Source of the DNA: Alphaproteobacteria bacterium
Lineage (GTDB): Bacteria; Pseudomonadota; Alphaproteobacteria; JANQMY01
Assembly (NCBI GenBank): GCA_028289425.1
Contig: JANQPL010000007.1
Location: 62,001 to 126,000 of the forward strand
Length of the DNA stretch: 64,000 bases
Direction: 5' to 3'
Positions within the stretch are counted from its first letter, which is position 1, and every line of letters starts with the position of its first letter. Made by a program: the position numbers and the translations under genes. Under the pieces are notes generated by a model. It had not been told where the DNA came from. It saw only the letters and a list, made by a program, of their open reading frames with translations, and did no database searches. Shown piece after piece: positions 1 to 64,000 of this stretch.

Positions 1-966
1 ATCGTCTGTTGCCGAGCGCATGAAATGTTTGACCGGCGTTTCCCAGCGGATGGCTTCCTCGATGAGCTTGGGCAGCAGATCCGGGTTGGATTTCAGTTTG
101 TTGAATTGGTCCGGCCGTTCCGCCAAGGCCCACAAAGCACTTGCCGTGGAGGCCGACGTGGTGTCGTGGCCGGCGGTGGCGGCGATCACATAATAAGACA
201 TGGCTTCCAAATGGCCGAGCGGTTCGCCATTGATCTTGCCGTTGGCAATGACGCTCGCCAAATCCTCTCGCGGGTTGGCGCGCCGGTCTTCGGTCATCGC
301 AGAGAAATATTCAAAGAAATCCGCCACGACTTCGTTGATCAGCTTAATAAACTCGTCTTCATTCACCTCGTCGACGTTGGCGCCTCCCCGGTTCATGTCT
401 TCATCCGTGGAGCCGAACAATTCTTGGGTGAGCTTCAACATGCGGGGTTCGTCCGACTGCGGAACACCGATCACTTCCATCACCACACGCAAAGGGTAAA
501 GGAACGCCACATCGCGGGCGAAATCGCATTCCTCGCCCATGTCGAACATACGGTCCACGAATTCCTTGGCGATCTCCCGAATGCGTGCCTCAAGCTGGCG
601 CAGGTTTTGCGGCATGAACCAGTCTTGGGTGAGGTGGCGGTAATTGCCATGATCCGGATTGTCCATCTGCACAAGCGAACGCACCAGATGGGGCGAGCCG
701 CCCGTCATCTCACGGACTTTTTGTTCCGCGGCTTTGTTGGTGAGGGTGGTCGGGCGATCGCCATTGTGGAACAGCTCGTTCTGCTTCTCGATGGCCTGAA
801 TGTGATCGTGTTTCGTCACCACCCAAAACGGGTCAAAGCCTTTGGGCTCGGCTATGGCCAGGGGTGCCGTCTTGCGAAGTTCCGTAAACGCCCCATGGAT
901 GCGGTCCCATTGGGCATAGGCCTTTGGGTCCACAATGGTCTCGGCAATCTCGTTTGAAATCTTCAT
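1..966 (-). CDS. Cytochrome P450, 3' end outside window
   Basis: A soluble bacterial P450 monooxygenase; 322 residues are visible and the frame is open to the left edge, so the haem-cysteine loop is not seen. The I-helix oxygen-activating motif AGHDTT lies at residues 265-270 and the K-helix ExxR is EAIR at 304-307. The N-terminus has the usual acidic short-chain P450 layout with no membrane anchor, so it is probably cytosolic and needs a ferredoxin and reductase, neither of which is adjacent. The start ATG is preceded by GAGGAG at good spacing. It is transcribed divergently from a TetR gene, with a palindrome between them, so repression by that TetR is likely. Substrate unknown. Confidence 0.93.
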   Translation of the reverse strand, partial: MKISNEIAETIVDPKAYAQWDRIHGAFTELRKTAPLAIAEPKGFDPFWVVTKHDHIQAIEKQNELFHNGDRPTTLTNKAAEQKVREMTGGSPHLVRSLVQMDNPDHGNYRHLTQDWFMPQNLRQLEARIREIAKEFVDRMFDMGEECDFARDVAFLYPLRVVMEVIGVPQSDEPRMLKLTQELFGSTDEDMNRGGANVDEVNEDEFIKLINEVVADFFEYFSAMTEDRRANPREDLASVIANGKINGEPLGHLEAMSYYVIAATAGHDTTSASTASALWALAERPDQFNKLKSNPDLLPKLIEEAIRWETPVKHFMRSATDD

Positions 967-1043
967 GGCGAAACTCCTCTGTTTCGCCCGCGTTTCCTGC
1001 GTTTCCCACCCAAGGTTTTCGTTTTGCGGGCTTGATCACATTG

Positions 1044-1077
1044 TCATTTATTTGCTAAACGTACAACAAATAAATGA
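1044..1077. promoter_or_regulatory. Inverted repeat, probable TetR operator
   Basis: Perfect 11-bp arms TCATTTATTTG (1044-1054) and CAAATAAATGA (1067-1077) are separated by 12 bases. The repeat sits between the divergent P450 and TetR starts and ends about 10 bases before the TetR start codon, the usual place for an autoregulatory operator. The function is inferred. Confidence 0.75.
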
Positions 1078-1087
1078 GGGTTTGCCC

Positions 1088-1729
1088 GTGAGTGAGACGA
1101 AACCGCGCATCGTTCGGCGCAGTCATGAAGAGCGGCGCAACCTGTCGAAGCGAAAACTCATCGAATCCGCCCTGGCCATAGCGGCGGATGAGGGGGTGAC
1201 CGCGGCCACCTTCGATGCCATCGGCGCCCGCGCGGGGTATAGCCGCGGTTTGGCTTCCCAGAAGTTCGGATCGAAAGGCGCGTTTATGAGCGCCGTGATC
1301 GACTATCTGCATGACAATCGCGCGGCGTCGCAAGACTATGCGGAATTGAAGCAGATGCGGGGTCTCGATGCGCTGCTGTCATTCGTGGCGGTTCATCTGC
1401 AGGCGCTTACGGTTCAGAAGGAAGCGAAGGCCTATTTCGTGTTCCTGGCGGGTTCGGTTGCCGACATGACGGAAATGCGGGCGCTGTTCGCGGCATCCCA
1501 TGAACGCTCAAAACACGAAATCATGGAATTGTTTGCGCGCGGCCAAAAAGATGGGTCCATCCGTATGGGGATCGATGCGGAAGCGGCAGCGCTGATGATC
1601 GGCAGCCTTGTGATCGGGGTGTCCGTTCAGTTCCTGGTGGATCCGCAGATGGATCTTGCACGCGTTATTGCCGAAACCGTGTCCGTGCTGCGCGCAAGTT
1701 TTTGCGTTTCTGGCGATATGGGGAGCTGA
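1088..1729 (+). CDS. TetR/AcrR family transcriptional regulator
   Basis: DNA-binding repressor of 213 residues. The N-terminal helix-turn-helix is recognisable: KRKLIESALAIAADEG, then a turn and the recognition region around ARAGYSRGLASQKFGSKG, typical of TetR proteins. The C-terminal ligand domain has the length of the family. I chose the GTG at 1088, because a longer frame reads through the palindrome and TGAGGG lies about 8 bases before the GTG. It is divergent from the P450 and probably controls it through the 11-bp-arm inverted repeat. The ligand cannot be predicted. Confidence 0.9.
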   Translation: MSETKPRIVRRSHEERRNLSKRKLIESALAIAADEGVTAATFDAIGARAGYSRGLASQKFGSKGAFMSAVIDYLHDNRAASQDYAELKQMRGLDALLSFVAVHLQALTVQKEAKAYFVFLAGSVADMTEMRALFAASHERSKHEIMELFARGQKDGSIRMGIDAEAAALMIGSLVIGVSVQFLVDPQMDLARVIAETVSVLRASFCVSGDMGS

Positions 1730-1744
1730 AATGGCGAGGTGATC

Positions 1745-1924
1745 ATGAATGCTCCGGACTTTAAAACCTGGCAATGCCGCACCTGCGGCTACATTTACAA
1801 CGAAGCGGAAGGCGACCCAGACGAAGGACTAGCGCCGGGAACACGATGGGCCGACATTCCCGGTGATTGGGAATGTCCGCTGTGCGGCACACCCAAATCC
1901 GACTTTGATATGGTGGAACTCTGA
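1745..1924 (+). CDS. Rubredoxin
   Basis: Small electron carrier of 59 residues that binds one iron through four cysteines. Both knuckles are present: CRTCGY near the N-terminus and CPLCGTPK near the C-terminus, with the conserved DW.CP spacing (GDWECPLCG). The ATG at 1745 follows GAGGTG at good spacing, so the GTG six bases upstream is less likely. It starts 15 bases after the TetR stop and is probably co-transcribed. Rubredoxins serve alkane hydroxylases and other oxidases; the neighbouring P450 makes a redox role there conceivable, but P450s normally use ferredoxins. No rubredoxin reductase is nearby. Confidence 0.95.
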
Positions 1925-1936
1925 TGGCACGCCGCT

Positions 1937-2371
1937 CTAGAACCTGTCCCAGCGGCGCAGGAAGGTCAGATAGAACAATCCCAAATAGAGGCTGATGGCG
2001 ACCGCCCAGCCCGCCCAGACCGCAACGCGATAGTCGTCGAGCAGATAGGCTTCCAGTCCGAAGTAAAGCTCCAGCGGCGGCGCTTCCGCCACCTTGCCGT
2101 CAAGGCCGTGCCAAGCGGCCAGGAGGCCCGCCGTCAGCCGCTCGAGTGCCACGGTGGTAAGTCCCAGGAACACCAAGGCGCCGCTCAGGAAGAGGAAGGC
2201 GATGCTCTTCAGCAGAAACGGTGCCCGGTGCAGGAAATAGTAGAGCGCGGCGATATAGGCCGACACGATGGTGAAGTAAATCGATACCACTGCCAGCACC
2301 GCACTGACGGCTTCCAGCAGTCCCTCAACAACTTCCGCTTCGCTAATGTCCCCTTCACTCCCACCACGCAA
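1937..2371 (-). CDS. Small integral membrane protein, unknown function
   Basis: 144 residues, not recognised. Four hydrophobic stretches are visible: about residues 20-45, 52-75, 78-90 and 112-137. They alternate with short loops, so it is a polytopic inner-membrane protein. The C-terminus ends in a basic patch, FLRRWDRF. The TTG start at 2371 is favoured because AGGA lies five bases upstream. It sits downstream of a DUF2905 gene on the same strand with a 47-base gap and may be co-transcribed with it. It converges on the rubredoxin gene. Confidence 0.7.
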   Translation of the reverse strand: MRGGSEGDISEAEVVEGLLEAVSAVLAVVSIYFTIVSAYIAALYYFLHRAPFLLKSIAFLFLSGALVFLGLTTVALERLTAGLLAAWHGLDGKVAEAPPLELYFGLEAYLLDDYRVAVWAGWAVAISLYLGLFYLTFLRRWDRF

Positions 2372-2418
2372 GTCTATCCTGTCGCATACATCCTCACCAG
2401 CGTCCCGGCGTCACAGGG

Positions 2419-2616
2419 TCATCGAAAGAGCCTCAAGATCAGTGTAATCAAAATCGACAGGATCAGCCCGGTCATGAGCGGCACATAGATCCGCACATTC
2501 TCGCCCTCATAGTAGATGTCGCCCGGCAGCCGTCCCAATCCCAGCTTGCCAAGCCAGGGCCACAATAAGCCGATGGCGACAATCACGAGCCCAAGAATGA
2601 TGAGGAACTTTTGCAT
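2419..2616 (-). CDS. DUF2905 family membrane protein
   Basis: A 65-residue protein with the full DUF2905 layout: an N-terminal membrane helix (KFLIILGLVIVAIGLLWPW), the conserved GLGRLPGDI motif, a short polar stretch, and a second helix ending in RLFR. These proteins are widespread in bacteria and have no assigned biochemical role. It is divergent from the cupin lipoprotein gene and upstream of a second small membrane protein. Confidence 0.88.
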   Translation of the reverse strand: MQKFLIILGLVIVAIGLLWPWLGKLGLGRLPGDIYYEGENVRIYVPLMTGLILSILITLILRLFR

Positions 2617-2700
2617 CTGCGCGTCCGGTCCACCAATATGGGGGATACTTCACACGTAAGAATGGCGGCAAAGATGTCAATTGGACAAAGGGGCAGGGGA

Positions 2701-3201
2701 ATGGTGCGTTCGAAGGGTTTTGTACGTGGCGTTGCGGTCGTTGCGACAGGCGTTGTGCTGGCCGGGTGCAGTGTTTTGGACGCGCTTGCCCCGAACCAAA
2801 CATCCGATGCGGAAGTGGTCACCGTAAGGCCCGACGCCAGCGTTATAACTAAGCAGCAGTTGCCCAACTTTGTGGGCATTAGCAAGGATACGGCCGGGTC
2901 ATCCGCCATTTCCATGAACATGGTCATCATTCCGCCGGGTGGTCGGGCCGACCCCCACGTGCATAAGGGGTATGAGTCCGCGATCTATGTGATCGAGGGC
3001 AATGTGGAAACCCGCTACGGCGATGGCTTGTCCAAATCCATCACCAACCAAGCCGGCGATTTCATATTCATTCCGGCCGACGTGCCGCACCAGCCGATCA
3101 ATTTGAGCGAAACCGAACGGGCGGTCGCGATCGTGTCGCGCAATGATGCCGACGAACAGGAAAGCGTCGAGCATTACGATCCGGCGACGCCACCGAAATA
3201 G
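2701..3201 (+). CDS. Cupin-domain lipoprotein
   Basis: 166 residues. The signal peptide ends in a lipobox, VVLAGC, so the mature protein should be lipid-anchored at Cys 20 or so. The rest is one cupin_2 barrel with motif 1 as PHVHKGYESAIYVIEG (two histidines and a glutamate as metal ligands) and motif 2 as FIFIPADVPHQP (third histidine). The ATG at 2701 follows GGGGCAGGGGA. Cupins of this kind can be dioxygenases, isomerases or simple binding proteins; nothing here decides between them. Being exported is less common for the family. Confidence 0.88.
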   Translation: MVRSKGFVRGVAVVATGVVLAGCSVLDALAPNQTSDAEVVTVRPDASVITKQQLPNFVGISKDTAGSSAISMNMVIIPPGGRADPHVHKGYESAIYVIEGNVETRYGDGLSKSITNQAGDFIFIPADVPHQPINLSETERAVAIVSRNDADEQESVEHYDPATPPK

Positions 3202-3356
3202 CATGATGTGGCGCCTCCGCGACCACTCGCCCTAACCGGGAAGTCGGCCAAATAAAATCACCAAACATCTCATGTGGCGCAGATCAGTTTCTGCTTGTCC
3301 TTGCACCGGGGTTTGGTGTTTCATGACTTCGAGGCAAAGTTGCGCGGGGGGATGCA

Positions 3357-5933
3357 ATGGCGCGGGGGCTGTTTTGGCGTAAGGCGCGTTCGCGCGGCAA
3401 ATCAACATTGCGGCCCCATGATGTCCCCGCCGCCCCAAAAGCAATCATCGACAGGTCGAATAAGCCAGCGGTGTCCCGCGACGATCAGCGTGAAGCTACT
3501 CCGTCGAGCGATCAACCCCGCCCGCTGACCCGAGACGATCGTTTAAAGGCCCGCAGTCTTATCGCGGCCTGGCGCGCGGGGGCCGCTTGGTCGCCGGAAT
3601 GGCACCGGTCGTGGCTCAAGGAAACCCAGCCGTCGTCAAACGGCGCTCAAGTCGACGATGAGCTCGAAGATGATGATAAGAGTGGGAATGATGATCCGTC
3701 TCCGGAAGGATTGACGATTCGCGCCAGCATCGTGAGAGACATGTTGGACGACCCGCAACACTCGCCGAAGACATTCGACGCGGAACCGCTAAAACTCACC
3801 AACAAAGGCGCAAGCCTCGAGAACTGCACAATCATCGATGGGCCGCTGGATTTATCGGCGTTGCGTTTCGACAGACCCATCTGGATGACGAAGTGCAAGT
3901 TTCCGGAACCGTTTATGATGACGGATGCGAAGCTCGGCCGCCTTTGTCTAGAGGACAGCGAGTTTCATTCAATCATTGGCGAGAACGTCCATATTGATGG
4001 GGAGATGTCTCTCTCGGACGTAGAGGTCAAAAACCATATCGCTCTCGATGGGGCCAAGATCGACGGCATTTTTAGACTCAGCGGGGCCAAACTCAATACC
4101 TCTGGAGAAGGCGCATTTGCGCTGAAATGCCAGGTTGCAGAGTTTGGCGTGACCGTCTTGATGAACGACGAGTTTCTCGCGAATGGAGAAGTCAACTTTA
4201 ATGGGGTCATCATCAAAGGGGAGCTTGATTGTAGCGGGGGATCATTCCACAACGAAGGTGGCAAGGCGCTCGATTGTGATGGTGCGACCTTTGGTGCCGA
4301 TGCTTCAATGGCTGATGACTTCGAGGCCAAGGGCGAGGTCAACTTTCGGGGGGCCACAATTAGAGGCCTGCTTGATTGTAGCCACGGATCTTTTCAGAAC
4401 GGCAGCGGGACCGCGCTTAGCTGTAATGGCGCGACGATCGAGTCCTGGGTGTTTCTGCGGAACAAATTTGAAGCTGTTGGTGAGGTCGACCTTGTCGGTG
4501 CCACCATTAGGGGTGGGCTGGATTGTAGCCAGGGTTCCTTTGACAACAAGAAGAATGGCGCGGACGAAAACAAAAACAAAGAAAACACCGATGTGAGTGA
4601 ACGGATTGCACTGAATTGCGGCTCGGTGACGGTTGGTGCTGATGTTTTTCTCAGCAATCAATTTGAGGCGATCGGCGAGGTCAGTTTCGTTGGGGCTACC
4701 ATCAAAGCACACCTTGTTTGCAATCGAGGAAGATTTCAAAACGAGGACGGTATTGGGCTGAACCTTCAAGCGGCGACGATCGCATCGCATGTGTATTTTG
4801 CTGACAGGTTTCACGTGCTCGGAACACTTGATTTAATCAGTACAAAGATAGATGGTAAACTGACCATTAATGGAGCGACCATTGGCAGCAAGAAAGGGCA
4901 TTGGGCCGACCTAAACTCGGCCTCGATCAATGGCGTTCTTGATCTTGGCGCTATTGACTGGGGCGAAACTGCATTGGACTTACGTGGTGCGAATGCCGGT
5001 AGTCTATCTGATCTCGGTGCGCACTTCTGGCCCCGGGGTAGGTTTTTGAGGCGTTTGGCGTGGTTTTGTTGGTGGAGGCCACGTCTCCCGTCATGGCCGA
5101 GAAAGGGACGTCTCTATATGGATGGATTTACCTATGAACGGTTCGTTGACCCACTGACCGGAAGTTCGTCAGTCGACACATCGTTCGAGTTGCGGCGCGC
5201 ATGGCTGGACTTGAGGTTTACAGATTGGTTGTCAAGACCCAGCCAGTTCCGACCGCAACCTCACACCCAATGCGCAAAAGTATTGCAGGCTTCGGGTCAT
5301 TCTCGCGACGCCCGCCTCATCCGCCACGATCGCGAAAGGCTGTGGGCAGAGTCCACGGAAACGGCCTTTTTGTTAAAGCCGTTTTTTTGGGTCTTCAATA
5401 TCCTTGCGGGGTATGGGTTCAAAACCTACCGCGCGTTTGCATGGGCGTTGGCAATCTGGCTTGCGGCGGTACCCTTCTATCATGTGGCGTACCAGAATGG
5501 CCGGATGTTTCCCGACAATCCACTTGTCATGGAGAGGTATGAGGCGAGTTGCGACACTGGAAAAGGCATGCCTGACACGATCGCCGACGAGCTCTCTTCA
5601 AACAAGGCAGCTTTCCCCGGTTACGAGGGCTTCGACCCCATTGTCTATTCTCTCGACGTGTTCGTCCCGCTGATGGAGTTTGGCCAGACCGCAAAATGGC
5701 GGCCGTGGGGACAGCTTCTAGATGGCGTTCAATGCACTCATGAACAGGCGGGGCTCGGTCTGCCTCTGATTCCGGTTGCTGTTACGGATCTGGTCAGGCC
5801 TCACATTGAGCGCATTGTCAATGATGGCTGGCTGCCATGGATCTATTGGCTTCAAGTGATCTTCGGTTGGCTGCTTACGACCATTGTAATCACCGGCCTT
5901 TCCGGCTTGCTTCAGCGGGGCGACCGCGACTAA
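3357..5933 (+). CDS. Beta-helix repeat protein with C-terminal membrane domain
   Basis: 858 residues. The N-terminal 110 residues are basic, then strongly acidic (a D/E-rich run near residues 100-115) and probably disordered. From about 140 to 540 the chain is made of solenoid repeats. The clearest units start near residues 270, 319, 367, 433 and 483 and follow F.A.GEV.F.GATI.G.LDCS.GSF.N..G.AL.C.GATI, about 48 residues each; one copy carries an extra Asn/Lys-rich insert of roughly 16 residues. The C-terminal third has hydrophobic segments near 672-710 and 828-853 around YSLDVFVPLMEFGQ, a motif I recall from actinobacterial proteins labelled membrane-associated oxidoreductase. No enzyme motif was found. 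It converges on GST with a 4-base overlap. Confidence 0.88.
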   Translation: MARGLFWRKARSRGKSTLRPHDVPAAPKAIIDRSNKPAVSRDDQREATPSSDQPRPLTRDDRLKARSLIAAWRAGAAWSPEWHRSWLKETQPSSNGAQVDDELEDDDKSGNDDPSPEGLTIRASIVRDMLDDPQHSPKTFDAEPLKLTNKGASLENCTIIDGPLDLSALRFDRPIWMTKCKFPEPFMMTDAKLGRLCLEDSEFHSIIGENVHIDGEMSLSDVEVKNHIALDGAKIDGIFRLSGAKLNTSGEGAFALKCQVAEFGVTVLMNDEFLANGEVNFNGVIIKGELDCSGGSFHNEGGKALDCDGATFGADASMADDFEAKGEVNFRGATIRGLLDCSHGSFQNGSGTALSCNGATIESWVFLRNKFEAVGEVDLVGATIRGGLDCSQGSFDNKKNGADENKNKENTDVSERIALNCGSVTVGADVFLSNQFEAIGEVSFVGATIKAHLVCNRGRFQNEDGIGLNLQAATIASHVYFADRFHVLGTLDLISTKIDGKLTINGATIGSKKGHWADLNSASINGVLDLGAIDWGETALDLRGANAGSLSDLGAHFWPRGRFLRRLAWFCWWRPRLPSWPRKGRLYMDGFTYERFVDPLTGSSSVDTSFELRRAWLDLRFTDWLSRPSQFRPQPHTQCAKVLQASGHSRDARLIRHDRERLWAESTETAFLLKPFFWVFNILAGYGFKTYRAFAWALAIWLAAVPFYHVAYQNGRMFPDNPLVMERYEASCDTGKGMPDTIADELSSNKAAFPGYEGFDPIVYSLDVFVPLMEFGQTAKWRPWGQLLDGVQCTHEQAGLGLPLIPVAVTDLVRPHIERIVNDGWLPWIYWLQVIFGWLLTTIVITGLSGLLQRGDRD

Positions 5934-6601
5934 CAGGGCCGCTCCGGCAGCGGCGGGTCGAATTCGGGACGGGTCGCTTGCAGGGACGGCCGTTCGCAAA
6001 TCTGTTTCCACCACGCATGCAGCGCCACATTGTCGAGCATCATGGATTTGCTCTGGGGCGTGACCATGAAAAGCGACAGCATGGGTGCCGCCAACAGATC
6101 GGCAAGTGAGAGGGCCGGTGTGCCCAACCATCCGCGATCCGTCACCAAGTCGTTCAGGGCCGCCACACAGGTCTTGGCTTGGGGCAACACGGCGTTGATC
6201 TTGTCGCGGTCGGCGTCGAAGCCGATATTGGGCAGTTGCACACCCGGCACGAACAGGCCCCATACCAGCGTCTTGTACACATAGTTGTTGAGAACGCTGA
6301 TCACTTGGCTCATATGCGCCCGGTCGGCCGGTGCGTCCGGCTGCAGGGCCGGTCCGTCGAAAACCTCATCCACATATTGCAGGATCGCGCTGCTTTCATA
6401 GAGCGCAATGTCACCATGTTGAAAGGCGGGAATGCGCCCGAACGGATGCCGTTTTAGGTGCTCCGGCGGCACCCCTTCTTGCGCAAAGATGTCCACGGGT
6501 ACCAGATCGTAATCGATACCTTTTTCGGCGAAGGCCAGCCGCACGGCGCGTACGTAAACGCTGTAGGGCGCTCCATACAAGATCGGCTTGGTGCTTGTCA
6601 T
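5930..6601 (-). CDS. Glutathione S-transferase family protein
   Basis: 223 residues with the two-domain GST layout. The N-terminal thioredoxin-like domain begins ILYGAPYSVYVRAVRLAFAE, contains the cis-proline segment GRIPAFQHGD, and has the glutathione-gamma-glutamyl binding pair ES in LYESSAILQYVD. The all-helical C-terminal domain follows and includes LSLADLLAAPML, the usual N-capping box region. Typical roles are conjugation or glutathione-dependent dehalogenation/isomerisation. It is last of a minus-strand set (VOC, TetR, PEP mutase-like, SnoaL-like, GST), all small detoxification-type proteins. Confidence 0.93.
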   Translation of the reverse strand: MTSTKPILYGAPYSVYVRAVRLAFAEKGIDYDLVPVDIFAQEGVPPEHLKRHPFGRIPAFQHGDIALYESSAILQYVDEVFDGPALQPDAPADRAHMSQVISVLNNYVYKTLVWGLFVPGVQLPNIGFDADRDKINAVLPQAKTCVAALNDLVTDRGWLGTPALSLADLLAAPMLSLFMVTPQSKSMMLDNVALHAWWKQICERPSLQATRPEFDPPLPERPC

Positions 6602-6660
6602 AACACCGAAAGAATAACGGAATTTCTCTCGGTGCGCTAAGCCAGAGGCCGCTGATGGCT

Positions 6661-7086
6661 TCAGCGGGACAATAGCTCTTGCATTTTTTCGCGAAAATCG
6701 AGCCGGGCGATGGCGGGATCGAAGAATTGCAGAATATTAAGCCGGTCTACATAGGCGGTTGCGTCCAGCGCTTTGTCTCCCTTCATGCGAAATCGGTTTG
6801 CACCGGTCACTTTGAAGGGGCGCCCGTTGAGGGTGCAGGTGAGTTCCCATTCCGTGAACAAAGTGTCGTCCCGTTGCGCCCAGTGCAGCAGGCGCATCTG
6901 TGTATCGGGCGCGACCATGTGGAATTGATCGGTCATGGACAGTTCGATGTCCGGGTAAATGCGCGTCTGGCCGGGATAGTCGACGCCGCCCCCGTCGTGA
7001 AACATGGGGTCGCTTTTGTCCGGATTGGGCTGCCAGGAATTTTTGAGTTTCTTGAGGAAATGCTCGATGTCTTGCGCGGTGGTCAT
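6661..7086 (-). CDS. SnoaL/NTF2-like protein
   Basis: 141 residues with the alpha+beta cone pattern of NTF2-like proteins: an N-terminal helix (AQDIEHFLKKLKNSW), then alternating strands such as MRLLHWAQRDDTLFTEWELTCTLNGRPF, and a final helical tail. Members bind small hydrophobic molecules or catalyse isomerisation or hydration; no catalytic dyad could be assigned. Its start overlaps the stop of the upstream PEP mutase-like gene by four bases (ATGA), so the two are translationally coupled. Confidence 0.8.
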   Translation of the reverse strand: MTTAQDIEHFLKKLKNSWQPNPDKSDPMFHDGGGVDYPGQTRIYPDIELSMTDQFHMVAPDTQMRLLHWAQRDDTLFTEWELTCTLNGRPFKVTGANRFRMKGDKALDATAYVDRLNILQFFDPAIARLDFREKMQELLSR

Positions 7087-7889
7087 GGGGCGCCGTCCTC
7101 CTTCACAAATAAGTCTTCCGCTGCCGCAAAGTCCATCCAGTTTTCCGTAAAAACGCTATAGTCCGTTTGCGGATCGAGACGCCGCGCGACGTTTTGTAGA
7201 TGCGCCAGTGCCGATTGTTGCGGCCCGCACCCAAGGCTGATGCGTTTGACGCCCAGCTTGCTCAGGCCGGCGGGGGATGGCACGCCGGGAAGTGCGTAAA
7301 CATTCACGGGCGCCGGAACCTCGCGGACCAAAACGGAGATGTCTCGCTCATCCGTTAAGCCTGGAACGAACACGCCGTCGGCGCCGGCTTCAACATAATG
7401 TTGGCAGCGCTTGATGGCGTCGCCGAGGTCATTCGGGCCGCCGAGAAACACGTCGGTGCGTGCGTTGATGAAGAGCGTTCGGGTCGGCGCAAGCTCTCGA
7501 ATGGCGACGATTTTCTCCGCATGGTGCTGCGGGTCGGTCAAGGCGCCGCCGGCAAACCCATCCTCAATGTTGATCCCGCACGCGCCTGCGTCGATCACTT
7601 GGGCCGCATGACGCTGAACCTGTTCCGGCATGTCCGCAAAGCCTGCCTCGATGTCGAACGACACCGGGATGTCGACGGCCGCGGCAATGCGCCTGCTTGC
7701 CTCCAGGAAAGCGGACCATCCGTTTTCCCGGCCAATGCTCCAACAAATGCCGGTGCTGGTGGTGCCCAGGGCGGGAAATCCCTCATGGGCGAACAAGCGC
7801 GCGCTGGCCACATCCCACACACCGGGAAGCATTAGGATGCCGGTGCCTTCGTGCAGATCGAAAAAAGTATCGACCTGTTTGCTTGGCAT
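7083..7889 (-). CDS. Isocitrate lyase/PEP mutase family protein
   Basis: 268 residues of the ICL/PEPM TIM-barrel family. Diagnostic segments are the N-terminal LMLPGVWDVASARLFAHEGFPALGTTSTG, the Asp-rich SFDIEAGFAD, and NIEDG followed by INARTDVFLGG. These supply the Mg2+ and substrate-phosphate or carboxylate binding residues. The family's cysteine-containing lyase loop (KKCGH) is absent, so it is closer to the phosphonomutase or oxaloacetate hydrolase-like branch than to isocitrate lyase. The ATG at 7889 has GGAG seven bases upstream. The gene lies just downstream of a strong palindrome. Confidence 0.88.
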   Translation of the reverse strand: MPSKQVDTFFDLHEGTGILMLPGVWDVASARLFAHEGFPALGTTSTGICWSIGRENGWSAFLEASRRIAAAVDIPVSFDIEAGFADMPEQVQRHAAQVIDAGACGINIEDGFAGGALTDPQHHAEKIVAIRELAPTRTLFINARTDVFLGGPNDLGDAIKRCQHYVEAGADGVFVPGLTDERDISVLVREVPAPVNVYALPGVPSPAGLSKLGVKRISLGCGPQQSALAHLQNVARRLDPQTDYSVFTENWMDFAAAEDLFVKEDGAP

Positions 7890-7903
7890 CTGCACGCTCC
7901 ATG

Positions 7904-7930
7904 TCTAATCTAACCAGTGGTTAGATTAGA
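7904..7930. promoter_or_regulatory. 27-bp palindrome, probable operator
   Basis: Perfect 12-bp arms TCTAATCTAACC (7904-7915) and GGTTAGATTAGA (7919-7930) flank AGT. It lies between the TetR stop and the PEP mutase-like start, 14 bases upstream of that ATG, and so probably overlaps that gene's promoter or leader. Size and symmetry suit a TetR dimer, and the TetR just upstream is the obvious candidate. This is inference. Confidence 0.78.
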
Positions 7931-7961
7931 CCGTCATCTTATGGATTGCAATAGTCAATTA

Positions 7962-8621
7962 TTAGGGGGCGCCGTAGCCGGAAAGCAGCGGTCGCAGTAC
8001 CGATAGAAGATGCCTCTTGATGGCGGCTTTGCTTCGGGGGGGACTGGCGTGCTCGTGAAAGAAGCCGCGCCTTGTGCGGCCCGTCTCCGCGTAGCCATGG
8101 GTGAAGGTCCAAAGGGTCATGGCCATATCTCGAGCGGACGGCGCGAGAACAAGAAACCCCTGGGATTGCGCGTCCGCCACCGCGTCGACGATCAGGGCCA
8201 CCACATCATTGTGGGCGTCCCAAAGTGGCGGGTATTCATTGGCGCGGCAGGTCAGGTCCGGCTCGCTCATGATGCGAAAATAGGCAGGATCGTCGGCGGC
8301 GAAGAAAACGTAAGCCACCGCCAATGCCTCGATTTGGGCGATGGGATCGGTGCCCGCCTTGTTCCGTGCGGCCGCCATTTTCTTCTCGAGCCTGCGATAA
8401 CCTTCTTCCGACACCACCGATAACAGCTTTCGCTTATCGTCGAAATGCTGATAGAGCGCGCCATGGGTAACGCCTGCCTTCGACGCCACCTGACGCATGG
8501 AAACCGCATCCAGACCCTGCGCCTGAATGATCTCGATCGCCGCATCCACCGCCGCCGCCTCAAGATCGCCGTGATGATAGGCCGGTTTGGATTTCTTTCT
8601 GGATACGGACGAATTGGTCAT
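7962..8621 (-). CDS. TetR family transcriptional regulator
   Basis: 219 residues. The helix-turn-helix reads AIEIIQAQGLDAVSMRQVA followed by VTHGALYQHFDDKRKLL, the classic TetR_N pattern. The C-terminal part has the TetR_C-type helix FTHGYAETGRTRRGFF. The ATG at 8621 overlaps the stop of the VOC gene by four bases (ATGA), which favours this start over longer readings. It probably acts on the 27-bp palindrome immediately downstream and so on the PEP mutase-like/SnoaL/GST genes. Confidence 0.92.
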   Translation of the reverse strand: MTNSSVSRKKSKPAYHHGDLEAAAVDAAIEIIQAQGLDAVSMRQVASKAGVTHGALYQHFDDKRKLLSVVSEEGYRRLEKKMAAARNKAGTDPIAQIEALAVAYVFFAADDPAYFRIMSEPDLTCRANEYPPLWDAHNDVVALIVDAVADAQSQGFLVLAPSARDMAMTLWTFTHGYAETGRTRRGFFHEHASPPRSKAAIKRHLLSVLRPLLSGYGAP

Positions 8622-9028
8622 GGGCTGGTGGTCAGCAGTTCCAGCAGATTGCCGTCCGGATCGCGGAAATAGACCGACTTGCCCCACTGGCCGTCGGCGG
8701 CAGGGCGGTCCACAGGCCCTTCTATTACCTCCACGCCGGCCGCCGTAAGATGCGCGACCGCATCATCGATGGGGGCGTCCCACCGGAAACATAGATCAGT
8801 CGATCCGCTGGCCAGCCGGTCCGCGACGATGTAAGCGGGATCGTCAACCGCTTGCAAATTAACCACCGCCTTGCCGATCTGAAGCGGCAGGGATTTGGTT
8901 TTGCCTTCTTCGAAAGCCTCTTCAAACGGTGACGTAGCGCCCAGAACCTTTTTGTAAAAGGCAAGTGTGCGGGCAACATCGCTTGTCATGATCACCACGT
9001 GATCGATCCCGGCAATAGGCAGCGGCAT
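8618..9028 (-). CDS. VOC family protein (glyoxalase/dioxygenase superfamily)
   Basis: 136 residues with two beta-alpha-beta-beta-beta modules. The first begins IAGIDHVVIMTSDVARTLAFYKKVLG, where His is the usual metal ligand, and the second ends SVYFRDPDGNLLELLTT, where Glu is the last ligand. Such proteins are glyoxalases, isomerases, epimerases or resistance proteins; the substrate is not readable. I prefer the ATG at 9028 to the TTG at 9043. It heads the minus-strand block and is coupled to the TetR gene. Confidence 0.9.
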   Translation of the reverse strand: MPLPIAGIDHVVIMTSDVARTLAFYKKVLGATSPFEEAFEEGKTKSLPLQIGKAVVNLQAVDDPAYIVADRLASGSTDLCFRWDAPIDDAVAHLTAAGVEVIEGPVDRPAADGQWGKSVYFRDPDGNLLELLTTSP

Positions 9029-9221
9029 GAGACGAAAATCCAACTGATTGTAAGGCGATGAGCATTACACAGGGCACGCATTCTGCCAATCGGCCTGCGT
9101 CAACAGGCTCATCTCCCAATGGTGCCACCAATCGGCATTCCCGCGCGCTCAAACACCTGCCTCTTGACCCGCTCGCGTTGCTTGTGTTCAGTCCGGCCAA
9201 CAATAAGCCGAGGAAGTGAAC

Positions 9222-11048
9222 ATGAAATCCAAGCTGCTGCTCATCCTTTTGACCGGCCTTGTCCTTGCGGCATGCAGCCGGAGCGACCGAACAGAAACAC
9301 TAACACCGGACCCCGGTGCCGTGCGCGCAACCACATCGGGTGAGGTGATGGGCGCGGCGGACGCGAACGATACCTACGTTTGGAAAGGCGTCCCCTACGC
9401 GGCAGCGCCCATTGGCGATTTGCGGTGGCGCGCGCCTCAGCCTGCGACCAATTGGAACGGCACACGCGAGGCGGTGGCCTTCGGCCCGTCATGCCCACAG
9501 TTCTGGAACCCGATCAGCGGGATGGACGGCAGCGGCGGTGACATTGTGGGTGACGAGGATTGTCTCAGCCTCAATATTTGGGCGCCACGCGAGCGTGCAA
9601 CGGCCGACGGAGATGCGCTTCCGGTGATGGTATGGATCCATGGCGGCGGCAATTCGGTGGGCACGTCGCGCACGTTTTTCGGCGACACGCTGGCCGGCAC
9701 CCAAGACGTGGTGGTGGTGACCATCAATTACCGGCTCGGCTTGTTGGGCTGGTTCAGCCACCCGGCCTTAAGGGCAACGGCCACGTCGCCCGCGGAAGCG
9801 TCCGGCAATTTCGGCACGCTCGATACCATCGCGGCCCTTGAATGGGTGCGTGACAATATTCGTGCCTTCGGCGGTGATCCCGACAATGTGACGATCTTTG
9901 GTGAGTCGGCGGGCGGACGGAATGTCTACGCCTTGGTGGCAAGCCCTATGGCACAAGGCTTGTTTCATAAGGCGATCGTGCAAAGCGGCTCGCTTGCCAA
10001 CACGCCGCGCGCGCTTTCCGAAAACTACAGCGATAACGAGTCGCGGGGCATGAGCAACAGCTCAAAAGAAGTAGTCGCCCGATTGTTGGAAGCGGACGGT
10101 CGCGTCATGGACCGCGCAGCGGCCAAGAAACTACAAGCCGAGATGTCCGCTGAGGACATGGTGGCGTGGCTGCGCACCCGCACGCTGGAACAATTGTTGG
10201 GGGGCACGACGAGCGGCTTCATCGGCATGTATGTGGCGCCGCAGATCTTCGCAGACGGTACGGTTTTGCCGGCAGAGCCTATGCGCGCGGCCCTCGCCAA
10301 GCCGGGCGCCGTCAAGGTGCCTGTCATGACCGGCACCAACCGGGACGAAATGAAGCTGTTCATGGCGCAAGACCCGGAACTGGTAAGCCGGTTCTTGGGC
10401 CTGTTCGTCAGTGTATCCGACCAAGACCTCTATGACCGGATCGCGCGCTATCAATCGGACCATTGGAAGGCAAGCGCCGTGGACATGGCGGCCATGAGCA
10501 TGACCGCCGGTGGCGGTGCGCCGGTCTACGCCTATCGGTGGGATTGGGACGAGGCGGCCTCCAACATCTTCGTGGATTACCCCAGTCTGCTGGGGGCGGC
10601 CCACGGCCTTGAGATTTCATTCGTGTTCGGAGATTTTGAGCGCAGCCTGCTGCCGGGCTTCTACGATGGTGACGGGGCGGAAGAGCGTGACGCCTTGTCG
10701 AACGCGATGATGAGTTATTGGACTCAATTCGCCACTACGGGAGATCCCGGTAAGGGCCGTGACGGGTCGCTGCCCCCATGGGGTGCGTGGGGTAGTGATA
10801 CAGGCAATTACATTGTTCTGGATACGGAGCAAGATGGCGGTATTCGCATGGCGAATGGGTCTATCACGATCGACGATGTGAAAGCTGAAATCGTTTCGGA
10901 CAATGGCATGCCCGCGGAGCGGCGCTGCAATGTCTATGCCCAGCTCTTCTTCCTTTATGAAGGCACGACGAGCGAATGGGACCCGGCGCAGTTCGATGCG
11001 CTCGGCTGCGCCGGCCGCGACCCCTATGCGGCGCTGTTTGGGTTCTAG
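9222..11048 (+). CDS. Carboxylesterase type B, lipoprotein
   Basis: 608 residues. The signal peptide ends LVLAAC, a lipobox, so the enzyme is exported and lipid-anchored. The type B esterase signature is GESAGG in TIFGESAGGRNVYALVASPM (nucleophile Ser), with the oxyanion segment WIHGGGNSVG, the acidic residue region GTNRDEMKLF and the catalytic His in LGAAHGLEISFVFGD. EDCLSLNIWAP is the other family signature. The ATG at 9222 has AGGAAG directly upstream. It probably hydrolyses carboxylic esters in the periplasm or at the outer membrane. Confidence 0.94.
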   Translation: MKSKLLLILLTGLVLAACSRSDRTETLTPDPGAVRATTSGEVMGAADANDTYVWKGVPYAAAPIGDLRWRAPQPATNWNGTREAVAFGPSCPQFWNPISGMDGSGGDIVGDEDCLSLNIWAPRERATADGDALPVMVWIHGGGNSVGTSRTFFGDTLAGTQDVVVVTINYRLGLLGWFSHPALRATATSPAEASGNFGTLDTIAALEWVRDNIRAFGGDPDNVTIFGESAGGRNVYALVASPMAQGLFHKAIVQSGSLANTPRALSENYSDNESRGMSNSSKEVVARLLEADGRVMDRAAAKKLQAEMSAEDMVAWLRTRTLEQLLGGTTSGFIGMYVAPQIFADGTVLPAEPMRAALAKPGAVKVPVMTGTNRDEMKLFMAQDPELVSRFLGLFVSVSDQDLYDRIARYQSDHWKASAVDMAAMSMTAGGGAPVYAYRWDWDEAASNIFVDYPSLLGAAHGLEISFVFGDFERSLLPGFYDGDGAEERDALSNAMMSYWTQFATTGDPGKGRDGSLPPWGAWGSDTGNYIVLDTEQDGGIRMANGSITIDDVKAEIVSDNGMPAERRCNVYAQLFFLYEGTTSEWDPAQFDALGCAGRDPYAALFGF

Positions 11049-11198
11049 AAACTTAATTCATTGAAACTATGCCTAAATCCCCGTCGGAAGGGGTTTGGCG
11101 GCTATCACCTCATTCGCAAAAGGCTGGTGTCTAAGCCGCATCCGGCGCACACTGCCCCCATAGAGTGTGGGGAGTGTCGCGCGTAAGGGGGGGTGAGC

Positions 11199-13139
11199 AT
11201 GTTTTCCAATTTTCTGGTCCGCGTTTGGCCATGGCAACTGTTTGGAGCAGTGCTCGCAATTCTGCTTAGTACGCCTGCGCTCGCACTCGGGATTGCGCCG
11301 GAATTTGTCGATGAACCCGATTGGGTCGATGAACTCGAATTGGATTGGGAGGAATTGTCTGAGCCGCCGGAGACACCGTCTAGCGGGAGCACGAACCTGC
11401 TTATCGACCACCAAATTCGTCTTGCTGATGATGGACGCACTGATTATCGACGTGTTGTCTTTCGCGTGGATGGAGGCGGTGGAAACAAACTTACAATTCT
11501 ACGCAGCGTCTTTCGAGACACAAAAGAATACTTCTTCCACTCCGTGTCGATACTCAAAGCCGACGGAAGCCGGACGGCATTGGAATTTCAAGATATTGGA
11601 TTCAGTAGGAGGGAGGATGCAATCTACATCCCAGAATTGGAGCGCGGCGACATCGTTGATGTGAGGTATTCTAGCCAGTTTGCTCGCCCCCTGACTCTAG
11701 AGCTCCTTACCGACAGTTTTTCCACAGGCTATTTAGGGGGCAAGCGCCAAAGGCTTGTGGTTCGGCTCCCAAAGAAATATCCGGCCTACATTGTTGAAGA
11801 TGCTGGTGAGCAGAACCTAAAACAGAGCCTGACAGGAAGCGAACAGGTTTTTGTTGTCACGAAGGGATTTGACGAGCATTCCGAAAAAGAAGCCGAGGAA
11901 ACCAGACATACGCGAAAAGGCATCGGGTTTGGTTTGTCAGCATTTCAGGACTGGGAAGAAGTGTCCTCGCGTGTTCACGCTCTGATGTATCGGCGAATCC
12001 CCCCGACATTGCATGTGATTAAACTCGCTGAGCGGCTTGGGGCTGGCAAAGTGAGCGCTGATGTTTACGTGAACTCTCTCCAAAACTTATTCGAAAGCGA
12101 AATTGACGCAACCACGCACTGGAATCCGCTTAGCCAACGGTTTGATTGGACGCTTCCAGACATGAATCGCATGTTTAAGTATGAAGCCTGTAATGATTTC
12201 GAGTGTATCGCTTTGTTTTACCAACTATTGCAAGAAGCAGACATAGATGTGGAGCCAGTTTTGGGCTGGTGGGGAAGCAGCTTAGAAAATCCGTTTGAGT
12301 CGTTGCGATACGGTGGGCCAGAGCTTTTGTTTCTCGTCACGGCTGACAAGAAAATCCATTGGGTCAGTTTTGTCGACTTTCCATACGGACAATCGGAGGA
12401 GTTGGAAGCAGACAAAGTTCCCGCACGCTATGGCCATATTCTTTCCTTATCGGAAGTTGGAGAGTTACCAATCAGACATGAGAGGCCTCCCGCCAGCGAA
12501 GCAAATGGTAGCGTAAAATCCACTTTTGATTTTTCGTCTGGGCTGGATCAGTCCTGGACTCTGAGAGAGGAGGTTTACGAAGGCAACCTCGGTTATCCTG
12601 GGTTTGGCGAGAGCCTTACTGACGCGATGGCGCGCCGGGCTTTGTTAGAGCGCTCCTATCCCGGAATTGAACTAATATCCACTGAAATCTATGAAACGCC
12701 CGCGGACCCATATTGGGGCACCACATATGAGAACCAATTTGTTGGACAACCGCTTGTGGCACAAGAAACGGCCGGTGCGAACCGTCCGTTTTTCTTTTTC
12801 GTAGAATATATGCCCAATGCATTTGTCGAAACAATTTCGTCGCTCAACGAAGGCAATGGTGATGAGTATGATCATCCGCAATTTGTTGAAGTTGAAACCA
12901 AAGTCCTGTTGCCGCAGGGCGTAAACTTAGCCATGTCGAATTTCAGCGACAGTGTTTCGACGCCCTACTTCGAATTGACTGTCGAACAAAAAATGGCCGA
13001 AGACGAGCTTACACGCCTCTATTCGTTCAAGACGTTGAAAGAAGATGTGGCTGAAGAGCATGTGGCTGATCACATCACCAACCTCACACGTGCCCTCCAA
13101 CTCGTCGGTCCTTGGTCGATCAGCTATCAGCCGGAGTAG
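11199..13139 (+). CDS. DUF3857/transglutaminase-like secreted protein
   Basis: 646 residues with an N-terminal signal peptide (LFGAVLAILLSTPALA). An acidic linker is followed by a beta-rich DUF3857-like domain (residues about 60-230; LLIDHQIRLADDGRTDYRRVVFRV). Then comes a degenerate transglutaminase-like segment near residue 325 (YEACNDFECIALFYQLLQEADIDVEPVLGWW), where EAC corresponds to the usual GDC cysteine. A beta-rich C-terminal domain ends the protein. Family roles are poorly known; some take part in cell-envelope or polysaccharide processing. Its 3' end overlaps the convergent antiporter gene by 20 bases. Codon use looks slightly more AT-rich than its neighbours. Confidence 0.8.
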   Translation: MFSNFLVRVWPWQLFGAVLAILLSTPALALGIAPEFVDEPDWVDELELDWEELSEPPETPSSGSTNLLIDHQIRLADDGRTDYRRVVFRVDGGGGNKLTILRSVFRDTKEYFFHSVSILKADGSRTALEFQDIGFSRREDAIYIPELERGDIVDVRYSSQFARPLTLELLTDSFSTGYLGGKRQRLVVRLPKKYPAYIVEDAGEQNLKQSLTGSEQVFVVTKGFDEHSEKEAEETRHTRKGIGFGLSAFQDWEEVSSRVHALMYRRIPPTLHVIKLAERLGAGKVSADVYVNSLQNLFESEIDATTHWNPLSQRFDWTLPDMNRMFKYEACNDFECIALFYQLLQEADIDVEPVLGWWGSSLENPFESLRYGGPELLFLVTADKKIHWVSFVDFPYGQSEELEADKVPARYGHILSLSEVGELPIRHERPPASEANGSVKSTFDFSSGLDQSWTLREEVYEGNLGYPGFGESLTDAMARRALLERSYPGIELISTEIYETPADPYWGTTYENQFVGQPLVAQETAGANRPFFFFVEYMPNAFVETISSLNEGNGDEYDHPQFVEVETKVLLPQGVNLAMSNFSDSVSTPYFELTVEQKMAEDELTRLYSFKTLKEDVAEEHVADHITNLTRALQLVGPWSISYQPE

Positions 13140-14949
13140 CGGCTTTCTTCGGTTTCTGCGGCTTGTCGGGCGCGTCCGTCGGGGGGCCGTAGGCGATGAT
13201 GGTGTCGCCGGCTTCGGCGCGAGCTTTGTTGGCTGAAAACACAAGCGTGCCGTTTTTCTTCAGGATGAGCAGAATGTCGGTTTCTTCCGGGCGTCCGGTC
13301 ACCCAGTCATCATACGTATACTGATCGCTTAGCTTGGTCTTCTGGAAACTCCAGCCCGCGTAGTGGCGGCGTAAGAGTTCTTCGAGCGCTACGGGCCGCT
13401 TGAACAACGGCCGGCCGCGCAATGTGAAGGACACGCCGCGCGGATCGTCTTCGTCGGCGGTGCCCAATTGGAGCACATTGGTGCGGCCGATTTCGGGGCC
13501 GAATTCCGTACAGACCAGCGAATTGTACGCCTCATTGCCGGTCACGGCCACCAAGTGGCCATATTTGTTCATGTCGATTTCGTGTTCGGTGGCTTCCGAC
13601 AAGATCTCTTCGTGATAGGTGGGAATGTCGGCGAGCCGTGCGGTTTTCAATCGCCGCCAGCCCGTGTCGGCAATGGCCACGGGGATTTCGGCCTCTTTCA
13701 GGCAATGGGCAAACGCTGTGCTCCAGGCCGACGCCCCCACGATGAGCACGCCGGGATTTTCCTTGGAGGTGAGGGAGAGCCGCTCCGCCAGCCATCTGAT
13801 GGAAAAGCCATGGGCCAGCACGGTGGCGAAAACCACCGCAAAGGATAGGGGAATGAGCTGCGCGCCTTCTTCATAGCCGAGGTGGACAAGCTCTGCGCCG
13901 AAGAAGCCAGACACGGCCACAGCCACCACGCCGCGCGGGGCGATCCAGCCCAGCAGCAAACGCTCCTGCCACGGCAGGCCCGCGCCAATGGTGCTCAGCC
14001 ACACCGTGGCCGGGCGCACCACGAACAGGATGGCCAGCACAAATCCGATGAGCGGCCAATCCACCGCCGTGAGAACATCGGGCGTCAACGTGGCGGTGAG
14101 GATCACGAACACGCCGGACACGAACAGCACAGTCACATATTCCTTGAAGCGCCGCATCTCGGTGATGCTGGCCAGCCGCGCATTGCCCAGGGTGATTCCC
14201 AGCGCTGTCACCGCCACCAGGCCGGTTTCATGTTCGATCTGATCGGCGACCGCATAACAGATCAGCACGGCACACAGAATGAATGGCGCTTTCAGGAATT
14301 CAGGGATCAGACCGCGCCGGAACAATTGAGCAAGCCCTAGCCCCATGCCGATGCCGATGGCGGCGGCCGCCGCCGATGCAATGATGATCCAGCCGACAAT
14401 GCCACCAACCGTGCTGCCTTGATCCGCATAGGACAGATATTCGAACACCAGCACGGCGAACAGTGCGCCAACGGGATCGTTGATGATGCCTTCCCATTTC
14501 AAAATCGCGCGCGGCCGTTGGGCAAGCTTCGCCTGGCGCAGCAGCGGGATGATCACGGTGGGGCCGGTCACCACCAAAATGCCCGCGAACAGAATGGCGA
14601 CGGGCAGGGACAGGCCGGCAATGTAATGAGCGGCCCAAGTGCCCAAGGCCCATCCAATGAACACGCCGGGAAAGACCAGCCGCCGCACACCGCGCGATGC
14701 ATCGCGCAACTCATGAAAGTTGAGGGTGAGGCCCCCCTCGAACAGGATCACCGCCACGGCCACGGCGATCATGGGGCGGAACAATTCGCCGAAATCCTGT
14801 GCGGGCTGCAGCACGCCGGTCACCGGTCCGGCCAAAATGCCGGCCAGCGCCATCAACACAATGGCGGGCAAGTTGAAGCGCCAGGCAAGCCATTGGGCGC
14901 CGATGCCCAGCATGCCGATCAGCGCCAGTTTGACGATTATGTCTTCCAT
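13120..14949 (-). CDS. CPA1-type cation/proton antiporter with TrkA-N domain
   Basis: 609 residues. About twelve membrane helices span residues 5-390, including the ND pair of electroneutral Na+/H+ antiporters in WEGIINDPVGAL and the basic helix motif WIAPRGVVAVAVSG. After about residue 400 a cytosolic Rossmann-like TrkA-N domain follows (GVLIVGASAWSTAFAHCLKEA), then a second regulatory domain and a Pro/Lys/Ala-rich tail. It should exchange Na+ or K+ for H+ at the inner membrane, with nucleotide gating. The tail overlaps the convergent upstream gene by 20 bases. Confidence 0.93.
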   Translation of the reverse strand: MEDIIVKLALIGMLGIGAQWLAWRFNLPAIVLMALAGILAGPVTGVLQPAQDFGELFRPMIAVAVAVILFEGGLTLNFHELRDASRGVRRLVFPGVFIGWALGTWAAHYIAGLSLPVAILFAGILVVTGPTVIIPLLRQAKLAQRPRAILKWEGIINDPVGALFAVLVFEYLSYADQGSTVGGIVGWIIIASAAAAAIGIGMGLGLAQLFRRGLIPEFLKAPFILCAVLICYAVADQIEHETGLVAVTALGITLGNARLASITEMRRFKEYVTVLFVSGVFVILTATLTPDVLTAVDWPLIGFVLAILFVVRPATVWLSTIGAGLPWQERLLLGWIAPRGVVAVAVSGFFGAELVHLGYEEGAQLIPLSFAVVFATVLAHGFSIRWLAERLSLTSKENPGVLIVGASAWSTAFAHCLKEAEIPVAIADTGWRRLKTARLADIPTYHEEILSEATEHEIDMNKYGHLVAVTGNEAYNSLVCTEFGPEIGRTNVLQLGTADEDDPRGVSFTLRGRPLFKRPVALEELLRRHYAGWSFQKTKLSDQYTYDDWVTGRPEETDILLILKKNGTLVFSANKARAEAGDTIIAYGPPTDAPDKPQKPKKAATPADS

Positions 14950-15378
14950 AGATGCGGGTGGCCCGAAGTGGAGGGGTGATCGTCCGCCCACAGCATAGCG
15001 GTGTTCGGAAGGAAGGTCTTGTTTTTGGTCGATGTGTCACCCCCACCCAGTTTCCCAGTTTCCCATGGGTCATCCCTGCGAAAGCAGGGATCCATAACCA
15101 CCGATGCCAGTTCGCTAGTCCTGGGGGTATGGGTCCCAGATAGGCCCTTCGGGCCTTCTGGGACGACAGCTGAAGATGTCCCCATCCTTCGAAACGCTCG
15201 CTGGGCTCGCCCTCAGGATGAGGAAATCCACACGCGACTTCAGCCTGAGGAGCCGCCCGATGGGCGGCATCTCGGAGGGCGAGGTCGTAGGGAATCGGGA
15301 AGCTGATGGCTGTATGAGTTCTTGACTTCGTCATAGCGATTACTATATCGTCCGATATATCGTAGAGGAGAAAATACG
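14950..15378. repeat. Intergenic region with a cluster of palindromic interspersed repeats
   Basis: No gene is seen here. Four palindromic units lie side by side. ATCCCTGC-GAAA-GCAGGGAT is at 15072-15091. A stem GTCCCAG/CTGGGAC at 15133-15164 has an inner GGCCC/GGGCC. CATCCT/AGGATG arms lie at 15183-15220, and GCCGCCC-GAT-GGGCGGC at 15252-15268 sits inside a diverged inverted copy of the preceding type. These resemble REP-like elements that I know to be scattered in alphaproteobacterial genomes. The promoter of the PadR gene follows. Confidence 0.75.
15344..15359. promoter_or_regulatory. PadR-type operator palindrome
   Basis: TATATCG (15344-15350) and CGATATA (15353-15359) are perfect 7-bp arms around TC, 19 bases before the PadR start and just before its ribosome-binding site. 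Palindromes of the TATCG/CGATA kind are found in front of PadR genes, so autoregulation is likely. Confidence 0.7.
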
Positions 15379-15939
15379 ATGTATTGTTGTACACCTCGCT
15401 ATCGTCGGCGTCGCGCCTCGTCACGGCATCGCTACGGGCCATGGTCCTGGGAAGCGCGCTTTTTCAACAAAGGAGAGCTGGCGCTGGCCATCCTGTCGCT
15501 TTTGGAAGACGGGCCCAAGCACGGCTATGAAATCATGAAAGAGCTGGAAGACCGCTCCCATGGCCTCTACCGGCCAAGCGCCGGGTCGGTTTATCCCATC
15601 CTGCAGCAGCTGCTCGATCAGGAATTGGTGTCTGCCAAGGAAGAAGATGGCGGCAAAAAAGTTTACGAGCTCACCAAAAAAGGCAAAGAGTCTGTCAGCC
15701 GCCGGAAAGAAACCATCGACCGCATTTGGCAGCGTACGGATGAAGATGAATGGACCGGCTGGCGCCACGCCAATCACAGTGAAGCAGCCGAAGTGATGCG
15801 CCCGGCCTTCCGGCTGATGCGCGTGGCTGTGCGCACGGTCGCGGAATCGACCGACCCGGAAGAAACCGCCGAACAGGTGCGCGACATTTTACGCAAGGCT
15901 CGCCGTGACATCTCGAAGCTCGGCGATGAGGACGCATGA
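15379..15939 (+). CDS. PadR family transcriptional regulator
   Basis: 186 residues. The winged-helix PadR domain covers about residues 32-112: ELALAILSLLEDGPKHGYEIMKELEDRSHGLYRPSAGSVYPILQQLLDQELV, then the wing KKVYELTKKGKESV. The C-terminal helical dimerisation part is of the Vtr type. The N-terminal 25 residues are unusually Arg/Cys/Tyr-rich. GAGGAG lies before the ATG. Its stop overlaps the start of the next gene by four bases, so it is in an operon with a membrane protein it probably regulates. Confidence 0.93.
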   Translation: MYCCTPRYRRRRASSRHRYGPWSWEARFFNKGELALAILSLLEDGPKHGYEIMKELEDRSHGLYRPSAGSVYPILQQLLDQELVSAKEEDGGKKVYELTKKGKESVSRRKETIDRIWQRTDEDEWTGWRHANHSEAAEVMRPAFRLMRVAVRTVAESTDPEETAEQVRDILRKARRDISKLGDEDA

Positions 15940-16352
15940 CCATCACTCTTTATCTTGTGGGCGCACTGCCCTTTATCCTGCTGGGAGGTCTCCATGTTCT
16001 TTACACTGTGTTCGATGAAATTAATCCACGCAAACTCGCGCCGAAAGATACGAGCCTTGTCAGCGCCATGCGCATGTCGCCCTTGGGGCTTACATCGGCG
16101 ACCAATATGTGGCGTGCGTGGATAGGCTTTAACCTAAGCCACGGCATCGGGGCCGTGGGCTTCGGCTTGCTCTATCTGTACCTTGCCGCATCTCACGCCT
16201 CGTTTCTTTTGGAAGCGCAAGCGCTGCTCATCGCCGCACCGGTCATCGCCTCACTCTATTTCGTGATGGCGTTGCGCTATTGGTTTTCGACCCCCGCCAT
16301 CGGCACGGGCCTCGGCGCGGCGTGCTTCTGGCTCGGCCTCGCCGCTTCTTAA
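15936..16352 (+). CDS. LIC_13387-like membrane protein
   Basis: 138 residues with four predicted membrane helices (about 4-22, 62-84, 92-112, 116-136). The segment MWRAWIGFNLSHGIGAVGFGLLY matches the small membrane family I know as LIC_13387; its function is not established. It is translationally coupled to the PadR gene (ATGA overlap), a pairing that suggests a membrane or stress response role. Confidence 0.72.
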   Translation: MTITLYLVGALPFILLGGLHVLYTVFDEINPRKLAPKDTSLVSAMRMSPLGLTSATNMWRAWIGFNLSHGIGAVGFGLLYLYLAASHASFLLEAQALLIAAPVIASLYFVMALRYWFSTPAIGTGLGAACFWLGLAAS

Positions 16353-16379
16353 ACCCAACTATCGATTGGGACCCGGCTT

Positions 16380-16937
16380 ATGCGCTTTCTCGGAATTGCC
16401 GTCCTTGTTCTGATCGCGGCCGTGGGCGCGGGGTTTGTTGCCTTACGGTTTTCCGACGGCCCGGTTGGCCCGCTCCCCGGCGGGGCGCTGCGTGCCGGCC
16501 CGCTCGTCGAAGACCGCGTCATCGATTGGACGCAGATCATCCAGGGTGACCGGATCCAAGTGGTCGAGTTGCAATTGGTGGTGCCTGTGACCTCTCGCCT
16601 GGCCGGCGTGTTTGTCCACGCAGGTGAGCTCTATGTGGCGTGCGATCTGGGCTATATCGGCCGGCGCGCGCCGGGATTTGTCATGGGTTGGATTCAATTC
16701 ACCGTGCTGTCATTGAAGCACTGGCATTTGGATGCGGAACGTGACGGCCGCGTGGTGCTCCGCATACGCGGCAATCGCTATGAGCGGCAAGCCGTGCGCG
16801 TGACGAACCCGGCACTGCTGGAGGCGTTCCGCGCGCGGGCGGTGGCTGGTGCGACTGACTTTTTCGGATCGCTCAAACCGGTGGACACGGATCCTAACGA
16901 CATCTGGTTCTTCCGTCTGGATCCGCGCCCGCTCTAG
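16380..16937 (+). CDS. Membrane-anchored protein of unknown function
   Basis: 185 residues, not recognised. It begins with one hydrophobic helix (LGIAVLVLIAAVGAGFVAL) that could be a signal anchor. The globular part has alternating strands and a segment LVVPVTSRLAGVFVHAGELYVACDLG that resembles the deazaflavin/FMN split-barrel style of PNPOx-like proteins, but I cannot confirm this. It follows the PadR/membrane-protein pair on the same strand after 27 bases and may be part of that operon. Confidence 0.75.
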   Translation: MRFLGIAVLVLIAAVGAGFVALRFSDGPVGPLPGGALRAGPLVEDRVIDWTQIIQGDRIQVVELQLVVPVTSRLAGVFVHAGELYVACDLGYIGRRAPGFVMGWIQFTVLSLKHWHLDAERDGRVVLRIRGNRYERQAVRVTNPALLEAFRARAVAGATDFFGSLKPVDTDPNDIWFFRLDPRPL

Positions 16938-16949
16938 CAGCGGTTCGAC

Positions 16950-17651
16950 CTACCACTTTTCTTTGTATGGCCGCACATCCAGCTCGAAAGTCCATGTCGA
17001 TTGAGGCTGTTGGGTGAGGTAGTACACCGCCGACGCAATGTCGTCCGGTTTCAAAAAGAAATCATCGTCCGCGTCTTTGATCATTTCGCGGGTGCGCGGC
17101 AAGTCGATCACCCCATCCACAATCACATAGGCCACATGGATCTTCTCCGGTCCCAAATGTTTGGCGAGCGATTGAGCCATGGCGCGCTGGGCGGCTTTGG
17201 CAGAGGTGAAGGCCGTGAAGTTGGCACTGTGTTTCACGGCCGACGTTGCGCCCGTGACAACGATATTGCCGCCGCCTTGCTCGCGCAGTTGCGGCAGCAC
17301 GGCTTTGACCGCCGCGAACAGGCCATAAGTGTTGACCCGCCACGCATCCTCAACAGCTTGAAGCTCTAAGGCATCCACATTGCCGAACACGCCCGACCCT
17401 GCATTGTAGAGCAGCGTGTCGATGGGCCCGAGATCGGACTTGATCGTAGGGAAAACCCGTTCGGCACTGGCGGCATCGCTGGCGTCGAAGCCGTAGGCTT
17501 TTGTGCCCGGGATCTGGTTCTCAAGCCCCTGCAAATAGTCTTCGTTCCGGGACAGCAAGGCCACTTGATAGCCTTCTTGTGCAAATTTCCGGGCAAACGC
17601 CTCGCCGTTGCCCGGGCCGATGCCGATAATGGCGCAGACCGGTTTTGTCAT
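16950..17651 (-). CDS. Short-chain dehydrogenase/reductase with altered active site
   Basis: 233 residues. The Rossmann start is AIIGIGPGNGEAFARKFAQEG (cofactor GxGxGxG variant), and the NAG motif is present as LYNAGSGVFG. The catalytic YxxxK position reads F-T-S-A-K in NFTAFTSAKAAQRAM, so the acid/base tyrosine is replaced by phenylalanine while the lysine stays. The family includes such atypical SDRs; activity could rely on another residue or be lost. The ATG at 17651 was chosen because the cofactor motif follows at once. It is divergent from the DUF3574 lipoprotein gene. Confidence 0.88.
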   Translation of the reverse strand: MTKPVCAIIGIGPGNGEAFARKFAQEGYQVALLSRNEDYLQGLENQIPGTKAYGFDASDAASAERVFPTIKSDLGPIDTLLYNAGSGVFGNVDALELQAVEDAWRVNTYGLFAAVKAVLPQLREQGGGNIVVTGATSAVKHSANFTAFTSAKAAQRAMAQSLAKHLGPEKIHVAYVIVDGVIDLPRTREMIKDADDDFFLKPDDIASAVYYLTQQPQSTWTFELDVRPYKEKW

Positions 17652-17809
17652 GTCACACCTCTTTGTGGGGGTGGCGGAAGACCGCCATATGGGATCGTCC
17701 AAGCTTATCGCAACGGAACCTGCCCTGCGATAGCACTGGGCGAAAATGCATCGCCGACGCCCGCAATTGTTTTGATCGTAGGCCTGCCCTAAGTTTCAGC
17801 GTGAATAGG

Positions 17810-18235
17810 ATGAAAATCGTGAAGCACCCGTCGACCATATCGTTATTTGCTCTAAGTCTATTGTGTGCTGGGTGCGCGGGCGGCCCCCGTTTTTTGGACG
17901 TGAGATGCGAAGGCGACCCGATGACCGAAACGGCGCTCTATTTTGGGCTCTCGAGCCCGAACGGGCCTGTCTCCGACGCCGATTGGCAAGGGTTCCGCGA
18001 CGTCATGCTGGTGCCTGCCTTTTCAGAGGGCTTTACGGTAATTGACGGGGATGGTTTTTGGAGCAACCCAGACACCAACCATGCCGTGTCGGAACCATCG
18101 AAAGTGGTCATTCATGTGCATGAGCGCCGCAAGACCGATAACGAGGCCATCTCTCAAGTGATTGACGCCTACAAAACCGAGTTTCAGCAACTTTCCGTCC
18201 TCAGAGTGGACACGCCCGTGTGTGCCGAATTCTGA
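17810..18235 (+). CDS. DUF3574 domain lipoprotein
   Basis: 141 residues. The signal peptide ends ALSLLCAGC, a lipobox. The mature part matches DUF3574: TALYFGLSSPNGPVSDADWQGFRDVMLVPAF followed by GFTVIDGDGFW and SKVVIHVHE. The role is unknown in the family; members are small exported proteins. The ATG at 17810 is preceded by AATAGG. It may share a promoter region with the following LLM gene, which has its own strong ribosome-binding site. Confidence 0.85.
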   Translation: MKIVKHPSTISLFALSLLCAGCAGGPRFLDVRCEGDPMTETALYFGLSSPNGPVSDADWQGFRDVMLVPAFSEGFTVIDGDGFWSNPDTNHAVSEPSKVVIHVHERRKTDNEAISQVIDAYKTEFQQLSVLRVDTPVCAEF

Positions 18236-18269
18236 TGCGGCATAAATAATCAGTATAGGGAGGAATATC

Positions 18270-19316
18270 ATGAAGATTTCTACGCTTTTAAACTATGCCG
18301 GCGACTATCACGCGGCCGTGGAAGAAGTGGTGGCATTGGAAAAGGCCGGCCTTGACACGGTGTTCGTGGCGGAAGCCTATGGTTTCGATGCGGTCAGTAT
18401 GATGGGCTTTTTGGCGGCCAAGACCGAACGGGTGACGATCGGTTCCGGTATTCTGCCCATTTATTCCCGCACGCCCACATTGCTGGCGATGACGGCGGCG
18501 GGCCTCGACAATTTGTCGGGGGGCCGTGCCATGCTGGGTATCGGCGCGTCGGGTCCGCAGGTGATCGAAGGCTGGCACGGTGTGCCCTATGACGCACCGC
18601 TGTCCCGCATTCGCGAGATTATCCAAATCTGCCGTACGGTGTGGGCGCGGGAGCGTCTCGACTTCCACGGCAAGAAATACAACATGCCGTTGCCGAAAGA
18701 TCAGGGGACGGGCCTTGGCAAGCCGCTCAAAATGATCACCGTGCCGCCGCGCAAGGAAATCCCGATCACGGTGGCGTCGCTAACCCACAAGAGCGTGGAG
18801 ATGACGGCGGAGCTGGCCGATGGCTGGCTGCCCACCATGTTCGTGCCCGGCAAGGCGAACGTCTATTGGGGTGAGGCGCTCAAAGCGGGCGCTGCAAAGC
18901 GCGATGTTAACCGGGCCCCGCTGGAAGTCTATGCGGGCGGCATGGTGGCCATTGGCGACGGCTTGGAAGATCTGCGCAACCTGACGCGCCCCATGACCGC
19001 GCTTTATGTGGGCGGCATGGGCGCGCGCAACAAGAACTTCTACAACACGGTCTTTGCAAGCTACGGCTACGAAAAAGAGGCCAAAGAAATCCAGGATCTA
19101 TTCTTGGACGGTAAGAAGACGGAAGCGGCCGCCGCCATTCCCGATTCCTTTATCGAGCAAACCACTTTGGTTGGACCGGAAGGGTTTGTCCGTGACCGGA
19201 TCAGTGCGCTGAAGGACTCAGGCGTGACCAGCTTGAATGTAAGCCTTGCCGGCCAGACCTTGGATGAGCGCGTCAAATTTATGGATAAGCTGCGCAATAT
19301 GGCGGATGCGGCCTAA
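18270..19316 (+). CDS. LLM class F420-dependent oxidoreductase
   Basis: 348 residues of the luciferase-like TIM-barrel family. Start ISTLLNYAGDY, then EKAGLDTVFVAEAYGFDAVSMMGFLAAKTERVTIGSGILPIYSRTPTLLAMTAAGLDNLSGGRAMLGIGASGPQVIEGWHG is the conserved N-terminal half of the F420-binding LLM group; the C-terminal half includes ADGWLPTMF. F420 use is inferred from resemblance to mycobacterial members; FMN is possible. A perfect-looking AGGGAGGA precedes the ATG. The family includes reductases and dehydrogenases acting on alcohols, aldehydes and unsaturated acyl chains. Confidence 0.9.
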   Translation: MKISTLLNYAGDYHAAVEEVVALEKAGLDTVFVAEAYGFDAVSMMGFLAAKTERVTIGSGILPIYSRTPTLLAMTAAGLDNLSGGRAMLGIGASGPQVIEGWHGVPYDAPLSRIREIIQICRTVWARERLDFHGKKYNMPLPKDQGTGLGKPLKMITVPPRKEIPITVASLTHKSVEMTAELADGWLPTMFVPGKANVYWGEALKAGAAKRDVNRAPLEVYAGGMVAIGDGLEDLRNLTRPMTALYVGGMGARNKNFYNTVFASYGYEKEAKEIQDLFLDGKKTEAAAAIPDSFIEQTTLVGPEGFVRDRISALKDSGVTSLNVSLAGQTLDERVKFMDKLRNMADAA

Positions 19317-19743
19317 CTGGGGTTGGCCCGGCCACCCGCTAACCAGAAAAAAGAGGCGAGGAGGGGCGCGGTCTGCCACCGACCCATAATGGACGCTCGA
19401 CCCGGCGGCGAGTTCAAACGGGTGACCGGCATCCGACCAATGGGTCGCGCACATTCTCTCCGATGACAGATTAATCATCCGACACCAGATGCGGTGGCAA
19501 ACAAACCGATTCAAAGCCAGACTTCTAGATTGTTTGGCCGACCGATCTTGCGCGATAGCTTCGCCTCAAGAACAGCTTCCATGTTGCCCTGTTTAATAAG
19601 TCTTGACGGCGTGTATTGGACGTTGCTGAGCGTGGTCCAGTCCCGCGAACAGGATTCTGGTTTACACCGTTTAGTAAACACTGTTTACTCGGAATGCTGC
19701 CTTGGACATGCAGCGTCAGCGGCGGGAGGTTGGATCGGCATTC
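19317..19743. other. Intergenic region without a gene
   Basis: About 430 bases. I see no coding pattern. The only structured element is the 17-bp palindrome at 19673-19689 ahead of the MFS gene, with extra GTTTA half-sites just upstream of it. The region separates the general part of the window from the catabolic island. Confidence 0.6.
19673..19689. promoter_or_regulatory. Class A operator-like palindrome (site A1)
   Basis: AGTAAACACTGTTTACT is a perfect palindrome with 8-bp arms around one C, 55 bases before the MFS start. It matches the site at 27025-27041 (ACTAAACAGTGTTTAGT) at 14 of 17 positions, the differences being symmetric C/G swaps, and is probably bound by the same regulator. Confidence 0.75.
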
Positions 19744-21141
19744 ATGGCGGAACATAGACAAATGACCGGTGGTTGGGTGGGCCGCATCCGTGCCGCCCTG
19801 AAGGGAACGGACTTCTATCCTTGGTATGCGGTATTCATTCTTACGCTCGCCTCCGTTATTTCCTATGTAGACCGGCAAATTCTCGCAATCATGATCGGAC
19901 CTGTCCGGCGCGATCTCGACATTACCGACACCCAGGTGAGCCTTTTGATTGGTGCGGCGTTTGCTCTGTTCTTCACCACACTCACCTTACCCATTGCCCG
20001 TCTTTCCGATCGGTATTCGCGCCGGACAATCATCGCGGTAGGTATCTTTGTCTGGAGCCTGATGACCCTCGCCTGCGGTTTGGCGCAGAGATATAGCCAT
20101 TTGTTTGTTGCACGCATGGGGGTCGGGGTCGGTGAAGCCGCACTCGCGCCGGCCGCCTATTCCATGATGTCCGACTATTTCACCAAGGAACGGCTTCCGC
20201 TTGCTGTCGGCGTTTTTCAGAGTGCCACCTTCGTTGGGACCGGTATCGCCTACATTTTCGGCGGCTATTTGGTCGAATACCTTGAAAGTATTCCGTCGCT
20301 TAGTGTGCCCGTAGTTGGTGAAATTAGATCATGGCAAGCGGCTTTCTTCATTGTCAGTGTGCCGGGCCTGTTGCTCGCCGGAGTCATATACCTGCTGCGC
20401 GAGCCGGACCGTACCGGCCTTATGCGAGCAGAGCAAAACTCAGCCGCGATGGAAGCGTCCGATGTCTCGATGGCTGACCTGTTTCGGTTTGCCCGTTCGC
20501 GATGGAAACTCTTTTCATTGCTTTTTTCCGGATTCCTGCTCATGGCAACACAAGGGTTCGCACTGTTTGCATGGGGCGCCGAGTTTCTCATACGCACCCA
20601 TGACATGAGCCGATCGGAGGCGGGCTTGGCGTTTGGCCTTATCGCGCTCATCGTCGGTATCAGCGGCAGCATTACAGGGGGCATAGCGTCAACCTGGATC
20701 ATGTCGCGGGGTATACCGGACGGCACCATGTGGGTGGGCGTATTCAAATGCGTTGCTATTACCCCTTTCGCCGTCGCGATGGGGTTCGTTTCAAGCGGAA
20801 CGCTGGCGGTTGCCTTGTTGATCCCCGTCACTTTTCTGATGTCCCTGACGCCGGGTCTGGGTGCCGCAATTGTTCAATCCGTAACACCGAACCAGCTCCG
20901 TGCACAGATGGTCGCGGTCTATGGAATTGCGGTGGGTTTTCTCTCCTATCTGCTGGCGCCCCTCATGGTCGCTCTTCTCACTCAATATGTCTTTCTCCGG
21001 GATGACGCGGTTGGGTATTCGCTGGGGTCGATGGCCCTTGTGGTGTATCCCTTGGCGGCGCTCGTCCTTTATCTTGGACTGAAACACTACCGCGCTGCGT
21101 TGACGGCAGCGGAAACTTGGGAAGCGCCTTCTAAATCCTAA
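19744..21141 (+). CDS. Spinster-type MFS transporter
   Basis: 465 residues with twelve predicted membrane helices. FILTLASVISYVDRQILAIMIGPVRRDL and LPIARLSDRYSRRTIIAVGI, the loop 2-3 motif, place it with spinster-like MFS carriers common in TonB-rich alphaproteobacteria, usually beside catabolic genes. An intact second signature is RMGVGVGEAALAPAAYSMMSDYF. The ATG at 19744 was chosen; GGGAGG lies about 14 bases upstream. It converges with the TonB receptor and probably carries the receptor's ligand across the inner membrane. Confidence 0.9.
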   Translation: MAEHRQMTGGWVGRIRAALKGTDFYPWYAVFILTLASVISYVDRQILAIMIGPVRRDLDITDTQVSLLIGAAFALFFTTLTLPIARLSDRYSRRTIIAVGIFVWSLMTLACGLAQRYSHLFVARMGVGVGEAALAPAAYSMMSDYFTKERLPLAVGVFQSATFVGTGIAYIFGGYLVEYLESIPSLSVPVVGEIRSWQAAFFIVSVPGLLLAGVIYLLREPDRTGLMRAEQNSAAMEASDVSMADLFRFARSRWKLFSLLFSGFLLMATQGFALFAWGAEFLIRTHDMSRSEAGLAFGLIALIVGISGSITGGIASTWIMSRGIPDGTMWVGVFKCVAITPFAVAMGFVSSGTLAVALLIPVTFLMSLTPGLGAAIVQSVTPNQLRAQMVAVYGIAVGFLSYLLAPLMVALLTQYVFLRDDAVGYSLGSMALVVYPLAALVLYLGLKHYRAALTAAETWEAPSKS

Positions 21142-21204
21142 CGCTGACAAAAGGGTTGCCCCGCGTTGTCTTTGTTTCCACAAAGTTGGCGGCGGACGGA
21201 TGTC

Positions 21205-21236
21205 AAAAAAAAACGGCTGTCCGATCAGGACAGCCG
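21205..21236 (-). terminator. Rho-independent terminator of the TonB receptor gene
   Basis: On the minus strand a 9-bp stem CGGCTGTCC/GGACAGCCG with a 5-base loop is followed by nine T residues. It lies 80 bases after the receptor stop codon. It is not oriented to end the converging MFS transcript. Confidence 0.88.
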
Positions 21237-21315
21237 CTAAATGGTCATCATGCCCAGCCGATCAGCCAATCATGATGATGGGAGGAAACCGCCAATCACA
21301 ATCATGCGCGGTGCA

Positions 21316-23691
21316 TCAGTTAATCAATTCGCTTGGGCGCAGTGTGAGTTGGAAAATAATCTCACGGCCACGCTCTGCAAATAGATTGAGTGAGTCCGCA
21401 TTGATCGCGCCCGGCGTTCCCGTTCCCGACCCGGAAAGGGGAACATTCTGTCCAACAGTCCGCAGGATCTCGTTGTTCAGATTGCGGCCAATAAAGGACA
21501 GTTCCCAGCCACCGTCGATATCGCCAATTCGTGCCGACGCGTTTGCCTTGAAGTAGCTCGGCTGGCGCGTTCCTGGGCTCCGTTGCTGCTGAACATCGTA
21601 GGAAGAGCTGTACTGACCGTCCGCTGACAGACCGAGAATGAACTTATTGTTGATGGGCGTTTCGTAGAACACACCGAGAGATGCAGTGACTTCCGGTGCG
21701 CGCTGGATTTCAACCCCAGTCAGATCAAGTCCTTCAAAGGCGCCGCCGGGGACGACATCCACGTTACAGCCTTGGTCGGGCCGCTGGCCGGTAAAGCAAT
21801 TTGAAATGAAGCGCTTATACTTCGCGTCCAGGACCGATGCCGCACCTCTGACGGACAAGCCTTCCAACTGCGGGACTTGGTACAGGAAGTCCATCTCAAT
21901 GCCGTCCACGTCGGCACCGTCGGCGTTGACCGTGGTGACCACAATGTTGACCGAGTCAAACGACGTAACCTGAAGATTTGTGTAGTCGTATGAGAACAGA
22001 TTGGCATTGAGCTGCAAGGAGCCATCGAGCAGGGTTGATTTTATGCCGAATTCATACCCTTCCACATCTTCGTCATCATAGGTGGCCGGAACGCCGAGAA
22101 GCGCAAAATTTGCGTTAAGTGCACCTTCGTCGAAACCGCCCGACTTGTATCCCTGCTTGTACGCACCGTAGATCATAAAATCATCGGTCGGACGGTAAGA
22201 CACCGTCACTTCGGGCGACACGTTGTTGAAGCTAATGGAATCGCCACCGGGGATCACAAAGACTTGCTCGGTCCCGAAACTAAAGACGTCGACGTCTTTC
22301 TCCTCATGGGTATATCTCAGGCCGCCCGATATTTCGATTTGGTCGGTGACATCCCAGATCAGTTGGCCGAACAGAGAGTAGGCATCCTGATCTTGCTTGG
22401 AGGTAGTGATGCGTGTGATCGCGGGAATGCGACTAACCGTACTCGTGCCACGCAATTCGTAAAGACCGCCCAGCATGAAGTTGACCGGGAAGTCCCAGTC
22501 GGACGCAAGTCGGATCTCTTCCGTGATGATATTTGTCTTGTACGATGTAGATGTCGCCAATGCAGAAATAGGCAGTGCCGACTGTTCCTGATTGACGTCG
22601 TCGTCAACGTTGTAAACACCGGTGATTGAGGTTGCGGTCAAACCGTTCCCAAAATCGTAGTTCATTTCAATGGAACCAAGGATAATCCGCGCCTTGCGGT
22701 AACCATCGGGATCCGCTTCCGCAAGATTGATCGCTGCCAAAGAGGCGGCGGACGTATCTCCGGTGAAGATGTTGCGATCAAACCTACAATCGTCGAGATC
22801 TATGCCCGGCGCGGCCACGGAAAGCGGCGTGCCAAGAAAGTTGGGGGATCCCAAGGGGCAAAACGACCTTTGCCAGCCGATCGGGTATGAATCCAGTTCT
22901 CTGTCGGAATACGTGAACTTACCGCGTATATCGAACGACTCCGACGGTTCGATCGTCAGTGTACCCCGAACAAAGATATCTGTGCCGTCCGGCATGCTGT
23001 CCGCACTCGACGGCAAGGCCGGCCCCAATCCACTTACAAATGGAGCAGGGATATCGGTGATGTTGTAGAAACCTTCTTGCGAAGAGTATCTCGCAAAAAC
23101 CCGAGCGCCCACTTTATCGTTGATCGGACCGGAGAGCATGACGGAACCGAATTTTTCCTCTGCTTCGACTTCATAGCCGCCGCCGAGTTCGGCCTCAAAT
23201 TCATCTCCCGGATCCTTCGACCGAAAACCGACAACGCCACCGGGGCTGTTTTTGCCGAAGAACAATGCCTGTGGACCGCGCAGAACTTCAAGCTGGGCCA
23301 CGTCGTATTGCCCCGAAAACATCAATGAGGCTTGTGCAATCGACACCCCGTCGAGATTGATGGAGACGGATTGGTCAATGAGGCCATTCCCTGTCGCCGA
23401 GCCAACACCGCGCAGATAAATGGCACCGCCCGCGGACAGTTGGGACTGTCCGGCGATAAAGGTTGGAATGATTGCGCCCAAGTCTTCGATGGAATTCACG
23501 GCGTTCTGCTGCAAAAAGTCGCCGCTAAACGCGCTGACCGCTACGGGAACGTCTTGAAGGCTTTCTTCCCGCTTACGGGCCGTCACAAGGATTTCATCCA
23601 TCTGTGCGACCGCCGGAATGGCCATAATAAGTTCGCTTCCACCGAACAAGACTGTGGAAGCAAGAATTGCTTTTTTGCTAATCGATTTCAT
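21316..23691 (-). CDS. TonB-dependent outer-membrane receptor
   Basis: 791 residues. A cleavable signal peptide (ILASTVLFGGSELIMAIPAVAQ) is followed by the plug: DEILVTARKREESLQDVPVAVSAF and VLRGPQALFFGKNSPGGVVGFRSKDP. Then comes a 22-strand-type barrel ending RGREIIFQLTLRPSELIN. This subgroup is frequent in sphingomonads and hyphomonads and typically imports hydrophobic or aromatic substrates rather than siderophores. GAGAAGGG precedes the ATG at 23691, which gives a cleaner signal peptide than longer readings. A class B palindrome lies about 220 bases upstream, and a terminator follows the gene. Confidence 0.94.
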   Translation of the reverse strand: MKSISKKAILASTVLFGGSELIMAIPAVAQMDEILVTARKREESLQDVPVAVSAFSGDFLQQNAVNSIEDLGAIIPTFIAGQSQLSAGGAIYLRGVGSATGNGLIDQSVSINLDGVSIAQASLMFSGQYDVAQLEVLRGPQALFFGKNSPGGVVGFRSKDPGDEFEAELGGGYEVEAEEKFGSVMLSGPINDKVGARVFARYSSQEGFYNITDIPAPFVSGLGPALPSSADSMPDGTDIFVRGTLTIEPSESFDIRGKFTYSDRELDSYPIGWQRSFCPLGSPNFLGTPLSVAAPGIDLDDCRFDRNIFTGDTSAASLAAINLAEADPDGYRKARIILGSIEMNYDFGNGLTATSITGVYNVDDDVNQEQSALPISALATSTSYKTNIITEEIRLASDWDFPVNFMLGGLYELRGTSTVSRIPAITRITTSKQDQDAYSLFGQLIWDVTDQIEISGGLRYTHEEKDVDVFSFGTEQVFVIPGGDSISFNNVSPEVTVSYRPTDDFMIYGAYKQGYKSGGFDEGALNANFALLGVPATYDDEDVEGYEFGIKSTLLDGSLQLNANLFSYDYTNLQVTSFDSVNIVVTTVNADGADVDGIEMDFLYQVPQLEGLSVRGAASVLDAKYKRFISNCFTGQRPDQGCNVDVVPGGAFEGLDLTGVEIQRAPEVTASLGVFYETPINNKFILGLSADGQYSSSYDVQQQRSPGTRQPSYFKANASARIGDIDGGWELSFIGRNLNNEILRTVGQNVPLSGSGTGTPGAINADSLNLFAERGREIIFQLTLRPSELIN

Positions 23692-23908
23692 TGGTACCCT
23701 TCTCCCCGTTTCTCCCTCGAGATTCATTTTTGGATGTTGAGATGTCGACCGATCGCCTGGCGTGCGGTCCATCTGCAACTGTTTCAACTAGGATGAGCGG
23801 GGCGGTTCAAATCGCCTGGCTTGCCCATCCGGCGCGCGACGAAGGTCTTGGTCCGAAATCTTGCGGTACGGTCTTTCAGAGCCCAATCTCCCCATCGCCG
23901 ATAGTAGT

Positions 23909-23922
23909 ACTGACGCGTCAGT
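23909..23922. promoter_or_regulatory. Class B operator-like palindrome (site B1)
   Basis: ACTGACGCGTCAGT is a perfect 14-bp palindrome about 220 bases upstream of the TonB receptor start. It shares the core with the 16-bp site at 35139-35154. Confidence 0.72.
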
Positions 23923-24213
23923 CAGTTTTCTAGGCGTATTTTCCCTGTCACTCCTTCGTTTTGTTAGTGGACGGTGATGGCTAACCCACCGGCTTCTTTC
24001 GTGTGTTCCGTCAAAGCGCTGAGCGTTAGGCGGGTCTTAATTGGGCTGTGAAGCGTTGGGTTAAGGACGCCGCACAATACCATTTGTGTACGGCATAAAC
24101 TTGCGCACCGGTTTCGTGCGTGGCTGCCACTCAAGCCTTGTGCGCGTTCGTCGGACGAACTCAAAAGCCCAAGCATTTTGCCCCTCGCAACCATCGAAAT
24201 TTCCCACCCCCGC

Positions 24214-24241
24214 ATACAAACGATACGTTTGTCGTTTGTAT
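24214..24241. promoter_or_regulatory. Inverted repeat with 10-bp arms
   Basis: ATACAAACGA (24214-24223) and TCGTTTGTAT (24232-24241) are perfect arms around 8 bases that themselves continue the AACG/CGTT theme. It is not seen elsewhere in the window. It may be an operator of a third regulator or a relic. Confidence 0.6.
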
Positions 24242-24263
24242 CAACACGAAGCTCTACCAATTC

Positions 24264-24279
24264 GACTGACTAATCAGTC
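24264..24279. promoter_or_regulatory. Class B operator-like palindrome (site B2)
   Basis: GACTGA and TCAGTC arms surround CTAA. The arms are identical to the B3 site, where the centre is CGCG. It lies 28 bases from a class A site, the same pairing seen at 38213-38266. Confidence 0.65.
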
Positions 24280-24306
24280 TAACCGAAAGCGTCTGGCTGT
24301 CAATAC

Positions 24307-24323
24307 ACTAAACAGTGTTTATC
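24307..24323. promoter_or_regulatory. Class A operator-like palindrome (site A2)
   Basis: ACTAAACAGTGTTTATC keeps the TAAACA-G-TGTTTA core (24309-24321) of the class A site, with the right outer bases changed. No gene start is close by on either strand, so its target is unclear. Confidence 0.6.
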
Positions 24324-24503
24324 AAAGTGCGGAAGAGTCTTTGGAGAGCCCGATGCTTTGCCACGCGTATGCAGAAACGCCTGAGGCCGGCGCTATTGTT
24401 TTCCCACTGTCGGGGGCCATCGCCCTTTACGTCGGACCGCAGTTTTGATTATCGGGAAGGAAAACAGGTGTGGCAAAAAATTGTTTGCCGCCGCAAAACG
24501 ACT

Positions 24504-24536
24504 TAGAGCGTTTCACTATGACAAGGAAGCGCTCTA
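24504..24536. repeat. TAGAGCG/CGCTCTA stem-loop element
   Basis: TAGAGCG at 24504-24510 pairs with CGCTCTA at 24530-24536. A T/G position and three more pairs continue the stem inward. The right arm contains the stop codon of the alpha/beta hydrolase gene. Similar stems follow genes at 49276 and 52026; this type recurs in alphaproteobacterial genomes and may act as a 3' RNA element. Confidence 0.65.
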
Positions 24537-25334
24537 GGCTGGGAGAAGCGGATCTACCTTTTTGAGATGAGCCAAAAGTGATTCCGCAACTTGCTTGGCA
24601 TGCGTAATTGGCAACATATGACCAGCGCCGGGCACCAAAACTCGTTCGGCCCCGTCTATCATTTGAAACAAACGATGGCAGTGTTCGTCGATTTCCAATG
24701 ACGTATCAGCGCCCGAGATAATCAGGCACGGCATGCGGCCGCCGATCTGGCGAACGTCCGGCAGGTGTGTTTCCACAATTGCGTTGATTTGGGCCGCGAG
24801 AGAACTTCGATCCGCGACAAGTTTGGCGCGACGCGCCTCGGGAATGGAAGACCAACCCCCATCCGTGCCCGTTCTATCGAAGAACTCTACCAAATCCCGC
24901 ACCGTACTTTGTACGCTGGTCGTGTTGATCTTGAAGCGATCCTCAGAGTTGCCACCCGGCACCGCCGGCTCAATAAGGATTAGCGACTTCGGGGACTCTT
25001 GCAGTCTCGTGGCGATATTCAAGGCGATATGGCCGCCATAAGAGTGGCCCATCAGATGCACCGGGCCGGGTTGCTCATTGATCACAGTCTGAACGACGGC
25101 AATATCAGCCTCAAGCCGTTGGTGAGAATCATTGCTCGCCTCTTCCGTTCGCCCGACACCTACAAAGTTTGGTGCAACGATGCGAAGCTCGTTGCCGACG
25201 TGTCTTGCAATGTTCTTCCATTGGCCGGCATTCCCGCCGGTGCAGTGCAACGCGACAATGGTGTGTCCTTGTCCGTATTCGAGGATGTCTATTGTGCGAT
25301 CCGCATTTATGGTCGTTCTCATGAACTTGGCCAT
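24534..25334 (-). CDS. Alpha/beta hydrolase
   Basis: 266 residues. The nucleophile elbow is GHSYGGH (Ser about 97), the oxyanion region is ALHCTGGNAGQWKNIA, the acid lies in ISGADTSLEIDEH and the catalytic His in GAGHMLPITHAKQVAE. This is the C-C hydrolase/haloalkane-epoxide hydrolase-like branch with a long cap. It starts 15 bases after the CoA ligase stop and is surely in one operon with it. It may hydrolyse an ester, lactone or thioester of the island's substrate. Confidence 0.9.
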   Translation of the reverse strand: MAKFMRTTINADRTIDILEYGQGHTIVALHCTGGNAGQWKNIARHVGNELRIVAPNFVGVGRTEEASNDSHQRLEADIAVVQTVINEQPGPVHLMGHSYGGHIALNIATRLQESPKSLILIEPAVPGGNSEDRFKINTTSVQSTVRDLVEFFDRTGTDGGWSSIPEARRAKLVADRSSLAAQINAIVETHLPDVRQIGGRMPCLIISGADTSLEIDEHCHRLFQMIDGAERVLVPGAGHMLPITHAKQVAESLLAHLKKVDPLLPA

Positions 25335-25349
25335 GTCGCCCGTGTTGCC

Positions 25350-26888
25350 TTAGGACTGCTTTGCCTCAGCGTCACGCCAGTACACGTCTCTAAGCTCGCG
25401 GCGGTGAAGCTTGCCGTTCGAGTACCTCGGAAGCGCCTCGTGAAAGTCGACCGATTTGGGGACCTTGTATGAAGCAAGCCGCTGGCGGCCCCATTCGATG
25501 ATCTGATAATCAAGCCGAGAATCCGCCGGCGTACCGCGTTCCAGTTGCACCGCTGCTTTGACTTCCTGCCCCCACTCATCGTTGGGGATACCAAACACGG
25601 CGACATCCGCGACGGCTGGGTGCTGCAACAAAACAGCTTCTATTTCGGCGGGATAAATGTTCACACCGCCGGAATTGATGAGGTCAACGCGCCGGTCCGA
25701 AAGAAAAAGATATCCATCCTCATCGAGCCACCCCATATCGCCAAGGGTGAATTGCTTCGGTCCCCTATGGGCTTGCTCGGTGCGGGCGGGATCTCCAAGG
25801 TACTCAAGGTCCACGTCCGTCAAACTGGTCATGTAGATTTGACCGATTTCACCGGGCGGAAGCTCTTCATTGTCTTCCCCGATAATCTGGATTGTGAAGT
25901 CCTTGATCGGTTGGCCCACGGAGCCGGGCTTTTTGAGCCATTCGTTGGAGGTAATCCGTGTAATGACTCCGATTTCCGAGCCACCATAGGCATCAATCAA
26001 GATGGGCCCCCACCACTCTATCATTTCGAGCTTCACATGCACCGGCATCGGCGCTGCAATATGTGAGATCACCTTCAATGACGACGTGTCGTACCGGGAT
26101 CGGACGGCGCCAGGCAGTTTGAGCAAGCGCACGAACATGGTCGGGACCATGAGCGAATGGGTGATCTTGTACCGGTCGATGAATCGAAGGGCTTCCTCCG
26201 GCTCGAATTTCGGCATGATGTACACCTGCCCACCGAGAAGGATCGCCGGCACCGCGTTGCCCAGCGGCCCCGCATGATAAAGCGGCCCCTGGACAAGATG
26301 CGTGGTTTCGCCGGACATTCCCGAAAGCGTGGCATTGCGCGTGAGTTTTTTGAGGGCGACCGACGCAGCGATGTTTGTGGGCTGTTGGGAGAGCCGCGTC
26401 GGTTTCGGCCGGCCGGTGGTCCCAGACGTGAAGTAGATCGCGCTTGCAAACGGGGAATCCTTGGGAGGTTCCGCGTTGGAAGAGGCGTCGACCAACGTGT
26501 CGAACTCTTCGCCCAACTCAATAACCCGCGCGCATCCGGCTTGCTTTGCGGATGCTCTGCCCACCGCGCTGCATTCGGCGTCAACAAAAAGCACGGAAGC
26601 TTTCGCGTGAGCGATAATGTAGCTCGCTTCTTCCTCCTTGAAATGCCAATTGACAGGCACAATGGAAATGCCCCCCAGGGCAGCGGCGCAGGCGATTGTC
26701 AGGAAGTCGGTGCAGTTCTTCGACATGATCGCAGCCGAACTTCCCGGCTTCACCCCGGACTCCCACAGCAAATTGATGGTTCGATTAACGCGGTCATTGA
26801 ACTGAAGGCGCGTGTAGGATGATTTCTCATCCGAGACAATCAGACGATCCGGTTCATGTTGGGCGTATTCTTCAAGACCGACTGCCAT
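25350..26888 (-). CDS. Acyl-CoA synthetase (AMP-forming)
   Basis: 512 residues of the ANL superfamily. The P-loop-like A3 motif is IYFTSGTTGRPKPTR; the A5 segment is DAYGGSEIG; the A7/A8 hinge is GDMGWLDEDGYLFLSDRRVDLINSGGVNIYPAEIE; and the catalytic A10 lysine lies in YSNGKLHRRELRD. It activates a carboxylic acid to acyl-AMP and then acyl-CoA. First gene of a two-gene minus-strand operon with the alpha/beta hydrolase. A class A palindrome lies 137 bases upstream, shared with the divergent esterase gene. Confidence 0.94.
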   Translation of the reverse strand: MAVGLEEYAQHEPDRLIVSDEKSSYTRLQFNDRVNRTINLLWESGVKPGSSAAIMSKNCTDFLTIACAAALGGISIVPVNWHFKEEEASYIIAHAKASVLFVDAECSAVGRASAKQAGCARVIELGEEFDTLVDASSNAEPPKDSPFASAIYFTSGTTGRPKPTRLSQQPTNIAASVALKKLTRNATLSGMSGETTHLVQGPLYHAGPLGNAVPAILLGGQVYIMPKFEPEEALRFIDRYKITHSLMVPTMFVRLLKLPGAVRSRYDTSSLKVISHIAAPMPVHVKLEMIEWWGPILIDAYGGSEIGVITRITSNEWLKKPGSVGQPIKDFTIQIIGEDNEELPPGEIGQIYMTSLTDVDLEYLGDPARTEQAHRGPKQFTLGDMGWLDEDGYLFLSDRRVDLINSGGVNIYPAEIEAVLLQHPAVADVAVFGIPNDEWGQEVKAAVQLERGTPADSRLDYQIIEWGRQRLASYKVPKSVDFHEALPRYSNGKLHRRELRDVYWRDAEAKQS

Positions 26889-27024
26889 TTCCGAAATCTC
26901 GCAAACTTGACGTGCAAGGAAGATCTTTCGGTTCGCTGCACGTGGCTATGAGAAGCGCCAAATGCACAGCACCAATTCGATCAGCTTCCTTCTTCCCATT
27001 GACTTTTTTGTTCAGGCGAGTATC

Positions 27025-27041
27025 ACTAAACAGTGTTTAGT
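27025..27041. promoter_or_regulatory. Class A operator-like palindrome (site A3)
   Basis: ACTAAACAGTGTTTAGT is a perfect 17-bp palindrome with 8-bp arms. It lies between the divergent acyl-CoA synthetase and alpha/beta hydrolase genes, where one bound dimer could control both. It is the best copy of the class and serves as the reference. Confidence 0.82.
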
Positions 27042-27121
27042 AATTGCTGTCAATATTCGCAAGGTCTGGAGTTGGCGCAAAGAGCAGCGTGATTGCGACA
27101 ACGGACTCAAGGACAGAAACG

Positions 27122-27949
27122 TTGGAAACAGAAACAAAGAAAAGAGTTTCACTTCGCGAAGATGTGGTTTTCGGCACGGGCGGTGGACGCGATCTCAAAT
27201 GTGACGTGTTCACCCCACCGGACAATCCGGACAACGCGCCGGCCATATTATTGATACATGGTGGCGCTTGGAAATATGGGGACCGAAAGCAGCTACGTGG
27301 ATACGGATTCTTGATTGGTCGGGAAGGATTTGTGTGTGTGGCGACGGAGTATCGGCTGTCTGAAGAAGCCCGGTGGCCGGAACCCCTTTACGACATCAAA
27401 GCGGCCCTGCGATGGATGAGGGCCAATGCGGCCGAGCTCGGTATTGATCCGAACCGGATTGCCGTATCGGGTAACTCTTCCGGCGGACATTTGGCTCTGT
27501 TGACAGCCGGCACCCAGAATCGGAAAGAGTTTGAAGGTGGAGGTGGCAACCCGTCGGCGGGCACGGATGTTTCAGCGGCCATCTCGTTCTATGGCCCAAC
27601 GGAGCTGACACCCAAGGGGTCTATGCTACGCCAGTTCGTCGATGAGTTTATGGGCGAGTCTCGATCGGAGAGCGACTTTGCGGCGGCGAGCCCGATTTCC
27701 TATGCATCGAAGGACTTTCCGCCCACGCTTTTTCTTCAAAGCAATAAAGATGAAATGGTTCCCCGTGAGCAAAGTACCAAAATGTGCGATGCCTTAGTGA
27801 AGGCCGGCGCACCGGCGGAACTGCACCTCTTTGATCACGCCCCCCATGATTTCGACGCGGATCCGACGCTCGCGCGCCACAGCGTGTCGATGATCACCAC
27901 ATTCTTGCAGCGTTATATGTCAACGCCAGAGACCACAGACCAAACGTAA
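27122..27949 (+). CDS. Alpha/beta hydrolase, esterase/lipase family
   Basis: 275 residues. Oxyanion-hole motif HGGAWKYGD, nucleophile GNSSGGH, acid region SNKDEMVPREQ and catalytic His in FDHAPHDFD show a hormone-sensitive-lipase or BD-FAE type esterase. The TTG at 27122 has AAGGA eight bases upstream and is my choice; longer readings would start inside or next to the class A palindrome. No signal peptide, so cytosolic. It heads a plus-strand run with TetR, P450 and ferredoxin and may free a carboxylic acid for the divergent CoA ligase. Confidence 0.88.
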   Translation: METETKKRVSLREDVVFGTGGGRDLKCDVFTPPDNPDNAPAILLIHGGAWKYGDRKQLRGYGFLIGREGFVCVATEYRLSEEARWPEPLYDIKAALRWMRANAAELGIDPNRIAVSGNSSGGHLALLTAGTQNRKEFEGGGGNPSAGTDVSAAISFYGPTELTPKGSMLRQFVDEFMGESRSESDFAAASPISYASKDFPPTLFLQSNKDEMVPREQSTKMCDALVKAGAPAELHLFDHAPHDFDADPTLARHSVSMITTFLQRYMSTPETTDQT

Positions 27950-27983
27950 GGCGGGCCAATCTTTGGCCTCAGGAGACAACAAA

Positions 27984-28604
27984 TTGAAAACTGCACAGTC
28001 AAAAAAAGTTACACGGATCCCGCTTAGCCGGGAAAGAGTCGTTGCCATGGCGCGCCGCATGATCGTGGAAGACGGTCATGAGGCCCTGTCGCTTCGCAGT
28101 TTGGCGCGCCGGCTGGGTGTCACGGCAGCAGCATTATACGCTTACGTGGACGACAAACAGGATGTTCTCAGAGCGGTCGCCGATGCCGGGTACCAAAAGC
28201 GCGCCGAGAAGTATCAGGAAATAAAAACGAAAGACCCGTTGAAAAAACTCTTGCTCATATCGCGAACATACGTTGCCGAAGCGCAGGAAAGTCCGGAGCT
28301 TTTTCAGCTCACCATCCTCTTTCCCCCGATCGGCGTCCGCAACGCCGGCAAGGACGACACGGATGTTGGGCAACCGACATTCGACATCGCGGCAGAGGCG
28401 GTGAAGCAGGCCATGGATCAGGGCCAGCTCCGCAAAGGAGATGTCTACAAAACCAGCATTGCAATCTGGAGTGCGGTTCATGGGATCGCCAGCTTCGTCA
28501 TCCAAGGCGCAGACTTTGTCGAAGGGATGGAAACGGAGCTTGTCGACACGGTTGTGAAAAACCTTCTGAGCGGCTTAGGCGGCCCAAAGTCCGTTTCGAA
28601 GTAA
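27984..28604 (+). CDS. TetR family transcriptional regulator
   Basis: 206 residues. TetR helix-turn-helix: RERVVAMARRMIVEDGHEALSLRSLA then LGVTAAALYAYVDDKQDVLRAV. The C-terminal half is of the TetR_C_11-like kind (FQLTILFPPIG). The TTG at 27984 follows AGGAGA at seven bases, better than the in-frame TTG at 27963. It lies 34 bases after the esterase gene and is a candidate regulator for class A sites, the nearest of which is upstream of that esterase. Confidence 0.9.
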   Translation: MKTAQSKKVTRIPLSRERVVAMARRMIVEDGHEALSLRSLARRLGVTAAALYAYVDDKQDVLRAVADAGYQKRAEKYQEIKTKDPLKKLLLISRTYVAEAQESPELFQLTILFPPIGVRNAGKDDTDVGQPTFDIAAEAVKQAMDQGQLRKGDVYKTSIAIWSAVHGIASFVIQGADFVEGMETELVDTVVKNLLSGLGGPKSVSK

Positions 28605-28707
28605 TCCGGAAACAACACTCGCATCACGGCTGAGTTAGCGGAAACACCGAGTATCGCGGCGCATACCCTGAAGTTTTGGCGCCACGGTTATAGAGGAGGC
28701 CCAAGAA

Positions 28708-29991
28708 ATGACGTCCTTGGACGAATTCAGACCTTTCTCAGAAGAAGGCATTGAATGTCCGTACCCGTTCTATGAAGCGTTACGGAGCGATGCGCCCGTT
28801 TACGAAGCCGCTCCAGGGGTCTTTTTCGTCGGTTCTTATGAGCTGATCAATAAGGCGCTACGCGATCCGCACACTTTCAAATCGGGTGAGGGAGCGGCTT
28901 TTCTGAACTTTCAGGGTGAGTCGGGCCTTGCCGCTCCAACAAAAAACCCCAAAGAAATCCAAGAGATTCTGAGTCAGGGTCCGCCGGATCGCGATACGTT
29001 GTTGTCCGGCGACCCGCCGGCTCATACACGCTTTCGATCGCTGGTGAACCGATCCCTATCGCCGGGCAGAGTCGCGCGCTGGACGCCGGTTATTGAAGAG
29101 GTCGTGGACGAGCTGATCGACGGGTTTATCGACACCGGAGAAGTCGAACTCGTGAGCCAGTATTCCATGCTTGTCCCGCTGACGGTCGTCTCGCTCACAC
29201 TGGGTGTGCCGAAGGAAGATCGGGATCGGTACAAGGACTGGTCCATTCGTTCTGTTAAAACGTTAGCGGGGCAGCTGACTCGCGAAGAGGCGCTCGATGC
29301 GGCGCGGGCCTCAACGGACCTCGGCAATTACATCGCAGCTAGGGTGGAATCCGCCCGTAAAGATCCTCAAGAAAACGTCATCGGGGATCTGGTGGGCGCG
29401 CACCTTCTTGACGCGACGGACGGCGATGAAAAGAGCTACCGTCCGCTCGACACGCCGGAAATTGTCAGCATCGTTCGCCAGTTGTTGGTGGCGGGCCAAG
29501 AGACTGTCAATTATCTCATCTCATCGCTGATGCTCATGTTGATCCGGCACCCAGAACAGATGGAAGCCGTCCGCAATGATTTCGGCCTGATACCCCAGAT
29601 GGTGGAAGAAGGGATCCGCGCTGAGTCTCCAATACAAGCGTTGGGCCGATTTGCCACCAAAGATGTGGAGTTTGGCGGCGTGATGATCCCGGCCGGATCG
29701 CGGGTGGTTATGCTTTATGGTTGCGCCAATCGCGACGAAACAAAATTCGACCAAGCTGAGGACTTCGACATATTTCGGGACAACGTCCGGGAACATGTGG
29801 GATTTGGGGCAGGTCCTCACTACTGTATAGGGTCTGCTTTGGCGCGTCTCGAATCCCGTATTGCTTTTGAGCGGCTATTTAGCCGAATTCATAACATTCG
29901 CCTTGCCGAAGGCAAGAACGATTTTCGGCACAATTATAGCTTTATCTTCCGGGCACTGAAGGAACTGCACTTGGAGTTCGACAAAGTCTAA
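28708..29991 (+). CDS. Cytochrome P450
   Basis: 427 residues, complete. Haem loop FGAGPHYCIGSALARLE with the axial Cys 373, K-helix EGIR (301-304) and I-helix AGQETVNYL (262-270). The usual acid-alcohol pair reads ET in place of DT, and the following residue is V instead of T or S. Soluble class I type with no membrane anchor. The ferredoxin gene 54 bases downstream is its probable electron donor. The reductase is not in the window. GAGGAGG precedes the ATG. Confidence 0.95.
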   Translation: MTSLDEFRPFSEEGIECPYPFYEALRSDAPVYEAAPGVFFVGSYELINKALRDPHTFKSGEGAAFLNFQGESGLAAPTKNPKEIQEILSQGPPDRDTLLSGDPPAHTRFRSLVNRSLSPGRVARWTPVIEEVVDELIDGFIDTGEVELVSQYSMLVPLTVVSLTLGVPKEDRDRYKDWSIRSVKTLAGQLTREEALDAARASTDLGNYIAARVESARKDPQENVIGDLVGAHLLDATDGDEKSYRPLDTPEIVSIVRQLLVAGQETVNYLISSLMLMLIRHPEQMEAVRNDFGLIPQMVEEGIRAESPIQALGRFATKDVEFGGVMIPAGSRVVMLYGCANRDETKFDQAEDFDIFRDNVREHVGFGAGPHYCIGSALARLESRIAFERLFSRIHNIRLAEGKNDFRHNYSFIFRALKELHLEFDKV

Positions 29992-30045
29992 AGTGTTTCA
30001 AAGATAGGAGCGGGGCGCCCTTTGGGCCGAACGTAAGAGGCGGTT

Positions 30046-30252
30046 GTGCGCATTAAAATCAACCTCAAAACCTGCATTAAGACGGGTCAGTGCTACTACA
30101 TGCATCCGGACCTGGTGGAACGCGGCCAAGATGATTCGCCGATCGTTGTCGATCGAGAAATCACGGAAGGGGAGCGCCCCGACGCAGACTCCTTGATCGG
30201 GTCGTGCCCTGTCGGTGCGATTCGGCTCTCTCGAAAAACCCAATCCGGTTAG
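30046..30252 (+). CDS. P450-type ferredoxin
   Basis: 68 residues. Cysteine pattern C-IKTGQ-C near the N-terminus and SCPVGAI near the C-terminus, the CxxxxxC..CP layout of small ferredoxins found beside P450 genes. Only three cluster cysteines are present; the fourth position of the CxxZxxC motif is threonine, so a [3Fe-4S] cluster is likely. It should pass electrons from an unseen reductase to the P450. The GTG start is preceded by AAGAGG at five bases. Confidence 0.93.
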   Translation: MRIKINLKTCIKTGQCYYMHPDLVERGQDDSPIVVDREITEGERPDADSLIGSCPVGAIRLSRKTQSG

Positions 30253-30511
30253 TCCCGCCGGCAGGCCGCACAACCGGCGGTGCCGCCGCACCAGCAGAGG
30301 CCACCGCCCGAGAGCCTTGCATAGGCTTCCCGTATCCTCCATGTTACCGACCCATTGCCCGCGCCTTGTGACCTAGCTACCGACGGTTCAAGGTAATGCT
30401 TGGCGCGCGGCTAAATAGTATGGCAAAGATATTTGGCTGGCATGCAGACTCGTAGCGTTACTATGAGCAGGGAGGCGCTCGGCCAAACGGGGAAGACAAA
30501 AGGCGGGATTT

Positions 30512-31180
30512 GTGGATACACAAGCACGACGCAGACGCGTCCAATCCTCAGCACGCACGGCGGCGTCGGAGGAACGGCGAAGCGAAATAATGGAGGCGGC
30601 CACGCGCGTTTTTAACCGCGACGGTTTTCGCGGCGCCACACTTGACGATGTGGCTGCTGAAATCGGAATCAGCAAATCCCTTATCTACTACCATTTCAAA
30701 AACAAAATGGAGCTGCTGGCGGAACTCTACAAAAGAGTCGGTACGATTTTCTATGATCGGCTGCTACCGGTTCTGAAAGATGAAGCGCTTGGTCACGAAG
30801 AACGGCTACGACGGCTTATCGAAACGCATGTTCAAGTGGTGATTGAGAATAAGAGCGTCTTTGAGATCTATTTTCGCGAACGTAATGAAATTCCGGCCGA
30901 CACTTACAAAAAAGTGATCGGTGCGGGGGAACATGACTATGTGGACAAGCTGACTGCGTTCTTGGATGACGGTGTTGCCCAAGGCGTTTTTCAGGCTGCC
31001 AATACAAGGATTACGGCGTTTGCCATTGTGGGCGCCTGCAATTGGATTACCTTCTGGTTTCAGCCGAAAAGTATGCGCCGAAAGAAGCATTCGTTCAGTG
31101 CGCGGGAGGTGGCGGACGCGGTCTTCCAGACAATCGACGCCGGAATTCTAATCAAGGCACCAAAGAAAAAATCCAAATAG
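30512..31180 (+). CDS. TetR family transcriptional regulator
   Basis: 222 residues. Basic N-terminus, then EIMEAATRVFNRDGFRGATLDDVAAEIGISKSLIYYHFKNKMELL, a textbook TetR_N domain. The C-terminal domain (residues about 90-200) resembles the KstR-like or FadR-like group that senses acyl-CoA esters, as judged by general layout only. GTG start at 30512 after GGCGGGA. It stands alone, convergent with the enoyl-CoA hydratase operon, and is a candidate for the palindromes of the island. Confidence 0.92.
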   Translation: MDTQARRRRVQSSARTAASEERRSEIMEAATRVFNRDGFRGATLDDVAAEIGISKSLIYYHFKNKMELLAELYKRVGTIFYDRLLPVLKDEALGHEERLRRLIETHVQVVIENKSVFEIYFRERNEIPADTYKKVIGAGEHDYVDKLTAFLDDGVAQGVFQAANTRITAFAIVGACNWITFWFQPKSMRRKKHSFSAREVADAVFQTIDAGILIKAPKKKSK

Positions 31181-31232
31181 GCAATGAACGGTCCGTTTCT
31201 TGTCGCGTTTTCTTGTCGCGTTCGTACAAAGA

Positions 31233-32024
31233 TCATCGGGCTTTAAACGCCGGCGGTCTTTTCTCCGCGAACGCTTTCGGACCCTCTCTTGAATCTTCGC
31301 TCTGCAAAACCTGACTGCCGATGGCGTCCTCGTAGGCGAGGCCTTGGTCCAGCGGCAAGTCGAGACCGCGCATGCTCGACTCCTTGGCCGCCCAAACGGC
31401 CAGTGGCCCCCGGCTCAGGATCATCTCTGCAACTTCACGCGCCTTTGCCACCTCTTCGCCGTCGGGCACAATGTGACTGATCAATCCAATCTCGCGCGCT
31501 TCCTGTGCAGAAATCTGATCGCCGGTGAGGAGAAGATAGTTCGCCCACGCCCGCGGGATCGAACGGGGCAAGCGTTGCGTTCCGCCGCCCATCGGCATCA
31601 ACCCCCACCGCGTCTCCGTCAAGCCAAACTTCGCACTCTCGCAAGCCACCAGAATGTCACACACGAGAGCAAGCTCGAGCCCGCCGGCCACCGCATAGCC
31701 GTTAATGGCCGCGATCACCGGTTTGTAAAGCGGAAATCTTTTGCAGATTGAGCCGAACCCAAACCCGTGTGATCCGGGCCGTGGGGCGCGGCCGGCGCCG
31801 CTGCCGCCCTTCGACATGGCGACAAGGTCATTGCCGGTGCAAAACGCGCGGCCACTGCCGGTTAAGATGGCAACCCATTGTTCTTGGTCATTCTCAAAAT
31901 CCTGAAACGCATCGCCCAACGCTGCCCCCGCCTTTGCGTCAAGCGCGTTTAGGCTATCGGCGCGGTTGATCGTAATCGTGGTGAGGTGTCCTTCCTTATC
32001 AACTTTGATGACCGGTTCGGTCAT
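31233..32024 (-). CDS. Enoyl-CoA hydratase/isomerase family protein
   Basis: 263 residues of the crotonase fold. The oxyanion-hole segments are FCTGNDL and NGYAVAGGLELALVCDILVA, and TRWGLMPMGGGTQRLPR is the region that carries catalytic glutamates. Glu occurs in the first site (ETRWG), and the second Glu of hydratases is replaced by the GGG context, so hydratase versus isomerase or hydrolase is undecided. The ATG at 32024 has GGAGG upstream. Last gene of the diiron/LLM/CMD operon, with 10 bases to the previous gene. Confidence 0.92.
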   Translation of the reverse strand: MTEPVIKVDKEGHLTTITINRADSLNALDAKAGAALGDAFQDFENDQEQWVAILTGSGRAFCTGNDLVAMSKGGSGAGRAPRPGSHGFGFGSICKRFPLYKPVIAAINGYAVAGGLELALVCDILVACESAKFGLTETRWGLMPMGGGTQRLPRSIPRAWANYLLLTGDQISAQEAREIGLISHIVPDGEEVAKAREVAEMILSRGPLAVWAAKESSMRGLDLPLDQGLAYEDAIGSQVLQSEDSREGPKAFAEKRPPAFKAR

Positions 32025-32034
32025 GATCGACCTC

Positions 32035-32544
32035 CTATTCTTCCGGATCCGTCCCAAGTGCAATTGCCATTCTGGCCAACGCTCCGTACAGGCTGCACAG
32101 CGATGACAATTCAACAATCTGCGCCGCGTTTAGGTAAGACGACAGTTGCTCAAAAATCGTATCCGGTATGCCATGACCGGCGTCATACATCATTGCGAAC
32201 CGAAAGACGGTTTTTTGCTCTTCGCTGAAAGATGGGTCTGTCCAATCTTCGTCTTGTATGGCCTCGATCATGTCGCCCGTCACGCCTGCTTGTTCGGCGT
32301 GCTTTCGAAAATTCTTGAATTCGTAAGGGCTTCGCCGCGATACCGCGAGAACGGCCGTCGCCGCCAAAAGGCCGGGCAATGACGGTTGAGACCAATGAGC
32401 GTCGTTGAGTCCGCGGTACGCTTCTGCCAGCCCCGAACGGTTGGCCAGGATCCGCTCGCGATTAATAGGAACGCGGCTTGCGTCGTCGGTTGCCGAACTC
32501 GGCGGGGTTAGCTCATTCGCGTCAACAAGGTGTACTCGGGCCAT
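32035..32544 (-). CDS. Carboxymuconolactone decarboxylase family protein
   Basis: 169 residues. The layout MARVHLVDANELTPP, then ILANRSGLAEAYRGLNDAHW and AVLAVSRRSPYEFKNFRKHAEQAGVTGDMI matches the AhpD-like/CMD fold. The redox pair CxxC of AhpD is absent (SPYE in its place), as in many metabolic members with unknown reactions. ATG at 32544 chosen because family members begin this way and GGGAG lies upstream; a GTG at 32592 overlapping the LLM stop is the alternative. It belongs to the diiron/LLM/ECH operon. Confidence 0.87.
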   Translation of the reverse strand: MARVHLVDANELTPPSSATDDASRVPINRERILANRSGLAEAYRGLNDAHWSQPSLPGLLAATAVLAVSRRSPYEFKNFRKHAEQAGVTGDMIEAIQDEDWTDPSFSEEQKTVFRFAMMYDAGHGIPDTIFEQLSSYLNAAQIVELSSLCSLYGALARMAIALGTDPEE

Positions 32545-32588
32545 TTCGTCATCGCACTCCCGGATTGGAATTGAAACACTTCTTGCGG

Positions 32589-33797
32589 TCACCTCTGTTC
32601 GTCATTGCTCGCCGCTTCCGCCTGTTTGATCTTGCTGACCGGGGTTTGAAGTGAATAAATGTTGTATTCGTCCGTATCGATATCTTCTAATTCGATGCGC
32701 CCGGAAAGAACATCATCCTTCCACGCTTGATGAATTGGCTCGCGCTCCTTGAATTCGGGCATGACTTCGCGGCCGAACAGTTCGAGGCTTGAACAAATGT
32801 CTTCGTGTTTGTTCTTGCCGGCCTGATTAAGCAGGATCACTTGATCTATATGGGCGGCTTCGAAGTCTAGCAGGCGTTTCCGAATGGTCTCTGGAGAGCC
32901 GACAAGTCCGCGGTTCGGAATCTTCTCACCCGGATTCGTTTCTTTCCATTCTTGATAACGATCCCAAAGATTGACCGACCCGGGTTCGAATGGGCCTTCC
33001 TTGTTGTAGAGGATAAGAGCGAACTGGAAGAACGACCAGCCGTCCATTTTTTCCTCCGCCTCTTCATCGGTTTCGCAACACATGAAGGGCGCGACAACGG
33101 CAAGATTCGGGTTTGTTTCGTACTCACACAGTTTATCGAGATTGCGCACAAATGCATTGTAATAGGCATGGCGCCATGCCCGAGCGGAGTCAACGTCGAT
33201 AAACTGAAAGCCCAGCGCGCCCATACCGCGGGCACCGGCCATTTTAATCGTTTCGAGCTGTGAACAGGCAACCCATAATGGCGGGTGGGGTTTCTGGATC
33301 GGCTTAGGCACCACATTACGAAGCGGAAAATCGAAATAGTCTCCGTGATATTCGTGACCTTCTTTCCAGAACATGGGCATCACGGCCTTCACAGCGTCTT
33401 CCCAGACGGCTCGTTTGTCGCGAAATTTCCGATCAAAGGGGTGCAGTTCCGTGACGCTGGACCCTTCCCCGATCCCAAGTTCAACCCGCCCGCGGCTTAA
33501 CAGATCTAGGGTGGACACGCGCTCTGCCACCCGAGCCGGGTGATTGGTGGTGAGCTGAATGATCCCGTGGCCCAACCGAATTCTGTTCGTACGCTGGCTT
33601 GCCGCACCCAAGAAGACCTCAGGTGCGGAACAATGGGAATACTCTTCCAAAAAATGGTGCTCTACCGACCATGCGTAGTCGTAACCGATGCGATCGGCGA
33701 GTTCTATTTGGTCGAGCGCATGATTGAAGAGATCGAGCTCGCTGGTCTGGTTCCAAGGCCTTGGCAGTTGAAGTTCGTAGAACACGCCAAATTTCAT
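32589..33797 (-). CDS. LLM class flavin-dependent oxidoreductase
   Basis: 402 residues, luciferase-like monooxygenase fold. VFYELQLPRPW, DRIGYDYAWSVEHHFLEEYSHCSAPEVFLGAASQRTNRIRLGHGI and RGRVELGIGEGSSVTELHPF are the conserved FMN/LLM segments of the alkanal monooxygenase branch; a long C-terminal tail ends Gln/Arg. It would need reduced flavin from a separate reductase. Sits 98 bases downstream of the PaaA-like gene and is probably co-transcribed; it could act as a Baeyer-Villiger-type or other oxygen-inserting enzyme on a CoA ester or ketone. Confidence 0.92.
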   Translation of the reverse strand: MKFGVFYELQLPRPWNQTSELDLFNHALDQIELADRIGYDYAWSVEHHFLEEYSHCSAPEVFLGAASQRTNRIRLGHGIIQLTTNHPARVAERVSTLDLLSRGRVELGIGEGSSVTELHPFDRKFRDKRAVWEDAVKAVMPMFWKEGHEYHGDYFDFPLRNVVPKPIQKPHPPLWVACSQLETIKMAGARGMGALGFQFIDVDSARAWRHAYYNAFVRNLDKLCEYETNPNLAVVAPFMCCETDEEAEEKMDGWSFFQFALILYNKEGPFEPGSVNLWDRYQEWKETNPGEKIPNRGLVGSPETIRKRLLDFEAAHIDQVILLNQAGKNKHEDICSSLELFGREVMPEFKEREPIHQAWKDDVLSGRIELEDIDTDEYNIYSLQTPVSKIKQAEAASNDEQR

Positions 33798-33895
33798 GAA
33801 TTCGTCGCCCCATCGTGTTCAACTCGCCAGCCGGTTCGTCACCAGGCTGACGAGTTGAAAGTACCCAATCGTATTCGTGAGATTTATGACTCAGT

Positions 33896-35083
33896 CTAAG
33901 CGCTTTGCGCCGCAAGACCGGCCATTTTCGCTTTGACGGCTTCCGCCATTTCGAGGCCCTTCGTTAGTGCCTCTTCCTTGTCCGGTGTTTCAAGGCCCAA
34001 ACTCTCGTTGACGCGCACCATCTCCAAATGAAAGGCATCGCGCATTTGCTGATTGCTGAGTTCCTTCAGCCCCCATTTGCGCCACATCTTGCTGTTACGT
34101 GAATCATCGGAACCGAATGATGCCATGAATTGCGGATACCAATATTCTTCGATACGACGTTGGGCGTAAGCACGCGCTTCTTCACCCTGGCGCTGGATCG
34201 AATCCCGTACATGGATGTAACCCATATTGCCATGGCCCCGCTCGTCCTTGCAGACCAGTAAGGACACCCGCGCCAACGGAGCGTAAGACGATTGCACCCA
34301 TTGGAATCCTTGGTAGACACCAAACCGATCCGCCAGCATGTTGTACAAGCCGCGGTCTACCCAATTGTTTTCCATGGCCGTTTGCTCATAGGCGCGAAAT
34401 GTCTCGCGCTCGCGCTCGTAAATCTGGACCGGGATTTCCGGATCGTACTCGCTGTAGAGTTTGTAGAACTGGAATGTGTGTTTGTATTCCTCGGCTGAAA
34501 AATTCTGTTGCCGAAGGCGAGACTCGGCGTCCGGCGCCGCCTCTAATGAAAATGCGTCGATGGCCGAAAACATGCTCTTGTGGCCTTTGGCGGCGTCGCC
34601 AAAATACGGCATCATGCATTCGCCATGTTTGAAGAACAGCTTGGACAGCCATGCCCGATATTCCTCGGGCATGTCATCGCCCGCCTCGTATTGATACGGT
34701 CGCGCGCTGACCTCAACGTCGTCAGGACGTTTAAAACTGACGTCTGACACGCCGCCAACTTCATACGTTCCGGCATTTTCGGGCAAGCCGCCCGCATCTT
34801 GCAGAAACTCGTCTGGGATTCCCGCCATAAAGGTTTGCTTGGCTTTCGGCAGTGGCCCATAGGGTTCCGAAAAATGACGCTCCATGGACCAAATGAAATC
34901 CCATTTCGACGCCTCGTTCTTCTTGAGGTACGGCTCGATAATGTCCGCCAGCTCATACAAATCTTCCGTAGAGTCCCAGACATCGGCAGGAACGTCACGG
35001 ACGGTATTGCACAACTGAGGAATGACGTCTGGGGCCGGATACCAAAGAACCTCGGCGAGTCGTTTGTCTATCGGAAATCCCAT
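33896..35083 (-). CDS. PaaA-like ferritin-fold diiron oxygenase
   Basis: 395 residues. Two helix pairs with diiron motifs ExxH are visible: E199-Y-K-H202 and E281-R-G-H284. The region SYAPLARVSLLVCKDERGHGNMG and the following EYWYPQFMASFGSDDSRNSKMWRKWGLKELSNQQMRDAF match the C-terminal half of phenylacetyl-CoA epoxidase PaaA (there SYGPYARAMVKICKEESFH and RFWWPALMMFGPNDD). PaaA normally works with PaaB, C, D and E; none is encoded here, so this is an orphan or a single-subunit variant. Controlled, I infer, by the class B palindrome 55 bases upstream. A CoA-thioester substrate is likely but unproven. Confidence 0.88.
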   Translation of the reverse strand: MGFPIDKRLAEVLWYPAPDVIPQLCNTVRDVPADVWDSTEDLYELADIIEPYLKKNEASKWDFIWSMERHFSEPYGPLPKAKQTFMAGIPDEFLQDAGGLPENAGTYEVGGVSDVSFKRPDDVEVSARPYQYEAGDDMPEEYRAWLSKLFFKHGECMMPYFGDAAKGHKSMFSAIDAFSLEAAPDAESRLRQQNFSAEEYKHTFQFYKLYSEYDPEIPVQIYERERETFRAYEQTAMENNWVDRGLYNMLADRFGVYQGFQWVQSSYAPLARVSLLVCKDERGHGNMGYIHVRDSIQRQGEEARAYAQRRIEEYWYPQFMASFGSDDSRNSKMWRKWGLKELSNQQMRDAFHLEMVRVNESLGLETPDKEEALTKGLEMAEAVKAKMAGLAAQSA

Positions 35084-35138
35084 CTTGTTGTCTCCATCTT
35101 CTCTAGCTTGGCGACCGCGGTCATCGCCACTATAATTT

Positions 35139-35154
35139 GACTGACGCGTCAGTC
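35139..35154. promoter_or_regulatory. Class B operator-like palindrome (site B3)
   Basis: GACTGACGCGTCAGTC, a perfect 16-bp palindrome, is 55 bases upstream of the diiron oxygenase start. It is the best class B copy. Probably a TetR-type binding site. Confidence 0.8.
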
Positions 35155-35274
35155 TAAAAGGAAACGCACTAAAGTCAACCGCCCCATGCCCTCACGGAAT
35201 CAGCCGCATCCTAGGGGCAAATGCCCGGCGCTGCTCCCCAAAATTCCTCTTGCGGACCAGTGGAGCGGCTGTTT

Positions 35275-36036
35275 TCAGTGCGTATACATGCCACCATCGA
35301 CAAGCACTGTTTGCCCGGTCATGAAGTCACTATCGGCCGAAGAGAGGAACACGAGTGTGCCGGTTAGATCCTCTGGCTCTTGACTCCTTTGGAGGCATCT
35401 TTGCATTTTGACGGCCTCGCGGACCGGCTGTGCGTAGCTTTCGTTTGCATCCACACCTTCGCTCAGCGTAAAGCCGGGGGCGAGGGCGTTGACGCAGATG
35501 CCGTCGGCACCGACCTCCCGGGCGAGCGACCGGGTAAAGCCAATCACGGCCGATTTGGATGTCACGTAGTGCAACATCATTGCGGCGCCATTGAAGACGG
35601 TCCCCGATGAGATGTTGATGATTTTCCCATATTTTTGCTGGCGCATTTGCGGGACCACCGCTCGCGCGCAGTTGAACAAGCCGCTCACATTAACTTTCAG
35701 GACTTGCTCCCATTCTTCGTCGGGGATTTCCATGAAAGGTTTGAGGGAAAGGCTCGCGAAAATGGCCGCATTGTTTACCAGTATGTCCACGCGGCCGAAT
35801 TTCGATATCGCTTCGGTGACCATGCCGGCCACATCCCCTCGCTGGGAAACGTCCACTTTCATGCCGGCAGCCCGCCCCTTTCCGGCATCATTTATGCGCG
35901 CCACAACCGGAGCCGTATCGAGGATATCCGACACGACCACATCCGCTCCTTCATCGGCCAATGCAACGGCATATGTCGCACCGATGCCCTGCGCGGCCCC
36001 CGTCACGATCGCAACCCGGCCATCTAGTCTACCCAT
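35275..36036 (-). CDS. SDR family oxidoreductase
   Basis: 253 residues, classical SDR. Cofactor motif TGAAQGIG, NNAA at DILVNNAAIFA, catalytic Ser in INISSGTVF, YVTSK as YxxxK, and the C-terminal LVDGGMYTH. The Asp after strand 2 (VVVSDILD) favours NAD over NADP. It should oxidise or reduce a hydroxyl/keto group, perhaps the 3-hydroxyacyl-CoA step. Located 110 bases downstream of the MDR gene on the same strand. Confidence 0.94.
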   Translation of the reverse strand: MGRLDGRVAIVTGAAQGIGATYAVALADEGADVVVSDILDTAPVVARINDAGKGRAAGMKVDVSQRGDVAGMVTEAISKFGRVDILVNNAAIFASLSLKPFMEIPDEEWEQVLKVNVSGLFNCARAVVPQMRQQKYGKIINISSGTVFNGAAMMLHYVTSKSAVIGFTRSLAREVGADGICVNALAPGFTLSEGVDANESYAQPVREAVKMQRCLQRSQEPEDLTGTLVFLSSADSDFMTGQTVLVDGGMYTH

Positions 36037-36146
36037 CGCGTATTCTCCCTTGTTGATTTCAGCTCTCTCTGTTTTTGCTGATGCGTTGCAGTCGATCCCG
36101 TTAGCTGCCGCCTAAGCCGCCTTCCGGCGGATTGGGCTGCAGAGTG

Positions 36147-37166
36147 TCAATCCATCTGTATAATGAGCTTTCCCGTGTTCTCGCCGTTGAACAGCTTGAG
36201 AAAGGCGTCCGGTGCGTTTTTCAATCCGGGCACCACATGCTCTCTGTGCTGGAGGGAACCGTCCAGCAGCCATTGAGCCAGTTGCGAGACGCCTTCGGGA
36301 AATCGCGAGGCGTATTTGCTCACAATAAATCCTTCCAATCGCGCATTGTGGACAAGAAGCTGCCAAAGATTGCTCGGGCCGGGCACCGGCTCCGTTGCAT
36401 TGTAGGTTGAGATGGCACCACACATCACAATGCGCGCGCCGTCTTTGAGACAATTCAGGGCGGCTTCGAGCATTGCCCCGCCCACATTGTCAAAATAGAC
36501 ATCAATGCCCTTCGGGCATTTAAGGTTTATCTCGCGCTCCAAGTCTGCGGTGGATTTGTAGTCGATGGCCTCGTCGAACCCGAACAATTCCACCAGCTGC
36601 CGGCACTTCTCTGCGCCCCCGGCAATGCCCACCGTGCGACATCCGTTTATCCTGGCGATTTGACCTACGACGGATCCGACAGCGCCCGCGGCTGCGCTGA
36701 TCAACACGGTTTCTCCCGATTTGGGCTTTCCCACATCCAACAGGCCGAAATAGGCCGTCAGCCCGGTCGTACCTAGGACGCTGAGATAAATCGACAGGGG
36801 AAGTTTGTTGTCGGCCGGGATTTTGTTGACAAAGCCGGTTCCCGTGCTGATGGAGTAATCCTCCCAACCGTTCAGCCCCATGATGAAGTCACCCGGCGCG
36901 TATGCCGCGTTTTGCGATTCCACCACTTCTGCGACCGTCACCGCACGCATCACGTGGTCAAGGGGGATCGGGGGCTGATAGCTCTCTTCACCTTCATCCA
37001 TCCATCCCCGAATTGCAGGATCCAGCGATAGATAAAGGTTTCGGAGAAGTATCTGCCCGTCTTTCAATGCCGGCAGCGCCATTTCGCGATATCCGAAATT
37101 GTCAGGCCGGGGGAGCCCCCGTGGCCGTTTCTTGAGAATGATTTGGCGATTGAGCGTGTTGGGCAT
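36147..37166 (-). CDS. Zinc-independent NADP-dependent oxidoreductase (MDR family)
   Basis: 339 residues, like leukotriene B4 12-hydroxydehydrogenase/2-alkenal reductases. N-terminal RQIILKKRPRGLPRPDNF, YLSLDPAIRGWM, and the nucleotide motif SAAAGAVGSVVGQIARINGCRTVGIAGGAEKC (Lys for NADP phosphate in the right place). No zinc-binding cysteines. Likely reduces an alpha,beta-unsaturated ketone or acyl chain. The ATG at 37166 has GGTGA just upstream. A GTG at 37175 overlapping the meaB stop is the alternative. Second gene of the meaB operon. Confidence 0.92.
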   Translation of the reverse strand: MPNTLNRQIILKKRPRGLPRPDNFGYREMALPALKDGQILLRNLYLSLDPAIRGWMDEGEESYQPPIPLDHVMRAVTVAEVVESQNAAYAPGDFIMGLNGWEDYSISTGTGFVNKIPADNKLPLSIYLSVLGTTGLTAYFGLLDVGKPKSGETVLISAAAGAVGSVVGQIARINGCRTVGIAGGAEKCRQLVELFGFDEAIDYKSTADLEREINLKCPKGIDVYFDNVGGAMLEAALNCLKDGARIVMCGAISTYNATEPVPGPSNLWQLLVHNARLEGFIVSKYASRFPEGVSQLAQWLLDGSLQHREHVVPGLKNAPDAFLKLFNGENTGKLIIQMD

Positions 37167-37171
37167 GTTCG

Positions 37172-38146
37172 TCACCGTGCATTGCCATAACGGGTCAGCA
37201 ACGCTGAAATAAGACTGTTCGACGCCGTGGCGATATCGGCCTTACCGTCACCCAAACTGTCGAGAAGCAATTTGCAGTCTTGTTGGGATGCCATATCTTT
37301 GAGATGCCAAGTGAGCGTCTCCCGCGCCGTCTTCACGATTTCATCAACAAGCCTTTGTCGACGCCGACCCAAAAGGCGGTCCTCACCTTGCAAGTAGTCG
37401 ACATGTGCTATTAGCGCATCGCAAAACGGCCCGATGCCGTGCCCCTCCGTCGCGATGGTTTCAACAATGGCTGGAGGTTTGCCGTCGAACCGGCTGTCAT
37501 CGATCAAGTTTCGCAAGTCGCGGCGCGTTTCCTGCAGGCCCGGACGATCCGCCTTGTTGATGACGAAAAGATCAGCAATCTCCATAAGACCGGCCTTGGT
37601 CGCCTGTATTGAATCGCCCCATCCCGGATTGACAACAACCGCGCAGGTATCCGCAACACTGAGTATGTCGCATTCGGATTGCCCCACACCGACTGTTTCA
37701 ATAACAACCCACGGCCATCCAAGAGAAGCGAGCAGCCGGGTTGCAAGAGGCACTGCGCTTGCTAGACCACCCAGGGCGCCGCGGTTCGCCATCGACCGAA
37801 TGAGGACCTGGTCGTCACGCACAACGGACGTCATGCGAAGACGGTCACCCAAAATAGCACCGCCCGACCGAGGGGAGGATGGGTCCACCGCCAAAACCGC
37901 CACGGACTCTCCCCTCGACCGCATCTCCGCTATGTAGGCATCGGTGAGTGTTGATTTACCCGCTCCTGGTGCGCCGGTGATGCCGACAACATGCGTATCG
38001 CCCAAGTCGACAGAGAGTTGCTGCGAAAGTTGTTGTGCGCCGTCGCCGCCAGCCTCCGCAATGGATAGAAGCCGGGCCGCGGCCCGTCGATTTCCGGATC
38101 GGGCATCGACTAAAAGGGCCTGAACATCTTGGCACAATTCGACCAC
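37172..38146 (-). CDS. meaB: MeaB/ArgK-type GTPase, mutase chaperone
   Basis: G3E GTPase of 324 residues that loads and protects adenosylcobalamin in acyl-CoA mutases. Walker A GAPGAGKST, the ETVGVGQSE switch segment, VVNPGWGDSIQATKAGLMEIADLFVINKADRPG (NKAD base-recognition motif). I set the start at the GTG at 38146, with GAGGT upstream. A longer reading from 38251 would run through two operator-like palindromes and add about 35 residues before the family's usual N-terminus. It is divergent from the mutase operon, its probable client, and followed by an MDR gene. Confidence 0.92.
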   Translation of the reverse strand: MVELCQDVQALLVDARSGNRRAAARLLSIAEAGGDGAQQLSQQLSVDLGDTHVVGITGAPGAGKSTLTDAYIAEMRSRGESVAVLAVDPSSPRSGGAILGDRLRMTSVVRDDQVLIRSMANRGALGGLASAVPLATRLLASLGWPWVVIETVGVGQSECDILSVADTCAVVVNPGWGDSIQATKAGLMEIADLFVINKADRPGLQETRRDLRNLIDDSRFDGKPPAIVETIATEGHGIGPFCDALIAHVDYLQGEDRLLGRRRQRLVDEIVKTARETLTWHLKDMASQQDCKLLLDSLGDGKADIATASNSLISALLTRYGNAR

Positions 38147-38212
38147 GTGTTTACGTAACCTCGCTGCGGCGTCCGGCCCATAATGCGGTCCCGGATCGCC
38201 ACCCCCAAAATA

Positions 38213-38228
38213 GTCTGACGCGTCAGTC
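38213..38228. promoter_or_regulatory. Class B operator-like palindrome (site B4)
   Basis: GTCTGACGCGTCAGTC differs from the B3 site at one base and keeps the 12-bp perfect core CTGACGCGTCAG. It lies between meaB and the mutase operon. Confidence 0.75.
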
Positions 38229-38249
38229 AATTTTGCGCTTAAACTTTCC

Positions 38250-38266
38250 ACTAAACAGTGTTAACT
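38250..38266. promoter_or_regulatory. Class A operator-like palindrome (site A4)
   Basis: ACTAAACAGTGTTAACT matches site A3 over the first 12 bases with a diverged right end. It lies 21 bases from B4 and 74 bases before the first plus-strand gene, so the mutase region carries both site classes. Confidence 0.65.
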
Positions 38267-38339
38267 TAGTCGCCAAACGGCACGGTGCGCAAGACCTTCC
38301 TTGCGCGAATTGGTTTTCGGCGAAAGACGAAAGGGCGTC

Positions 38340-39041
38340 ATGGCAAGCAGACTTTTCACGTCAAGCCAATTGGAGGCGATGGGACGGCGTACGCTTGATC
38401 AGTTGAACGACGCAATCGATTCCGGAGATGCCCAGCGTGCTAAAATGATTGGACAGAAGCTTTACAACGAGTTTTTGAGCCAACACGACGGGTACCGCAA
38501 TTGGACGACGGCGCTTTTAAGTGAAATCGGCCGCCGCTTTGGCGATGCGGAGCTGGACGACATCATGACGGAAACGGTGAAGTCTTGGTGGCTACCGAAC
38601 CTAGACGCCATGGACAAGGGCTCCGGTGGTGACCTTAAGGCAAAAATAAAGATGTTTGCGGCGGGGCTGCGGGGGCACCTTCAGCCCATGGACGTGGAAG
38701 AAGACGACGAAAAAGTCACCATAAAGATGAAGCCGTGCGGAAGTGGTGGCCGCCTTGTGCTTGAGGGCAAGTATGAGGGGCCGAACGCCTTTCTCAAAGT
38801 CAAGCAACCCCAAAAGATGACATATGGACGGGAAGACTTTCCGGTCTATTGCGCCCATGAAGCCGCGATGGAAGAGATCGGCATACAGAGGGACGGTAGC
38901 CCGTTTGTGGTTGTCGAGCCGTCGAAGGATCTCGGAAAAACACCTTGCTCGTTCATCATCTACAAGGATCCGGAGAAAGTGCCGGCGAAATATTACGAAC
39001 GCTTGGGTCTCACAAAGCCTGCAAAGAAAAAGAAGGGATAA
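38340..39041 (+). CDS. Unrecognised protein in the mutase operon
   Basis: 233 residues, soluble, not recognised. The N-terminal 115 residues look all-helical (FTSSQLEAMGRRTLDQLNDAI, SEIGRRFGDAELDDIMTETV). The C-terminal part is mixed and has conserved-looking polar motifs: CGSGGRL at 133-139, YCAHE at 170-174, and PCSFIIYKDPEKVPAKYYERLGL from 202. Cys 133, Cys 171, His 173 and Cys 203 could bind a metal or a cluster. The tail is Lys-rich. AAAGGG precedes the ATG at 38340, and the mutase starts 29 bases later, so the two are co-transcribed. Confidence 0.88.
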   Translation: MASRLFTSSQLEAMGRRTLDQLNDAIDSGDAQRAKMIGQKLYNEFLSQHDGYRNWTTALLSEIGRRFGDAELDDIMTETVKSWWLPNLDAMDKGSGGDLKAKIKMFAAGLRGHLQPMDVEEDDEKVTIKMKPCGSGGRLVLEGKYEGPNAFLKVKQPQKMTYGREDFPVYCAHEAAMEEIGIQRDGSPFVVVEPSKDLGKTPCSFIIYKDPEKVPAKYYERLGLTKPAKKKKG

Positions 39042-39070
39042 CCCTGCAAGATGAGCCAGTTGAGGTCCGC

Positions 39071-40693
39071 ATGACCGACGCCAAGGAATGGGCAACCGTA
39101 TCCGGTATTCCGTTGAAAGAGTACTACTCGGCTGAGGACTTGCCCGACGCTCTGGAACGCCGTGTCGGACAACGGCCGGGCGATCGTCCGTTCGTTCGCG
39201 GCGCCTATGCGGGCATGTACCGCACGAAGCCGTGGCGGATTTTTCAACTGAGCGGATACGGAAACCCTGAAGCTGAGGGAGAACGCATCCGCTTTCTACT
39301 CGACCATGGTGAAACCGGTTTCATCATGGAACACGACCGAAATACGGCAGACCATCTTTATGATGTGGATCATCCAGAAGTTGTTGCCCGGAAGGAAGAC
39401 ATCGGTTTGAACGGCGCCGTGATTTGCGGTGTCCGGGATTATGAGACCGTCTTGAAGGGCATTCCGATCGAGGAAGTTTATGGCCATCCGGGCGGAGGTG
39501 TGGTTCAACACGGGCCTTTTGCGCTCGCTTGCTATTGGACCGTGGCTCGGCGCCGGGGCCTGGATTTGGCGCGCCTCCCCGGGACGGGCCAAAGCGACTT
39601 TTTCCTGACCTATTTGGGCTGCGTCACCAAACAGCAGGTGTCGACCCGAGTGGGATTGCGGTTCAATGCGGACATCATCGAGTTCTGTGCGGAACATCTT
39701 CCCCGCTGGGTGCCTGTATCCATCGCCGGTTACAACGGCGCCGAGACCGGCCTCAACAGTTACCAAGAACTCGCGGCGGTCTTTGGCAACGCCATCGAAT
39801 ATCTGGACGAGATCAAACGCCGGGGCCGTATTCCGCTGGAGGTCGCGGCGCGCGGTGCCGGCGGCGTGAATTTCCGCGTCGGCATGGATCTTTTCGAAGA
39901 CATTGCAAAGTTGCGCGCAAGCCGTCGCATGTGGTCCCGGCTGCTTGAGACCCGCTACGGCATTACCGACGAGAAAGCGCAACGGTTGCGGATCCACAGC
40001 CTTACGGCCGGGTCTGCCATGACCTATCCCCAGCCGCTCAACAATATCGTGCGTGGAACGATTATGGCGCTGGCCGGCGTGTTGGGTGGCACGCAGTCAC
40101 TTGGGGTTTCCGGCTATGACGAGGCCATGTCGATCCCGTCGGAACACGCGCATCAGACCTCTTTGCGCATCCAACAAATACTCCAGGAAGAATCCAATTT
40201 GTGTGCGGTGGCGGACCCGTTGGGGGGCGCTTATTTCATCGAAAGTCTGACGGAGAGTCTTGAAGATAAAGCGTGGGAGTTCTTGGCGCAGATTGAGGAA
40301 CAGGGAGGTTTCCTCGCCACCCTCGACTCCGGATGGCTGCACGCGCAAGCACATGAAAATCAGCATAATGAGCAGGTTGAGGCGGACTCCGGGCGCCGCG
40401 CAGTGGTCGGGCTCAATCGCTTTTCTGAAGATTGCTCGCCATACCAAATTGACGGCTTCGAAGGAAGCACCGGCGAATGGGAAAACGCGAAGGCCAGGCT
40501 TGACGACGTGCGCACACAGCGCAGCGCGAAAGATGCAATAGCAGCTCTAAAGGAACTGGAAGCCGCATGCCGGTCAGACGGCAATGTCATGCCGGCCATG
40601 ATGGCGGCCGTCGACGCGGACGTTACGCTCGGTGAAATTGGGAATGTCTGTCGAGACGTTTTCGGTGACTGGGAAACGCCGATCGGCGTTTAG
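39071..40693 (+). CDS. Cobalamin-dependent acyl-CoA mutase, large subunit (novel specificity)
   Basis: 540 residues, the TIM-barrel substrate subunit of the methylmalonyl-CoA mutase family. Family segments: FVRGAYAGMYRTKPWRIFQ, ADIIEFCAEHLPRWVPVSIAGYN, AGVLGGTQSLGVSGYDEAMSIPSEHA and DPLGGAYF. By eye against MCM as I remember it, key residues differ: Arg87 is Phe58, Tyr89 is Leu60, Arg207 is Cys184 or Val185, His244 is Asn222, and the DLPT segment reads HDRNT (88-92). So the substrate is probably not methylmalonyl-CoA; isobutyryl-type or bulkier branched acyl-CoA are options. The ATG at 39071 follows GAGGT. The B12 domain is a separate gene. Confidence 0.92.
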   Translation: MTDAKEWATVSGIPLKEYYSAEDLPDALERRVGQRPGDRPFVRGAYAGMYRTKPWRIFQLSGYGNPEAEGERIRFLLDHGETGFIMEHDRNTADHLYDVDHPEVVARKEDIGLNGAVICGVRDYETVLKGIPIEEVYGHPGGGVVQHGPFALACYWTVARRRGLDLARLPGTGQSDFFLTYLGCVTKQQVSTRVGLRFNADIIEFCAEHLPRWVPVSIAGYNGAETGLNSYQELAAVFGNAIEYLDEIKRRGRIPLEVAARGAGGVNFRVGMDLFEDIAKLRASRRMWSRLLETRYGITDEKAQRLRIHSLTAGSAMTYPQPLNNIVRGTIMALAGVLGGTQSLGVSGYDEAMSIPSEHAHQTSLRIQQILQEESNLCAVADPLGGAYFIESLTESLEDKAWEFLAQIEEQGGFLATLDSGWLHAQAHENQHNEQVEADSGRRAVVGLNRFSEDCSPYQIDGFEGSTGEWENAKARLDDVRTQRSAKDAIAALKELEAACRSDGNVMPAMMAAVDADVTLGEIGNVCRDVFGDWETPIGV

Positions 40694-40702
40694 GGAACAA
40701 AT

Positions 40703-41122
40703 ATGCAGATTAACAAGCCAACGCGTGTGTTGCTCGCAAAGACTGGATTGGACGGTCATTGGCGCGGTGTTTCGCTGGTCGCACGCTGCCTTCGGGATGC
40801 CGGGTTTGAAGTGATCATGATCGGCATGTCCCAGCCCGACGAAATATTACAGGCGGCTATCGACGAAGACCCGGATCTGGTGGGGCTAAGCGTCGGCGGG
40901 CATGTGGATGTGGTCCATCGCATTATCGAAGGCCTTCAAGCGGACCGGCCGGAGCTGCCGATTTTTGTAGGGGGCGCCGTTGCCCCTTGGGCAAAACGCC
41001 AGATCGAAGACCGGGGTGTGGAGGTCTATCCGCCGGGGTCGTCGCTCGACGATATCGCGGAGGCCGCCTGCCGGCTGACGGGGGTCAACGACCGGGCACG
41101 TCAGAACGAACCAAGCGTTTGA
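40703..41122 (+). CDS. Cobalamin-binding subunit of acyl-CoA mutase
   Basis: 139 residues, a flavodoxin-like B12-binding domain. The base-off/His-on signature is DGHWRG (DxHxxG) in LAKTGLDGHWRGV, followed by GLSVGGH (the S in the nucleotide-tail site) and IFVGGAV. Together with the preceding gene it forms a heteromeric mutase, as in isobutyryl-CoA and 2-hydroxyisobutyryl-CoA mutases. It starts 9 bases after the large subunit stop. Confidence 0.95.
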   Translation: MQINKPTRVLLAKTGLDGHWRGVSLVARCLRDAGFEVIMIGMSQPDEILQAAIDEDPDLVGLSVGGHVDVVHRIIEGLQADRPELPIFVGGAVAPWAKRQIEDRGVEVYPPGSSLDDIAEAACRLTGVNDRARQNEPSV

Positions 41123-41151
41123 AACAATAAACAGACGAGGAACGTGCAGCA

Positions 41152-42558
41152 ATGGCTGACTACAAGATGACGATTGGCGGGGAAATGATCGACTCTGCTC
41201 AAACCCTCGACGTAATCAATCCGGCTACGGAGAAAGTGTTCGCCACGTGTCCTGATGCAACCATGGAGCAACTCGACGCTGCTGTTGACGCAGCACAAAA
41301 GGCATTCCGAGATTGGAGCCAGCGGCCGATCGACGAACGCAAAGATCTCGTCCGGCAACTGGCGGCCAATGTTGCGAAACATCGGGACGACCTGATCAAT
41401 CTATTGGTCACGGAACAAGGCAAGCCCATTTCAAACGCGACCAAAGAGGTCGAATTCACGAGTTACTTTGCGATGACCACGGCGGCCTTAGACCTCTCCC
41501 CCGAGGTGCTTCGCGATGATGAGCAAATGCGGGTCGAAGCGCACTACAAACCCATCGGCGTTGTGGGCGCAATCGCGCCATGGAATTATCCGCTGCTCTT
41601 GGCCTACTGGAAGGTCTTTGCCGCCTTGGTGGCAGGCAATTGCGTTGTCCTCAAGCCCTCTCCCTATACGCCGCTCACCACTCTAAAAGCGGCGCAATTG
41701 TTCAATGACATTCTGCCGCCGGGCGTTTTGAACGTGGTGTCGGGCGGCGATGAGTTGGGACGCTGGATCGTTGAGCATCCAGGCGTTGCCAAAATCTCTT
41801 TCACCGGTTCAAGCGCAACCGGCAAGAAGATCGTTGCGGCCGCGGCCGGCACGCTCAAACGGGTCACCCTGGAACTGGGGGGCAACGATGCCGCAATCGT
41901 GCTGGATGATGCCGATCCGGAAGCAATCGCGGAGAAGATTTTCTGGACGGCCTTCAACAATTCAGGGCAGATCTGTATGGCGATCAAGCGCCTTTATGTG
42001 CAGGACGCCATATACGATCGAATGTGTGACGCACTTACCAAGCTTGCCCAGACCGTAACGGTGGGGGAGGGCAGTGATGAGGCATCGATGCTCGGGCCAG
42101 TTCAGAACCGAATGCAGTTCGATCGTGTCCGAGGCATTATCGAGGATACGAAACAGAAGGGCCGCCGCTTCCTTACCGGCGGCGACGTGCCGGAGAAACC
42201 CGGCTACTTCATACCCGTGACTTTGGTTGCCGATGCACAAGAAGGTGATCGGCTTGTGGATGAAGAGCCGTTCGGCCCCATTCTTCCGATTATCAAATTC
42301 AGCGAGGTTGAGGACGTGATTGCGCGTGCCAACGCATCGGAATATGGGCTCGGCGGGTCGATTTGGACATCGAATGTGGAACGCGGCAGCGAGTTGGCTG
42401 CCCAATTGGACAGCGGGACCGTTTGGGTTAATCAACACTCGGTCGTTTTGCCCGACATTCCGTTCGGCGGGGCGAAAAACTCGGGCCTTGGCTGTGAAGG
42501 GGCAGCGGAAGGGCTGAAGAATTTCTGTCAGTTGCAAGTGGTGAATGTCGCAAGATAG
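41152..42558 (+). CDS. Aldehyde dehydrogenase
   Basis: 468 residues, NAD(P)-dependent ALDH superfamily. Catalytic Cys 275 in NNSGQICMA, general base Glu 241 in LELGGND, Asn 145 in PWNYP, and cofactor segment SFTGSSATGKKI. Oxidises an aldehyde to the acid. It follows the mutase B12 subunit after 29 bases with GAGGA before the ATG, so it is probably the last gene of that operon. It might oxidise an aldehyde formed upstream by the P450/alcohol steps. Confidence 0.94.
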   Translation: MADYKMTIGGEMIDSAQTLDVINPATEKVFATCPDATMEQLDAAVDAAQKAFRDWSQRPIDERKDLVRQLAANVAKHRDDLINLLVTEQGKPISNATKEVEFTSYFAMTTAALDLSPEVLRDDEQMRVEAHYKPIGVVGAIAPWNYPLLLAYWKVFAALVAGNCVVLKPSPYTPLTTLKAAQLFNDILPPGVLNVVSGGDELGRWIVEHPGVAKISFTGSSATGKKIVAAAAGTLKRVTLELGGNDAAIVLDDADPEAIAEKIFWTAFNNSGQICMAIKRLYVQDAIYDRMCDALTKLAQTVTVGEGSDEASMLGPVQNRMQFDRVRGIIEDTKQKGRRFLTGGDVPEKPGYFIPVTLVADAQEGDRLVDEEPFGPILPIIKFSEVEDVIARANASEYGLGGSIWTSNVERGSELAAQLDSGTVWVNQHSVVLPDIPFGGAKNSGLGCEGAAEGLKNFCQLQVVNVAR

Positions 42559-42656
42559 TTACGCATTCTTCGGCTGAGGCAAATGGGGCATAAGCCTGAC
42601 ACTTGAAGTATGGGGCCACCGTTGCGCGCCAAAGCGGTAACCCGGTGCCAATGACT

Positions 42657-43841
42657 TTACTGCGGCGTGAGGGCCCGAATGTCTGCCTCATCCCACCCCA
42701 ATTCCGTAAGCACTTCGGTAGTGTGTTCGCCCGGAATGGGAGCATGGCGGCGCAGCGCCGTCGATAGTCCATCGTATGTAACTGGGTCCCCAACGGATCG
42801 GTACTTTCCTTCGGTCGGATGCTCCGTCACCGTCATAAAGTCGACGGCCTCTAAATGAGGATCATGGACCAAATCTTCGAGGCCTAAGACGGGGTTGCAC
42901 GGTATGGAAAACTCGTCGCAGATGTGCTGCCATTCATCCGTGGTCTTCTCTCTTGCCGCAACGGAGACGATTCCATAGAGCTCTTCAATATTCTGCATCC
43001 GCGTTTCATGTGATGCGAACTTTGGATCGTCGATCAAATCCGGCCGATCAATAATCTTAAAGAAGTCCCGCCAATTGCGGCCGGTGTAAGGCAGCAAAGC
43101 AATCCAGCCGTCAGCGCTCTTATAAGGCCGGCGTTCGCGGTTGATGAGACGGGGATATCCCGGCTTGGCCTTCGGCGGGATCAACGCAGCACCTCTAAAG
43201 TGTTCCACCAGATTAAACGCAGCCATGGTTTCGAACATGGGTACCGTGATCGTTTGTCCCTCGCCGGTTGCCCGTTGATGCAGGAGGGACGCCAAGACAG
43301 CTTGGACGATGAAAAGACTGCAAATCTTGTCGACGATCACCGAAGGCGCGTAAGCGGGCGTCCCATTAATCTCACCGAAAAGGCTGGCAAAGCCCGAAAG
43401 TGCTTGGATGGCGTCGTCATACGCCGCACGTTCGGCGTAGGGTCCGTCCTGGCCATAGCCGTTTGCCAGGCAATAGATGATCTTCGGGTGCCGCTTTCGA
43501 ACATCGTCGGCCGAAAATCCCAACCGGCCCAAAGCCGCTGCTCGCATGTTTGTGACCAGAACATCCGCCGTGGCGATCAGGTCCCACAACGCCTTCTTGC
43601 CGTGGTCGGATTTAAGATCGAGCTTGATGCTGCGCTTATTCCGATGAATATCGAGGGCAATCGCGCCGATGCCGCCGTCATCGACAGAGATCGATTCTTT
43701 TGCATGCATCGGCGCGATGTGGATCACGTCGGCGCCGTGATCTGCAAGCATTCGGCTTGCCAGCGGCCCCATGAGGACAGTCGTTAGATCCACTACCCTC
43801 ACACCCTCAAGCGCACCAGGCCTGTTCTTTTTGATAGTCAT
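42657..43841 (-). CDS. CaiB/BaiF family III CoA-transferase
   Basis: 394 residues. N-terminal LEGVRVVDLTTVLMGPLASRMLADHGADVIHI, NKRSIKLDLKSDHGKKALWDLI, and AAYDDAIQALSG with the nucleophilic Asp of the family. The C-terminal part has LEDLVHDPHLEAVDF. It moves CoA between acids, an alternative to the ligases for activation. Its ATG overlaps the TetR stop by four bases, so it is last in the DUF35/thiolase/TetR/CoA-transferase operon. Confidence 0.94.
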   Translation of the reverse strand: MTIKKNRPGALEGVRVVDLTTVLMGPLASRMLADHGADVIHIAPMHAKESISVDDGGIGAIALDIHRNKRSIKLDLKSDHGKKALWDLIATADVLVTNMRAAALGRLGFSADDVRKRHPKIIYCLANGYGQDGPYAERAAYDDAIQALSGFASLFGEINGTPAYAPSVIVDKICSLFIVQAVLASLLHQRATGEGQTITVPMFETMAAFNLVEHFRGAALIPPKAKPGYPRLINRERRPYKSADGWIALLPYTGRNWRDFFKIIDRPDLIDDPKFASHETRMQNIEELYGIVSVAAREKTTDEWQHICDEFSIPCNPVLGLEDLVHDPHLEAVDFMTVTEHPTEGKYRSVGDPVTYDGLSTALRRHAPIPGEHTTEVLTELGWDEADIRALTPQ

Positions 43842-44467
43842 CGGCCGTTTTCCCCAAGGCTTGCGCGCACCATATTGGTCGCGGCTTTGACGATTTGATC
43901 AATCGGCACCGAAGACGGATTGACCATGCGCTGTTGCACAACGCCCCGTAACATCCCCACGATCAAGACCGAAATTGAATGCACATCGATCATGGGAGAG
44001 ACCTCGCCGTCTTCGATCGCTTCTTCGATCAGCCACGCAATAGACTCGCGAAATGCTTGGTCGGCTTTCCGAGTCAGATCTTTCAGTTCCGGCGTTGCCG
44101 TGACCGACTCGATGATCGCGATGTAAATGGCTTTTGTCGTCAGGCGCCGGTTCGAGGGGCCGCGCAAATATTGTTCGCAAACCACATCAAGGCCCGCAAG
44201 ACCGCGCTGCCCATGCAGTGCGGCCTCTCGGCGGTCAATGCTTTTCTGGCGCACATCTTCCAGGACCGCACGGATACATTCTTGTTTGCTTCCGAAATGA
44301 TATGTCACCAGACCGTGACTGAGTCCGGCTGCGCGTCCGATCTCAATCATCGTGGTGCCCGTATAGCCCTTTGTGGCAAACAGGTGCGTCGCAGCTTCAA
44401 TCACTTTCATTCGCGATTCTTCGCGCCGTTCCTTTTGGGTTCGACGGGTTTTTGATTTTACCGGCAT
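43838..44467 (-). CDS. TetR family transcriptional regulator
   Basis: 209 residues. RMKVIEAATHLFATKGYTGTTMIEIGRAAGLSHGLVTYHFGSKQECI is the TetR_N domain. The C-terminal part ends MVRASLGENGR. Start at the ATG 44467 after AGGA; a second ATG two codons upstream is possible. It lies inside the operon between the thiolase-like and CoA-transferase genes, so it probably regulates this operon and perhaps the divergent ligase operon via the palindrome at 46096-46113. Confidence 0.92.
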   Translation of the reverse strand: MPVKSKTRRTQKERREESRMKVIEAATHLFATKGYTGTTMIEIGRAAGLSHGLVTYHFGSKQECIRAVLEDVRQKSIDRREAALHGQRGLAGLDVVCEQYLRGPSNRRLTTKAIYIAIIESVTATPELKDLTRKADQAFRESIAWLIEEAIEDGEVSPMIDVHSISVLIVGMLRGVVQQRMVNPSSVPIDQIVKAATNMVRASLGENGR

Positions 44468-44474
44468 ACTCATC

Positions 44475-45626
44475 CTAGCGTTTGAGGACATGAACGACAC
44501 AAACGGCGCCGACACCAACCATATGCGCCAACCCCACTTTCGCTTGCGGGTGCTGACGATCACCGGCCTCATTCCTCAGCTGGCGAACGATTTCGCAAAC
44601 CTGGCCGACGCCTGTGGGTCCGATCGGATGCCCCATCGCCAGAAGGCCCCCTGATGGACTTATGGCATGCTTGCCGCCAATGTCATACTCCCCCCGTTCC
44701 AATCGGGCCGCCGCTTCGCCCGTCCCGCACAGGCCCATGGCTTCAGCGTAGAGCAGTTCTTCGATCGAGAACGCATCATGAAGTTCAATAATATCGAGAT
44801 CCCGAGGACTCATGGAAGCCGCTTCCAATGCCTCGAATGTGGTTTTCCGTGTCAGCGCCGCGTCGGCATTTTCATCCGGCGTAAATTCCTGCAATCGCGA
44901 TGCAGAGGCGGCGACGCGTATGGCACGGTCCCGATCAATCCCCAATTTTTTTAGGGCGTCTTCGGAGGCAACAATCACCGCGGCGGCCCCTTCGCCAACC
45001 GGCGTACATTGGAGCCGCGTCAACGCCCCGGAAATCTGGGGCGGCGCCAAAACGTCTTCCAACGTCCGAACTTTTTGGCGTTGAGCAAATGGGTTACGGG
45101 CGCCATTGCCATGGTTCTTTACCGCCACTTTCGCAATCTGCTCAACCGTCGCACCGGTGTCAGCCATGTAACGCTCAGCCAACATCGCGAAGTGACTGAA
45201 CGGAACGATCAGTCCATGGTCTAGGGTTGGGACATTGGCATTGATCGGACCGCCGCGTCCGGCGCCGGCCACCGGCTTGTCTACACCGATGGCGATGCTC
45301 ACATCGGCAACACCCGACGCCACATCATGCACAGATTGACGGAAGGCTGTTGACCCCGACGCAGAGGCGTTTTCCACTTGCGCGACCGCAACGTCCGATG
45401 GGCCCAAATACCTCAGCATGGTGGATCCGGCCGCCATGCCGATGCGGGCGTTGCCCACATAGGCGGTTTCCACGCTCGGCCAGTCAACCGCAGCGTCCGC
45501 CAGCGCTGCTCGAACCGCCGTCAAGCCGAGGGTCACATAGCTCGTTTCCGTCGCATGCTGATAGCGATGAAGTCCGATGCCGACAACGTATGCCGGCCGG
45601 TCGTTCAGTATGTTCTTTGCAGCCAT
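44475..45626 (-). CDS. Thiolase-fold protein (SCP-x/Ltp2 type) without catalytic cysteine
   Basis: 383 residues. The thiolase fold is clear: VGNARIGMAAGSTMLRYLG, VENASASGST, ELHDAFSIEELL (His 283) and GGLLAMGHPIGPTG (His 333). The nucleophilic cysteine of SCP-x thiolases (VENACASGS) is Ser 88 here. Steroid side-chain aldolases of the Ltp2 type also lack a thiolase cysteine and need a DUF35 partner, and a DUF35 gene lies two bases upstream. I therefore favour a retro-aldol C-C cleaving enzyme over a true thiolase; a regulatory or inactive role is the alternative. Confidence 0.9.
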   Translation of the reverse strand: MAAKNILNDRPAYVVGIGLHRYQHATETSYVTLGLTAVRAALADAAVDWPSVETAYVGNARIGMAAGSTMLRYLGPSDVAVAQVENASASGSTAFRQSVHDVASGVADVSIAIGVDKPVAGAGRGGPINANVPTLDHGLIVPFSHFAMLAERYMADTGATVEQIAKVAVKNHGNGARNPFAQRQKVRTLEDVLAPPQISGALTRLQCTPVGEGAAAVIVASEDALKKLGIDRDRAIRVAASASRLQEFTPDENADAALTRKTTFEALEAASMSPRDLDIIELHDAFSIEELLYAEAMGLCGTGEAAARLERGEYDIGGKHAISPSGGLLAMGHPIGPTGVGQVCEIVRQLRNEAGDRQHPQAKVGLAHMVGVGAVCVVHVLKR

Positions 45627-45628
45627 GA

Positions 45629-46009
45629 CTACCCTCCGGCCTGTGACGTTGGCACGAAGACGAATTGAGCATCGTCATCATCGATGATTTGGAGGCAGCC
45701 GATGACGGCTTCGCCCACCTTGGGGTCCGGGTGGTCGAGCCGCGCGCGAACATATTGGCGGGCTTCGGTTCGCACCTCCGCCACTTGGTACGGCGTCTCG
45801 ATCTTCGGATGCACATAGACGGTCGTGAAGGAATGCAGCGTACCTTGTGAAGAAAACTCAAAGTCTTCCAAAGACCCGCCATCTGCGCCGCACGCTTCGC
45901 ACCCATAGGGTTGGGGGGGAAACAGGATGCTTCCGCAGTTTGTGCAGCGAACGCCCCTCAAGAAAATTTCGCTGCCCTTCTCAATCCACAAATCCTCACG
46001 GTCCGACAT
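45629..46009 (-). CDS. DUF35 OB-fold/zinc-ribbon protein
   Basis: 126 residues. An N-terminal rubredoxin-like zinc ribbon with Cys 22, 25, 37 and 40 (RCTNCGSILFPPQPYGCEACG) is followed by the OB-fold with SSQGTLHSFTTVYVHP. Such proteins bind acyl-CoA and form complexes with SCP-x-type thiolases or aldolases (ChsH2-Ltp2 in steroid side-chain removal). Its last codons contain the GGAGGG ribosome-binding site of the thiolase-like gene, which starts two bases after the stop, so equal expression is expected. First gene of the minus-strand operon. Confidence 0.93.
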   Translation of the reverse strand: MSDREDLWIEKGSEIFLRGVRCTNCGSILFPPQPYGCEACGADGGSLEDFEFSSQGTLHSFTTVYVHPKIETPYQVAEVRTEARQYVRARLDHPDPKVGEAVIGCLQIIDDDDAQFVFVPTSQAGG

Positions 46010-46095
46010 TTTTCCGCCCTGGCTCGCTCTCGTTACGTTGAAATCACACAGCTCTTGACTCTTTCAATGGATTGCATGAAATTACCCTACAAGAT

Positions 46096-46113
46096 ACTAG
46101 TTGGTCAACCAGT
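46096..46113. promoter_or_regulatory. Operator-like imperfect palindrome (class C)
   Basis: ACTAGTTGGTCAACCAGT is an 18-bp palindrome with one mismatched pair and two central bases. It lies between the divergent DUF35 and CoA ligase genes, where it could control both operons; the TetR of the DUF35 operon is the likely binder. Confidence 0.68.
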
Positions 46114-46139
46114 ATGTTTTGCTCTTGTGGGAGGCAGGA

Positions 46140-47705
46140 ATGAGCGCAACCGACGCCAACAAGATCCTACCGGCAACGATTGAATTCTGGGCGCAAGAGA
46201 AGCCAGATGCCGTGGCGATCATTGAAGGCGACCGCACTTTCACCTATGCGGAATGGAATGAGCGGGCCAACCGCTTGGCCGAAGGGTTCGCCCAAAAGGG
46301 CCTAAGTGCCCAAGACATCGTCGTCGTGCGCACCCAAATCCGAATTGAGTGGGCGATCATCAGCTCGGCTCTTGCGAAACTTGGTTGTTCCCTGCTTGGG
46401 GCGAATTGGCGGCTGACGCCTTCCGAGATCGAGTATGTCCTGAAGAATTCCGGCGCGACCGCCATTATCTGCGACGATCCAGACCCTCTCCCGCTGCGGG
46501 AAGCACTTACGGACCTTCCCATCAGGCTGGCGGTTTCGGTCGATACGCCGGCGGAAGGTTATGAGTTTTTTCCCCATTTGATGAAAAATTTCGACACAGA
46601 ACGAATCTCGAAAGGGGATGCGCCGCGCATTATTTACACGTCCGGCACGACGGGCTTGCCGAAAGGCGTCGTTTCAAACGCACAACAACTCGCGCTTAAC
46701 GATCCGAAAGTCGCAGAATATTTGCGTGATGTGGCCGCGGACCGGTCCGCAAGCCAAGACGAAGTGGTGCTCATCACCCTTCCCATGCACCACGCGGCCG
46801 GGCCGTCGGCGCTGACAGGTGCCATGCATGCCGGCAATCAAATCGTGTTGCTTCGCAGATTTGATGCCGTGGAGGCACTTAGGCTCATAGAGAAACATCG
46901 CGTAACGAATTGGACCGGCGTGCCCACGATGTTTAAGCGCATCGCTGGATTGCCTGAAAGTGTGCCGGCTCGATACGATGTAACCTCCATCAAAAAACTG
47001 GGTATTGGTGCGGCGCCGGTCACTACCGATCTGAAAGACTGGATTGAAGACTTTTTCGGCGAGGGCCTGCTCTCTGAAGGGTATGGTTCGACCGAAACAG
47101 GAATGATCACCTACATGCCGCCAGGTCGGCACAAGCTCAAGCCGGGCTCCTGCGGCCGCCTGCACAAAAATGTGGACGTTCAAATTCGTGATGAAGACGG
47201 CAAAGAGGTTGCCACCGGCGACGTAGGTGAAATCTGGGTACGGACGCCCGTTACCATCAAAGAATATCTCAATGCCGGGCCGCTTGACCGAGACACCATG
47301 GATGCCGAGGGGTTCTTTCGTATTGGCGACGTCGGGCGCATGGATGAAGACGGCTATCTCTTCATAACCGACCGTGCAAAAGACATGATTATCTCGGGCG
47401 GCGTTAATCTGTATCCGGCTGAAATCGAAGCCGCCTTAAGCTCTCACGCTGCAGTACAGGACGTGGCGGTGATCGGTATACCGAATACCGAGTTTGGCGA
47501 AGAGGTCAAAGCCTTTGTCGAGTTGAAATCCGAAGTTCAGGCGAATGCTGAAGATTTGCTTGACCACGCGGCAAAGCACCTCGCCTCGTACAAGCGACCA
47601 AAAACCATCGAAATCATCGACGAACTCCCTCGTAACACAATGGGCAAAATTCTGAAGCGAGAGCTTCGGGAACCTTACTGGAAAGGTCAGGAGCGAAACG
47701 TATGA
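46140..47705 (+). CDS. Acyl-CoA synthetase (AMP-forming)
   Basis: 521 residues of the ANL family. A3 motif IIYTSGTTGLPKGVVS, A5 EGYGSTETGMITY, A7/A8 RIGDVGRMDEDGYLFITDRAKDMIISGGVNLYPAEIE, and catalytic Lys in NTMGKILKRELRE. The ATG at 46140 follows GGGAGG; a longer reading starts inside the class C palindrome. First gene of a plus-strand operon (ligase, SDR, enoyl-CoA hydratase, two MFS carriers). It activates a carboxylic acid, plausibly one imported by those carriers. Confidence 0.95.
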   Translation: MSATDANKILPATIEFWAQEKPDAVAIIEGDRTFTYAEWNERANRLAEGFAQKGLSAQDIVVVRTQIRIEWAIISSALAKLGCSLLGANWRLTPSEIEYVLKNSGATAIICDDPDPLPLREALTDLPIRLAVSVDTPAEGYEFFPHLMKNFDTERISKGDAPRIIYTSGTTGLPKGVVSNAQQLALNDPKVAEYLRDVAADRSASQDEVVLITLPMHHAAGPSALTGAMHAGNQIVLLRRFDAVEALRLIEKHRVTNWTGVPTMFKRIAGLPESVPARYDVTSIKKLGIGAAPVTTDLKDWIEDFFGEGLLSEGYGSTETGMITYMPPGRHKLKPGSCGRLHKNVDVQIRDEDGKEVATGDVGEIWVRTPVTIKEYLNAGPLDRDTMDAEGFFRIGDVGRMDEDGYLFITDRAKDMIISGGVNLYPAEIEAALSSHAAVQDVAVIGIPNTEFGEEVKAFVELKSEVQANAEDLLDHAAKHLASYKRPKTIEIIDELPRNTMGKILKRELREPYWKGQERNV

Positions 47706-48493
47706 CAGATATTCTCGATTTAGCAGGGCGCGTCGCCTTTGTGACCGGTGCGGGACAAGGTGTGGGCCGGCAAATTGCGCTGCACTTGGCGTCACACAAT
47801 TCCAACGGTGTTGCCGTCAACGATTACTTTCTCGACCGCGCCGAAGCCGTCGCGGAAGAAATCAAACAAGCTGGCGGCAAGGCCTTCCCGGTTCAAGCGG
47901 ACGTTTCCGACTATGACTCCGTGCACGAAGCCCATGCAAAAGCCGTGGAGAATCTCGGACCGATCGGTGTCCTCGTGAACAATGCGGGCAATGCGGGCGT
48001 CAATCCGGATCCGGACCTCAGAAAGCCGTTTTGGGAAACCAATCCCGACGTGTGGAAAAGCTATATCGGTGTGAACTTCGACGGCGTGCTCAACTGCACC
48101 AGCGCCGTAATCCCGGGCATGATCGAGGCCAATGGTGGGCGCATCATAACCATCATCTCAGATGCCGGCCGCTGGGGCGATGCGGGCATGGCTCTCTATG
48201 CAGGTGCCAAGGCAGGAGCGGCCGGTTTCATGCGATCCGTCGCACGAACACTGGGCCGATATCAGATTACCGCCAACTGCATTGCGATCGCGGCTACCGT
48301 CACGCCTGCAACAGAAAAACGCATGATGGGCGACCCGGAGCAAATGAAGCGCGTGATGCAAAACTACATCATTCGCCGACCCGGTCAGCCTACGGACGTT
48401 GCCAATATGGTGTTGTTCCTCGCCTCTGACTCGAATAGCTGGATCACCGGCCAGACCTATCCGGTCAATGGCGGCTTCACGATGGCGCTGTGA
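47702..48493 (+). CDS. SDR family oxidoreductase
   Basis: 263 residues. TGAGQGVG cofactor motif, NNAGNAGVN, IISDAG with the catalytic Ser, YAGAK as YxxxK, and NGGF at the C-terminus. The Asn-Asp after strand 2 (AVNDYFLD) suggests NAD. Probably a 3-hydroxyacyl-CoA or ring-hydroxyl dehydrogenase of the pathway. It overlaps the ligase stop by four bases (ATGA), so the two are translationally coupled. Confidence 0.94.
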   Translation: MTDILDLAGRVAFVTGAGQGVGRQIALHLASHNSNGVAVNDYFLDRAEAVAEEIKQAGGKAFPVQADVSDYDSVHEAHAKAVENLGPIGVLVNNAGNAGVNPDPDLRKPFWETNPDVWKSYIGVNFDGVLNCTSAVIPGMIEANGGRIITIISDAGRWGDAGMALYAGAKAGAAGFMRSVARTLGRYQITANCIAIAATVTPATEKRMMGDPEQMKRVMQNYIIRRPGQPTDVANMVLFLASDSNSWITGQTYPVNGGFTMAL

Positions 48494-48502
48494 GGGAACC
48501 CC

Positions 48503-49279
48503 ATGAGCGACGGAACAAGCAATCGAATACTGACGGAACAGCGGGGCCCCATCCTCGTCGTGACCATCAATCGGCCGGAGGCCAAGAATGCGTTCGACGA
48601 TGAGTCCTCCCATGCCATGTGTACGGCTATGGATATGCTGGATGAAAAAGATGAGCTGTTCGTGGGGATCATCACCGGTGCGGGAGGCAATTTCTCCGCC
48701 GGCGCAGATTTGAAAGCGGCCGCCAAGGGCGAGCGCGGCCCTCGGCCTCACCGGGGCGGGTTCGGCATTATGAAACGCCCCCCACGAAAGCCGGTTATAG
48801 CGGCGGTGGAAGGCTATGCGGTCGGCGGCGGCATGGAAATGTGTCTCTGTTGCGATCTGATCGTTGCCGCGCGCGATGCAAAGTTTGGGCTGCCCGAAGT
48901 GCGCCACAACGTGGTCGCGATCGGCGGCGGACTGTTCAGATTGCCGCGCCGCCTTCCCTATCACATCGCCATGGAAATGGCTCTGAGCGGCGAATTTAAG
49001 GACGCGGACCTCTTGGAACGCTATGGGTTGGTGAACCGTATCTCGGAACCGGGGGCCGCGCTCGATACGGCTATTGAGCTTGCGGAGAAGCTGCTTGCGA
49101 ACGGTCCCACTGCCCTTGCGGCGAGCAAAGAGATCATTTGGCAATCGGCCGATTGGACGGACCAAGAAGCTTGGGACAACCAAATGCCGATCGCCATGAA
49201 GGCGATCGACTCGGAGGATCGCCGGGAAGGATTGAAGGCATTCGCGGAAAAACGCAAACCGGTTTGGAAAGGCCGCTAA
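48503..49279 (+). CDS. Enoyl-CoA hydratase/isomerase family protein
   Basis: 258 residues of the crotonase fold. FSAGADLKAAAKG and EGYAVGGGMEMCLCCDLIVAA form the oxyanion hole; LPEVRHNVVAIGGGLFRLPRRLP is the catalytic-glutamate region with one Glu (PEV) and no second one. The C-terminus FAEKRKPVWKGR is the usual tail. It starts 9 bases after the SDR stop. With the ligase and SDR it forms a beta-oxidation-like set. Confidence 0.93.
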   Translation: MSDGTSNRILTEQRGPILVVTINRPEAKNAFDDESSHAMCTAMDMLDEKDELFVGIITGAGGNFSAGADLKAAAKGERGPRPHRGGFGIMKRPPRKPVIAAVEGYAVGGGMEMCLCCDLIVAARDAKFGLPEVRHNVVAIGGGLFRLPRRLPYHIAMEMALSGEFKDADLLERYGLVNRISEPGAALDTAIELAEKLLANGPTALAASKEIIWQSADWTDQEAWDNQMPIAMKAIDSEDRREGLKAFAEKRKPVWKGR

Positions 49280-49319
49280 AGCTTGTCGCATGAATCGGTT
49301 TGAGCGCGACAGGCTTTAG
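49276..49319. repeat. CTAAAGC/GCTTTAG stem-loop after the hydratase gene
   Basis: CTAAAGC at 49276-49282 pairs with GCTTTAG at 49313-49319; after a T/G position the stem continues with TGTCGC/GCGACA. The left arm includes the hydratase stop codon. Same architecture as the element at 24504-24536 (7-bp arm, T/G position, inner stem, stop codon in an arm). Confidence 0.6.
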
Positions 49320-49373
49320 AAGGCAAAAAGCGGTCCACAACAAAACAAGAACGACCGCGGCCGGGAGGATTTC

Positions 49374-50663
49374 ATGCAAAGAACAGAAGGACACTACCGG
49401 TATTACGTGCTGGGTATCCTGATGCTCACCTACACGTTCAGCATCATGGACCGGCAGATCGTCTCCATATTGGTAGAAGATCTGCGTGCGGAGTTTAACC
49501 TTTCCGACGCCCAATTGGGTATCTTGTCCGGCCTTGCCTTTGCATTGTTCTACGCCACCCTTGGAATTCCCATCGCCCGGCTCGCAGACCGGGCGAACCG
49601 CGTGAAGATTGTGTCAATTGCCGTCGCGGTCTGGAGTGTGATGACGGCGCTGTGCGGGGCGGCCGGCAACTTTGTTCATTTGTTTCTGGCAAGGGTTGGT
49701 GTCGGAATTGGGGAAGCCGGCGGCATTCCCCCGTCGCACTCCATCATCACCGATTATTTCGACAAGTCCCAGCGGGGAATGGCACTGTCGATTTATTCGA
49801 TGGGCACATCGGTGGGCGGCTTTTTGGGGCTCGTCATTGGCGGTTATGTGGCGCAGCATTATGGCTGGCGTGCCGCTTTCCTTGTTCTCGGTATTCCGGG
49901 GATTTTCCTCGCCTTGCTCATGTGGCTCACGGTCAAAGAACCAAAGAGAGGTACCTTCGACGAAAAGCCGAAAGGGAGTGCAACATCGCAACAGGCGAAG
50001 CGCCTTAGCTTCACGGAAGCTGCCGTGGAACTCGCCAAGAACGCGGTGCTCACGCGCATCGTTGCAGGACACATCTTGGCGATTTTTGTCGGCTATTCCC
50101 TATTCGGTTGGCTGCCGGCGCTCTTTATGAGGAAGTTCGAACTGGGCCAGGCCGATGTAGGACTCATTGTGGGCCTGATTATATCCGGCGGCGGCATCCC
50201 CGGCCTTATCCTGGGGGGCTACGTCGGAGACAAAATGGGATCCGTGGACATGCGCTGGCGGGCTCTCATTCCGATGATCTCATTGTTGGCGGCGACACCG
50301 CTCCTCCTCTTCGGCATGCTGGCAAACAGTGTGATTCTTGCCTCTATCCTGTTTGGCTGTGGGGTCTTTCTCTACAAAATTCACTGGGGACCGCATCTTG
50401 CCCTTGTTCAAGAAGTTGTGGCGCCGGAGCTTCGCGCGCAAGCCGCCGCGTATGCGATGTTTTTCGCCAACATGCTGGGATTGGGTGTTGGCCCGGTGAT
50501 AATCGGCTTAATGAGCGATTTGGCCAGACCTCAGTATGGCGAGGACTCCCTGACTGTCGCGCTGATGGTGGCGCTCTCAGCGTTTGTGCTGGGGGCCATT
50601 GCTTATTGGCGCGCCATAGAGCCGCTGACTGCCCGCGTCGCCAAGAAACCGTTGCCGGCGTAG
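49374..50663 (+). CDS. Spinster-type MFS transporter
   Basis: 429 residues, twelve predicted membrane helices. YVLGILMLTYTFSIMDRQIVSILVEDLRAEF, LGIPIARLADRANRVKIVSIAV and ARVGVGIGEAGGIPPSHSIITDYF are the signatures of this group, closely like the carrier at 19744. It probably moves an organic acid or the imported substrate across the inner membrane. In the ligase operon; a stem-loop separates it from the hydratase gene and may tune its expression. Confidence 0.92.
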   Translation: MQRTEGHYRYYVLGILMLTYTFSIMDRQIVSILVEDLRAEFNLSDAQLGILSGLAFALFYATLGIPIARLADRANRVKIVSIAVAVWSVMTALCGAAGNFVHLFLARVGVGIGEAGGIPPSHSIITDYFDKSQRGMALSIYSMGTSVGGFLGLVIGGYVAQHYGWRAAFLVLGIPGIFLALLMWLTVKEPKRGTFDEKPKGSATSQQAKRLSFTEAAVELAKNAVLTRIVAGHILAIFVGYSLFGWLPALFMRKFELGQADVGLIVGLIISGGGIPGLILGGYVGDKMGSVDMRWRALIPMISLLAATPLLLFGMLANSVILASILFGCGVFLYKIHWGPHLALVQEVVAPELRAQAAAYAMFFANMLGLGVGPVIIGLMSDLARPQYGEDSLTVALMVALSAFVLGAIAYWRAIEPLTARVAKKPLPA

Positions 50664-50669
50664 GGTTCA

Positions 50670-52016
50670 ATGAGTGAAATACAGATAAGTGCATTTGCGC
50701 AAATCCGAAATCGTGTAAACCAGCACGTCTATTACGGCTGGGTTATCGTTGGCGCGGCCGTTGTCGTCGGCTTTTTCACGATCGGCCTGTCAGCCTCTTC
50801 AAATGGTATATTGCTTCCGCACCTTGCGGACACGCTGGCCGACGGAAGCCGCGGGAGCATTTCGATTGCTTTTTCCATTTCCACCTTCGTTGGCGCTCTC
50901 ATTTCGCCCTGGGTGGGCCGGTATGCGGACAATCATTCACCTCGACGTGTGATCCTGGTTGGTGCCATCCTCATCGCGCTGTCCTATATCGGTATCGCCA
51001 CGTCCCAAACCCTTTGGCAGTTCTATGCCGCAAAGGGCGTCATATTCGGTTTGGGTATTGCGATGGCAGGCCCGGTGGTCAGGAATCTGATCGTCGCTCA
51101 TTGGTTTGATCGTTTGCGTGGCCGGGCCTTGGGATTCGCGGTGCTTGGCGCGTCAATTGCGGGCGTCGCATTGCCGCTCATATTGAACGAGTTGGTCGAT
51201 AGTTTCGGGTGGAGGGCCACCGTCTTCTCATTCAGTATCGTTGTCGCAGCAGTCCTCTTTCCAACCGTTCTCGTTGTGATGAGAGACCGGCCGGAAGACA
51301 TTGACGAAGTGAGGGATGGGCGCCGGCATGCTCGAAATCAGGATGTCGACAACAAGGCGGCGCCAACCGAACAAGAGAAAGCGTGGACCTGGCAGGAACT
51401 TGTCCAAAGCCGGGCGTTTTGGGCAACAGGTCTGATCTTCGGCCCGATGGTGTGTGTCTACATCGCCATCATGGTCCACCTTTTTGGCCATGTGATCGCC
51501 TCGGGATTCTCCACGGAAAGCGCCGCATTCGTTTTAACAATCGTCGCTCTCTTTGCCCTGATCGGCAAACCGATCGTTGGTTTCTTGGCTGACTTCCTTG
51601 GCGCGCGTGCCACCATTTGGATCTCTCTGCTATTTCAAGGCGCTGCACTCGTCATTTTCGCGGTCTCAGGTGAACTTTGGCAGTTTATATTTGCGGCGGC
51701 CCTCCACGGGCTTGGGTATGCCGCCCTTTCCCCAATGAGAACATTCGTTCTTGCAGAGAATATCAGCGTTGCATCGCTGGGAGCGTCATTGGGGCTTCTT
51801 CGCTGGCTTGAGATGCCTTTTGCCGTGTCCGCATCGCCCGTAGCGGGCTTTGTTTATGACGCAACGGGCAGCTACAGCGGTGCGTTCCTGGTGTTCGCCG
51901 GATTTATTGCGCTCGCCGCCATCGGACCATTTTTTGTCCAAGACAAACGCGCACCAAATCTGCGCCCCCAACTGCAGTCGCTGACGATGCAAGTCAGAAA
52001 ATATTTGAAAGGCTAG
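50670..52016 (+). CDS. MFS transporter, monocarboxylate-type
   Basis: 448 residues with twelve predicted helices. HVYYGWVIVGAAVVVGFFTIGLSASSNGILLPHL, RGRALGFAVLGASIAGVALP, and RDRPEDID in the central loop resemble the OFA/MCT-like MFS carriers for organic acids. It starts 7 bases after the preceding MFS gene. Two carriers in a row, of different MFS subfamilies, suggest uptake of one compound and export or uptake of another. Confidence 0.9.
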   Translation: MSEIQISAFAQIRNRVNQHVYYGWVIVGAAVVVGFFTIGLSASSNGILLPHLADTLADGSRGSISIAFSISTFVGALISPWVGRYADNHSPRRVILVGAILIALSYIGIATSQTLWQFYAAKGVIFGLGIAMAGPVVRNLIVAHWFDRLRGRALGFAVLGASIAGVALPLILNELVDSFGWRATVFSFSIVVAAVLFPTVLVVMRDRPEDIDEVRDGRRHARNQDVDNKAAPTEQEKAWTWQELVQSRAFWATGLIFGPMVCVYIAIMVHLFGHVIASGFSTESAAFVLTIVALFALIGKPIVGFLADFLGARATIWISLLFQGAALVIFAVSGELWQFIFAAALHGLGYAALSPMRTFVLAENISVASLGASLGLLRWLEMPFAVSASPVAGFVYDATGSYSGAFLVFAGFIALAAIGPFFVQDKRAPNLRPQLQSLTMQVRKYLKG

Positions 52017-52025
52017 AGCAAATTT

Positions 52026-52069
52026 ATGCGATCAACTGGATCGTCGAATAGGACTCCAGTTGATCGCAT
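52026..52069. repeat. 15-bp-arm inverted repeat between convergent genes
   Basis: ATGCGATCAACTGGA (52026-52040) and TCCAGTTGATCGCAT (52055-52069) are perfect arms with a 14-base spacer. CTAGAGC occurs in direct orientation on each side (52013 and 52076). No T-run follows. It resembles the CTAGAGC-flanked repeats scattered in alphaproteobacteria and may double as a terminator for both genes. Confidence 0.68.
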
Positions 52070-52092
52070 GGTGATCTAGAGCGGGGACAAAC

Positions 52093-54525
52093 CTACCTAA
52101 AGAACTCTTGTGGTCTCACCGTAAATTGTACGAAGACCTGACGGGGCGCATTTCTGATACCGGCGAGATGCTGAGCGGTCACAGCAAACCCCCCGCCCGT
52201 ATCGGCCGACCGGGAGTTATCGAAGGCAGACGTTAGGAACGCTTTGTCGGTCAAGTTTCGGCCGATCACATCGAACTGCCAGGCGCCATTTTCCGCACTG
52301 ATACCGAAGTTGGCATGAAGCGTTGCATACGCCTTTTGGATTCCTTGCGGATTGTTTTCGCCATTTGCTTGGTATTTGCTGCTGAAACTGACCAAGCTCG
52401 CGGCGCGGAACAACAATCCATTGTAAGGCCGCTCAAAGCTTAGACCAGCCGATCCAGACCATTTCGGTGCGCGGCGCAGCGGCGTGCCCGACCGGTCCTG
52501 AGCTTCAAAACCCGTTCCGGCGACAAGGACGTTTGGGTTGTTTTCATCCGCCCAGGTTGTCGGGTCGCCATCAATATCGATGTTACACCCCGTGGCATCG
52601 AACCAGAGCTGAAACTCGTTACACTCCTGAATGAACTCTTCAAACTTGTTCTTGTTGTAGGAGAGGTTGCTCATAACGGTTAGGCCATCGAGCGGGGTTG
52701 CCCACAACATGTCTGCCTCGACCCCTCTTAATGTCGCTTCGGCCGCGTTGACGGTTTTAACGACGACAGCGCCCATGGGGTCGGTAAAGAATGAGGACTG
52801 CTGAAGATCCGTATAGTCATACAAGAAGCCGGTAACATTTAAACGCAGGCTGTTGCTAAACCACTCGGACTTCAAGCCGAATTCAAAGCCCTCAACCAAT
52901 TCTTCGTTGAAGGCGTCGTCGATGGGCGTTGCACCCGGTATTGTGCTTCCCGAACGCTCGAGGGTGGAGGCGTTAAAGCCACCGGACTTAAAGCCTTCTT
53001 TGTAGTTGGCAAAGAGCGTGTGGTCGTCGGTGACATCCCAAGAGATGGTCACTTCGGGCGAAAAATTCGTATAGGACACTTCATCGACGGCGAAGACATG
53101 GGGGCCGGCAAGCCTGGGCCCGAAGGTTTCCAGGTTCTCACCGCTGGTGCCCCGGGTTTCGTCCGTATAGCGACCGCCCGCTGAAATCTCCAGGTTTTCG
53201 AGCACATCCACTTGAACTTGACCAAAGATCGACCAGGACTCCCCGGTGACACTTGCTGTTGCGTCAGGCCGCAACCTAAAGGTCGGCGCAATCCAGACGT
53301 TTGCGCCAAAGCTTGATTCCCGGTCGTCATAAAAGCCGCCGGCCATGAAACGAACGCGATCATAGTCGCCGCTGATACGCAGTTCCTGGGATATCGATTC
53401 GATCTCAATATCCTGACCGAGCCCCAGACCATGGCTGATGGTGTCCTCGCGTGCCCCCACATTGCCGAAGAGGAAATTGTTGATGTCGATCCAGCCTGTC
53501 AGGCTGTGAATCGACCAATTTTCGGTGAGTTCCACACTTGCATCGAGAGAAATTTGCGCGAGACGATATTTGTGCTGGGGTTCGTCCCGTCCAAAGCGAG
53601 ATCCGGTCGTATCGAAAAACGGCGCCGCGGCATATCTGTCGTCAAGCATGCCGTCAGAGAACGGGTTTGACGTGGACCCATTCAGGCTAATGATCTGAAC
53701 TTGGTTGTAATCATTACCTTCGCGATGACCGAAGATCCCTTTTAGAGACAGTGTAAAGCGCTCATATTCTCCGCGCAGCGTACCAATGACCAATGCCTCA
53801 TTATAATCGGGCCCGGTATCATCGAAGGGCTGTGTCTGGGAGGGATCCCCATCCCCCCAAATGTTGTCGAAATAACCGTCTTGAGTCGCTGCTCTGACGC
53901 CGACACGAGCTCCCCAGTTGTTCGTCAAGGGTCCGGAAAGAACGCCGTGTCCGTAAATGCGTTCGCCATTGAATTCATATCCCGCCTGGAACTCTGAATA
54001 GAATTCATCGGTCGGATTTTTTGTCCGAAGACTGACAATACCGCCGGGGCTGTTCTTGCCGAAGAAGAGCGCTTGTGGTCCCTTTAGGACCTCGATGGCT
54101 TCGATTTCAAACAAACCAAAACGAAAAATCTGCGAGTTGCTGTGTTGGATGCCATCGATATTGGTGGAGATGGAATCATCCCCGGTGGCGTTGATGGCAT
54201 TGCCTTGAATGCCCCGTAGATTGACGGAGGGTTGGGTCGGACCGTCCGCGTAAATCGTCAGACTCGACACAAGGTCATTCAAATCGCCGAAGGAACTGGT
54301 GGCATAAGCCTCAAGCATATCCGAGGTGAAAGCTTGGACAGCAACCGGGACATCTTGGATGCTTTCTTCCCGTTTACGTGCGGTAACCACAATCTCATCC
54401 AAACCACGAAACGAATCCGCTTCCGTTTCATCGGTCTGTGCCGGTGCGACGGCGGTGTGCCCCAGCAGTGCTCCGCCGGCGACGGTTGCCATTAAAACGC
54501 TCTTGAACGCATGCTTGAAAAACAT
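52093..54525 (-). CDS. TonB-dependent outer-membrane receptor
   Basis: 810 residues. Signal peptide MFFKHAFKSVLMATVAGGAL.., then an acidic spacer, and the plug DEIVVTARKREESIQDVPVAVQAF and VLKGPQALFFGKNSPGGIVSLRTKNP. The barrel ends RQVFVQFTVRPQEFFR. Same subgroup as the receptor at 21316 but clearly diverged in the barrel, so a different ligand is likely. GGGGGGAG precedes the ATG. The upstream region carries the palindromic array at 54687-54736. Confidence 0.94.
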   Translation of the reverse strand: MFFKHAFKSVLMATVAGGALLGHTAVAPAQTDETEADSFRGLDEIVVTARKREESIQDVPVAVQAFTSDMLEAYATSSFGDLNDLVSSLTIYADGPTQPSVNLRGIQGNAINATGDDSISTNIDGIQHSNSQIFRFGLFEIEAIEVLKGPQALFFGKNSPGGIVSLRTKNPTDEFYSEFQAGYEFNGERIYGHGVLSGPLTNNWGARVGVRAATQDGYFDNIWGDGDPSQTQPFDDTGPDYNEALVIGTLRGEYERFTLSLKGIFGHREGNDYNQVQIISLNGSTSNPFSDGMLDDRYAAAPFFDTTGSRFGRDEPQHKYRLAQISLDASVELTENWSIHSLTGWIDINNFLFGNVGAREDTISHGLGLGQDIEIESISQELRISGDYDRVRFMAGGFYDDRESSFGANVWIAPTFRLRPDATASVTGESWSIFGQVQVDVLENLEISAGGRYTDETRGTSGENLETFGPRLAGPHVFAVDEVSYTNFSPEVTISWDVTDDHTLFANYKEGFKSGGFNASTLERSGSTIPGATPIDDAFNEELVEGFEFGLKSEWFSNSLRLNVTGFLYDYTDLQQSSFFTDPMGAVVVKTVNAAEATLRGVEADMLWATPLDGLTVMSNLSYNKNKFEEFIQECNEFQLWFDATGCNIDIDGDPTTWADENNPNVLVAGTGFEAQDRSGTPLRRAPKWSGSAGLSFERPYNGLLFRAASLVSFSSKYQANGENNPQGIQKAYATLHANFGISAENGAWQFDVIGRNLTDKAFLTSAFDNSRSADTGGGFAVTAQHLAGIRNAPRQVFVQFTVRPQEFFR

Positions 54526-54839
54526 GGATTAACTCCCCCCTATTGCTCATTGGGCGCAACGCACCCATTCCGTTCTGCTGGCGATCTCCCAGTCGTCCAG
54601 TCGCACCGCGCCACTTAGTGTTGGTAACGCGTGCACTCGTGCGTATGCGGAAATGGTAGAGGCGACATCACGAAAACGTCAACATTTAAGAAGCGAATCG
54701 CTTCTTACTATCATCTATGTGATTCTTATAAGAATCGTGATGATTGCTATTTGTTTGAACGTGTATCGGGAATAGGCTGAAAGCAGCAAGAGAGAAGACG
54801 TAGATGGGGTGGGCGTTCGATAGGCTGCCCACAGCGGAT
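54526..54839. other. Intergenic region, receptor promoter
   Basis: 314 bases between the receptor start and the TetR stop. AT-rich around 54680-54780. It contains two palindromes (54687-54707 and 54721-54736) and otherwise no recognisable element or gene. Confidence 0.6.
54687..54736. promoter_or_regulatory. Array of two palindromes built from one half-site
   Basis: Site 1 (54687-54707) has 10-bp arms TAAGAAGCGA and TCGCTTCTTA around one A. Site 2 (54721-54736) is GATTCTTATAAGAATC. Both are perfect and share TAAGAA followed by a CG-containing tail, so four half-sites lie within 50 bases. They are about 160-210 bases upstream of the receptor start. The TetR gene next door is the natural candidate for binding. 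Confidence 0.78.
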
Positions 54840-55562
54840 TTATCTGTGCCGCAAGCCTCTCAGTATTGTCTGACCGGACGTAAGAAAGAGTTCTCGGAGC
54901 TGATTGTGGGCGGTTCTTCTTCCCTTTTTGGGCGGAGCCCCAAGACTCATACCGCGCTGGCCCGATTGCATTTGAGAAACGCCAATCATCATTGCAGAGA
55001 TGGACCACAAAGCTTCATTGGCTGCGTCCCAGTCTAAATCCAAGCAAATGGAAACATGTTGAACGCTGCGTTTTGCGTTTTCGCTGTATGACTGCCACCA
55101 CGCCTTCAAAAATTCGTCGGACGAATTCTCATTCACCATGTTCTCGTATCGCCTAAGGATCGGCAAATACAAAGGATCGTCCAGGGCGGTATCCAAGAAC
55201 GCTTTGACGAATGCCTTATCGGTCATCCCCGGCTTCGTCTTTCGAAGGAGACGATCCGTCCACGCCTTTATGAGATCCATATGGAGGACAAGAAGAAGAT
55301 CCTCTTTGGTGCGGAAATATTTGTATATGCCGCCGCGCGAGAAGCCGGCCTGCTCAGCGACCCGGTCCAGCGTGAACTTGTCGAAACCGTATTCATTAAG
55401 GACCGCTTCCGCGCTTCTCAAAATGTGTTGGCTGCGCTCTTCCTTCTCGCCTCTTCGGGAGGCGCGCACATAGTGTTTTCTGTCGGGCAGCGATCGCAAC
55501 GGACATGGATCCTGAGTATGGTTCTCGAATCTCTCACTTCTATACAGCGCTGTTCGGTGCAT
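54840..55562 (-). CDS. TetR family transcriptional regulator
   Basis: 240 residues. RSQHILRSAEAVLNEYGFDKFTLDRVAEQAGFSRGGIYKYFRTKEDLL is the TetR_N domain, unusually far in (about residue 45), after a polar leader. The ATG at 55562 starts one base after the stop of the upstream gene, a coupled arrangement that supports this start, although no ribosome-binding site is clear; a GTG at 55469 is the alternative. It probably controls the TonB receptor downstream. Confidence 0.85.
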   Translation of the reverse strand: MHRTALYRSERFENHTQDPCPLRSLPDRKHYVRASRRGEKEERSQHILRSAEAVLNEYGFDKFTLDRVAEQAGFSRGGIYKYFRTKEDLLLVLHMDLIKAWTDRLLRKTKPGMTDKAFVKAFLDTALDDPLYLPILRRYENMVNENSSDEFLKAWWQSYSENAKRSVQHVSICLDLDWDAANEALWSISAMMIGVSQMQSGQRGMSLGAPPKKGRRTAHNQLRELFLTSGQTILRGLRHR

Positions 55563-55563
55563 G

Positions 55564-56139
55564 TCAGCAGGGGGCACCGACCACTTGCTGCGACGTCCCA
55601 AAATATTGTGCGATATCATGGCCGACAGATCGATGAATCAGATCGTCATAGACAGTGTATGGCAGCGACACTTCCACGAAATCGTTTTCCCGGGATCCTC
55701 GTAGATCCGATCCGGTTTTTTCGCCGAACACTTTCTCCGGGCTATTTTTCGGAATCTTGTAGCCGGTGATGACGCCGGCCTTGGTGCCGAAACCGACGGT
55801 CGCGCCGAGCGGCTGGCCCGTCAGCATATGAGCGCCGTCCAATTCGACGTCGACGACCCGGTCGAGCTCCACCTTCCGGTTCGCCAGGGGCTCAAGCGTC
55901 ACGAAAAACCGGTCTTCTTCGAAACAAAAAAGTTCAAAGCCGACAGCGAGGGGCGCCATGTCTGTCAGCTTAATGAAACAAAACTTGAGCTCGACTTTTT
56001 CCACGGTGAGCTCGGCAGCCACAGCCGAACCCACCATATTCTCCGCAGACGGAGGTAATACGAAGGTCGGCAGCGCGCAGAAGGATGCAGCGGCAAGAAA
56101 CTCAAACTTTGAGACGGGTTTCTCGACGGTCGCTTTCAT
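55564..56139 (-). CDS. Unrecognised protein coupled to TetR
   Basis: 191 residues, not recognised. Beta-rich and alternating hydrophobic, with segments such as VEKVELKFCFIKLTDMAPLAVGFELFCFEEDRFFVTLEPLANRKVELDRVVDVELDGAHML. No signal peptide or membrane helix is evident. The ATG at 56139 has GGCGGG nearby. The stop is one base before the TetR start, so the two proteins are made together. It might be a ligand-binding or co-regulatory protein; this is speculation. Confidence 0.65.
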   Translation of the reverse strand: MKATVEKPVSKFEFLAAASFCALPTFVLPPSAENMVGSAVAAELTVEKVELKFCFIKLTDMAPLAVGFELFCFEEDRFFVTLEPLANRKVELDRVVDVELDGAHMLTGQPLGATVGFGTKAGVITGYKIPKNSPEKVFGEKTGSDLRGSRENDFVEVSLPYTVYDDLIHRSVGHDIAQYFGTSQQVVGAPC

Positions 56140-56419
56140 GTGCCCGCCAAACAAGTTGCGCACAGGTTTTGTGTTGAACGGTCCGGGGCAAGAAGTGTTG
56201 CCGCGTTCGGTATGGCCGTCCTGCCTCTCCAAGATCTGGCGATGTATCGACTAAATGCTCGCTCTCAGCGACAGCGCAACAAAACCCGCCGATGGGCACA
56301 CCGACGAAATCCTGCATGCCGGCCACGGTAGCGTGCTTGACATTGTTGAATAATTGGGCTGCAAGACACTTTGCGCCATGGATGGGTGGTATGTGAGCAA
56401 CTGAAAGGATACCAATGCT

Positions 56420-57505
56420 GTGATTTGGATACTGACGGTCGTTGGCGTTTGCATAGCGGGTCCCCTGGTCTATGCGCAATTGGCATTGAGCCGGGCCAAT
56501 CTTGCGCGTTTCGATGGTATGGAGCAGCCACCCGAGTCCGCGGAACCGCTTAGCAAAGCTTATCGCGCGCGCATCGTTCAACTCTTGTCCTCCGTCAGTG
56601 CGGATGGTTCGACGACACCACAGCTGTCCCAAATCCGCGCCGTCTTCGACAGCATGGGGGATGGCGATTTCGGCGTCGATATCATCCCGACAACTGCTGA
56701 TGGTGTGCCCGCCGAATGGGTGCTCCCACCCGACGGGCGGTCGGACCATCGATTGCTCTACATTCATGGTGGAGGGTTTTACATCGGCAGCGCAAAGAGC
56801 CACCGGCGCATCACCTCTGAAATTGCCAAGCGTACCGGGTGCTCGGTTCTTTCGATTAGTTATCGGCTGATGCCTGAACACAAAAGAAGCGACACCATCG
56901 AGGATGCCCAGAAGGCGTATCGCTGGATTTTGCGCAACGGCCCGAATACCAACGGTCCCCCTTCTTTCTTAGCGGTGGCGGGCGATTCCGCAGGGGGCAA
57001 TTTGGCCTTGATGGTGGTCGCGTGGGCACGGAATGAAGGGCTGCTACCGGCGCACGCGGTGGTCGGCCTGGCGCCGGCAACGGATAGCGGTTTTCAAAGC
57101 CCAAGCTTGAAAGAGAATGTGGACACCGATCTGCTGTTGGGTCCGGTTCTCGGCAAAGCGATGAAACTGCCGGCGGCATTTCTTTTCCTCATGAATTGGG
57201 CCGGGTTGCGTATCCAACCCAGCAATCCGATCGTTTCACCATTGCGCGGAGATTTGAGCAGCCTGCCGCCAACCCTGCTGCAAGTCAGCAGCAGCGAGAT
57301 GCTGCGGGACGATTCCGTGCGCTATCACAACAAAGCAAATGCTGCAGGGTCTCCCACAATCCTGCAACATTGGCCCGATCGCGCCCATGTATGGCATGCC
57401 ATCGGATCGGATATTCCTGAGGTCCAAGAGGCTTTCGACAAAATAGAGAAGTTCATATCGCACAATATGGCTTGCATTGTTGAGGAAGCTGGTTCAACAA
57501 AATGA
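56420..57505 (+). CDS. Alpha/beta hydrolase, hormone-sensitive-lipase type
   Basis: 361 residues. N-terminal hydrophobic helix (IWILTVVGVCIAGPLVYAQLAL) that may anchor it in the membrane. Then HGGGFYIGS (oxyanion hole), YRLMPEH, GDSAGGNLAL (nucleophile Ser), SSSEMLRDD (acid) and DRAHVWHAI (His): a complete HSL-family esterase. GTG start at 56420 with AAGGA about ten bases upstream. Divergent from the TetR-linked unknown gene, 280 bases apart. Confidence 0.9.
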   Translation: MIWILTVVGVCIAGPLVYAQLALSRANLARFDGMEQPPESAEPLSKAYRARIVQLLSSVSADGSTTPQLSQIRAVFDSMGDGDFGVDIIPTTADGVPAEWVLPPDGRSDHRLLYIHGGGFYIGSAKSHRRITSEIAKRTGCSVLSISYRLMPEHKRSDTIEDAQKAYRWILRNGPNTNGPPSFLAVAGDSAGGNLALMVVAWARNEGLLPAHAVVGLAPATDSGFQSPSLKENVDTDLLLGPVLGKAMKLPAAFLFLMNWAGLRIQPSNPIVSPLRGDLSSLPPTLLQVSSSEMLRDDSVRYHNKANAAGSPTILQHWPDRAHVWHAIGSDIPEVQEAFDKIEKFISHNMACIVEEAGSTK

Positions 57506-57628
57506 GGCGTGTTCATGCCGCCAAATCGTGCCATCTTAGGTTCGGTAGACAGGATACGGTTCAAGCTCGTTTTGTTGGCTGGCTGACCGTTTCCAGGTCA
57601 TCCATGATGGATAAAAACTGAGCAATCC

Positions 57629-58318
57629 GTGACCAAACGCACTGGGACGAAAACCCAAACGGCCCGTTCATCAAGGCGCAGCGGCCAAAGGAAGGGCGCG
57701 ACAAAAGCCAGCTCGATTGAGGCAAGCGTCTTCAATCGTGGCGATCAGCACCAGATCAAGACTGATGCCATCATAACAGCGGCCGCCCGGCTCATTTCGG
57801 AAAATGGCGTCGGCGGCACATCGCTCGACGATGTGGCCGACAAATTGGGTGTGACCAAACCCTCGGTCTACTACTACGTCAACAGCAAAGAAGAGTTGAT
57901 ATTCCTGTGTCATATGCGGATCGTGGAGCAGCAGACGCTCGCCGTCGACCGCGCGATTGCAACCAGCGGCACCGGCGCGGACAAGATCAAGGCCTTTATT
58001 CGCACCTATGCTCAGTTTGTCTGGTCGCCGGACTCGGGGCTCCCAAGGCTTTGGCAGGACAGCTCGTTAAACGCGAAGCGACGCAAAGAGGTGAACAAGG
58101 CATATCTCAAACAAGCCAAGCGCATCGGAGCTCTCATTGACGGGGGCAAGAAAGACGGCAGTCTGTTCCCACACGACTCTGAAATCGTCGAACGGGCGTT
58201 GGTGAGTTCCATTTTGTGGGTTCCGATTTGGTACAACGAACAATCGCTTCCTTACGATCGGGAAAAGCTCTTGGAAATGATAATCGAGCTCTTCTTTACG
58301 GGATTGACCCCGAAATAG
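57629..58318 (+). CDS. TetR family transcriptional regulator
   Basis: 229 residues. Long basic N-terminal extension (Lys/Arg/Thr/Ser-rich, about 40 residues), then AIITAAARLISENGVGGTSLDDVADKLGVTKPSVYYYVNSKEELI, the TetR_N domain. The C-terminal part contains FVWSPDSGLPRLWQDSSLNAKRRKEV, similar to KstR2- or fatty-acid-type regulators. GTG start; a later start is possible because the extension is unusual. Between the esterase and the hydrolase/wax ester synthase genes. Confidence 0.88.
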   Translation: MTKRTGTKTQTARSSRRSGQRKGATKASSIEASVFNRGDQHQIKTDAIITAAARLISENGVGGTSLDDVADKLGVTKPSVYYYVNSKEELIFLCHMRIVEQQTLAVDRAIATSGTGADKIKAFIRTYAQFVWSPDSGLPRLWQDSSLNAKRRKEVNKAYLKQAKRIGALIDGGKKDGSLFPHDSEIVERALVSSILWVPIWYNEQSLPYDREKLLEMIIELFFTGLTPK

Positions 58319-58599
58319 CATCCGACTCCGCCGCACGGCGCCGGAGTATTACCATCGCGTTCAGCGCGTTAGGTTGAATTCGTGGGCGGATCGTCCTGAT
58401 TTACCGGGCTTAGTGTCTTCCATTGCTATGGCAAGCACGGCCTGCTCTACCTCAAAATGGCGGCAGCTTTGGTCAAACCGGCAGGTCTTGAGCGCCTGGC
58501 CAGTTATTTCAGCAGTACACGGATGGTAAAGCGTCGCTGCGGTGTTTCGCCGTGTCGCGCCCATTGAACTGCTTGTCTGTGTTGAGCTGAGAAGGGTGT

Positions 58600-59409
58600 T
58601 TGGAGATCGTGGCCACGAAGAAACAGTTGGATCCGCCGCCGTTATCACTGTTGCCGGTGGAGATGATGACCACAATGATGGATCTGTACAGTTGGCCGAG
58701 TGCAAATCTGTTCAACGGATTTGCTCCGGGCGGCGATGGTCACCCGGTGCTTGTTCTTCCCGGATTTAATGCCGATGACAAGTCGACAACTCCAATCAGG
58801 GTTTATCTGAATAATCTCAATTATCGAACGCATGGCTGGAGGCTAGGTCGTAATCTTGGACCTAAAACCGTGGGGAAAGACGGCGCGGCCCTTGCGCGCC
58901 GAATCCATGATATCTGCAATCGCTACGATCAGAAAGTGTCGCTGATCGGTTGGTCGCTGGGCGGCATCTATGCGCGCGAGTTTGCGAAAGCCATGCCGGA
59001 CAACGTTCGCCAAGTGATTACACTGGCGTGTCCCTTCGCCGGTGGATCCAATTCAACGCGGGCATCTCAGTTCTACAACCGAATGGTAGAAAACGAGATA
59101 TCGACAGCAGAACGCGAAGAGCGAATGCGAGACGTATGGAAACCGCCAGATGGTATTCCGTCTACATCGATCTTCTCAAAAACAGACGGCATTGCAAACT
59201 GGCGTGCATGTGTCGAGCACCCCGCGCCGATGACAGACAATATTGAGGTCCGCGCCAGCCATTCGGCCATGGGGTACAACCCGTTTGTCTTGTTCGCAAT
59301 CGCTGAGCGCCTTTCTGTGGAAACGGAGAACTGGTTTCCATTTGACCGGCTGCTCCATCCTTGGCGCCAAATTGCCTATCCGTCGTCCGGCCATGGCTAT
59401 GACATCTAA
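58600..59409 (+). CDS. Alpha/beta hydrolase beside wax ester synthase
   Basis: 269 residues. VLVLPGFNADDKSTTPIRVYLNNLNYRTHGWRLGRNLGP, nucleophile GWSLGG, and His in PSSGHGYDI. The same kind of hydrolase is often found next to WS/DGAT genes in lipid-storing bacteria; it may be a lipase or esterase for storage lipid, or a transacylase. The start is uncertain: TTG at 58600 or GTG at 58609, both with a purine-rich site close by. The wax ester synthase starts 90 bases downstream. Confidence 0.88.
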   Translation: MEIVATKKQLDPPPLSLLPVEMMTTMMDLYSWPSANLFNGFAPGGDGHPVLVLPGFNADDKSTTPIRVYLNNLNYRTHGWRLGRNLGPKTVGKDGAALARRIHDICNRYDQKVSLIGWSLGGIYAREFAKAMPDNVRQVITLACPFAGGSNSTRASQFYNRMVENEISTAEREERMRDVWKPPDGIPSTSIFSKTDGIANWRACVEHPAPMTDNIEVRASHSAMGYNPFVLFAIAERLSVETENWFPFDRLLHPWRQIAYPSSGHGYDI

Positions 59410-59499
59410 GCGCCGATGATGCGCCCTTAGCGGGGCGGTCGGATTTCCAGCACCACTGTCATATGGGTACGTATACTGATAAAATAGGACTAGCGATCC

Positions 59500-61026
59500 A
59501 TGAAGCAATTGTCAGGTTTGGATGCCGGTTTCATCGCGATGGAACGGCCGCATGCTCCCCTTCACATTGGAAGTTTGCTCATCTTTGATCCATCAACGGC
59601 CCCGGGTGGATTTGTCCGCTTTAAGGACATTCTCGACTTCGTCGGCAAAAGACTGCACATCGCGAAAATGCTGCGGCGGCGGTTGGTCAGAACGCCGTTG
59701 GACATCGATTATCCCTATTGGATCGAAGACCCAGATTTCGATCTCGAATACCATATCCGCCATATAGCGCTGCCGAAACCTGGGGACTGGCGCCAATTGT
59801 GCATCCAGTCCGCGCGCCTTTTCGCCAGACCCATGGATCTGACGCGCCCACCGTGGGAAATTACGGTGATTGAAGGGTTGGACAATGTGGAAGGTGTGCC
59901 GCCGGGCTGCTACGCAATGATGGTGAAGTTCCATCATTCGGCCGTCGACGGCCAGGGGTCCGGACAAGCGTTGCTTGCTATTCTTGATACGCCTGAATTA
60001 GATGAGTTCTTCGCTCAAAACAAAGAGTGGCACCCGGAAAAAGAACCAAACAAGATCGATCTCTTTGTGCGGGGGTACTTCAAAGCACTCTTCAATCCTA
60101 TTCGGCAAATAGGGGTGGTCACCAGTTCTATTCCGGCGCTGTTTCGAATGGCCCGCGGTGTCTTGAGCAATGAGTATGACGTCAGTGCCATGACCGAGGC
60201 ACCGAAGATCAGGTTTAACGAAAGGATTACTTCGGCGCGAGTCTTTGGCGCCGAATCTCTTCCGCTTGAAGGCATCAAAGCGATCAGAGACCTATCCCCC
60301 GGCTGCAAGGTTAACGACGTCATGCTGTCCCTTGTCGGGGGCGCGCTTCGAAAGTACTTGGATGCCCATGGCGAATTGCCGAACGAGTCACTCTCCACAG
60401 CGGTCCCAATTTCGGTGCGCACCGAAGAAGAATGGGACAAAGAAGGTAATGAGGTGACGGGCATGGTCATCCGGCTGGGAACGCATATTGATGATCCGGC
60501 AAAGCGGCTGGTGTCCGTCCATGACGAGACCGCGAAGAACAAAGCCATGACGCATGCCGTTGGGGCGCGCCGCTTGGCGGAACTCAACAAATCGGCGCCT
60601 ATGTTCAGTCTTGGTCTTGCCGCCAGGCTCTTTGTCGACACGGGCTTGTCTAGTTCCCGTGCGTTTATCAATACGATCATCACGAACGTGCCGGGTGGGT
60701 CGGACCCCATGTATTCAACCGGTGCAAAATTGTGTGCGTCGTATGGAATGATGTGCTTGCCGGATGGGATGGGGCTTGGGCACACCGTTACGAGTTACCT
60801 GGGAAATGTCACAGCTTCATTCACCGCATGCCGCAAGATGATGCCGGACCCGGAGTTCTACTCACAATGCATCCGAGACTCTTATGACGAACATATCAAC
60901 GCTGTGGGATATAAGCCCAAGCCGGCTAAACGAAAGACATCACGCAACAGCGCAAAGCCGAACGCGGCATCGCGGTCAAAGCGTAAGACAAAATCATCGC
61001 CGACACAGATAGCGCCGTCACCATAG
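59500..61026 (+). CDS. Wax ester synthase/diacylglycerol acyltransferase
   Basis: 508 residues. N-terminal LSGLDAGFIAMERPHAPLHIGSLLIF and the catalytic HHxxxDG as HHSAVDG (about residues 147-153), with PLDIDYPYWIEDPDFDLEYHIRH upstream. The second domain has NDVMLSLVGGALR and NTIITNVPGGSDPMY. It joins acyl-CoA to an alcohol or diacylglycerol to form storage esters, associated with the membrane or lipid bodies. The C-terminal 40 residues are Lys/Ser/Pro-rich, not part of the domain. Product type (wax or triacylglycerol) is unclear. Confidence 0.95.
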   Translation: MKQLSGLDAGFIAMERPHAPLHIGSLLIFDPSTAPGGFVRFKDILDFVGKRLHIAKMLRRRLVRTPLDIDYPYWIEDPDFDLEYHIRHIALPKPGDWRQLCIQSARLFARPMDLTRPPWEITVIEGLDNVEGVPPGCYAMMVKFHHSAVDGQGSGQALLAILDTPELDEFFAQNKEWHPEKEPNKIDLFVRGYFKALFNPIRQIGVVTSSIPALFRMARGVLSNEYDVSAMTEAPKIRFNERITSARVFGAESLPLEGIKAIRDLSPGCKVNDVMLSLVGGALRKYLDAHGELPNESLSTAVPISVRTEEEWDKEGNEVTGMVIRLGTHIDDPAKRLVSVHDETAKNKAMTHAVGARRLAELNKSAPMFSLGLAARLFVDTGLSSSRAFINTIITNVPGGSDPMYSTGAKLCASYGMMCLPDGMGLGHTVTSYLGNVTASFTACRKMMPDPEFYSQCIRDSYDEHINAVGYKPKPAKRKTSRNSAKPNAASRSKRKTKSSPTQIAPSP

Positions 61027-61110
61027 CTGGCGGCAGGGGGGGGGGCGCCGTAGATCGCGGTGGCTCGAATGACATGGGCGAACGGCCACAGGCCACCCGT
61101 GACTTGTTGG

Positions 61111-62010
61111 TCATTGCAGTCTCGATTTCACAAACGCGCCGATCGCTTCAATCGCGTCGCGGGCCTCGTCGAACTCGCTGCCGAACCAGTGCCAGACATG
61201 GACCATGTCCGGCCACACCTGCAATGTGACGTCGACGCCATCCATCCGCGCTTTGTGAGCGATCGCCAAGCCGTCATCTAAAAGAACTTCCGCACCGCCG
61301 ACTTGGATGAGCAGTGGCGGTATACCTCCAAGCTCACCATAGAGCGGCGAAACATCGGGGTGTTTCGGATCGCCGTCAGCCACATAAAGCTGTGCACCGA
61401 TCTCCAGCGGCACTACGCTCGCAAAGTCGCGACCGATATTGGTTTTCAAAGATTTGTGGGAAAGCGTCATATCGATCCACGGAGAGATCGGAATGCCGGC
61501 GCTCGGGGATGGGAGTTCGCCTGAATCGCGGAGACGCGTGAGCGCAGCAATGGTCAGCCCGCCGCCTGCCGATTCTCCGCTGATCACAATGTTCTTTGGG
61601 TCGTACCCGGATGCCAGAAGCCAACGATAGGCGGCAATCACGTCATCTAACGCGGCCGGGGCCGCATGTTCCGGGGCCAGCCGATAGTCGAGACTAAACA
61701 CAGTCGCTTCGCTGGCCCGGGCAATGCGCGAGCAACACTCACGGACAGTGACATGAGAGCCTGCTATGTAACAGCCCCCATGTATGTAGAGGATGACCCG
61801 CTCTGCCCGAGATTCCGGCACACGGATCCATTCGCCGCCAATGGGCGCATTGTCGACCGGCTCAACTTGGACGTCTTCAGCTAACGGATACCGGTTGTCG
61901 AAAGCGGACATCATCAGCCGAATGCGTTTCAGCGATTGTGAGTACTTCTCACGCACCTCGCGCTCTTCTTCCATCACCTTCATGAAGTTTTTGAAGCTTT
62001 GACTGGGCAT
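61111..62010 (-). CDS. Alpha/beta hydrolase, hormone-sensitive-lipase type
   Basis: 299 residues, no signal peptide. YIHGGCYIAGSH (oxyanion hole, with Cys in the third HGGG position), DYRLAPEH, SGESAGGGL (nucleophile), GGAEVLLDD (acid) and DMVHVWHWF (His). Esterase for short to medium acyl esters. Convergent with the WS/DGAT gene and divergent from the SnoaL-like gene, from which it is separated by the AT-rich palindrome at 62057-62074. Confidence 0.93.
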   Translation of the reverse strand: MPSQSFKNFMKVMEEEREVREKYSQSLKRIRLMMSAFDNRYPLAEDVQVEPVDNAPIGGEWIRVPESRAERVILYIHGGCYIAGSHVTVRECCSRIARASEATVFSLDYRLAPEHAAPAALDDVIAAYRWLLASGYDPKNIVISGESAGGGLTIAALTRLRDSGELPSPSAGIPISPWIDMTLSHKSLKTNIGRDFASVVPLEIGAQLYVADGDPKHPDVSPLYGELGGIPPLLIQVGGAEVLLDDGLAIAHKARMDGVDVTLQVWPDMVHVWHWFGSEFDEARDAIEAIGAFVKSRLQ

Positions 62011-62056
62011 GACATGTCGCTCGGCTTGTTGACGAAAGTTTCTTTAAAGTATATTT

Positions 62057-62074
62057 TTTTACTTAAAAGTAAAA
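62057..62074. promoter_or_regulatory. Operator-like palindrome in an AT-rich divergent promoter
   Basis: TTTTACTTAAAAGTAAAA has perfect 8-bp arms around AA. An overlapping AAGTA/TACTT pair (62047-62051 and 62060-62064) extends the symmetry. It lies 32 bases before the SnoaL-like start and 46 bases before the esterase start. The sequence is unlike the other palindromes in the window. Confidence 0.66.
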
Positions 62075-62105
62075 CCTCAAATATGAACCTAGTGAGCCGG
62101 TTTCC

Positions 62106-62537
62106 ATGGATTTAGCAAAACGACAACTCGAAGAATTTGTGCGCCGCTGGTATGAGGAGTTTCCGAAGGGCGATGTGGCGGAAATGGCCAACTTCTACAC
62201 CGATGATGCACGGCTTTTTCTGACCGGGTTGAAAGGCGTGAATGGCAAGCAAGCGATTGGCGAACTAATCGCGACCATGCCCAAACACCTGGAAATGAAA
62301 TGCGAACACAAAGTAACCGACGTCGACATGTTGTCCGATGATTTGGCGGTCGTGACCGGCATCGGCTGGGTGGAAAGCGTCCCGAGGGCGGGTGGAGATA
62401 CGATATTCGATGCCTCTCGGTTCATCATGGTGATGAAACGAGACGCCCAGACGGGAGAATGGCGGTCCCATTACGACATTTCTCAGCATACCCCCGATGC
62501 TTCGTTCGACGACAGGCCCGGCCAATCCGATCAATGA
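62106..62537 (+). CDS. SnoaL/DUF4440-like protein
   Basis: 143 residues. RRWYEEFPKGDVAEMANFYTDDARLFLTGLKGVNGKQAIGELIATMPKHL and WRSHYDISQHTPDA follow the NTF2-like/DUF4440 pattern. A polyketide-cyclase-like isomerase or binding protein is possible; no function is assigned. Divergent from the HSL esterase, sharing the palindrome between them. Confidence 0.88.
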   Translation: MDLAKRQLEEFVRRWYEEFPKGDVAEMANFYTDDARLFLTGLKGVNGKQAIGELIATMPKHLEMKCEHKVTDVDMLSDDLAVVTGIGWVESVPRAGGDTIFDASRFIMVMKRDAQTGEWRSHYDISQHTPDASFDDRPGQSDQ

Positions 62538-62622
62538 GGTTTTGGCGCCAGGTGAAAGGCGCGCCTGTGATCGATCGGCTCCGGTCGGGGAAGCTTTGCC
62601 GTCTCTAGGAACAATTGCCCGC

Positions 62623-63300
62623 TTATTCTTCGAATCCGACGAAGACGACAGTCTCATCTATGGGTTTTCGCCGCGAGACGACGGCGTTCGCCGGGAACGA
62701 ATCGTCCGGAAATCCCATAGCGACACAAATCATGATGACCTGGTCGTCCGGAATCCGTGCGTGCTCGCGCACGACGGGCGACTGCATGATGCCTTGGCTG
62801 TTGATCACACAGCCGAGGCCTCGTGACCAGGCGGCATTGACCAGGGCATTGGTGACAGCCCCACAATCGAAAGGAGCGACATCGTCGCCATGTATCGATC
62901 TATCATAGGTCACGACGATAGATACGGGCGCGTCGAACTGGCGAAATCCGCGCAGTACCCAGTCCTGCCGTCTAGCCTTGTCATGACGCTCGATTCCCAT
63001 TGCGGCAAAGAGTTGTTTCGCGATTTCGATCTGGCGATCACGGTGTTTCCCCGTGTAGACGCCGCGTGTGCGGAATTCTCTGGAATCGGGCACGCCTGCA
63101 AGATTGCGTTCCACGTTGCCGGCACGGATGCGGTCGAGCGGCTCACCGGAAATTACGTAGAAGCTCCACGGTTGCGTGTTCAGAGATGATGGCGCCCGCA
63201 TTGCAATTTCAATCACCTCGCCAATGAGGCGCTTGGGCACGGGGTCCGGTTTGTATCCGCGGATACTGCGTCGTCCCAAAACAACTTCATCATATTGCAT
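62623..63300 (-). CDS. Nitroreductase family protein
   Basis: 225 residues. RRSIRGYKPDPVPKRLIGEVIEIAMRAPSSLNTQPWSFYVISG is the FMN-binding start of the family, and RGLGCVINSQGIMQSPVVREHARIPDDQVIMICVAMGFPDD the second conserved half. Flavin-dependent reduction of nitro groups, quinones or activated double bonds. The ATG at 63300 follows GAGGT at seven bases. It lies downstream of the partial SDR on the same strand, 129 bases away. Confidence 0.94.
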   Translation of the reverse strand: MQYDEVVLGRRSIRGYKPDPVPKRLIGEVIEIAMRAPSSLNTQPWSFYVISGEPLDRIRAGNVERNLAGVPDSREFRTRGVYTGKHRDRQIEIAKQLFAAMGIERHDKARRQDWVLRGFRQFDAPVSIVVTYDRSIHGDDVAPFDCGAVTNALVNAAWSRGLGCVINSQGIMQSPVVREHARIPDDQVIMICVAMGFPDDSFPANAVVSRRKPIDETVVFVGFEE

Positions 63301-63429
63301 TCGCAAACCTCAATTTACGCAACCCTCTTGGTACAGACCACCTGTCGCGTCCGAAATCCAAACATAGTCCTGTCTACACGTGAGATATGATTGGCCGCGC
63401 GTGCCGGCCGGTTCGTCCGTCGACATTGT

Positions 63430-64000
63430 TTACGCGCTGGAGTGCGCAGCCATCCCGCCATCGACGGGAATCGTCGCCCCAGCAATGTAGGCGGCTTCGT
63501 CAGACGCTAGGAACGCAACGATGCCGGCGACTTCTTCAACCGATCCCATGCGGCCCACGGGGATGGTTTGACTGTAGTATGACTGAAGATCAGGCACAGC
63601 GTTGACGACAGCGGTATCTGTCGTTTCCAACAATCCCGGCAACACGGCGTTAATGCGTACATTGGCGCTGCTAAACTCACGGGTCAGGTCGCGGCTACAA
63701 TTGGAAATCGACTCTTTGAGTGTCGCGTCTTTCGAAACAGAGGCTATTTCATGACTACCGATTGGTGGCGCAACATTGATGATAGAGCCCCCCGGATTGT
63801 CTTTAACAAGAGGAACGGCTGTTCGGCAAATCTCAGTCACGATTGAAGGGGATCCCGAATTTGTCTGCCCCCCTCTGGCACGTGCCTTAGCGTCATCCGC
63901 CATCATTTCGCACCAAACATTCACAATGACGTCGACCTGCCGAAACTGCTTTTTGACCAGGCTGGCAAGTGTGCGGAATTCGTCAACATTCGCCGTATCA
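63430..64000 (-). CDS. SDR-like protein, 5' end outside window, catalytic residues missing
   Basis: About 189 residues are visible; the frame is open to the right edge. The C-terminal half is SDR-like: DVIVNVWCE in the NNAG position, SIINVAPPIG, VRINAVLPGLLETT, EEVAGIVAFLASDEAAYIAGATIPVDGGM. The catalytic Ser is absent (APP for SSS), and the YxxxK position reads A-S-V-S-K, so tyrosine is replaced by alanine. It is probably not a normal dehydrogenase; a binding role or decay is possible. The N-terminal cofactor motif is outside the window. Confidence 0.82.
   Translation of the reverse strand, partial: DTANVDEFRTLASLVKKQFRQVDVIVNVWCEMMADDAKARARGGQTNSGSPSIVTEICRTAVPLVKDNPGGSIINVAPPIGSHEIASVSKDATLKESISNCSRDLTREFSSANVRINAVLPGLLETTDTAVVNAVPDLQSYYSQTIPVGRMGSVEEVAGIVAFLASDEAAYIAGATIPVDGGMAAHSSA

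Follow-up and report, generated by a model that had tools for sequence, protein, structure and literature searches.

A new subfamily of predicted B12-dependent acyl-CoA mutases in a conserved gene core of a marine alphaproteobacterium

In a 64,000-nucleotide stretch of alphaproteobacterial DNA (hereafter the window), a predicted two-subunit B12-dependent acyl-CoA mutase represents a new and, judged by its sequence, sharply bounded subfamily. Few B12 acyl-CoA mutase reactions are known, i.e. those on the methylmalonyl, isobutyryl, ethylmalonyl, 2-hydroxyisobutyryl and pivalyl thioesters, and a bounded subfamily whose active site is both rebuilt and invariant probably represents one further reaction of this kind. 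The enzyme probably rearranges a branched carbon skeleton, which would then be usable as fuel. It belongs to a core of 17 genes for which we tentatively propose, at a little under an even chance, a role as a regulated unit in the catabolism of a branched acid or alcohol, the mutase shifting the CO-SCoA group off a blocked alpha carbon. Such a unit could account for the breakdown, by common marine bacteria, of branched compounds that block beta-oxidation, and the Asn found in place of a widely shared His would offer a direct test case of how radical mutases control the migrating group.

Two units within the 32-kb block

The initial annotation had described the 32-kb block at 19673-52016 of this marine bacterium as a single island; it consists of at least two units (Table 1). 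Sixteen of the 17 genes of the core (25350-42558) are kept in a distant alphaproteobacterium (L001), where two sub-blocks are swapped in order and whose MCM is only 71% identical to that of the window genome. In a genome of the same genus (G001, locus L007), 11 of the 17 are visible, spread over two contigs, with core genes 68-93% identical to those of the window. The search for synteny in other genomes that had been proposed as a check found most of the core genes again in these two genomes. The left part thus recurs twice, whereas for the right part (42657-52016), with its CoA-transferase, thiolase-like/OB pair and further ligase, the L001 and L007/G001 stretches compared offer no close counterpart; the block is hence not one unit.

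Within the G001 stretch compared, the right-hand CoA-transferase finds matches of 25-27% only. The best G001 match of the thiolase-fold protein is 37%, on which ground the thiolase/OB pair was rejected as a member of the core. The 'aldolase pair' of thiolase and DUF35 proteins and the CoA-transferase, both once placed in the pathway, are therefore present as genes but lie outside the conserved unit. The thiolase-fold protein lacks the motif C[AGS][GS][GA] and carries NASASGS, with Ser at the place of what we take to be the usual catalytic Cys.

Most of the gene content first read from the block holds up. Pfam and NCBIfam models confirm the uptake genes (MFS transporters at 19702, 49374 and 50670, TonB receptor at 21316), the two AMP-forming CoA ligases and the family III CoA-transferase, the luciferase-like flavin monooxygenase (LLM), two crotonases and two SDRs, both mutase subunits with MeaB, the P450 with its adjacent ferredoxin, the orphan PaaA-like protein and the thiolase-like protein with its DUF35/OB neighbour. 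The count of TetR regulators was too high: among the ORFs scanned, three rather than four or more lie inside the block, and two further ones lie outside it, at 54840 and 57629.

Table 1. Genes of the conserved core and of the right-hand unit (percentages are identities to the window protein)
Feature	Coordinates	Strand	Evidence
Conserved core
ACS1, AMP-forming acyl-CoA ligase	25350..26888	-	NCBIfam/Pfam AMP-binding; 61% in L001
EST1, esterase of BD-FAE/HSL type	27044..27949	+	Pfam PF20434, E 3e-49; 68% in L001
TetR regulator 1	27963..28604	+	Pfam TetR_N/TetR_C_33; 44% in L001
Cytochrome P450	28708..29991	+	Pfam p450; haem Cys motif FGAGPHYCIG; 71% in L001
Small ferredoxin adjoining P450	30043..30252	+	Pfam Fer4_13/Fer4_15; 52% in L001, there directly after P450
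TetR regulator 2	30512..31180	+	Pfam TetR_N/TetR_C_24; 51% in L001
ECH1, enoyl-CoA hydratase/isomerase (EchA19-like)	31233..32024	-	Pfam ECH_1; NCBIfam EchA19 E 3e-85, under cut-off; 83% in L001, 91% in G001
Small protein, weak YciW-related match	32035..32544	-	NCBIfam E 1.5e-4, far under cut-off; Pfam scan without match; 42% in L001, 68% in G001
LLM, luciferase-like flavin monooxygenase	32589..33797	-	Pfam Bac_luciferase; 77% in L001, 93% in G001
Orphan PaaA-like di-iron oxygenase (predicted)	33896..35083	-	Pfam PaaA_PaaC; two invariant ExxH motifs
SDR dehydrogenase 1	35275..36036	-	Pfam adh_short_C2; 68% in L001; two pieces at contig ends in G001, 75-86%
CurA-type NADPH double-bond reductase	36147..37175	-	NCBIfam NF058644 E 3e-116, under cut-off; 64% in L001, 81% in L007
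MeaB-type G-protein chaperone	37172..38251	-	TIGR00750 above cut-off; Walker A GAPGAGKS; 71% in L007, unmatched in L001
ORFx, conserved 233-aa protein, 29 bp upstream of mutase	38340..39041	+	75% in L001, 90% in L007; third-position bias
MutL, B12-dependent acyl-CoA mutase large subunit (predicted)	39071..40693	+	PF01642 E 4e-137; TIGR00641 above cut-off; subfamily residues; tree
MutS, B12-binding small subunit	40703..41122	+	PF02310 and TIGR00640 above cut-off; DxHxxG motif
Aldehyde dehydrogenase (ALDH)	41152..42558	+	Pfam Aldedh E 2e-154; 66% in L001, 88% in L007
Right-hand unit
Family III CoA-transferase	42657..43841	-	PF02515
TetR regulator 3	43838..44572	-	Pfam TetR_N
Thiolase-fold protein	44475..45626	-	Pfam Thiolase_C_1
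DUF35/OB zinc-ribbon partner	45629..46009	-	Pfam zf-ChsH2 and OB_ChsH2_C
CoA ligase 2, SDR2, ECH2 (crotonase), two MFS transporters	46101..52016	+	Pfam/NCBIfam; no comparable-identity match in L001 and L007/G001 stretches

The mutase subfamily and its active site

The large subunit belongs to the MCM superfamily (458 bits on PF01642; 387.7 bits on TIGR00641, cut-off 303.8) and shares with MCM the fold family and the B12 domain, but identity to MCM is ~31-33%, and the large subunit alone reaches 350.8 bits on the MCM equivalog PRK09426 (cut-off 876). Its nearest solved relative is 2-hydroxyisobutyryl-CoA mutase (HCM; 4r3u, E 4.5e-93), the enzyme that turns 2-hydroxyisobutyryl-CoA into 3-hydroxybutyryl-CoA. 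The 50 members in the alignment bear the labels Pseudomonadota, Actinomycetota and Chloroflexota, are 61-88% identical to the window mutase and form a clade of their own (100/100), whereas HCM joins a Sinorhizobium mutase (100/99, a join flagged as long-branch). In a scan of 378 sampled genomes that scored no more than three candidates per genome (E ≤ 1e-75), mutases outside the subfamily are at most 36% identical to the window protein, and 38% is the top value among the plasmid matches listed.

Because the 53 loci were gathered by peptide patterns taken from the window protein, the set is biased towards close relatives. The residue alignment and the tree leave out four loci with partial mutases (L044, L045, L050 and L051) and the loci that duplicate the window or G001 (L054, L058 and L059). 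The six reference mutases exclude two entries from the window's own genome, the atypical L056 and L057 (small MCM-type subunit), as well as isobutyryl-CoA, pivalyl-CoA and ethylmalonyl-CoA mutases, IcmF being compared by model score only (130.9 bits, cut-off 1500).

The mutase recurs in coral-skeleton alphaproteobacteria, in Halieaceae and in MAGs that carry the labels Actinomycetota and Chloroflexota. In Halieaceae, the family of Kineobactrum, 29 of the 140 genomes searched (about a fifth) have it, and cultured carriers are Haliea alexandrii, Pseudohaliea rubra and Kineobactrum sediminis. The DxHxxG base-off B12 motif is present in the small subunit of the window and in all 50 homologues found in the 53 loci; the window genome also has a cobalamin adenosyltransferase gene and, elsewhere, a separate MCM-type mutase. 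No paper on the subfamily or on the gene set was found in the open-licence literature (titles, abstracts and some passages), in keeping with the earlier statement that the set matches no described pathway.

The initial annotation had also pointed to novel active-site residues, and these are present in 50 of 50 rows. A His common to the six references is replaced by Asn (Asn264), and seven more residues common to them differ in the subfamily. Leu102 stands at the place of MCM Tyr89 and HCM Ile90, and Glu129 aligns with Asp117 of HCM, a place at which HCM and the Sinorhizobium mutase are the only two of the six references with an acid. The Arg of MCM FMVRNT, taken as Arg207, is replaced in the aligned subfamily stretch, which reads YLGCVTK and has a one-residue gap there; MCM His244 is replaced, and the GTxQ motif still has its Thr and Gln. 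In MCM, we take Tyr89 to be a substrate contact, Arg207 to bind the carboxylate and His244 to be an active-site residue; HCM Ile90, Asp117 and the shared His presumably have pocket roles.

Given the replacement of the shared His together with the seven other differences, substrate or chemistry could differ from those of HCM. The changes are not wholly unique to the subfamily, since L056 has Phe in place of the shared His and possesses both Arg98 and Leu102. The Sinorhizobium K101 mutase, 35% identical, has Thr, Arg, Val and His at the positions of R98, F100, L102 and N264, and its orphan operon (B12 domain, MeaB, mutase, crotonase, AMP-ligase) follows a similar small plan.

A possible route for a blocked, branched acid

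Superfamily chemistry and the active-site alignment make skeleton rearrangement of a branched acid plausible. In the reading that we find best, and to which we give nearly but not quite an even chance, oxygenase, ALDH, CoA ligase, B12 mutase and beta-oxidation would follow one another by the logic of the 2-hydroxyisobutyrate route, on a larger branched acid. As we infer the reactions, their order and the substrate, the esterase would release the compound, the P450 with its ferredoxin would hydroxylate it, the aldehyde dehydrogenase would take the oxidised carbon to the acid and ACS1 would form the CoA thioester, after which the PaaA-like di-iron enzyme, the LLM, the SDR and the double-bond reductase might modify the acyl chain. 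With MeaB keeping it active, the mutase would then use an adenosyl radical to move CO-SCoA from the blocked, substituted alpha carbon to a neighbouring carbon, and the product, an ordinary 3-hydroxy or 3-alkyl acyl-CoA, would pass to crotonase and SDR. Because an acid stands at the HCM Asp117 place, the alignment suggests a hydroxyl (or other polar) group on the blocked carbon. It is a serious possibility, though one that we would stop short of calling probable, that the mutase catalyses an undescribed B12 carbon-skeleton reaction, with an Asn/Glu/Arg site replacing the usual His/Thr/Arg, on a large oxygenated branched acyl-CoA produced by P450s and, in the window lineage, by the stand-alone PaaA-like CoA-ester oxygenase. 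The mutase does sit within a CoA-dependent catabolic cluster, as first noted; a terpenoid or sterol origin of the substrate, which had been offered as an example, is conceivable but has no direct support.

The HcmAB/RcmAB 2-hydroxyisobutyryl-CoA mutase and its hcl-hcm-meaH operon (PMC7176365) agree with the window in the separate large and small subunits, the MeaB-type chaperone, the nearby CoA ligase and the acid at the Asp117 place. The two systems differ in mutase sequence (~34% identity, with Leu, Glu and Asn for Ile90, Asp117 and the shared His), in regulator type (TetR in the window, GntR in the HCM operon) and in the oxygenase-rich surroundings of the window. The isobutylene (ibc) pathway of Mycolicibacterium ELW1 is described (PMC13188929) as running from oxygenase via ADH, ALDH, ligase and cobalamin mutase to dehydrogenase, the same step logic as proposed for the window. 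Its oxygenase is an alkene monooxygenase, unlike those of the window, and cobalamin synthesis genes are absent from the annotated window core.

The blocked carbon might instead be an all-carbon quaternary one, as in a 2,2-dimethyl or ring-junction acid, with CO-SCoA moved onto a methyl group in the manner of pivalyl-CoA mutase to give a 3-methylacyl-CoA. Leu at the Tyr89/Ile90 place suits a hydrophobic pocket, and the P450 and CoA ligase neighbours would suit gem-dimethyl compounds. An invariant pocket Glu would be unexpected with an alkyl substrate that lacks functional groups, however, and this comparison is made with aligned references that contain no pivalyl-CoA mutase and with an open-licence literature that yielded no paper under that term; we regard such a substrate as unlikely.

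Oxygenases and neighbouring genes across loci

Among the 29 loci of at least 19 kb, a CoA ligase lies near the mutase in 24 (the five without a ligase match being L002, L003, L004, L031 and L053), an LLM in 17 and a P450 in 16, the latter against a background of ~1.4-8 P450s per Mb. In Halieaceae-type loci the mutase is accompanied by an iron-ADH and a CoA ligase; its partners in the window are an ALDH and a CoA ligase. The window ALDH, PaaA-like protein and ORFx are matched in one of the 29 long loci (L001). The nearest solved structures are luciferase-type chains for the window LLM and SfnG/RutA for that of Halieaceae; those of the P450s and LLMs give no substrate hint. Because the P450s and LLMs of different lineages look non-orthologous, a common substrate across lineages does not follow, and their co-occurrence was rejected as proof of one shared pathway.

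The PaaA-like protein resembles PaaA in its two ExxH di-iron motifs (E199-H202 and E281-H284, invariant in 4/4) and in a matching C-terminal part, but it has 395 aa, reaches 63 bits on TIGR02156 (cut-off 280) and lacks a PaaC-type partner: in the window genome, G001 and G449 alike, no second PF05138 protein occurs. At E ≤ 1e-20 it was found in its own genome alone among 398 genomes of the phylum, and its AlphaFold model (mean pLDDT 41.8) is too poor for fold comparison. A plasmid of Variovorax WDL1 carries a relative (57-60%) beside genes for a CoA ligase, two MaoC proteins, an SDR, a thiolase and an OB-fold protein.

That neighbourhood, like the joint presence of PaaA-like protein, crotonase and ALDH in the core, would fit a ring-opening route as in Paa/Box, in which the PaaA-like enzyme would epoxidise the CoA ester of a cyclic or aromatic acid, ECH1 would open the ring, ALDH would oxidise the semialdehyde and the mutase would act later on a branched ring fragment. 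We give this route a low probability: a PaaC-type partner is missing, BoxB is absent from the PDB sequence matches of the PaaA-like protein up to E 10, and the protein is matched at one of the 53 mutase loci (L001), the G001 copy sitting on another contig.

Still less probable is a mutase that has departed from acyl-CoA chemistry to rearrange some other substrate, perhaps one that is polar or bears an amine, while the CoA genes act separately. All 50 rows have lost the shared His, Thr and Arg and have gained the invariant Arg98, Glu129, His130, His137 and Asn264, which would agree with it, but the retained GTxQ residues and the frequent CoA ligase neighbours argue against it. A chance patchwork of unrelated small catabolic operons in a P450-rich, lipid-degrading genome (37 P450 matches in 5.4 Mb), to which the right-hand unit, not conserved with the core, might seem to point, is very improbable, since it would hardly yield a core kept in rearranged order in a genome as distant as L001, which is more than chance.

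ORFx was absent from the initial annotation. Substitutions relative to its two relatives in L001 and L007 fall mostly at third codon positions, so that it is coding, and its stop at 39041, followed by an ATG at 39071, argues against a mutase start at 38945; that start was rejected in favour of one at about 39071. ORFx matches no Pfam family, reaches significance with no NCBIfam model and has no counterpart in the PDB (the profile search was empty up to E 10), and its AlphaFold model is too poor for use (mean pLDDT 44.9). Among the 398 phylum genomes, its own included, there is one other match, 33% identical over 141 aa (G242); this protein, itself without a Pfam match, is encoded next to acyl-CoA dehydrogenase and SDR genes.

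The mutase and its active site

Judged by its sequence, the window mutase is a new subfamily. Its closest solved protein is 2-hydroxyisobutyryl-CoA mutase (HCM; 4r3u, E 4.5e-93), followed by methylmalonyl-CoA mutases (MCMs), and it shares 31-36% identity with six reference mutases, a set without isobutyryl-, ethylmalonyl- and pivalyl-CoA mutases. Scanning genome contigs with it yielded 53 loci, 49 of which hold a mutase 61-88% identical to it (the other four, being partial matches, were excluded from this comparison). Ninety-five of 378 phylum genomes, its own included, have a match at E <= 1e-75; of the candidates scored, at most three in each genome, none but the window mutase itself exceeds 36% identity. 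All matches in 427 plasmid records lie below 60% identity, and the 20 of them that were listed reach at most 38%. A search of 58 other genomes as relatives (one of the same genus, 57 of the class only) gave a match at E <= 1e-100 solely in the same-genus genome, G001. In a maximum-likelihood tree, the 50 subfamily rows form a 100/100 clade that contains MAGs labelled Pseudomonadota, Actinomycetota and Chloroflexota; the tree was flagged for long branches, and the place of the clade inside the superfamily is unsure. A search of 140 genomes from the Kineobactrum family found the subfamily in 29. One Luminiphilus MAG (cluster4_bin.100) carries the locus twice, on separate contigs (L029 and L030).

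Within the subfamily, 156 alignment columns are invariant, 48 of them with a residue found in none of the six references. In eight columns, one residue is common to all six references and another to the subfamily (Thr to Arg98, Arg to Phe100, Gly to His137, Val to Ala158, Lys to Leu221, Glu to Thr222, His to Asn264 and Ala to Ser406). Because Asn264 replaces a His common to the references, the subfamily may bind the thioester differently from them. Leu102 and Glu129 occupy, in 50 of 50 rows, the places of Ile90 and Asp117 in HCM numbering (which differs from the chain numbering by an offset of 11 residues); an acid at the Asp117 place occurs in just two of the six references, HCM and the Sinorhizobium mutase. 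Some of the subfamily changes are common to the window genome's other atypical mutase (L056), a seventh comparison outside the six references, since it has Arg at 98 and Leu at 102; its residues at 264 and 129 are Phe and Ile. As for the cofactor, DxHxxG is kept in all 50 small-subunit homologues found, as is the Walker A motif in MeaB, and the genome encodes a cobalamin adenosyltransferase.

A conserved core and its neighbours

Family scans bore out nearly all gene calls of the initial annotation, except that its four or more TetRs in the 32-kb block come down to three among the ORFs scanned, with two further TetRs outside. It had also treated this block as a single unit, which now resolves into at least two, because nothing in the stretches of L001 and G001 that were compared matches the genes of the right-hand unit at a comparable identity; the best match to the window thiolase in the whole of G001 reaches 37%.

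Features of the window and of related loci
Feature	Coordinates	Remarks
Window	G000:C15:62001-126000	genome size 5.42 Mb
Core	25350-42558	17 genes
ORFx	38340-39041	233 aa, conserved; overlooked in the initial annotation
Mutase start	~39071	MTDAKEW; 29 bp past the ORFx stop
Right-hand unit	42657-52016	CoA-transferase, thiolase-like/OB pair, second ligase
Thiolase-fold protein	44475-45626	OB-fold partner
Further luciferase-like monooxygenase (LLM)	18270-19316	near block
Second TonB receptor	52093-54525	near block
Wax-ester synthase/DGAT	59500-61026	near block
Second atypical B12 mutase	G000:C12:525553-527073 (L083 11503-13224)	outside the window
Possible PaaA-like oxygenase operon	L061 16415-22278	Variovorax WDL1 plasmid NZ_LR594692.1
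451-aa protein	L076 (G242:C52) 9882-11237	two ORFx-related stretches (27-30%)

L001, a MAG locus, keeps every core gene but MeaB (16 of 17), at identities of 42% to 85%. Its order is TetR2, crotonase ECH1, a small protein (32035 in the window), LLM, PaaA-like protein, SDR1, double-bond reductase CurA, ORFx, mutase large subunit (MutL), small subunit (MutS) and ALDH, then CoA ligase ACS1, esterase EST1, TetR1, P450 and ferredoxin, so that the ACS1-ferredoxin block lies left of the remaining core in the window and right of it in L001. On sequence grounds the L001 genome, G449, is not close to that of the window, whose MCM is 71% identical to G449's, 68% to Kineobactrum's and 87% to G001's. That the genes stay linked over this distance, with their order swapped, points to a working unit. 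In G001, a search covering 11 core genes found them on two contigs, one with SDR1-PaaA-LLM-small protein-ECH1 and the other with ALDH-MutS-MutL-ORFx-MeaB-CurA-SDR1 (contig end), SDR1 being two contig-end pieces. Samples IP29b and PL25b were taken from coral skeletons, of Isopora palifera and Porites lutea (PMC9868349).

Searches with ORFx gave no match in Pfam or the PDB and none of significance in NCBIfam. Its identity of 90% and 75% in two relatives, together with codon differences that are mostly third-position (106 of 138 and 136 of 219), makes it a real protein. The related protein of L076, likewise without a Pfam match, adjoins an acyl-CoA dehydrogenase and two SDR matches.

The PaaA-like protein, with two invariant ExxH motifs, aligns to PaaA over its C-terminal part only (E 1e-12) and falls far under the PaaA family cut-off. 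As the sole PaaA/PaaC-family protein in each of G000 (the window genome), G001 and G449, it lacks a PaaC-type partner. The plasmid records hold one good relative, in the linuron-soil strain Variovorax WDL1 (57%; 60% by full alignment), which neighbours a thiolase, two MaoC proteins, an AMP-ligase, an SDR and an OB-fold protein; beyond this possible operon lie two Rieske dioxygenase sets, of which one includes a ligase and a thiolase/OB pair of its own. The picture is consistent with an oxygenase that acts alone on CoA esters.

In the right-hand unit, the thiolase-fold protein has Ser (NASASGS) at the nucleophile position, which is usually Cys; with its partner it may have an activity other than that of a thiolase, such as an aldolase-like one.

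Mutase loci in other lineages

Halieaceae-type loci usually comprise P450, LLM, TonB receptor, CoA ligase, TetR and iron-ADH, then MutL, MutS, MeaB and crotonase. The loci L022, L040 and L046, which include an Acidimicrobiia MAG, carry a set of CoA ligase, P450 and LLM. Between the three set types, neither the P450s nor the LLMs look orthologous. Among the 29 loci that span 19 kb or more (tblastn, E <= 1e-10, >=40% of query; L001, L011 and L040 gave panel sequences and so match by construction), CoA ligase was matched in 24, iron-ADH and TetR in 21 each, MeaB in 19, crotonase in 18, LLM in 17, P450 and TonB receptor in 16 each, a metallo-beta-lactamase-fold protein in five and CurA in two; five gave no ligase match. 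The window-type ALDH, the PaaA-like protein and ORFx each occur in one (L001). The P450 background is ~1.4-4 per Mb in the four Halieaceae genomes counted and reaches 7-8 per Mb in both G000 and G449 (some counts being fragments). At these densities roughly 3-17% of loci should have a P450 within 20 kb, an informal yardstick, as the loci are related.

Possible chemistry and substrate

The closest known logic for the core is the 2-hydroxyisobutyrate route, in which one operon holds ligase, mutase and G-protein chaperone (PMC7176365), and an oxygenase with alcohol and aldehyde dehydrogenases feeds the route (PMC13188929). The counterpart set of the window core comprises oxygenase, ALDH, ligase, mutase, MeaB, SDR and crotonase; the Halieaceae version has an iron-ADH where the window core has the ALDH. 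Mutases of this superfamily shift CO-SCoA between adjacent carbons, and the window enzyme would convert a 2-substituted 2-methylacyl-CoA, which is beyond beta-oxidation, to a 3-substituted linear acyl-CoA. Glu129, as the analogue of HCM Asp117, suggests that the blocked carbon bears a hydroxyl.

A terpenoid or sterol substrate is a guess, reasonable though not demonstrated, since the genome is P450-rich: G000 has 37 P450 matches and G449 has 45, in ~5.4 Mb each (some may be fragments), which is many for alphaproteobacteria. The mutase of L083, 31% identical to that of the window, lies near a B12-binding protein, a glyoxalase/epimerase-like protein, a crotonase, a P450, a TonB receptor and an AveC-like protein. 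Counterparts of this mutase and this P450 exist in G001 (88% and 86%) and, ~10 kb apart, in G449 (72% and 70%), so that two P450-linked non-standard B12 mutases are kept in these bacteria.

Follow-up and report, generated by a model that had tools for sequence, protein, structure and literature searches.

A DUF35-linked thiolase-fold protein with serine at the acyl-enzyme cysteine position, and its possible role in the thiolase step of an acyl-CoA pathway

The described thiolase-fold systems closest to the protein studied here differ from one another at four key positions, i.e. the nucleophile, the His of the HDxF motif, the third residue of that motif and the His of the GHP motif. In type 1 SCP2-thiolases (6hrv, 6hsj), which have no DUF35 partner, these residues are Cys-His-Cys-His, so that both cysteines (CxS and HDCF) accompany the histidine pair. 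Benzoylsuccinyl-CoA thiolase (BbsAB, 7pxp) is built from a DUF35 and a thiolase subunit; BbsB keeps the Cys nucleophile and reads Cys-His-Ala-His, with the motifs HDAF and GHP, and is without the second acid/base Cys. The bbs operons also contain SDR, CaiB and crotonase genes.

Other members of the superfamily lack the acyl-enzyme Cys. The steroid aldolase Ltp2-ChsH2(DUF35) (6ok1), in which the ChsH2 DUF35 domain is fused to a MaoC domain, has Gly-Tyr-His-Tyr at the four positions, and PMC12329534 gives Tyr294 of the YDHF motif of TcLtp2 as the base and Tyr344 as the acid. The bile acid aldolase Sal-Shy(DUF35) (9myr), in which Shy has a C3H1 zinc finger, reads Gly-Tyr-Cys-Gln; Tyr302 and Cys304 of the YDCY motif of CtSal are catalytic, and the Y302F and C304A/S/H variants are inactive (PMC12329534). 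Two further proteins without the Cys are MsTLP1, which has the motif YSCF, Gly in place of the Cys and no GHP motif, and TbSLP, for which the same paper gives the motif YDCF and for which no DUF35 partner is reported. Serine replaces the Cys of a thiolase fold in DpsC, which has the triad Ser118-His297-Asp302; DpsC is, however, a priming ketosynthase that transfers acyl groups from acyl-CoA to ACP and has no DUF35 partner (PMC12664062). In the DUF35-linked acyltransferase PhlC the C88S variant is inactive (PMC6392133), and serine is therefore no free substitute for cysteine.

We analysed a gene coding for a protein of this fold in a 64-kb stretch of DNA (the window), which is a lipid or terpenoid catabolic region. 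The features used below are as follows.

44475..45626, minus strand: Ser-type thiolase-fold subunit, 383 aa (from ORF, HMM, alignment, tree and model)
45629..46009, minus strand: DUF35 protein (zf-ChsH2 + OB_ChsH2_C, by HMM matches), 126 aa, predicted partner subunit
43838..44473, minus strand: TetR-family regulator, ATG one base past the thiolase-fold stop
42657..43841, minus strand: CaiB/type III CoA-transferase, start overlapping the TetR stop (ATGA)
46140..47705, plus strand: AMP-binding acyl-CoA ligase, ATG at 46140, ORF open from TTG 46101
47702..48493, plus strand: SDR dehydrogenase (GxxxGxG and YxxxK), predicted 3-hydroxyacyl-CoA dehydrogenase
48503..49279, plus strand: crotonase (PRK08252 subfamily, above cut-off), predicted enoyl-CoA hydratase
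46094..46111, minus strand: operator-like motif TGGTTGACCANNTAGTAT between the divergent operons, candidate regulator site
45363..45365, minus strand: codon TCT for Ser88, thiolase acyl-enzyme Cys position (by alignment, Ser in 86/86 members and Cys in 36/36 controls)
44778..44780, minus strand: codon CAT for His283 of HDAF, which in SCP2-type thiolases belongs to the oxyanion hole and which Ltp2, Sal and TbSLP replace with Tyr
44772..44774, minus strand: codon GCG for Ala285, replacing the acid/base Cys of HDCF in SCP2-thiolases, likewise Ala in BbsB
44760..44762, minus strand: codon for Glu289, candidate triad member from its conservation in the main Ser clade
44628..44630, minus strand: codon for His333 of GHP (GHPIG), Tyr344 in Ltp2 and Gln352 in Sal

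The DUF35, thiolase-fold, TetR and CaiB genes run head to tail, with 2 bases between the first pair, 1 base between the second and the ATGA overlap at the third, and the TetR gene is placed in the operon because its ATG follows the thiolase-fold stop so closely. The original prediction had located the DUF35 gene two bases upstream, and the DUF35 stop does lie 2 bases before the thiolase-fold ATG. The sequence of the DUF35 protein contains a C4 zinc ribbon (Cys22-x2-Cys25-x11-Cys37-x2-Cys40), unlike the C3H1 finger of Shy, and no MaoC domain is fused to it, unlike ChsH2; on the model of BbsA, ChsH2 and Shy, the two proteins are probably partner subunits. This operon diverges from that of the ligase, SDR and crotonase genes, and the stretch between the two holds the sole exact match to TGGTTGACCANNTAGTAT in the 5.4-Mb genome. 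The same motif occurs at the equivalent place in the close relatives L026, L027 and L028, and its uniqueness, intergenic position and retention in these three relatives support joint control of both operons by a putative protein that binds it. The CaiB genes of L026 and L028 are 68-70% identical to that of the window.

The thiolase-fold protein is a member of the thiolase superfamily, in its SCP2/BbsB-like branch. PF00108, PF02803 and PF22691 all score above cut-off, which gives it thiolase N- and C-terminal domains, and it aligns end to end with BbsB, its closest sequence match in the PDB (7pxp, E=2e-64), and with an SCP2-thiolase (6hsj, E=3e-60). The AF2 single-chain model (pLDDT 90, pTM 0.92) gave a Foldseek TM score of 0.88 with both 6hrv and BbsAB 7pxp, compared with 0.78 for Ltp2 and 0.79 for Sal. 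Alignment to solved thiolases puts Ser88 on the acyl-enzyme Cys column, where VENASASGS replaces the VENACASGS of thiolases. Both oxyanion-hole motifs, HDxF and GHP, are present (His283 and His333). The second acid/base Cys is missing, with Ala285 in HDAF and AHMVGVG at the CxG position. The Cys-to-Ser change and the retained histidines of the original prediction are therefore borne out. At the four key positions the protein reads Ser-His-Ala-His, and its active site, judged from the aligned residues, is BbsB-like with a serine. BbsB itself falls outside the clade of Ser proteins, and the window cassette differs from the BbsAB system in its AMP-forming ligase.

The comparison with the aldolases gave a different picture. 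Tyr294 of Ltp2 and Tyr302 of Sal align with His283, Tyr344 of Ltp2 and Gln352 of Sal align with His333, and Ala285 stands at the position of Sal Cys304, so that the Y-D-x-[F/Y] of Ltp2, Sal and TbSLP is H-D-A-F in the window protein. The match to Ltp2 6ok1 (E=2e-17) was far weaker than that to BbsB. In an IQ-TREE tree of 102 rows the Ser proteins were nested among Cys thiolases (29 rows with support of 96/64, and a core of 26 rows with 100/99), and a branch with support of 99/100 parted them from Ltp2, 4u4e and the Tyr-type paralogues. The same genome codes elsewhere for separate Tyr-type proteins, one of which matches 6ok1 at E=1e-83, and a retro-aldolase function is more plausible for these than for the window protein. 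Its Ltp2/Sal-like genes lie at C16:226487-227689 (L115), C19:445389-446516, C16:169227-170306 and C17:107744-108781 (L113), and the Tyr motifs read in three of its paralogues are YDCF (L115, the C16:226487 gene), YDGF (L115, 9336) and YDSF (L113).

We then looked at how far the serine is conserved. Position 88 is Ser in all 86 members compared (the window protein and 85 relatives, i.e. 80 genome loci and 5 plasmids, at identities of at least 47%) and Cys in all 36 superfamily controls from the same and related genomes; some Tyr-type paralogues misalign at this column (L115_9336 reads Ser) and were ignored. Such conservation rules out a chance mutation or a pseudogene as the origin of Ser88. 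The 80 loci, about 55-86% identical to the window protein, came from a genome-wide search with the motifs HDAF[STA][IV]EE and GxGxHxYQ, so that the invariance of those residues is in part a product of the search, whereas the Ser88 column lies outside the motifs; in motif-free HMM searches all matches above 500 bits also carry Ser, HDAF and EE. The hosts are Alpha-, Gamma- and Deltaproteobacteria, Binatota, Actinobacteria, Chloroflexi, Planctomycetes, Myxococcota and Bacillus. Among plasmids, a search with the protein returned seven records at 48-55% identity, with the next at no more than 41%. The main Ser clade is nevertheless uncommon (4/385 genomes sampled in the class and 4/398 in the phylum), and there is a second, remoter Ser group of about 40% identity that reads VENASATGS and HDAFPIEE.

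The Ser clade also keeps invariant a number of residues that few Cys thiolases share, among them Tyr22, Asp116, Gly211, Glu212, Glu289, Tyr293, Met331, Pro337, Gly341 and His379. Glu289 is present in all main-clade Ser88 proteins and is Ala, Thr, Asn or Gly in nearly all Cys proteins; its conservation is partly biased by the search motif, although it also appears in the motif-free HMM matches. As proof of a catalytic triad it was rejected and is only suggestive, because of that bias and because the Cys protein L204 also has Glu289. Two haloarchaeal plasmid proteins apparently lie outside the main clade, one from Halococcus dombrowskii (L150, 4989-6158) with HDAF, Glu289 and Gly at position 88, and one from Halorussus vallis (L216, 4031-5155) with Ser at the Cys position; these are apparently further losses of the nucleophile. 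Five bins of different phyla in a single metagenome, IP29b, carry the Ser-type gene (L026, L027, L028, L029 and L079), the four closest proteins being 73-86% identical to that of the window, which suggests horizontal spread of the gene within this community.

The gene neighbourhoods point to a role in CoA-thioester catabolism, as originally predicted, and the DUF35 pairing proved to be conserved, with a DUF35 gene found by tblastn beside the thiolase-fold gene in 79 of the 85 homologous loci. We compared the 70 Ser loci outside a syntenic Acidimicrobiia group with 38 control loci, nearly all of them Cys thiolases. Within 4 kb, an SDR gene was present at 57% of the Ser loci, 28% of the controls and 25% of the Tyr-type loci, a crotonase gene at 48% compared with 13% of the controls, and a ligase gene at 42% compared with 21%; these percentages are descriptive, as related loci are counted as independent. 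Another thiolase was found in the fetched flanks of only 1/85 Ser loci, so that, if the gene set constitutes a pathway, the Ser protein must be the one that cleaves. In plasmids of Cupriavidus and Salipiger, Cys-type members of the BbsB clade fill the same slot in DUF35-thiolase-SDR-crotonase(-CaiB) operons.

We therefore favour, with a probability of roughly one half, the reading that the window protein forms a complex with DUF35, in which it is the catalytic subunit and, with Ser88 where thiolases have the Cys nucleophile, carries out the thiolase step in a dedicated acyl-CoA pathway. From the gene families and their order, the local ligase would form the acyl-CoA, the crotonase would hydrate it and the SDR would oxidise the product to a beta-keto acyl-CoA. 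His283 and His333 would then stabilise the enolate of the departing acetyl- or propionyl-CoA, as in the aligned SCP2-thiolases and BbsB, while a retro-Claisen reaction would break the C-C bond. Ser88 would take up the acyl half and hand it on to CoA or water, or water might attack directly, and by analogy DUF35 may shape the cleft so that a bulky or branched acyl group can bind. This reading is supported by an active site that equals that of BbsB but for the nucleophile, and further by the tree position, the fold comparison, the SDR enrichment, the lone thiolase at these loci, the Cys-type equivalents in the same slot and the precedent of DpsC; moreover, a substrate of the beta-keto type agrees better than one of the beta-hydroxy type with the recurring ligase-crotonase-SDR set, in which there is no other thiolase. 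Against it stand the inactivity of PhlC C88S, the loss of the acid/base Cys with no replacement identified, and an aldehyde dehydrogenase gene that lies beside the Acidimicrobiia genes and 3 kb away in the window and would suit an aldehyde product. The stronger version, i.e. a widespread serine thiolase that cleaves beta-keto acyl-CoAs through an acyl-O-serine, possibly with a Ser88-His283-Glu289 triad (DpsC has Asp as its third residue) and with the catalytic Cys independently replaced, is tentative.

The aldehyde dehydrogenase also bears on the alternative that survives best, in which the protein is an independently evolved retro-aldolase. Here His283 or Glu289 would deprotonate the beta-hydroxyl, held by Ser88 and backbone amides, and His333 would stabilise or protonate the acetyl-CoA enolate, with an aldehyde or ketone as the other product. 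Both cysteines are lost; Sal has Gly at the Cys position; those solved relatives that lack the Cys, are linked to DUF35 and have a known function are aldolases; and the Halococcus relative with Gly88 implies that a covalent nucleophile may be dispensable in some of these proteins. An aldehyde dehydrogenase gene adjoins the Ser-type gene in about 15 syntenic Acidimicrobiia loci, and one lies in the window at 41152, yet no enrichment was found near the Ser loci outside Acidimicrobiia (12% compared with 7%, p=0.53). A search extending 10 kb from each of 20 Tyr-type loci detected none either, and we rejected its adjacency as a discriminator of aldolase function. The protein also lacks the Ltp2/Sal tyrosine, without which Sal is dead (PMC12329534), and belongs to a separate clade, and the conserved SDR would draw on the same beta-hydroxy substrate, a competition like that of Hsd4A with Sal (PMC12329534). 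We consider this alternative doubtful.

It is improbable that the protein is a non-thiolytic enzyme of the thiolase fold, e.g. one that decarboxylates beta-keto acids or makes C-C bonds by condensation, and that Ser stands for Cys because no acyl-enzyme forms. The oxyanion hole is intact, and TbSLP, without the thiolase Cys set, slowly decarboxylates malonyl-CoA according to PMC12329534; however, the neighbourhood is catabolic and beta-oxidation-like, and Sal has no decarboxylase activity (PMC12329534). A catalytically dead paralogue serving as a scaffold or regulatory subunit would explain the loss of both catalytic cysteines but is very unlikely, as Ser88, both histidines and numerous further residues do not vary from phylum to phylum and no active thiolase is encoded alongside. 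Least probable of all is membership of the Ltp2-ChsH2/Sal-Shy steroid aldolase family, which the original prediction had proposed from the missing Cys nucleophile and the adjacent DUF35 gene, and which we rejected: the comparison of active-site tyrosines, which that prediction had itself put forward as a check, finds His283 and His333 in their place, the protein lies in another clade, its model resembles SCP2-thiolase and BbsAB more closely than Ltp2 or Sal, its DUF35 partner has no MaoC fusion, and true Tyr-type relatives that match 6ok1 more strongly are encoded elsewhere in the genome.

In the Cys-less relatives with motif data (MsTLP1, Ltp2, Sal and TbSLP) the HDxF His has become Tyr, and the GHP His is also changed where checked. 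The Ser clade, which our literature search found described in no paper, thus looks, at the level of motifs, like a third active-site design, in which both thiolase histidines are kept, Cys is replaced by Ser and the aldolase Tyr is absent. Its spread through Proteobacteria, Actinobacteria, Chloroflexi, Planctomycetes, Binatota and Bacillus raises a clean question: is this a serine-based thiolase, or another origin of CoA-aldolase chemistry? It also calls for caution in annotation, since neither the fold nor DUF35 alone is sufficient for naming such genes thiolases or Ltp2-type aldolases.

In Acidimicrobiia the Ser-thiolase/DUF35 pair occupies a constant position in the chromosome, where it often follows AzlC/AzlD and adjoins a convergent aldehyde dehydrogenase together with acyl-CoA dehydrogenase and PhyH genes (loci L045, L049, L053, L056, L064-L066, L072, L076, L078, L086, L088 and L099), which suggests a housekeeping role there. 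In the window, a split B12-dependent acyl-CoA mutase is encoded at 38945-40693 (large subunit, plus strand) and 40703-41122 (B12-binding subunit, plus strand), with a MeaB GTPase at 37172-38251 (minus strand). Its closest solved relative is 2-hydroxyisobutyryl-CoA mutase (E=4.5e-93), but it has Leu and Glu at the positions of the RQIAGF Ile and the STDFD Asp of that enzyme, so that its substrate may differ. We considered the mutase as part of the conserved Ser-thiolase set and rejected it, as it is absent from every homologous locus examined. A 395-aa protein encoded at 33896-35083 (minus strand), with only a weak match to PaaA/PaaC (phenylacetate oxygenase), adjoins a luciferase-like monooxygenase (32589-33797), and the two are possibly an unusual oxygenase pair. 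The window also holds a P450 (28708-29991), a second AMP ligase (25350-26888), a curcumin-reductase-like dehydrogenase (36147-37175) and a wax ester synthase (59500-61026), and about 400 bases beyond its right end, on the minus strand, lies a gene for an SCP2-type Cys thiolase with NCASGS and HDCF motifs (C15:126403-127563, L106 from 403).
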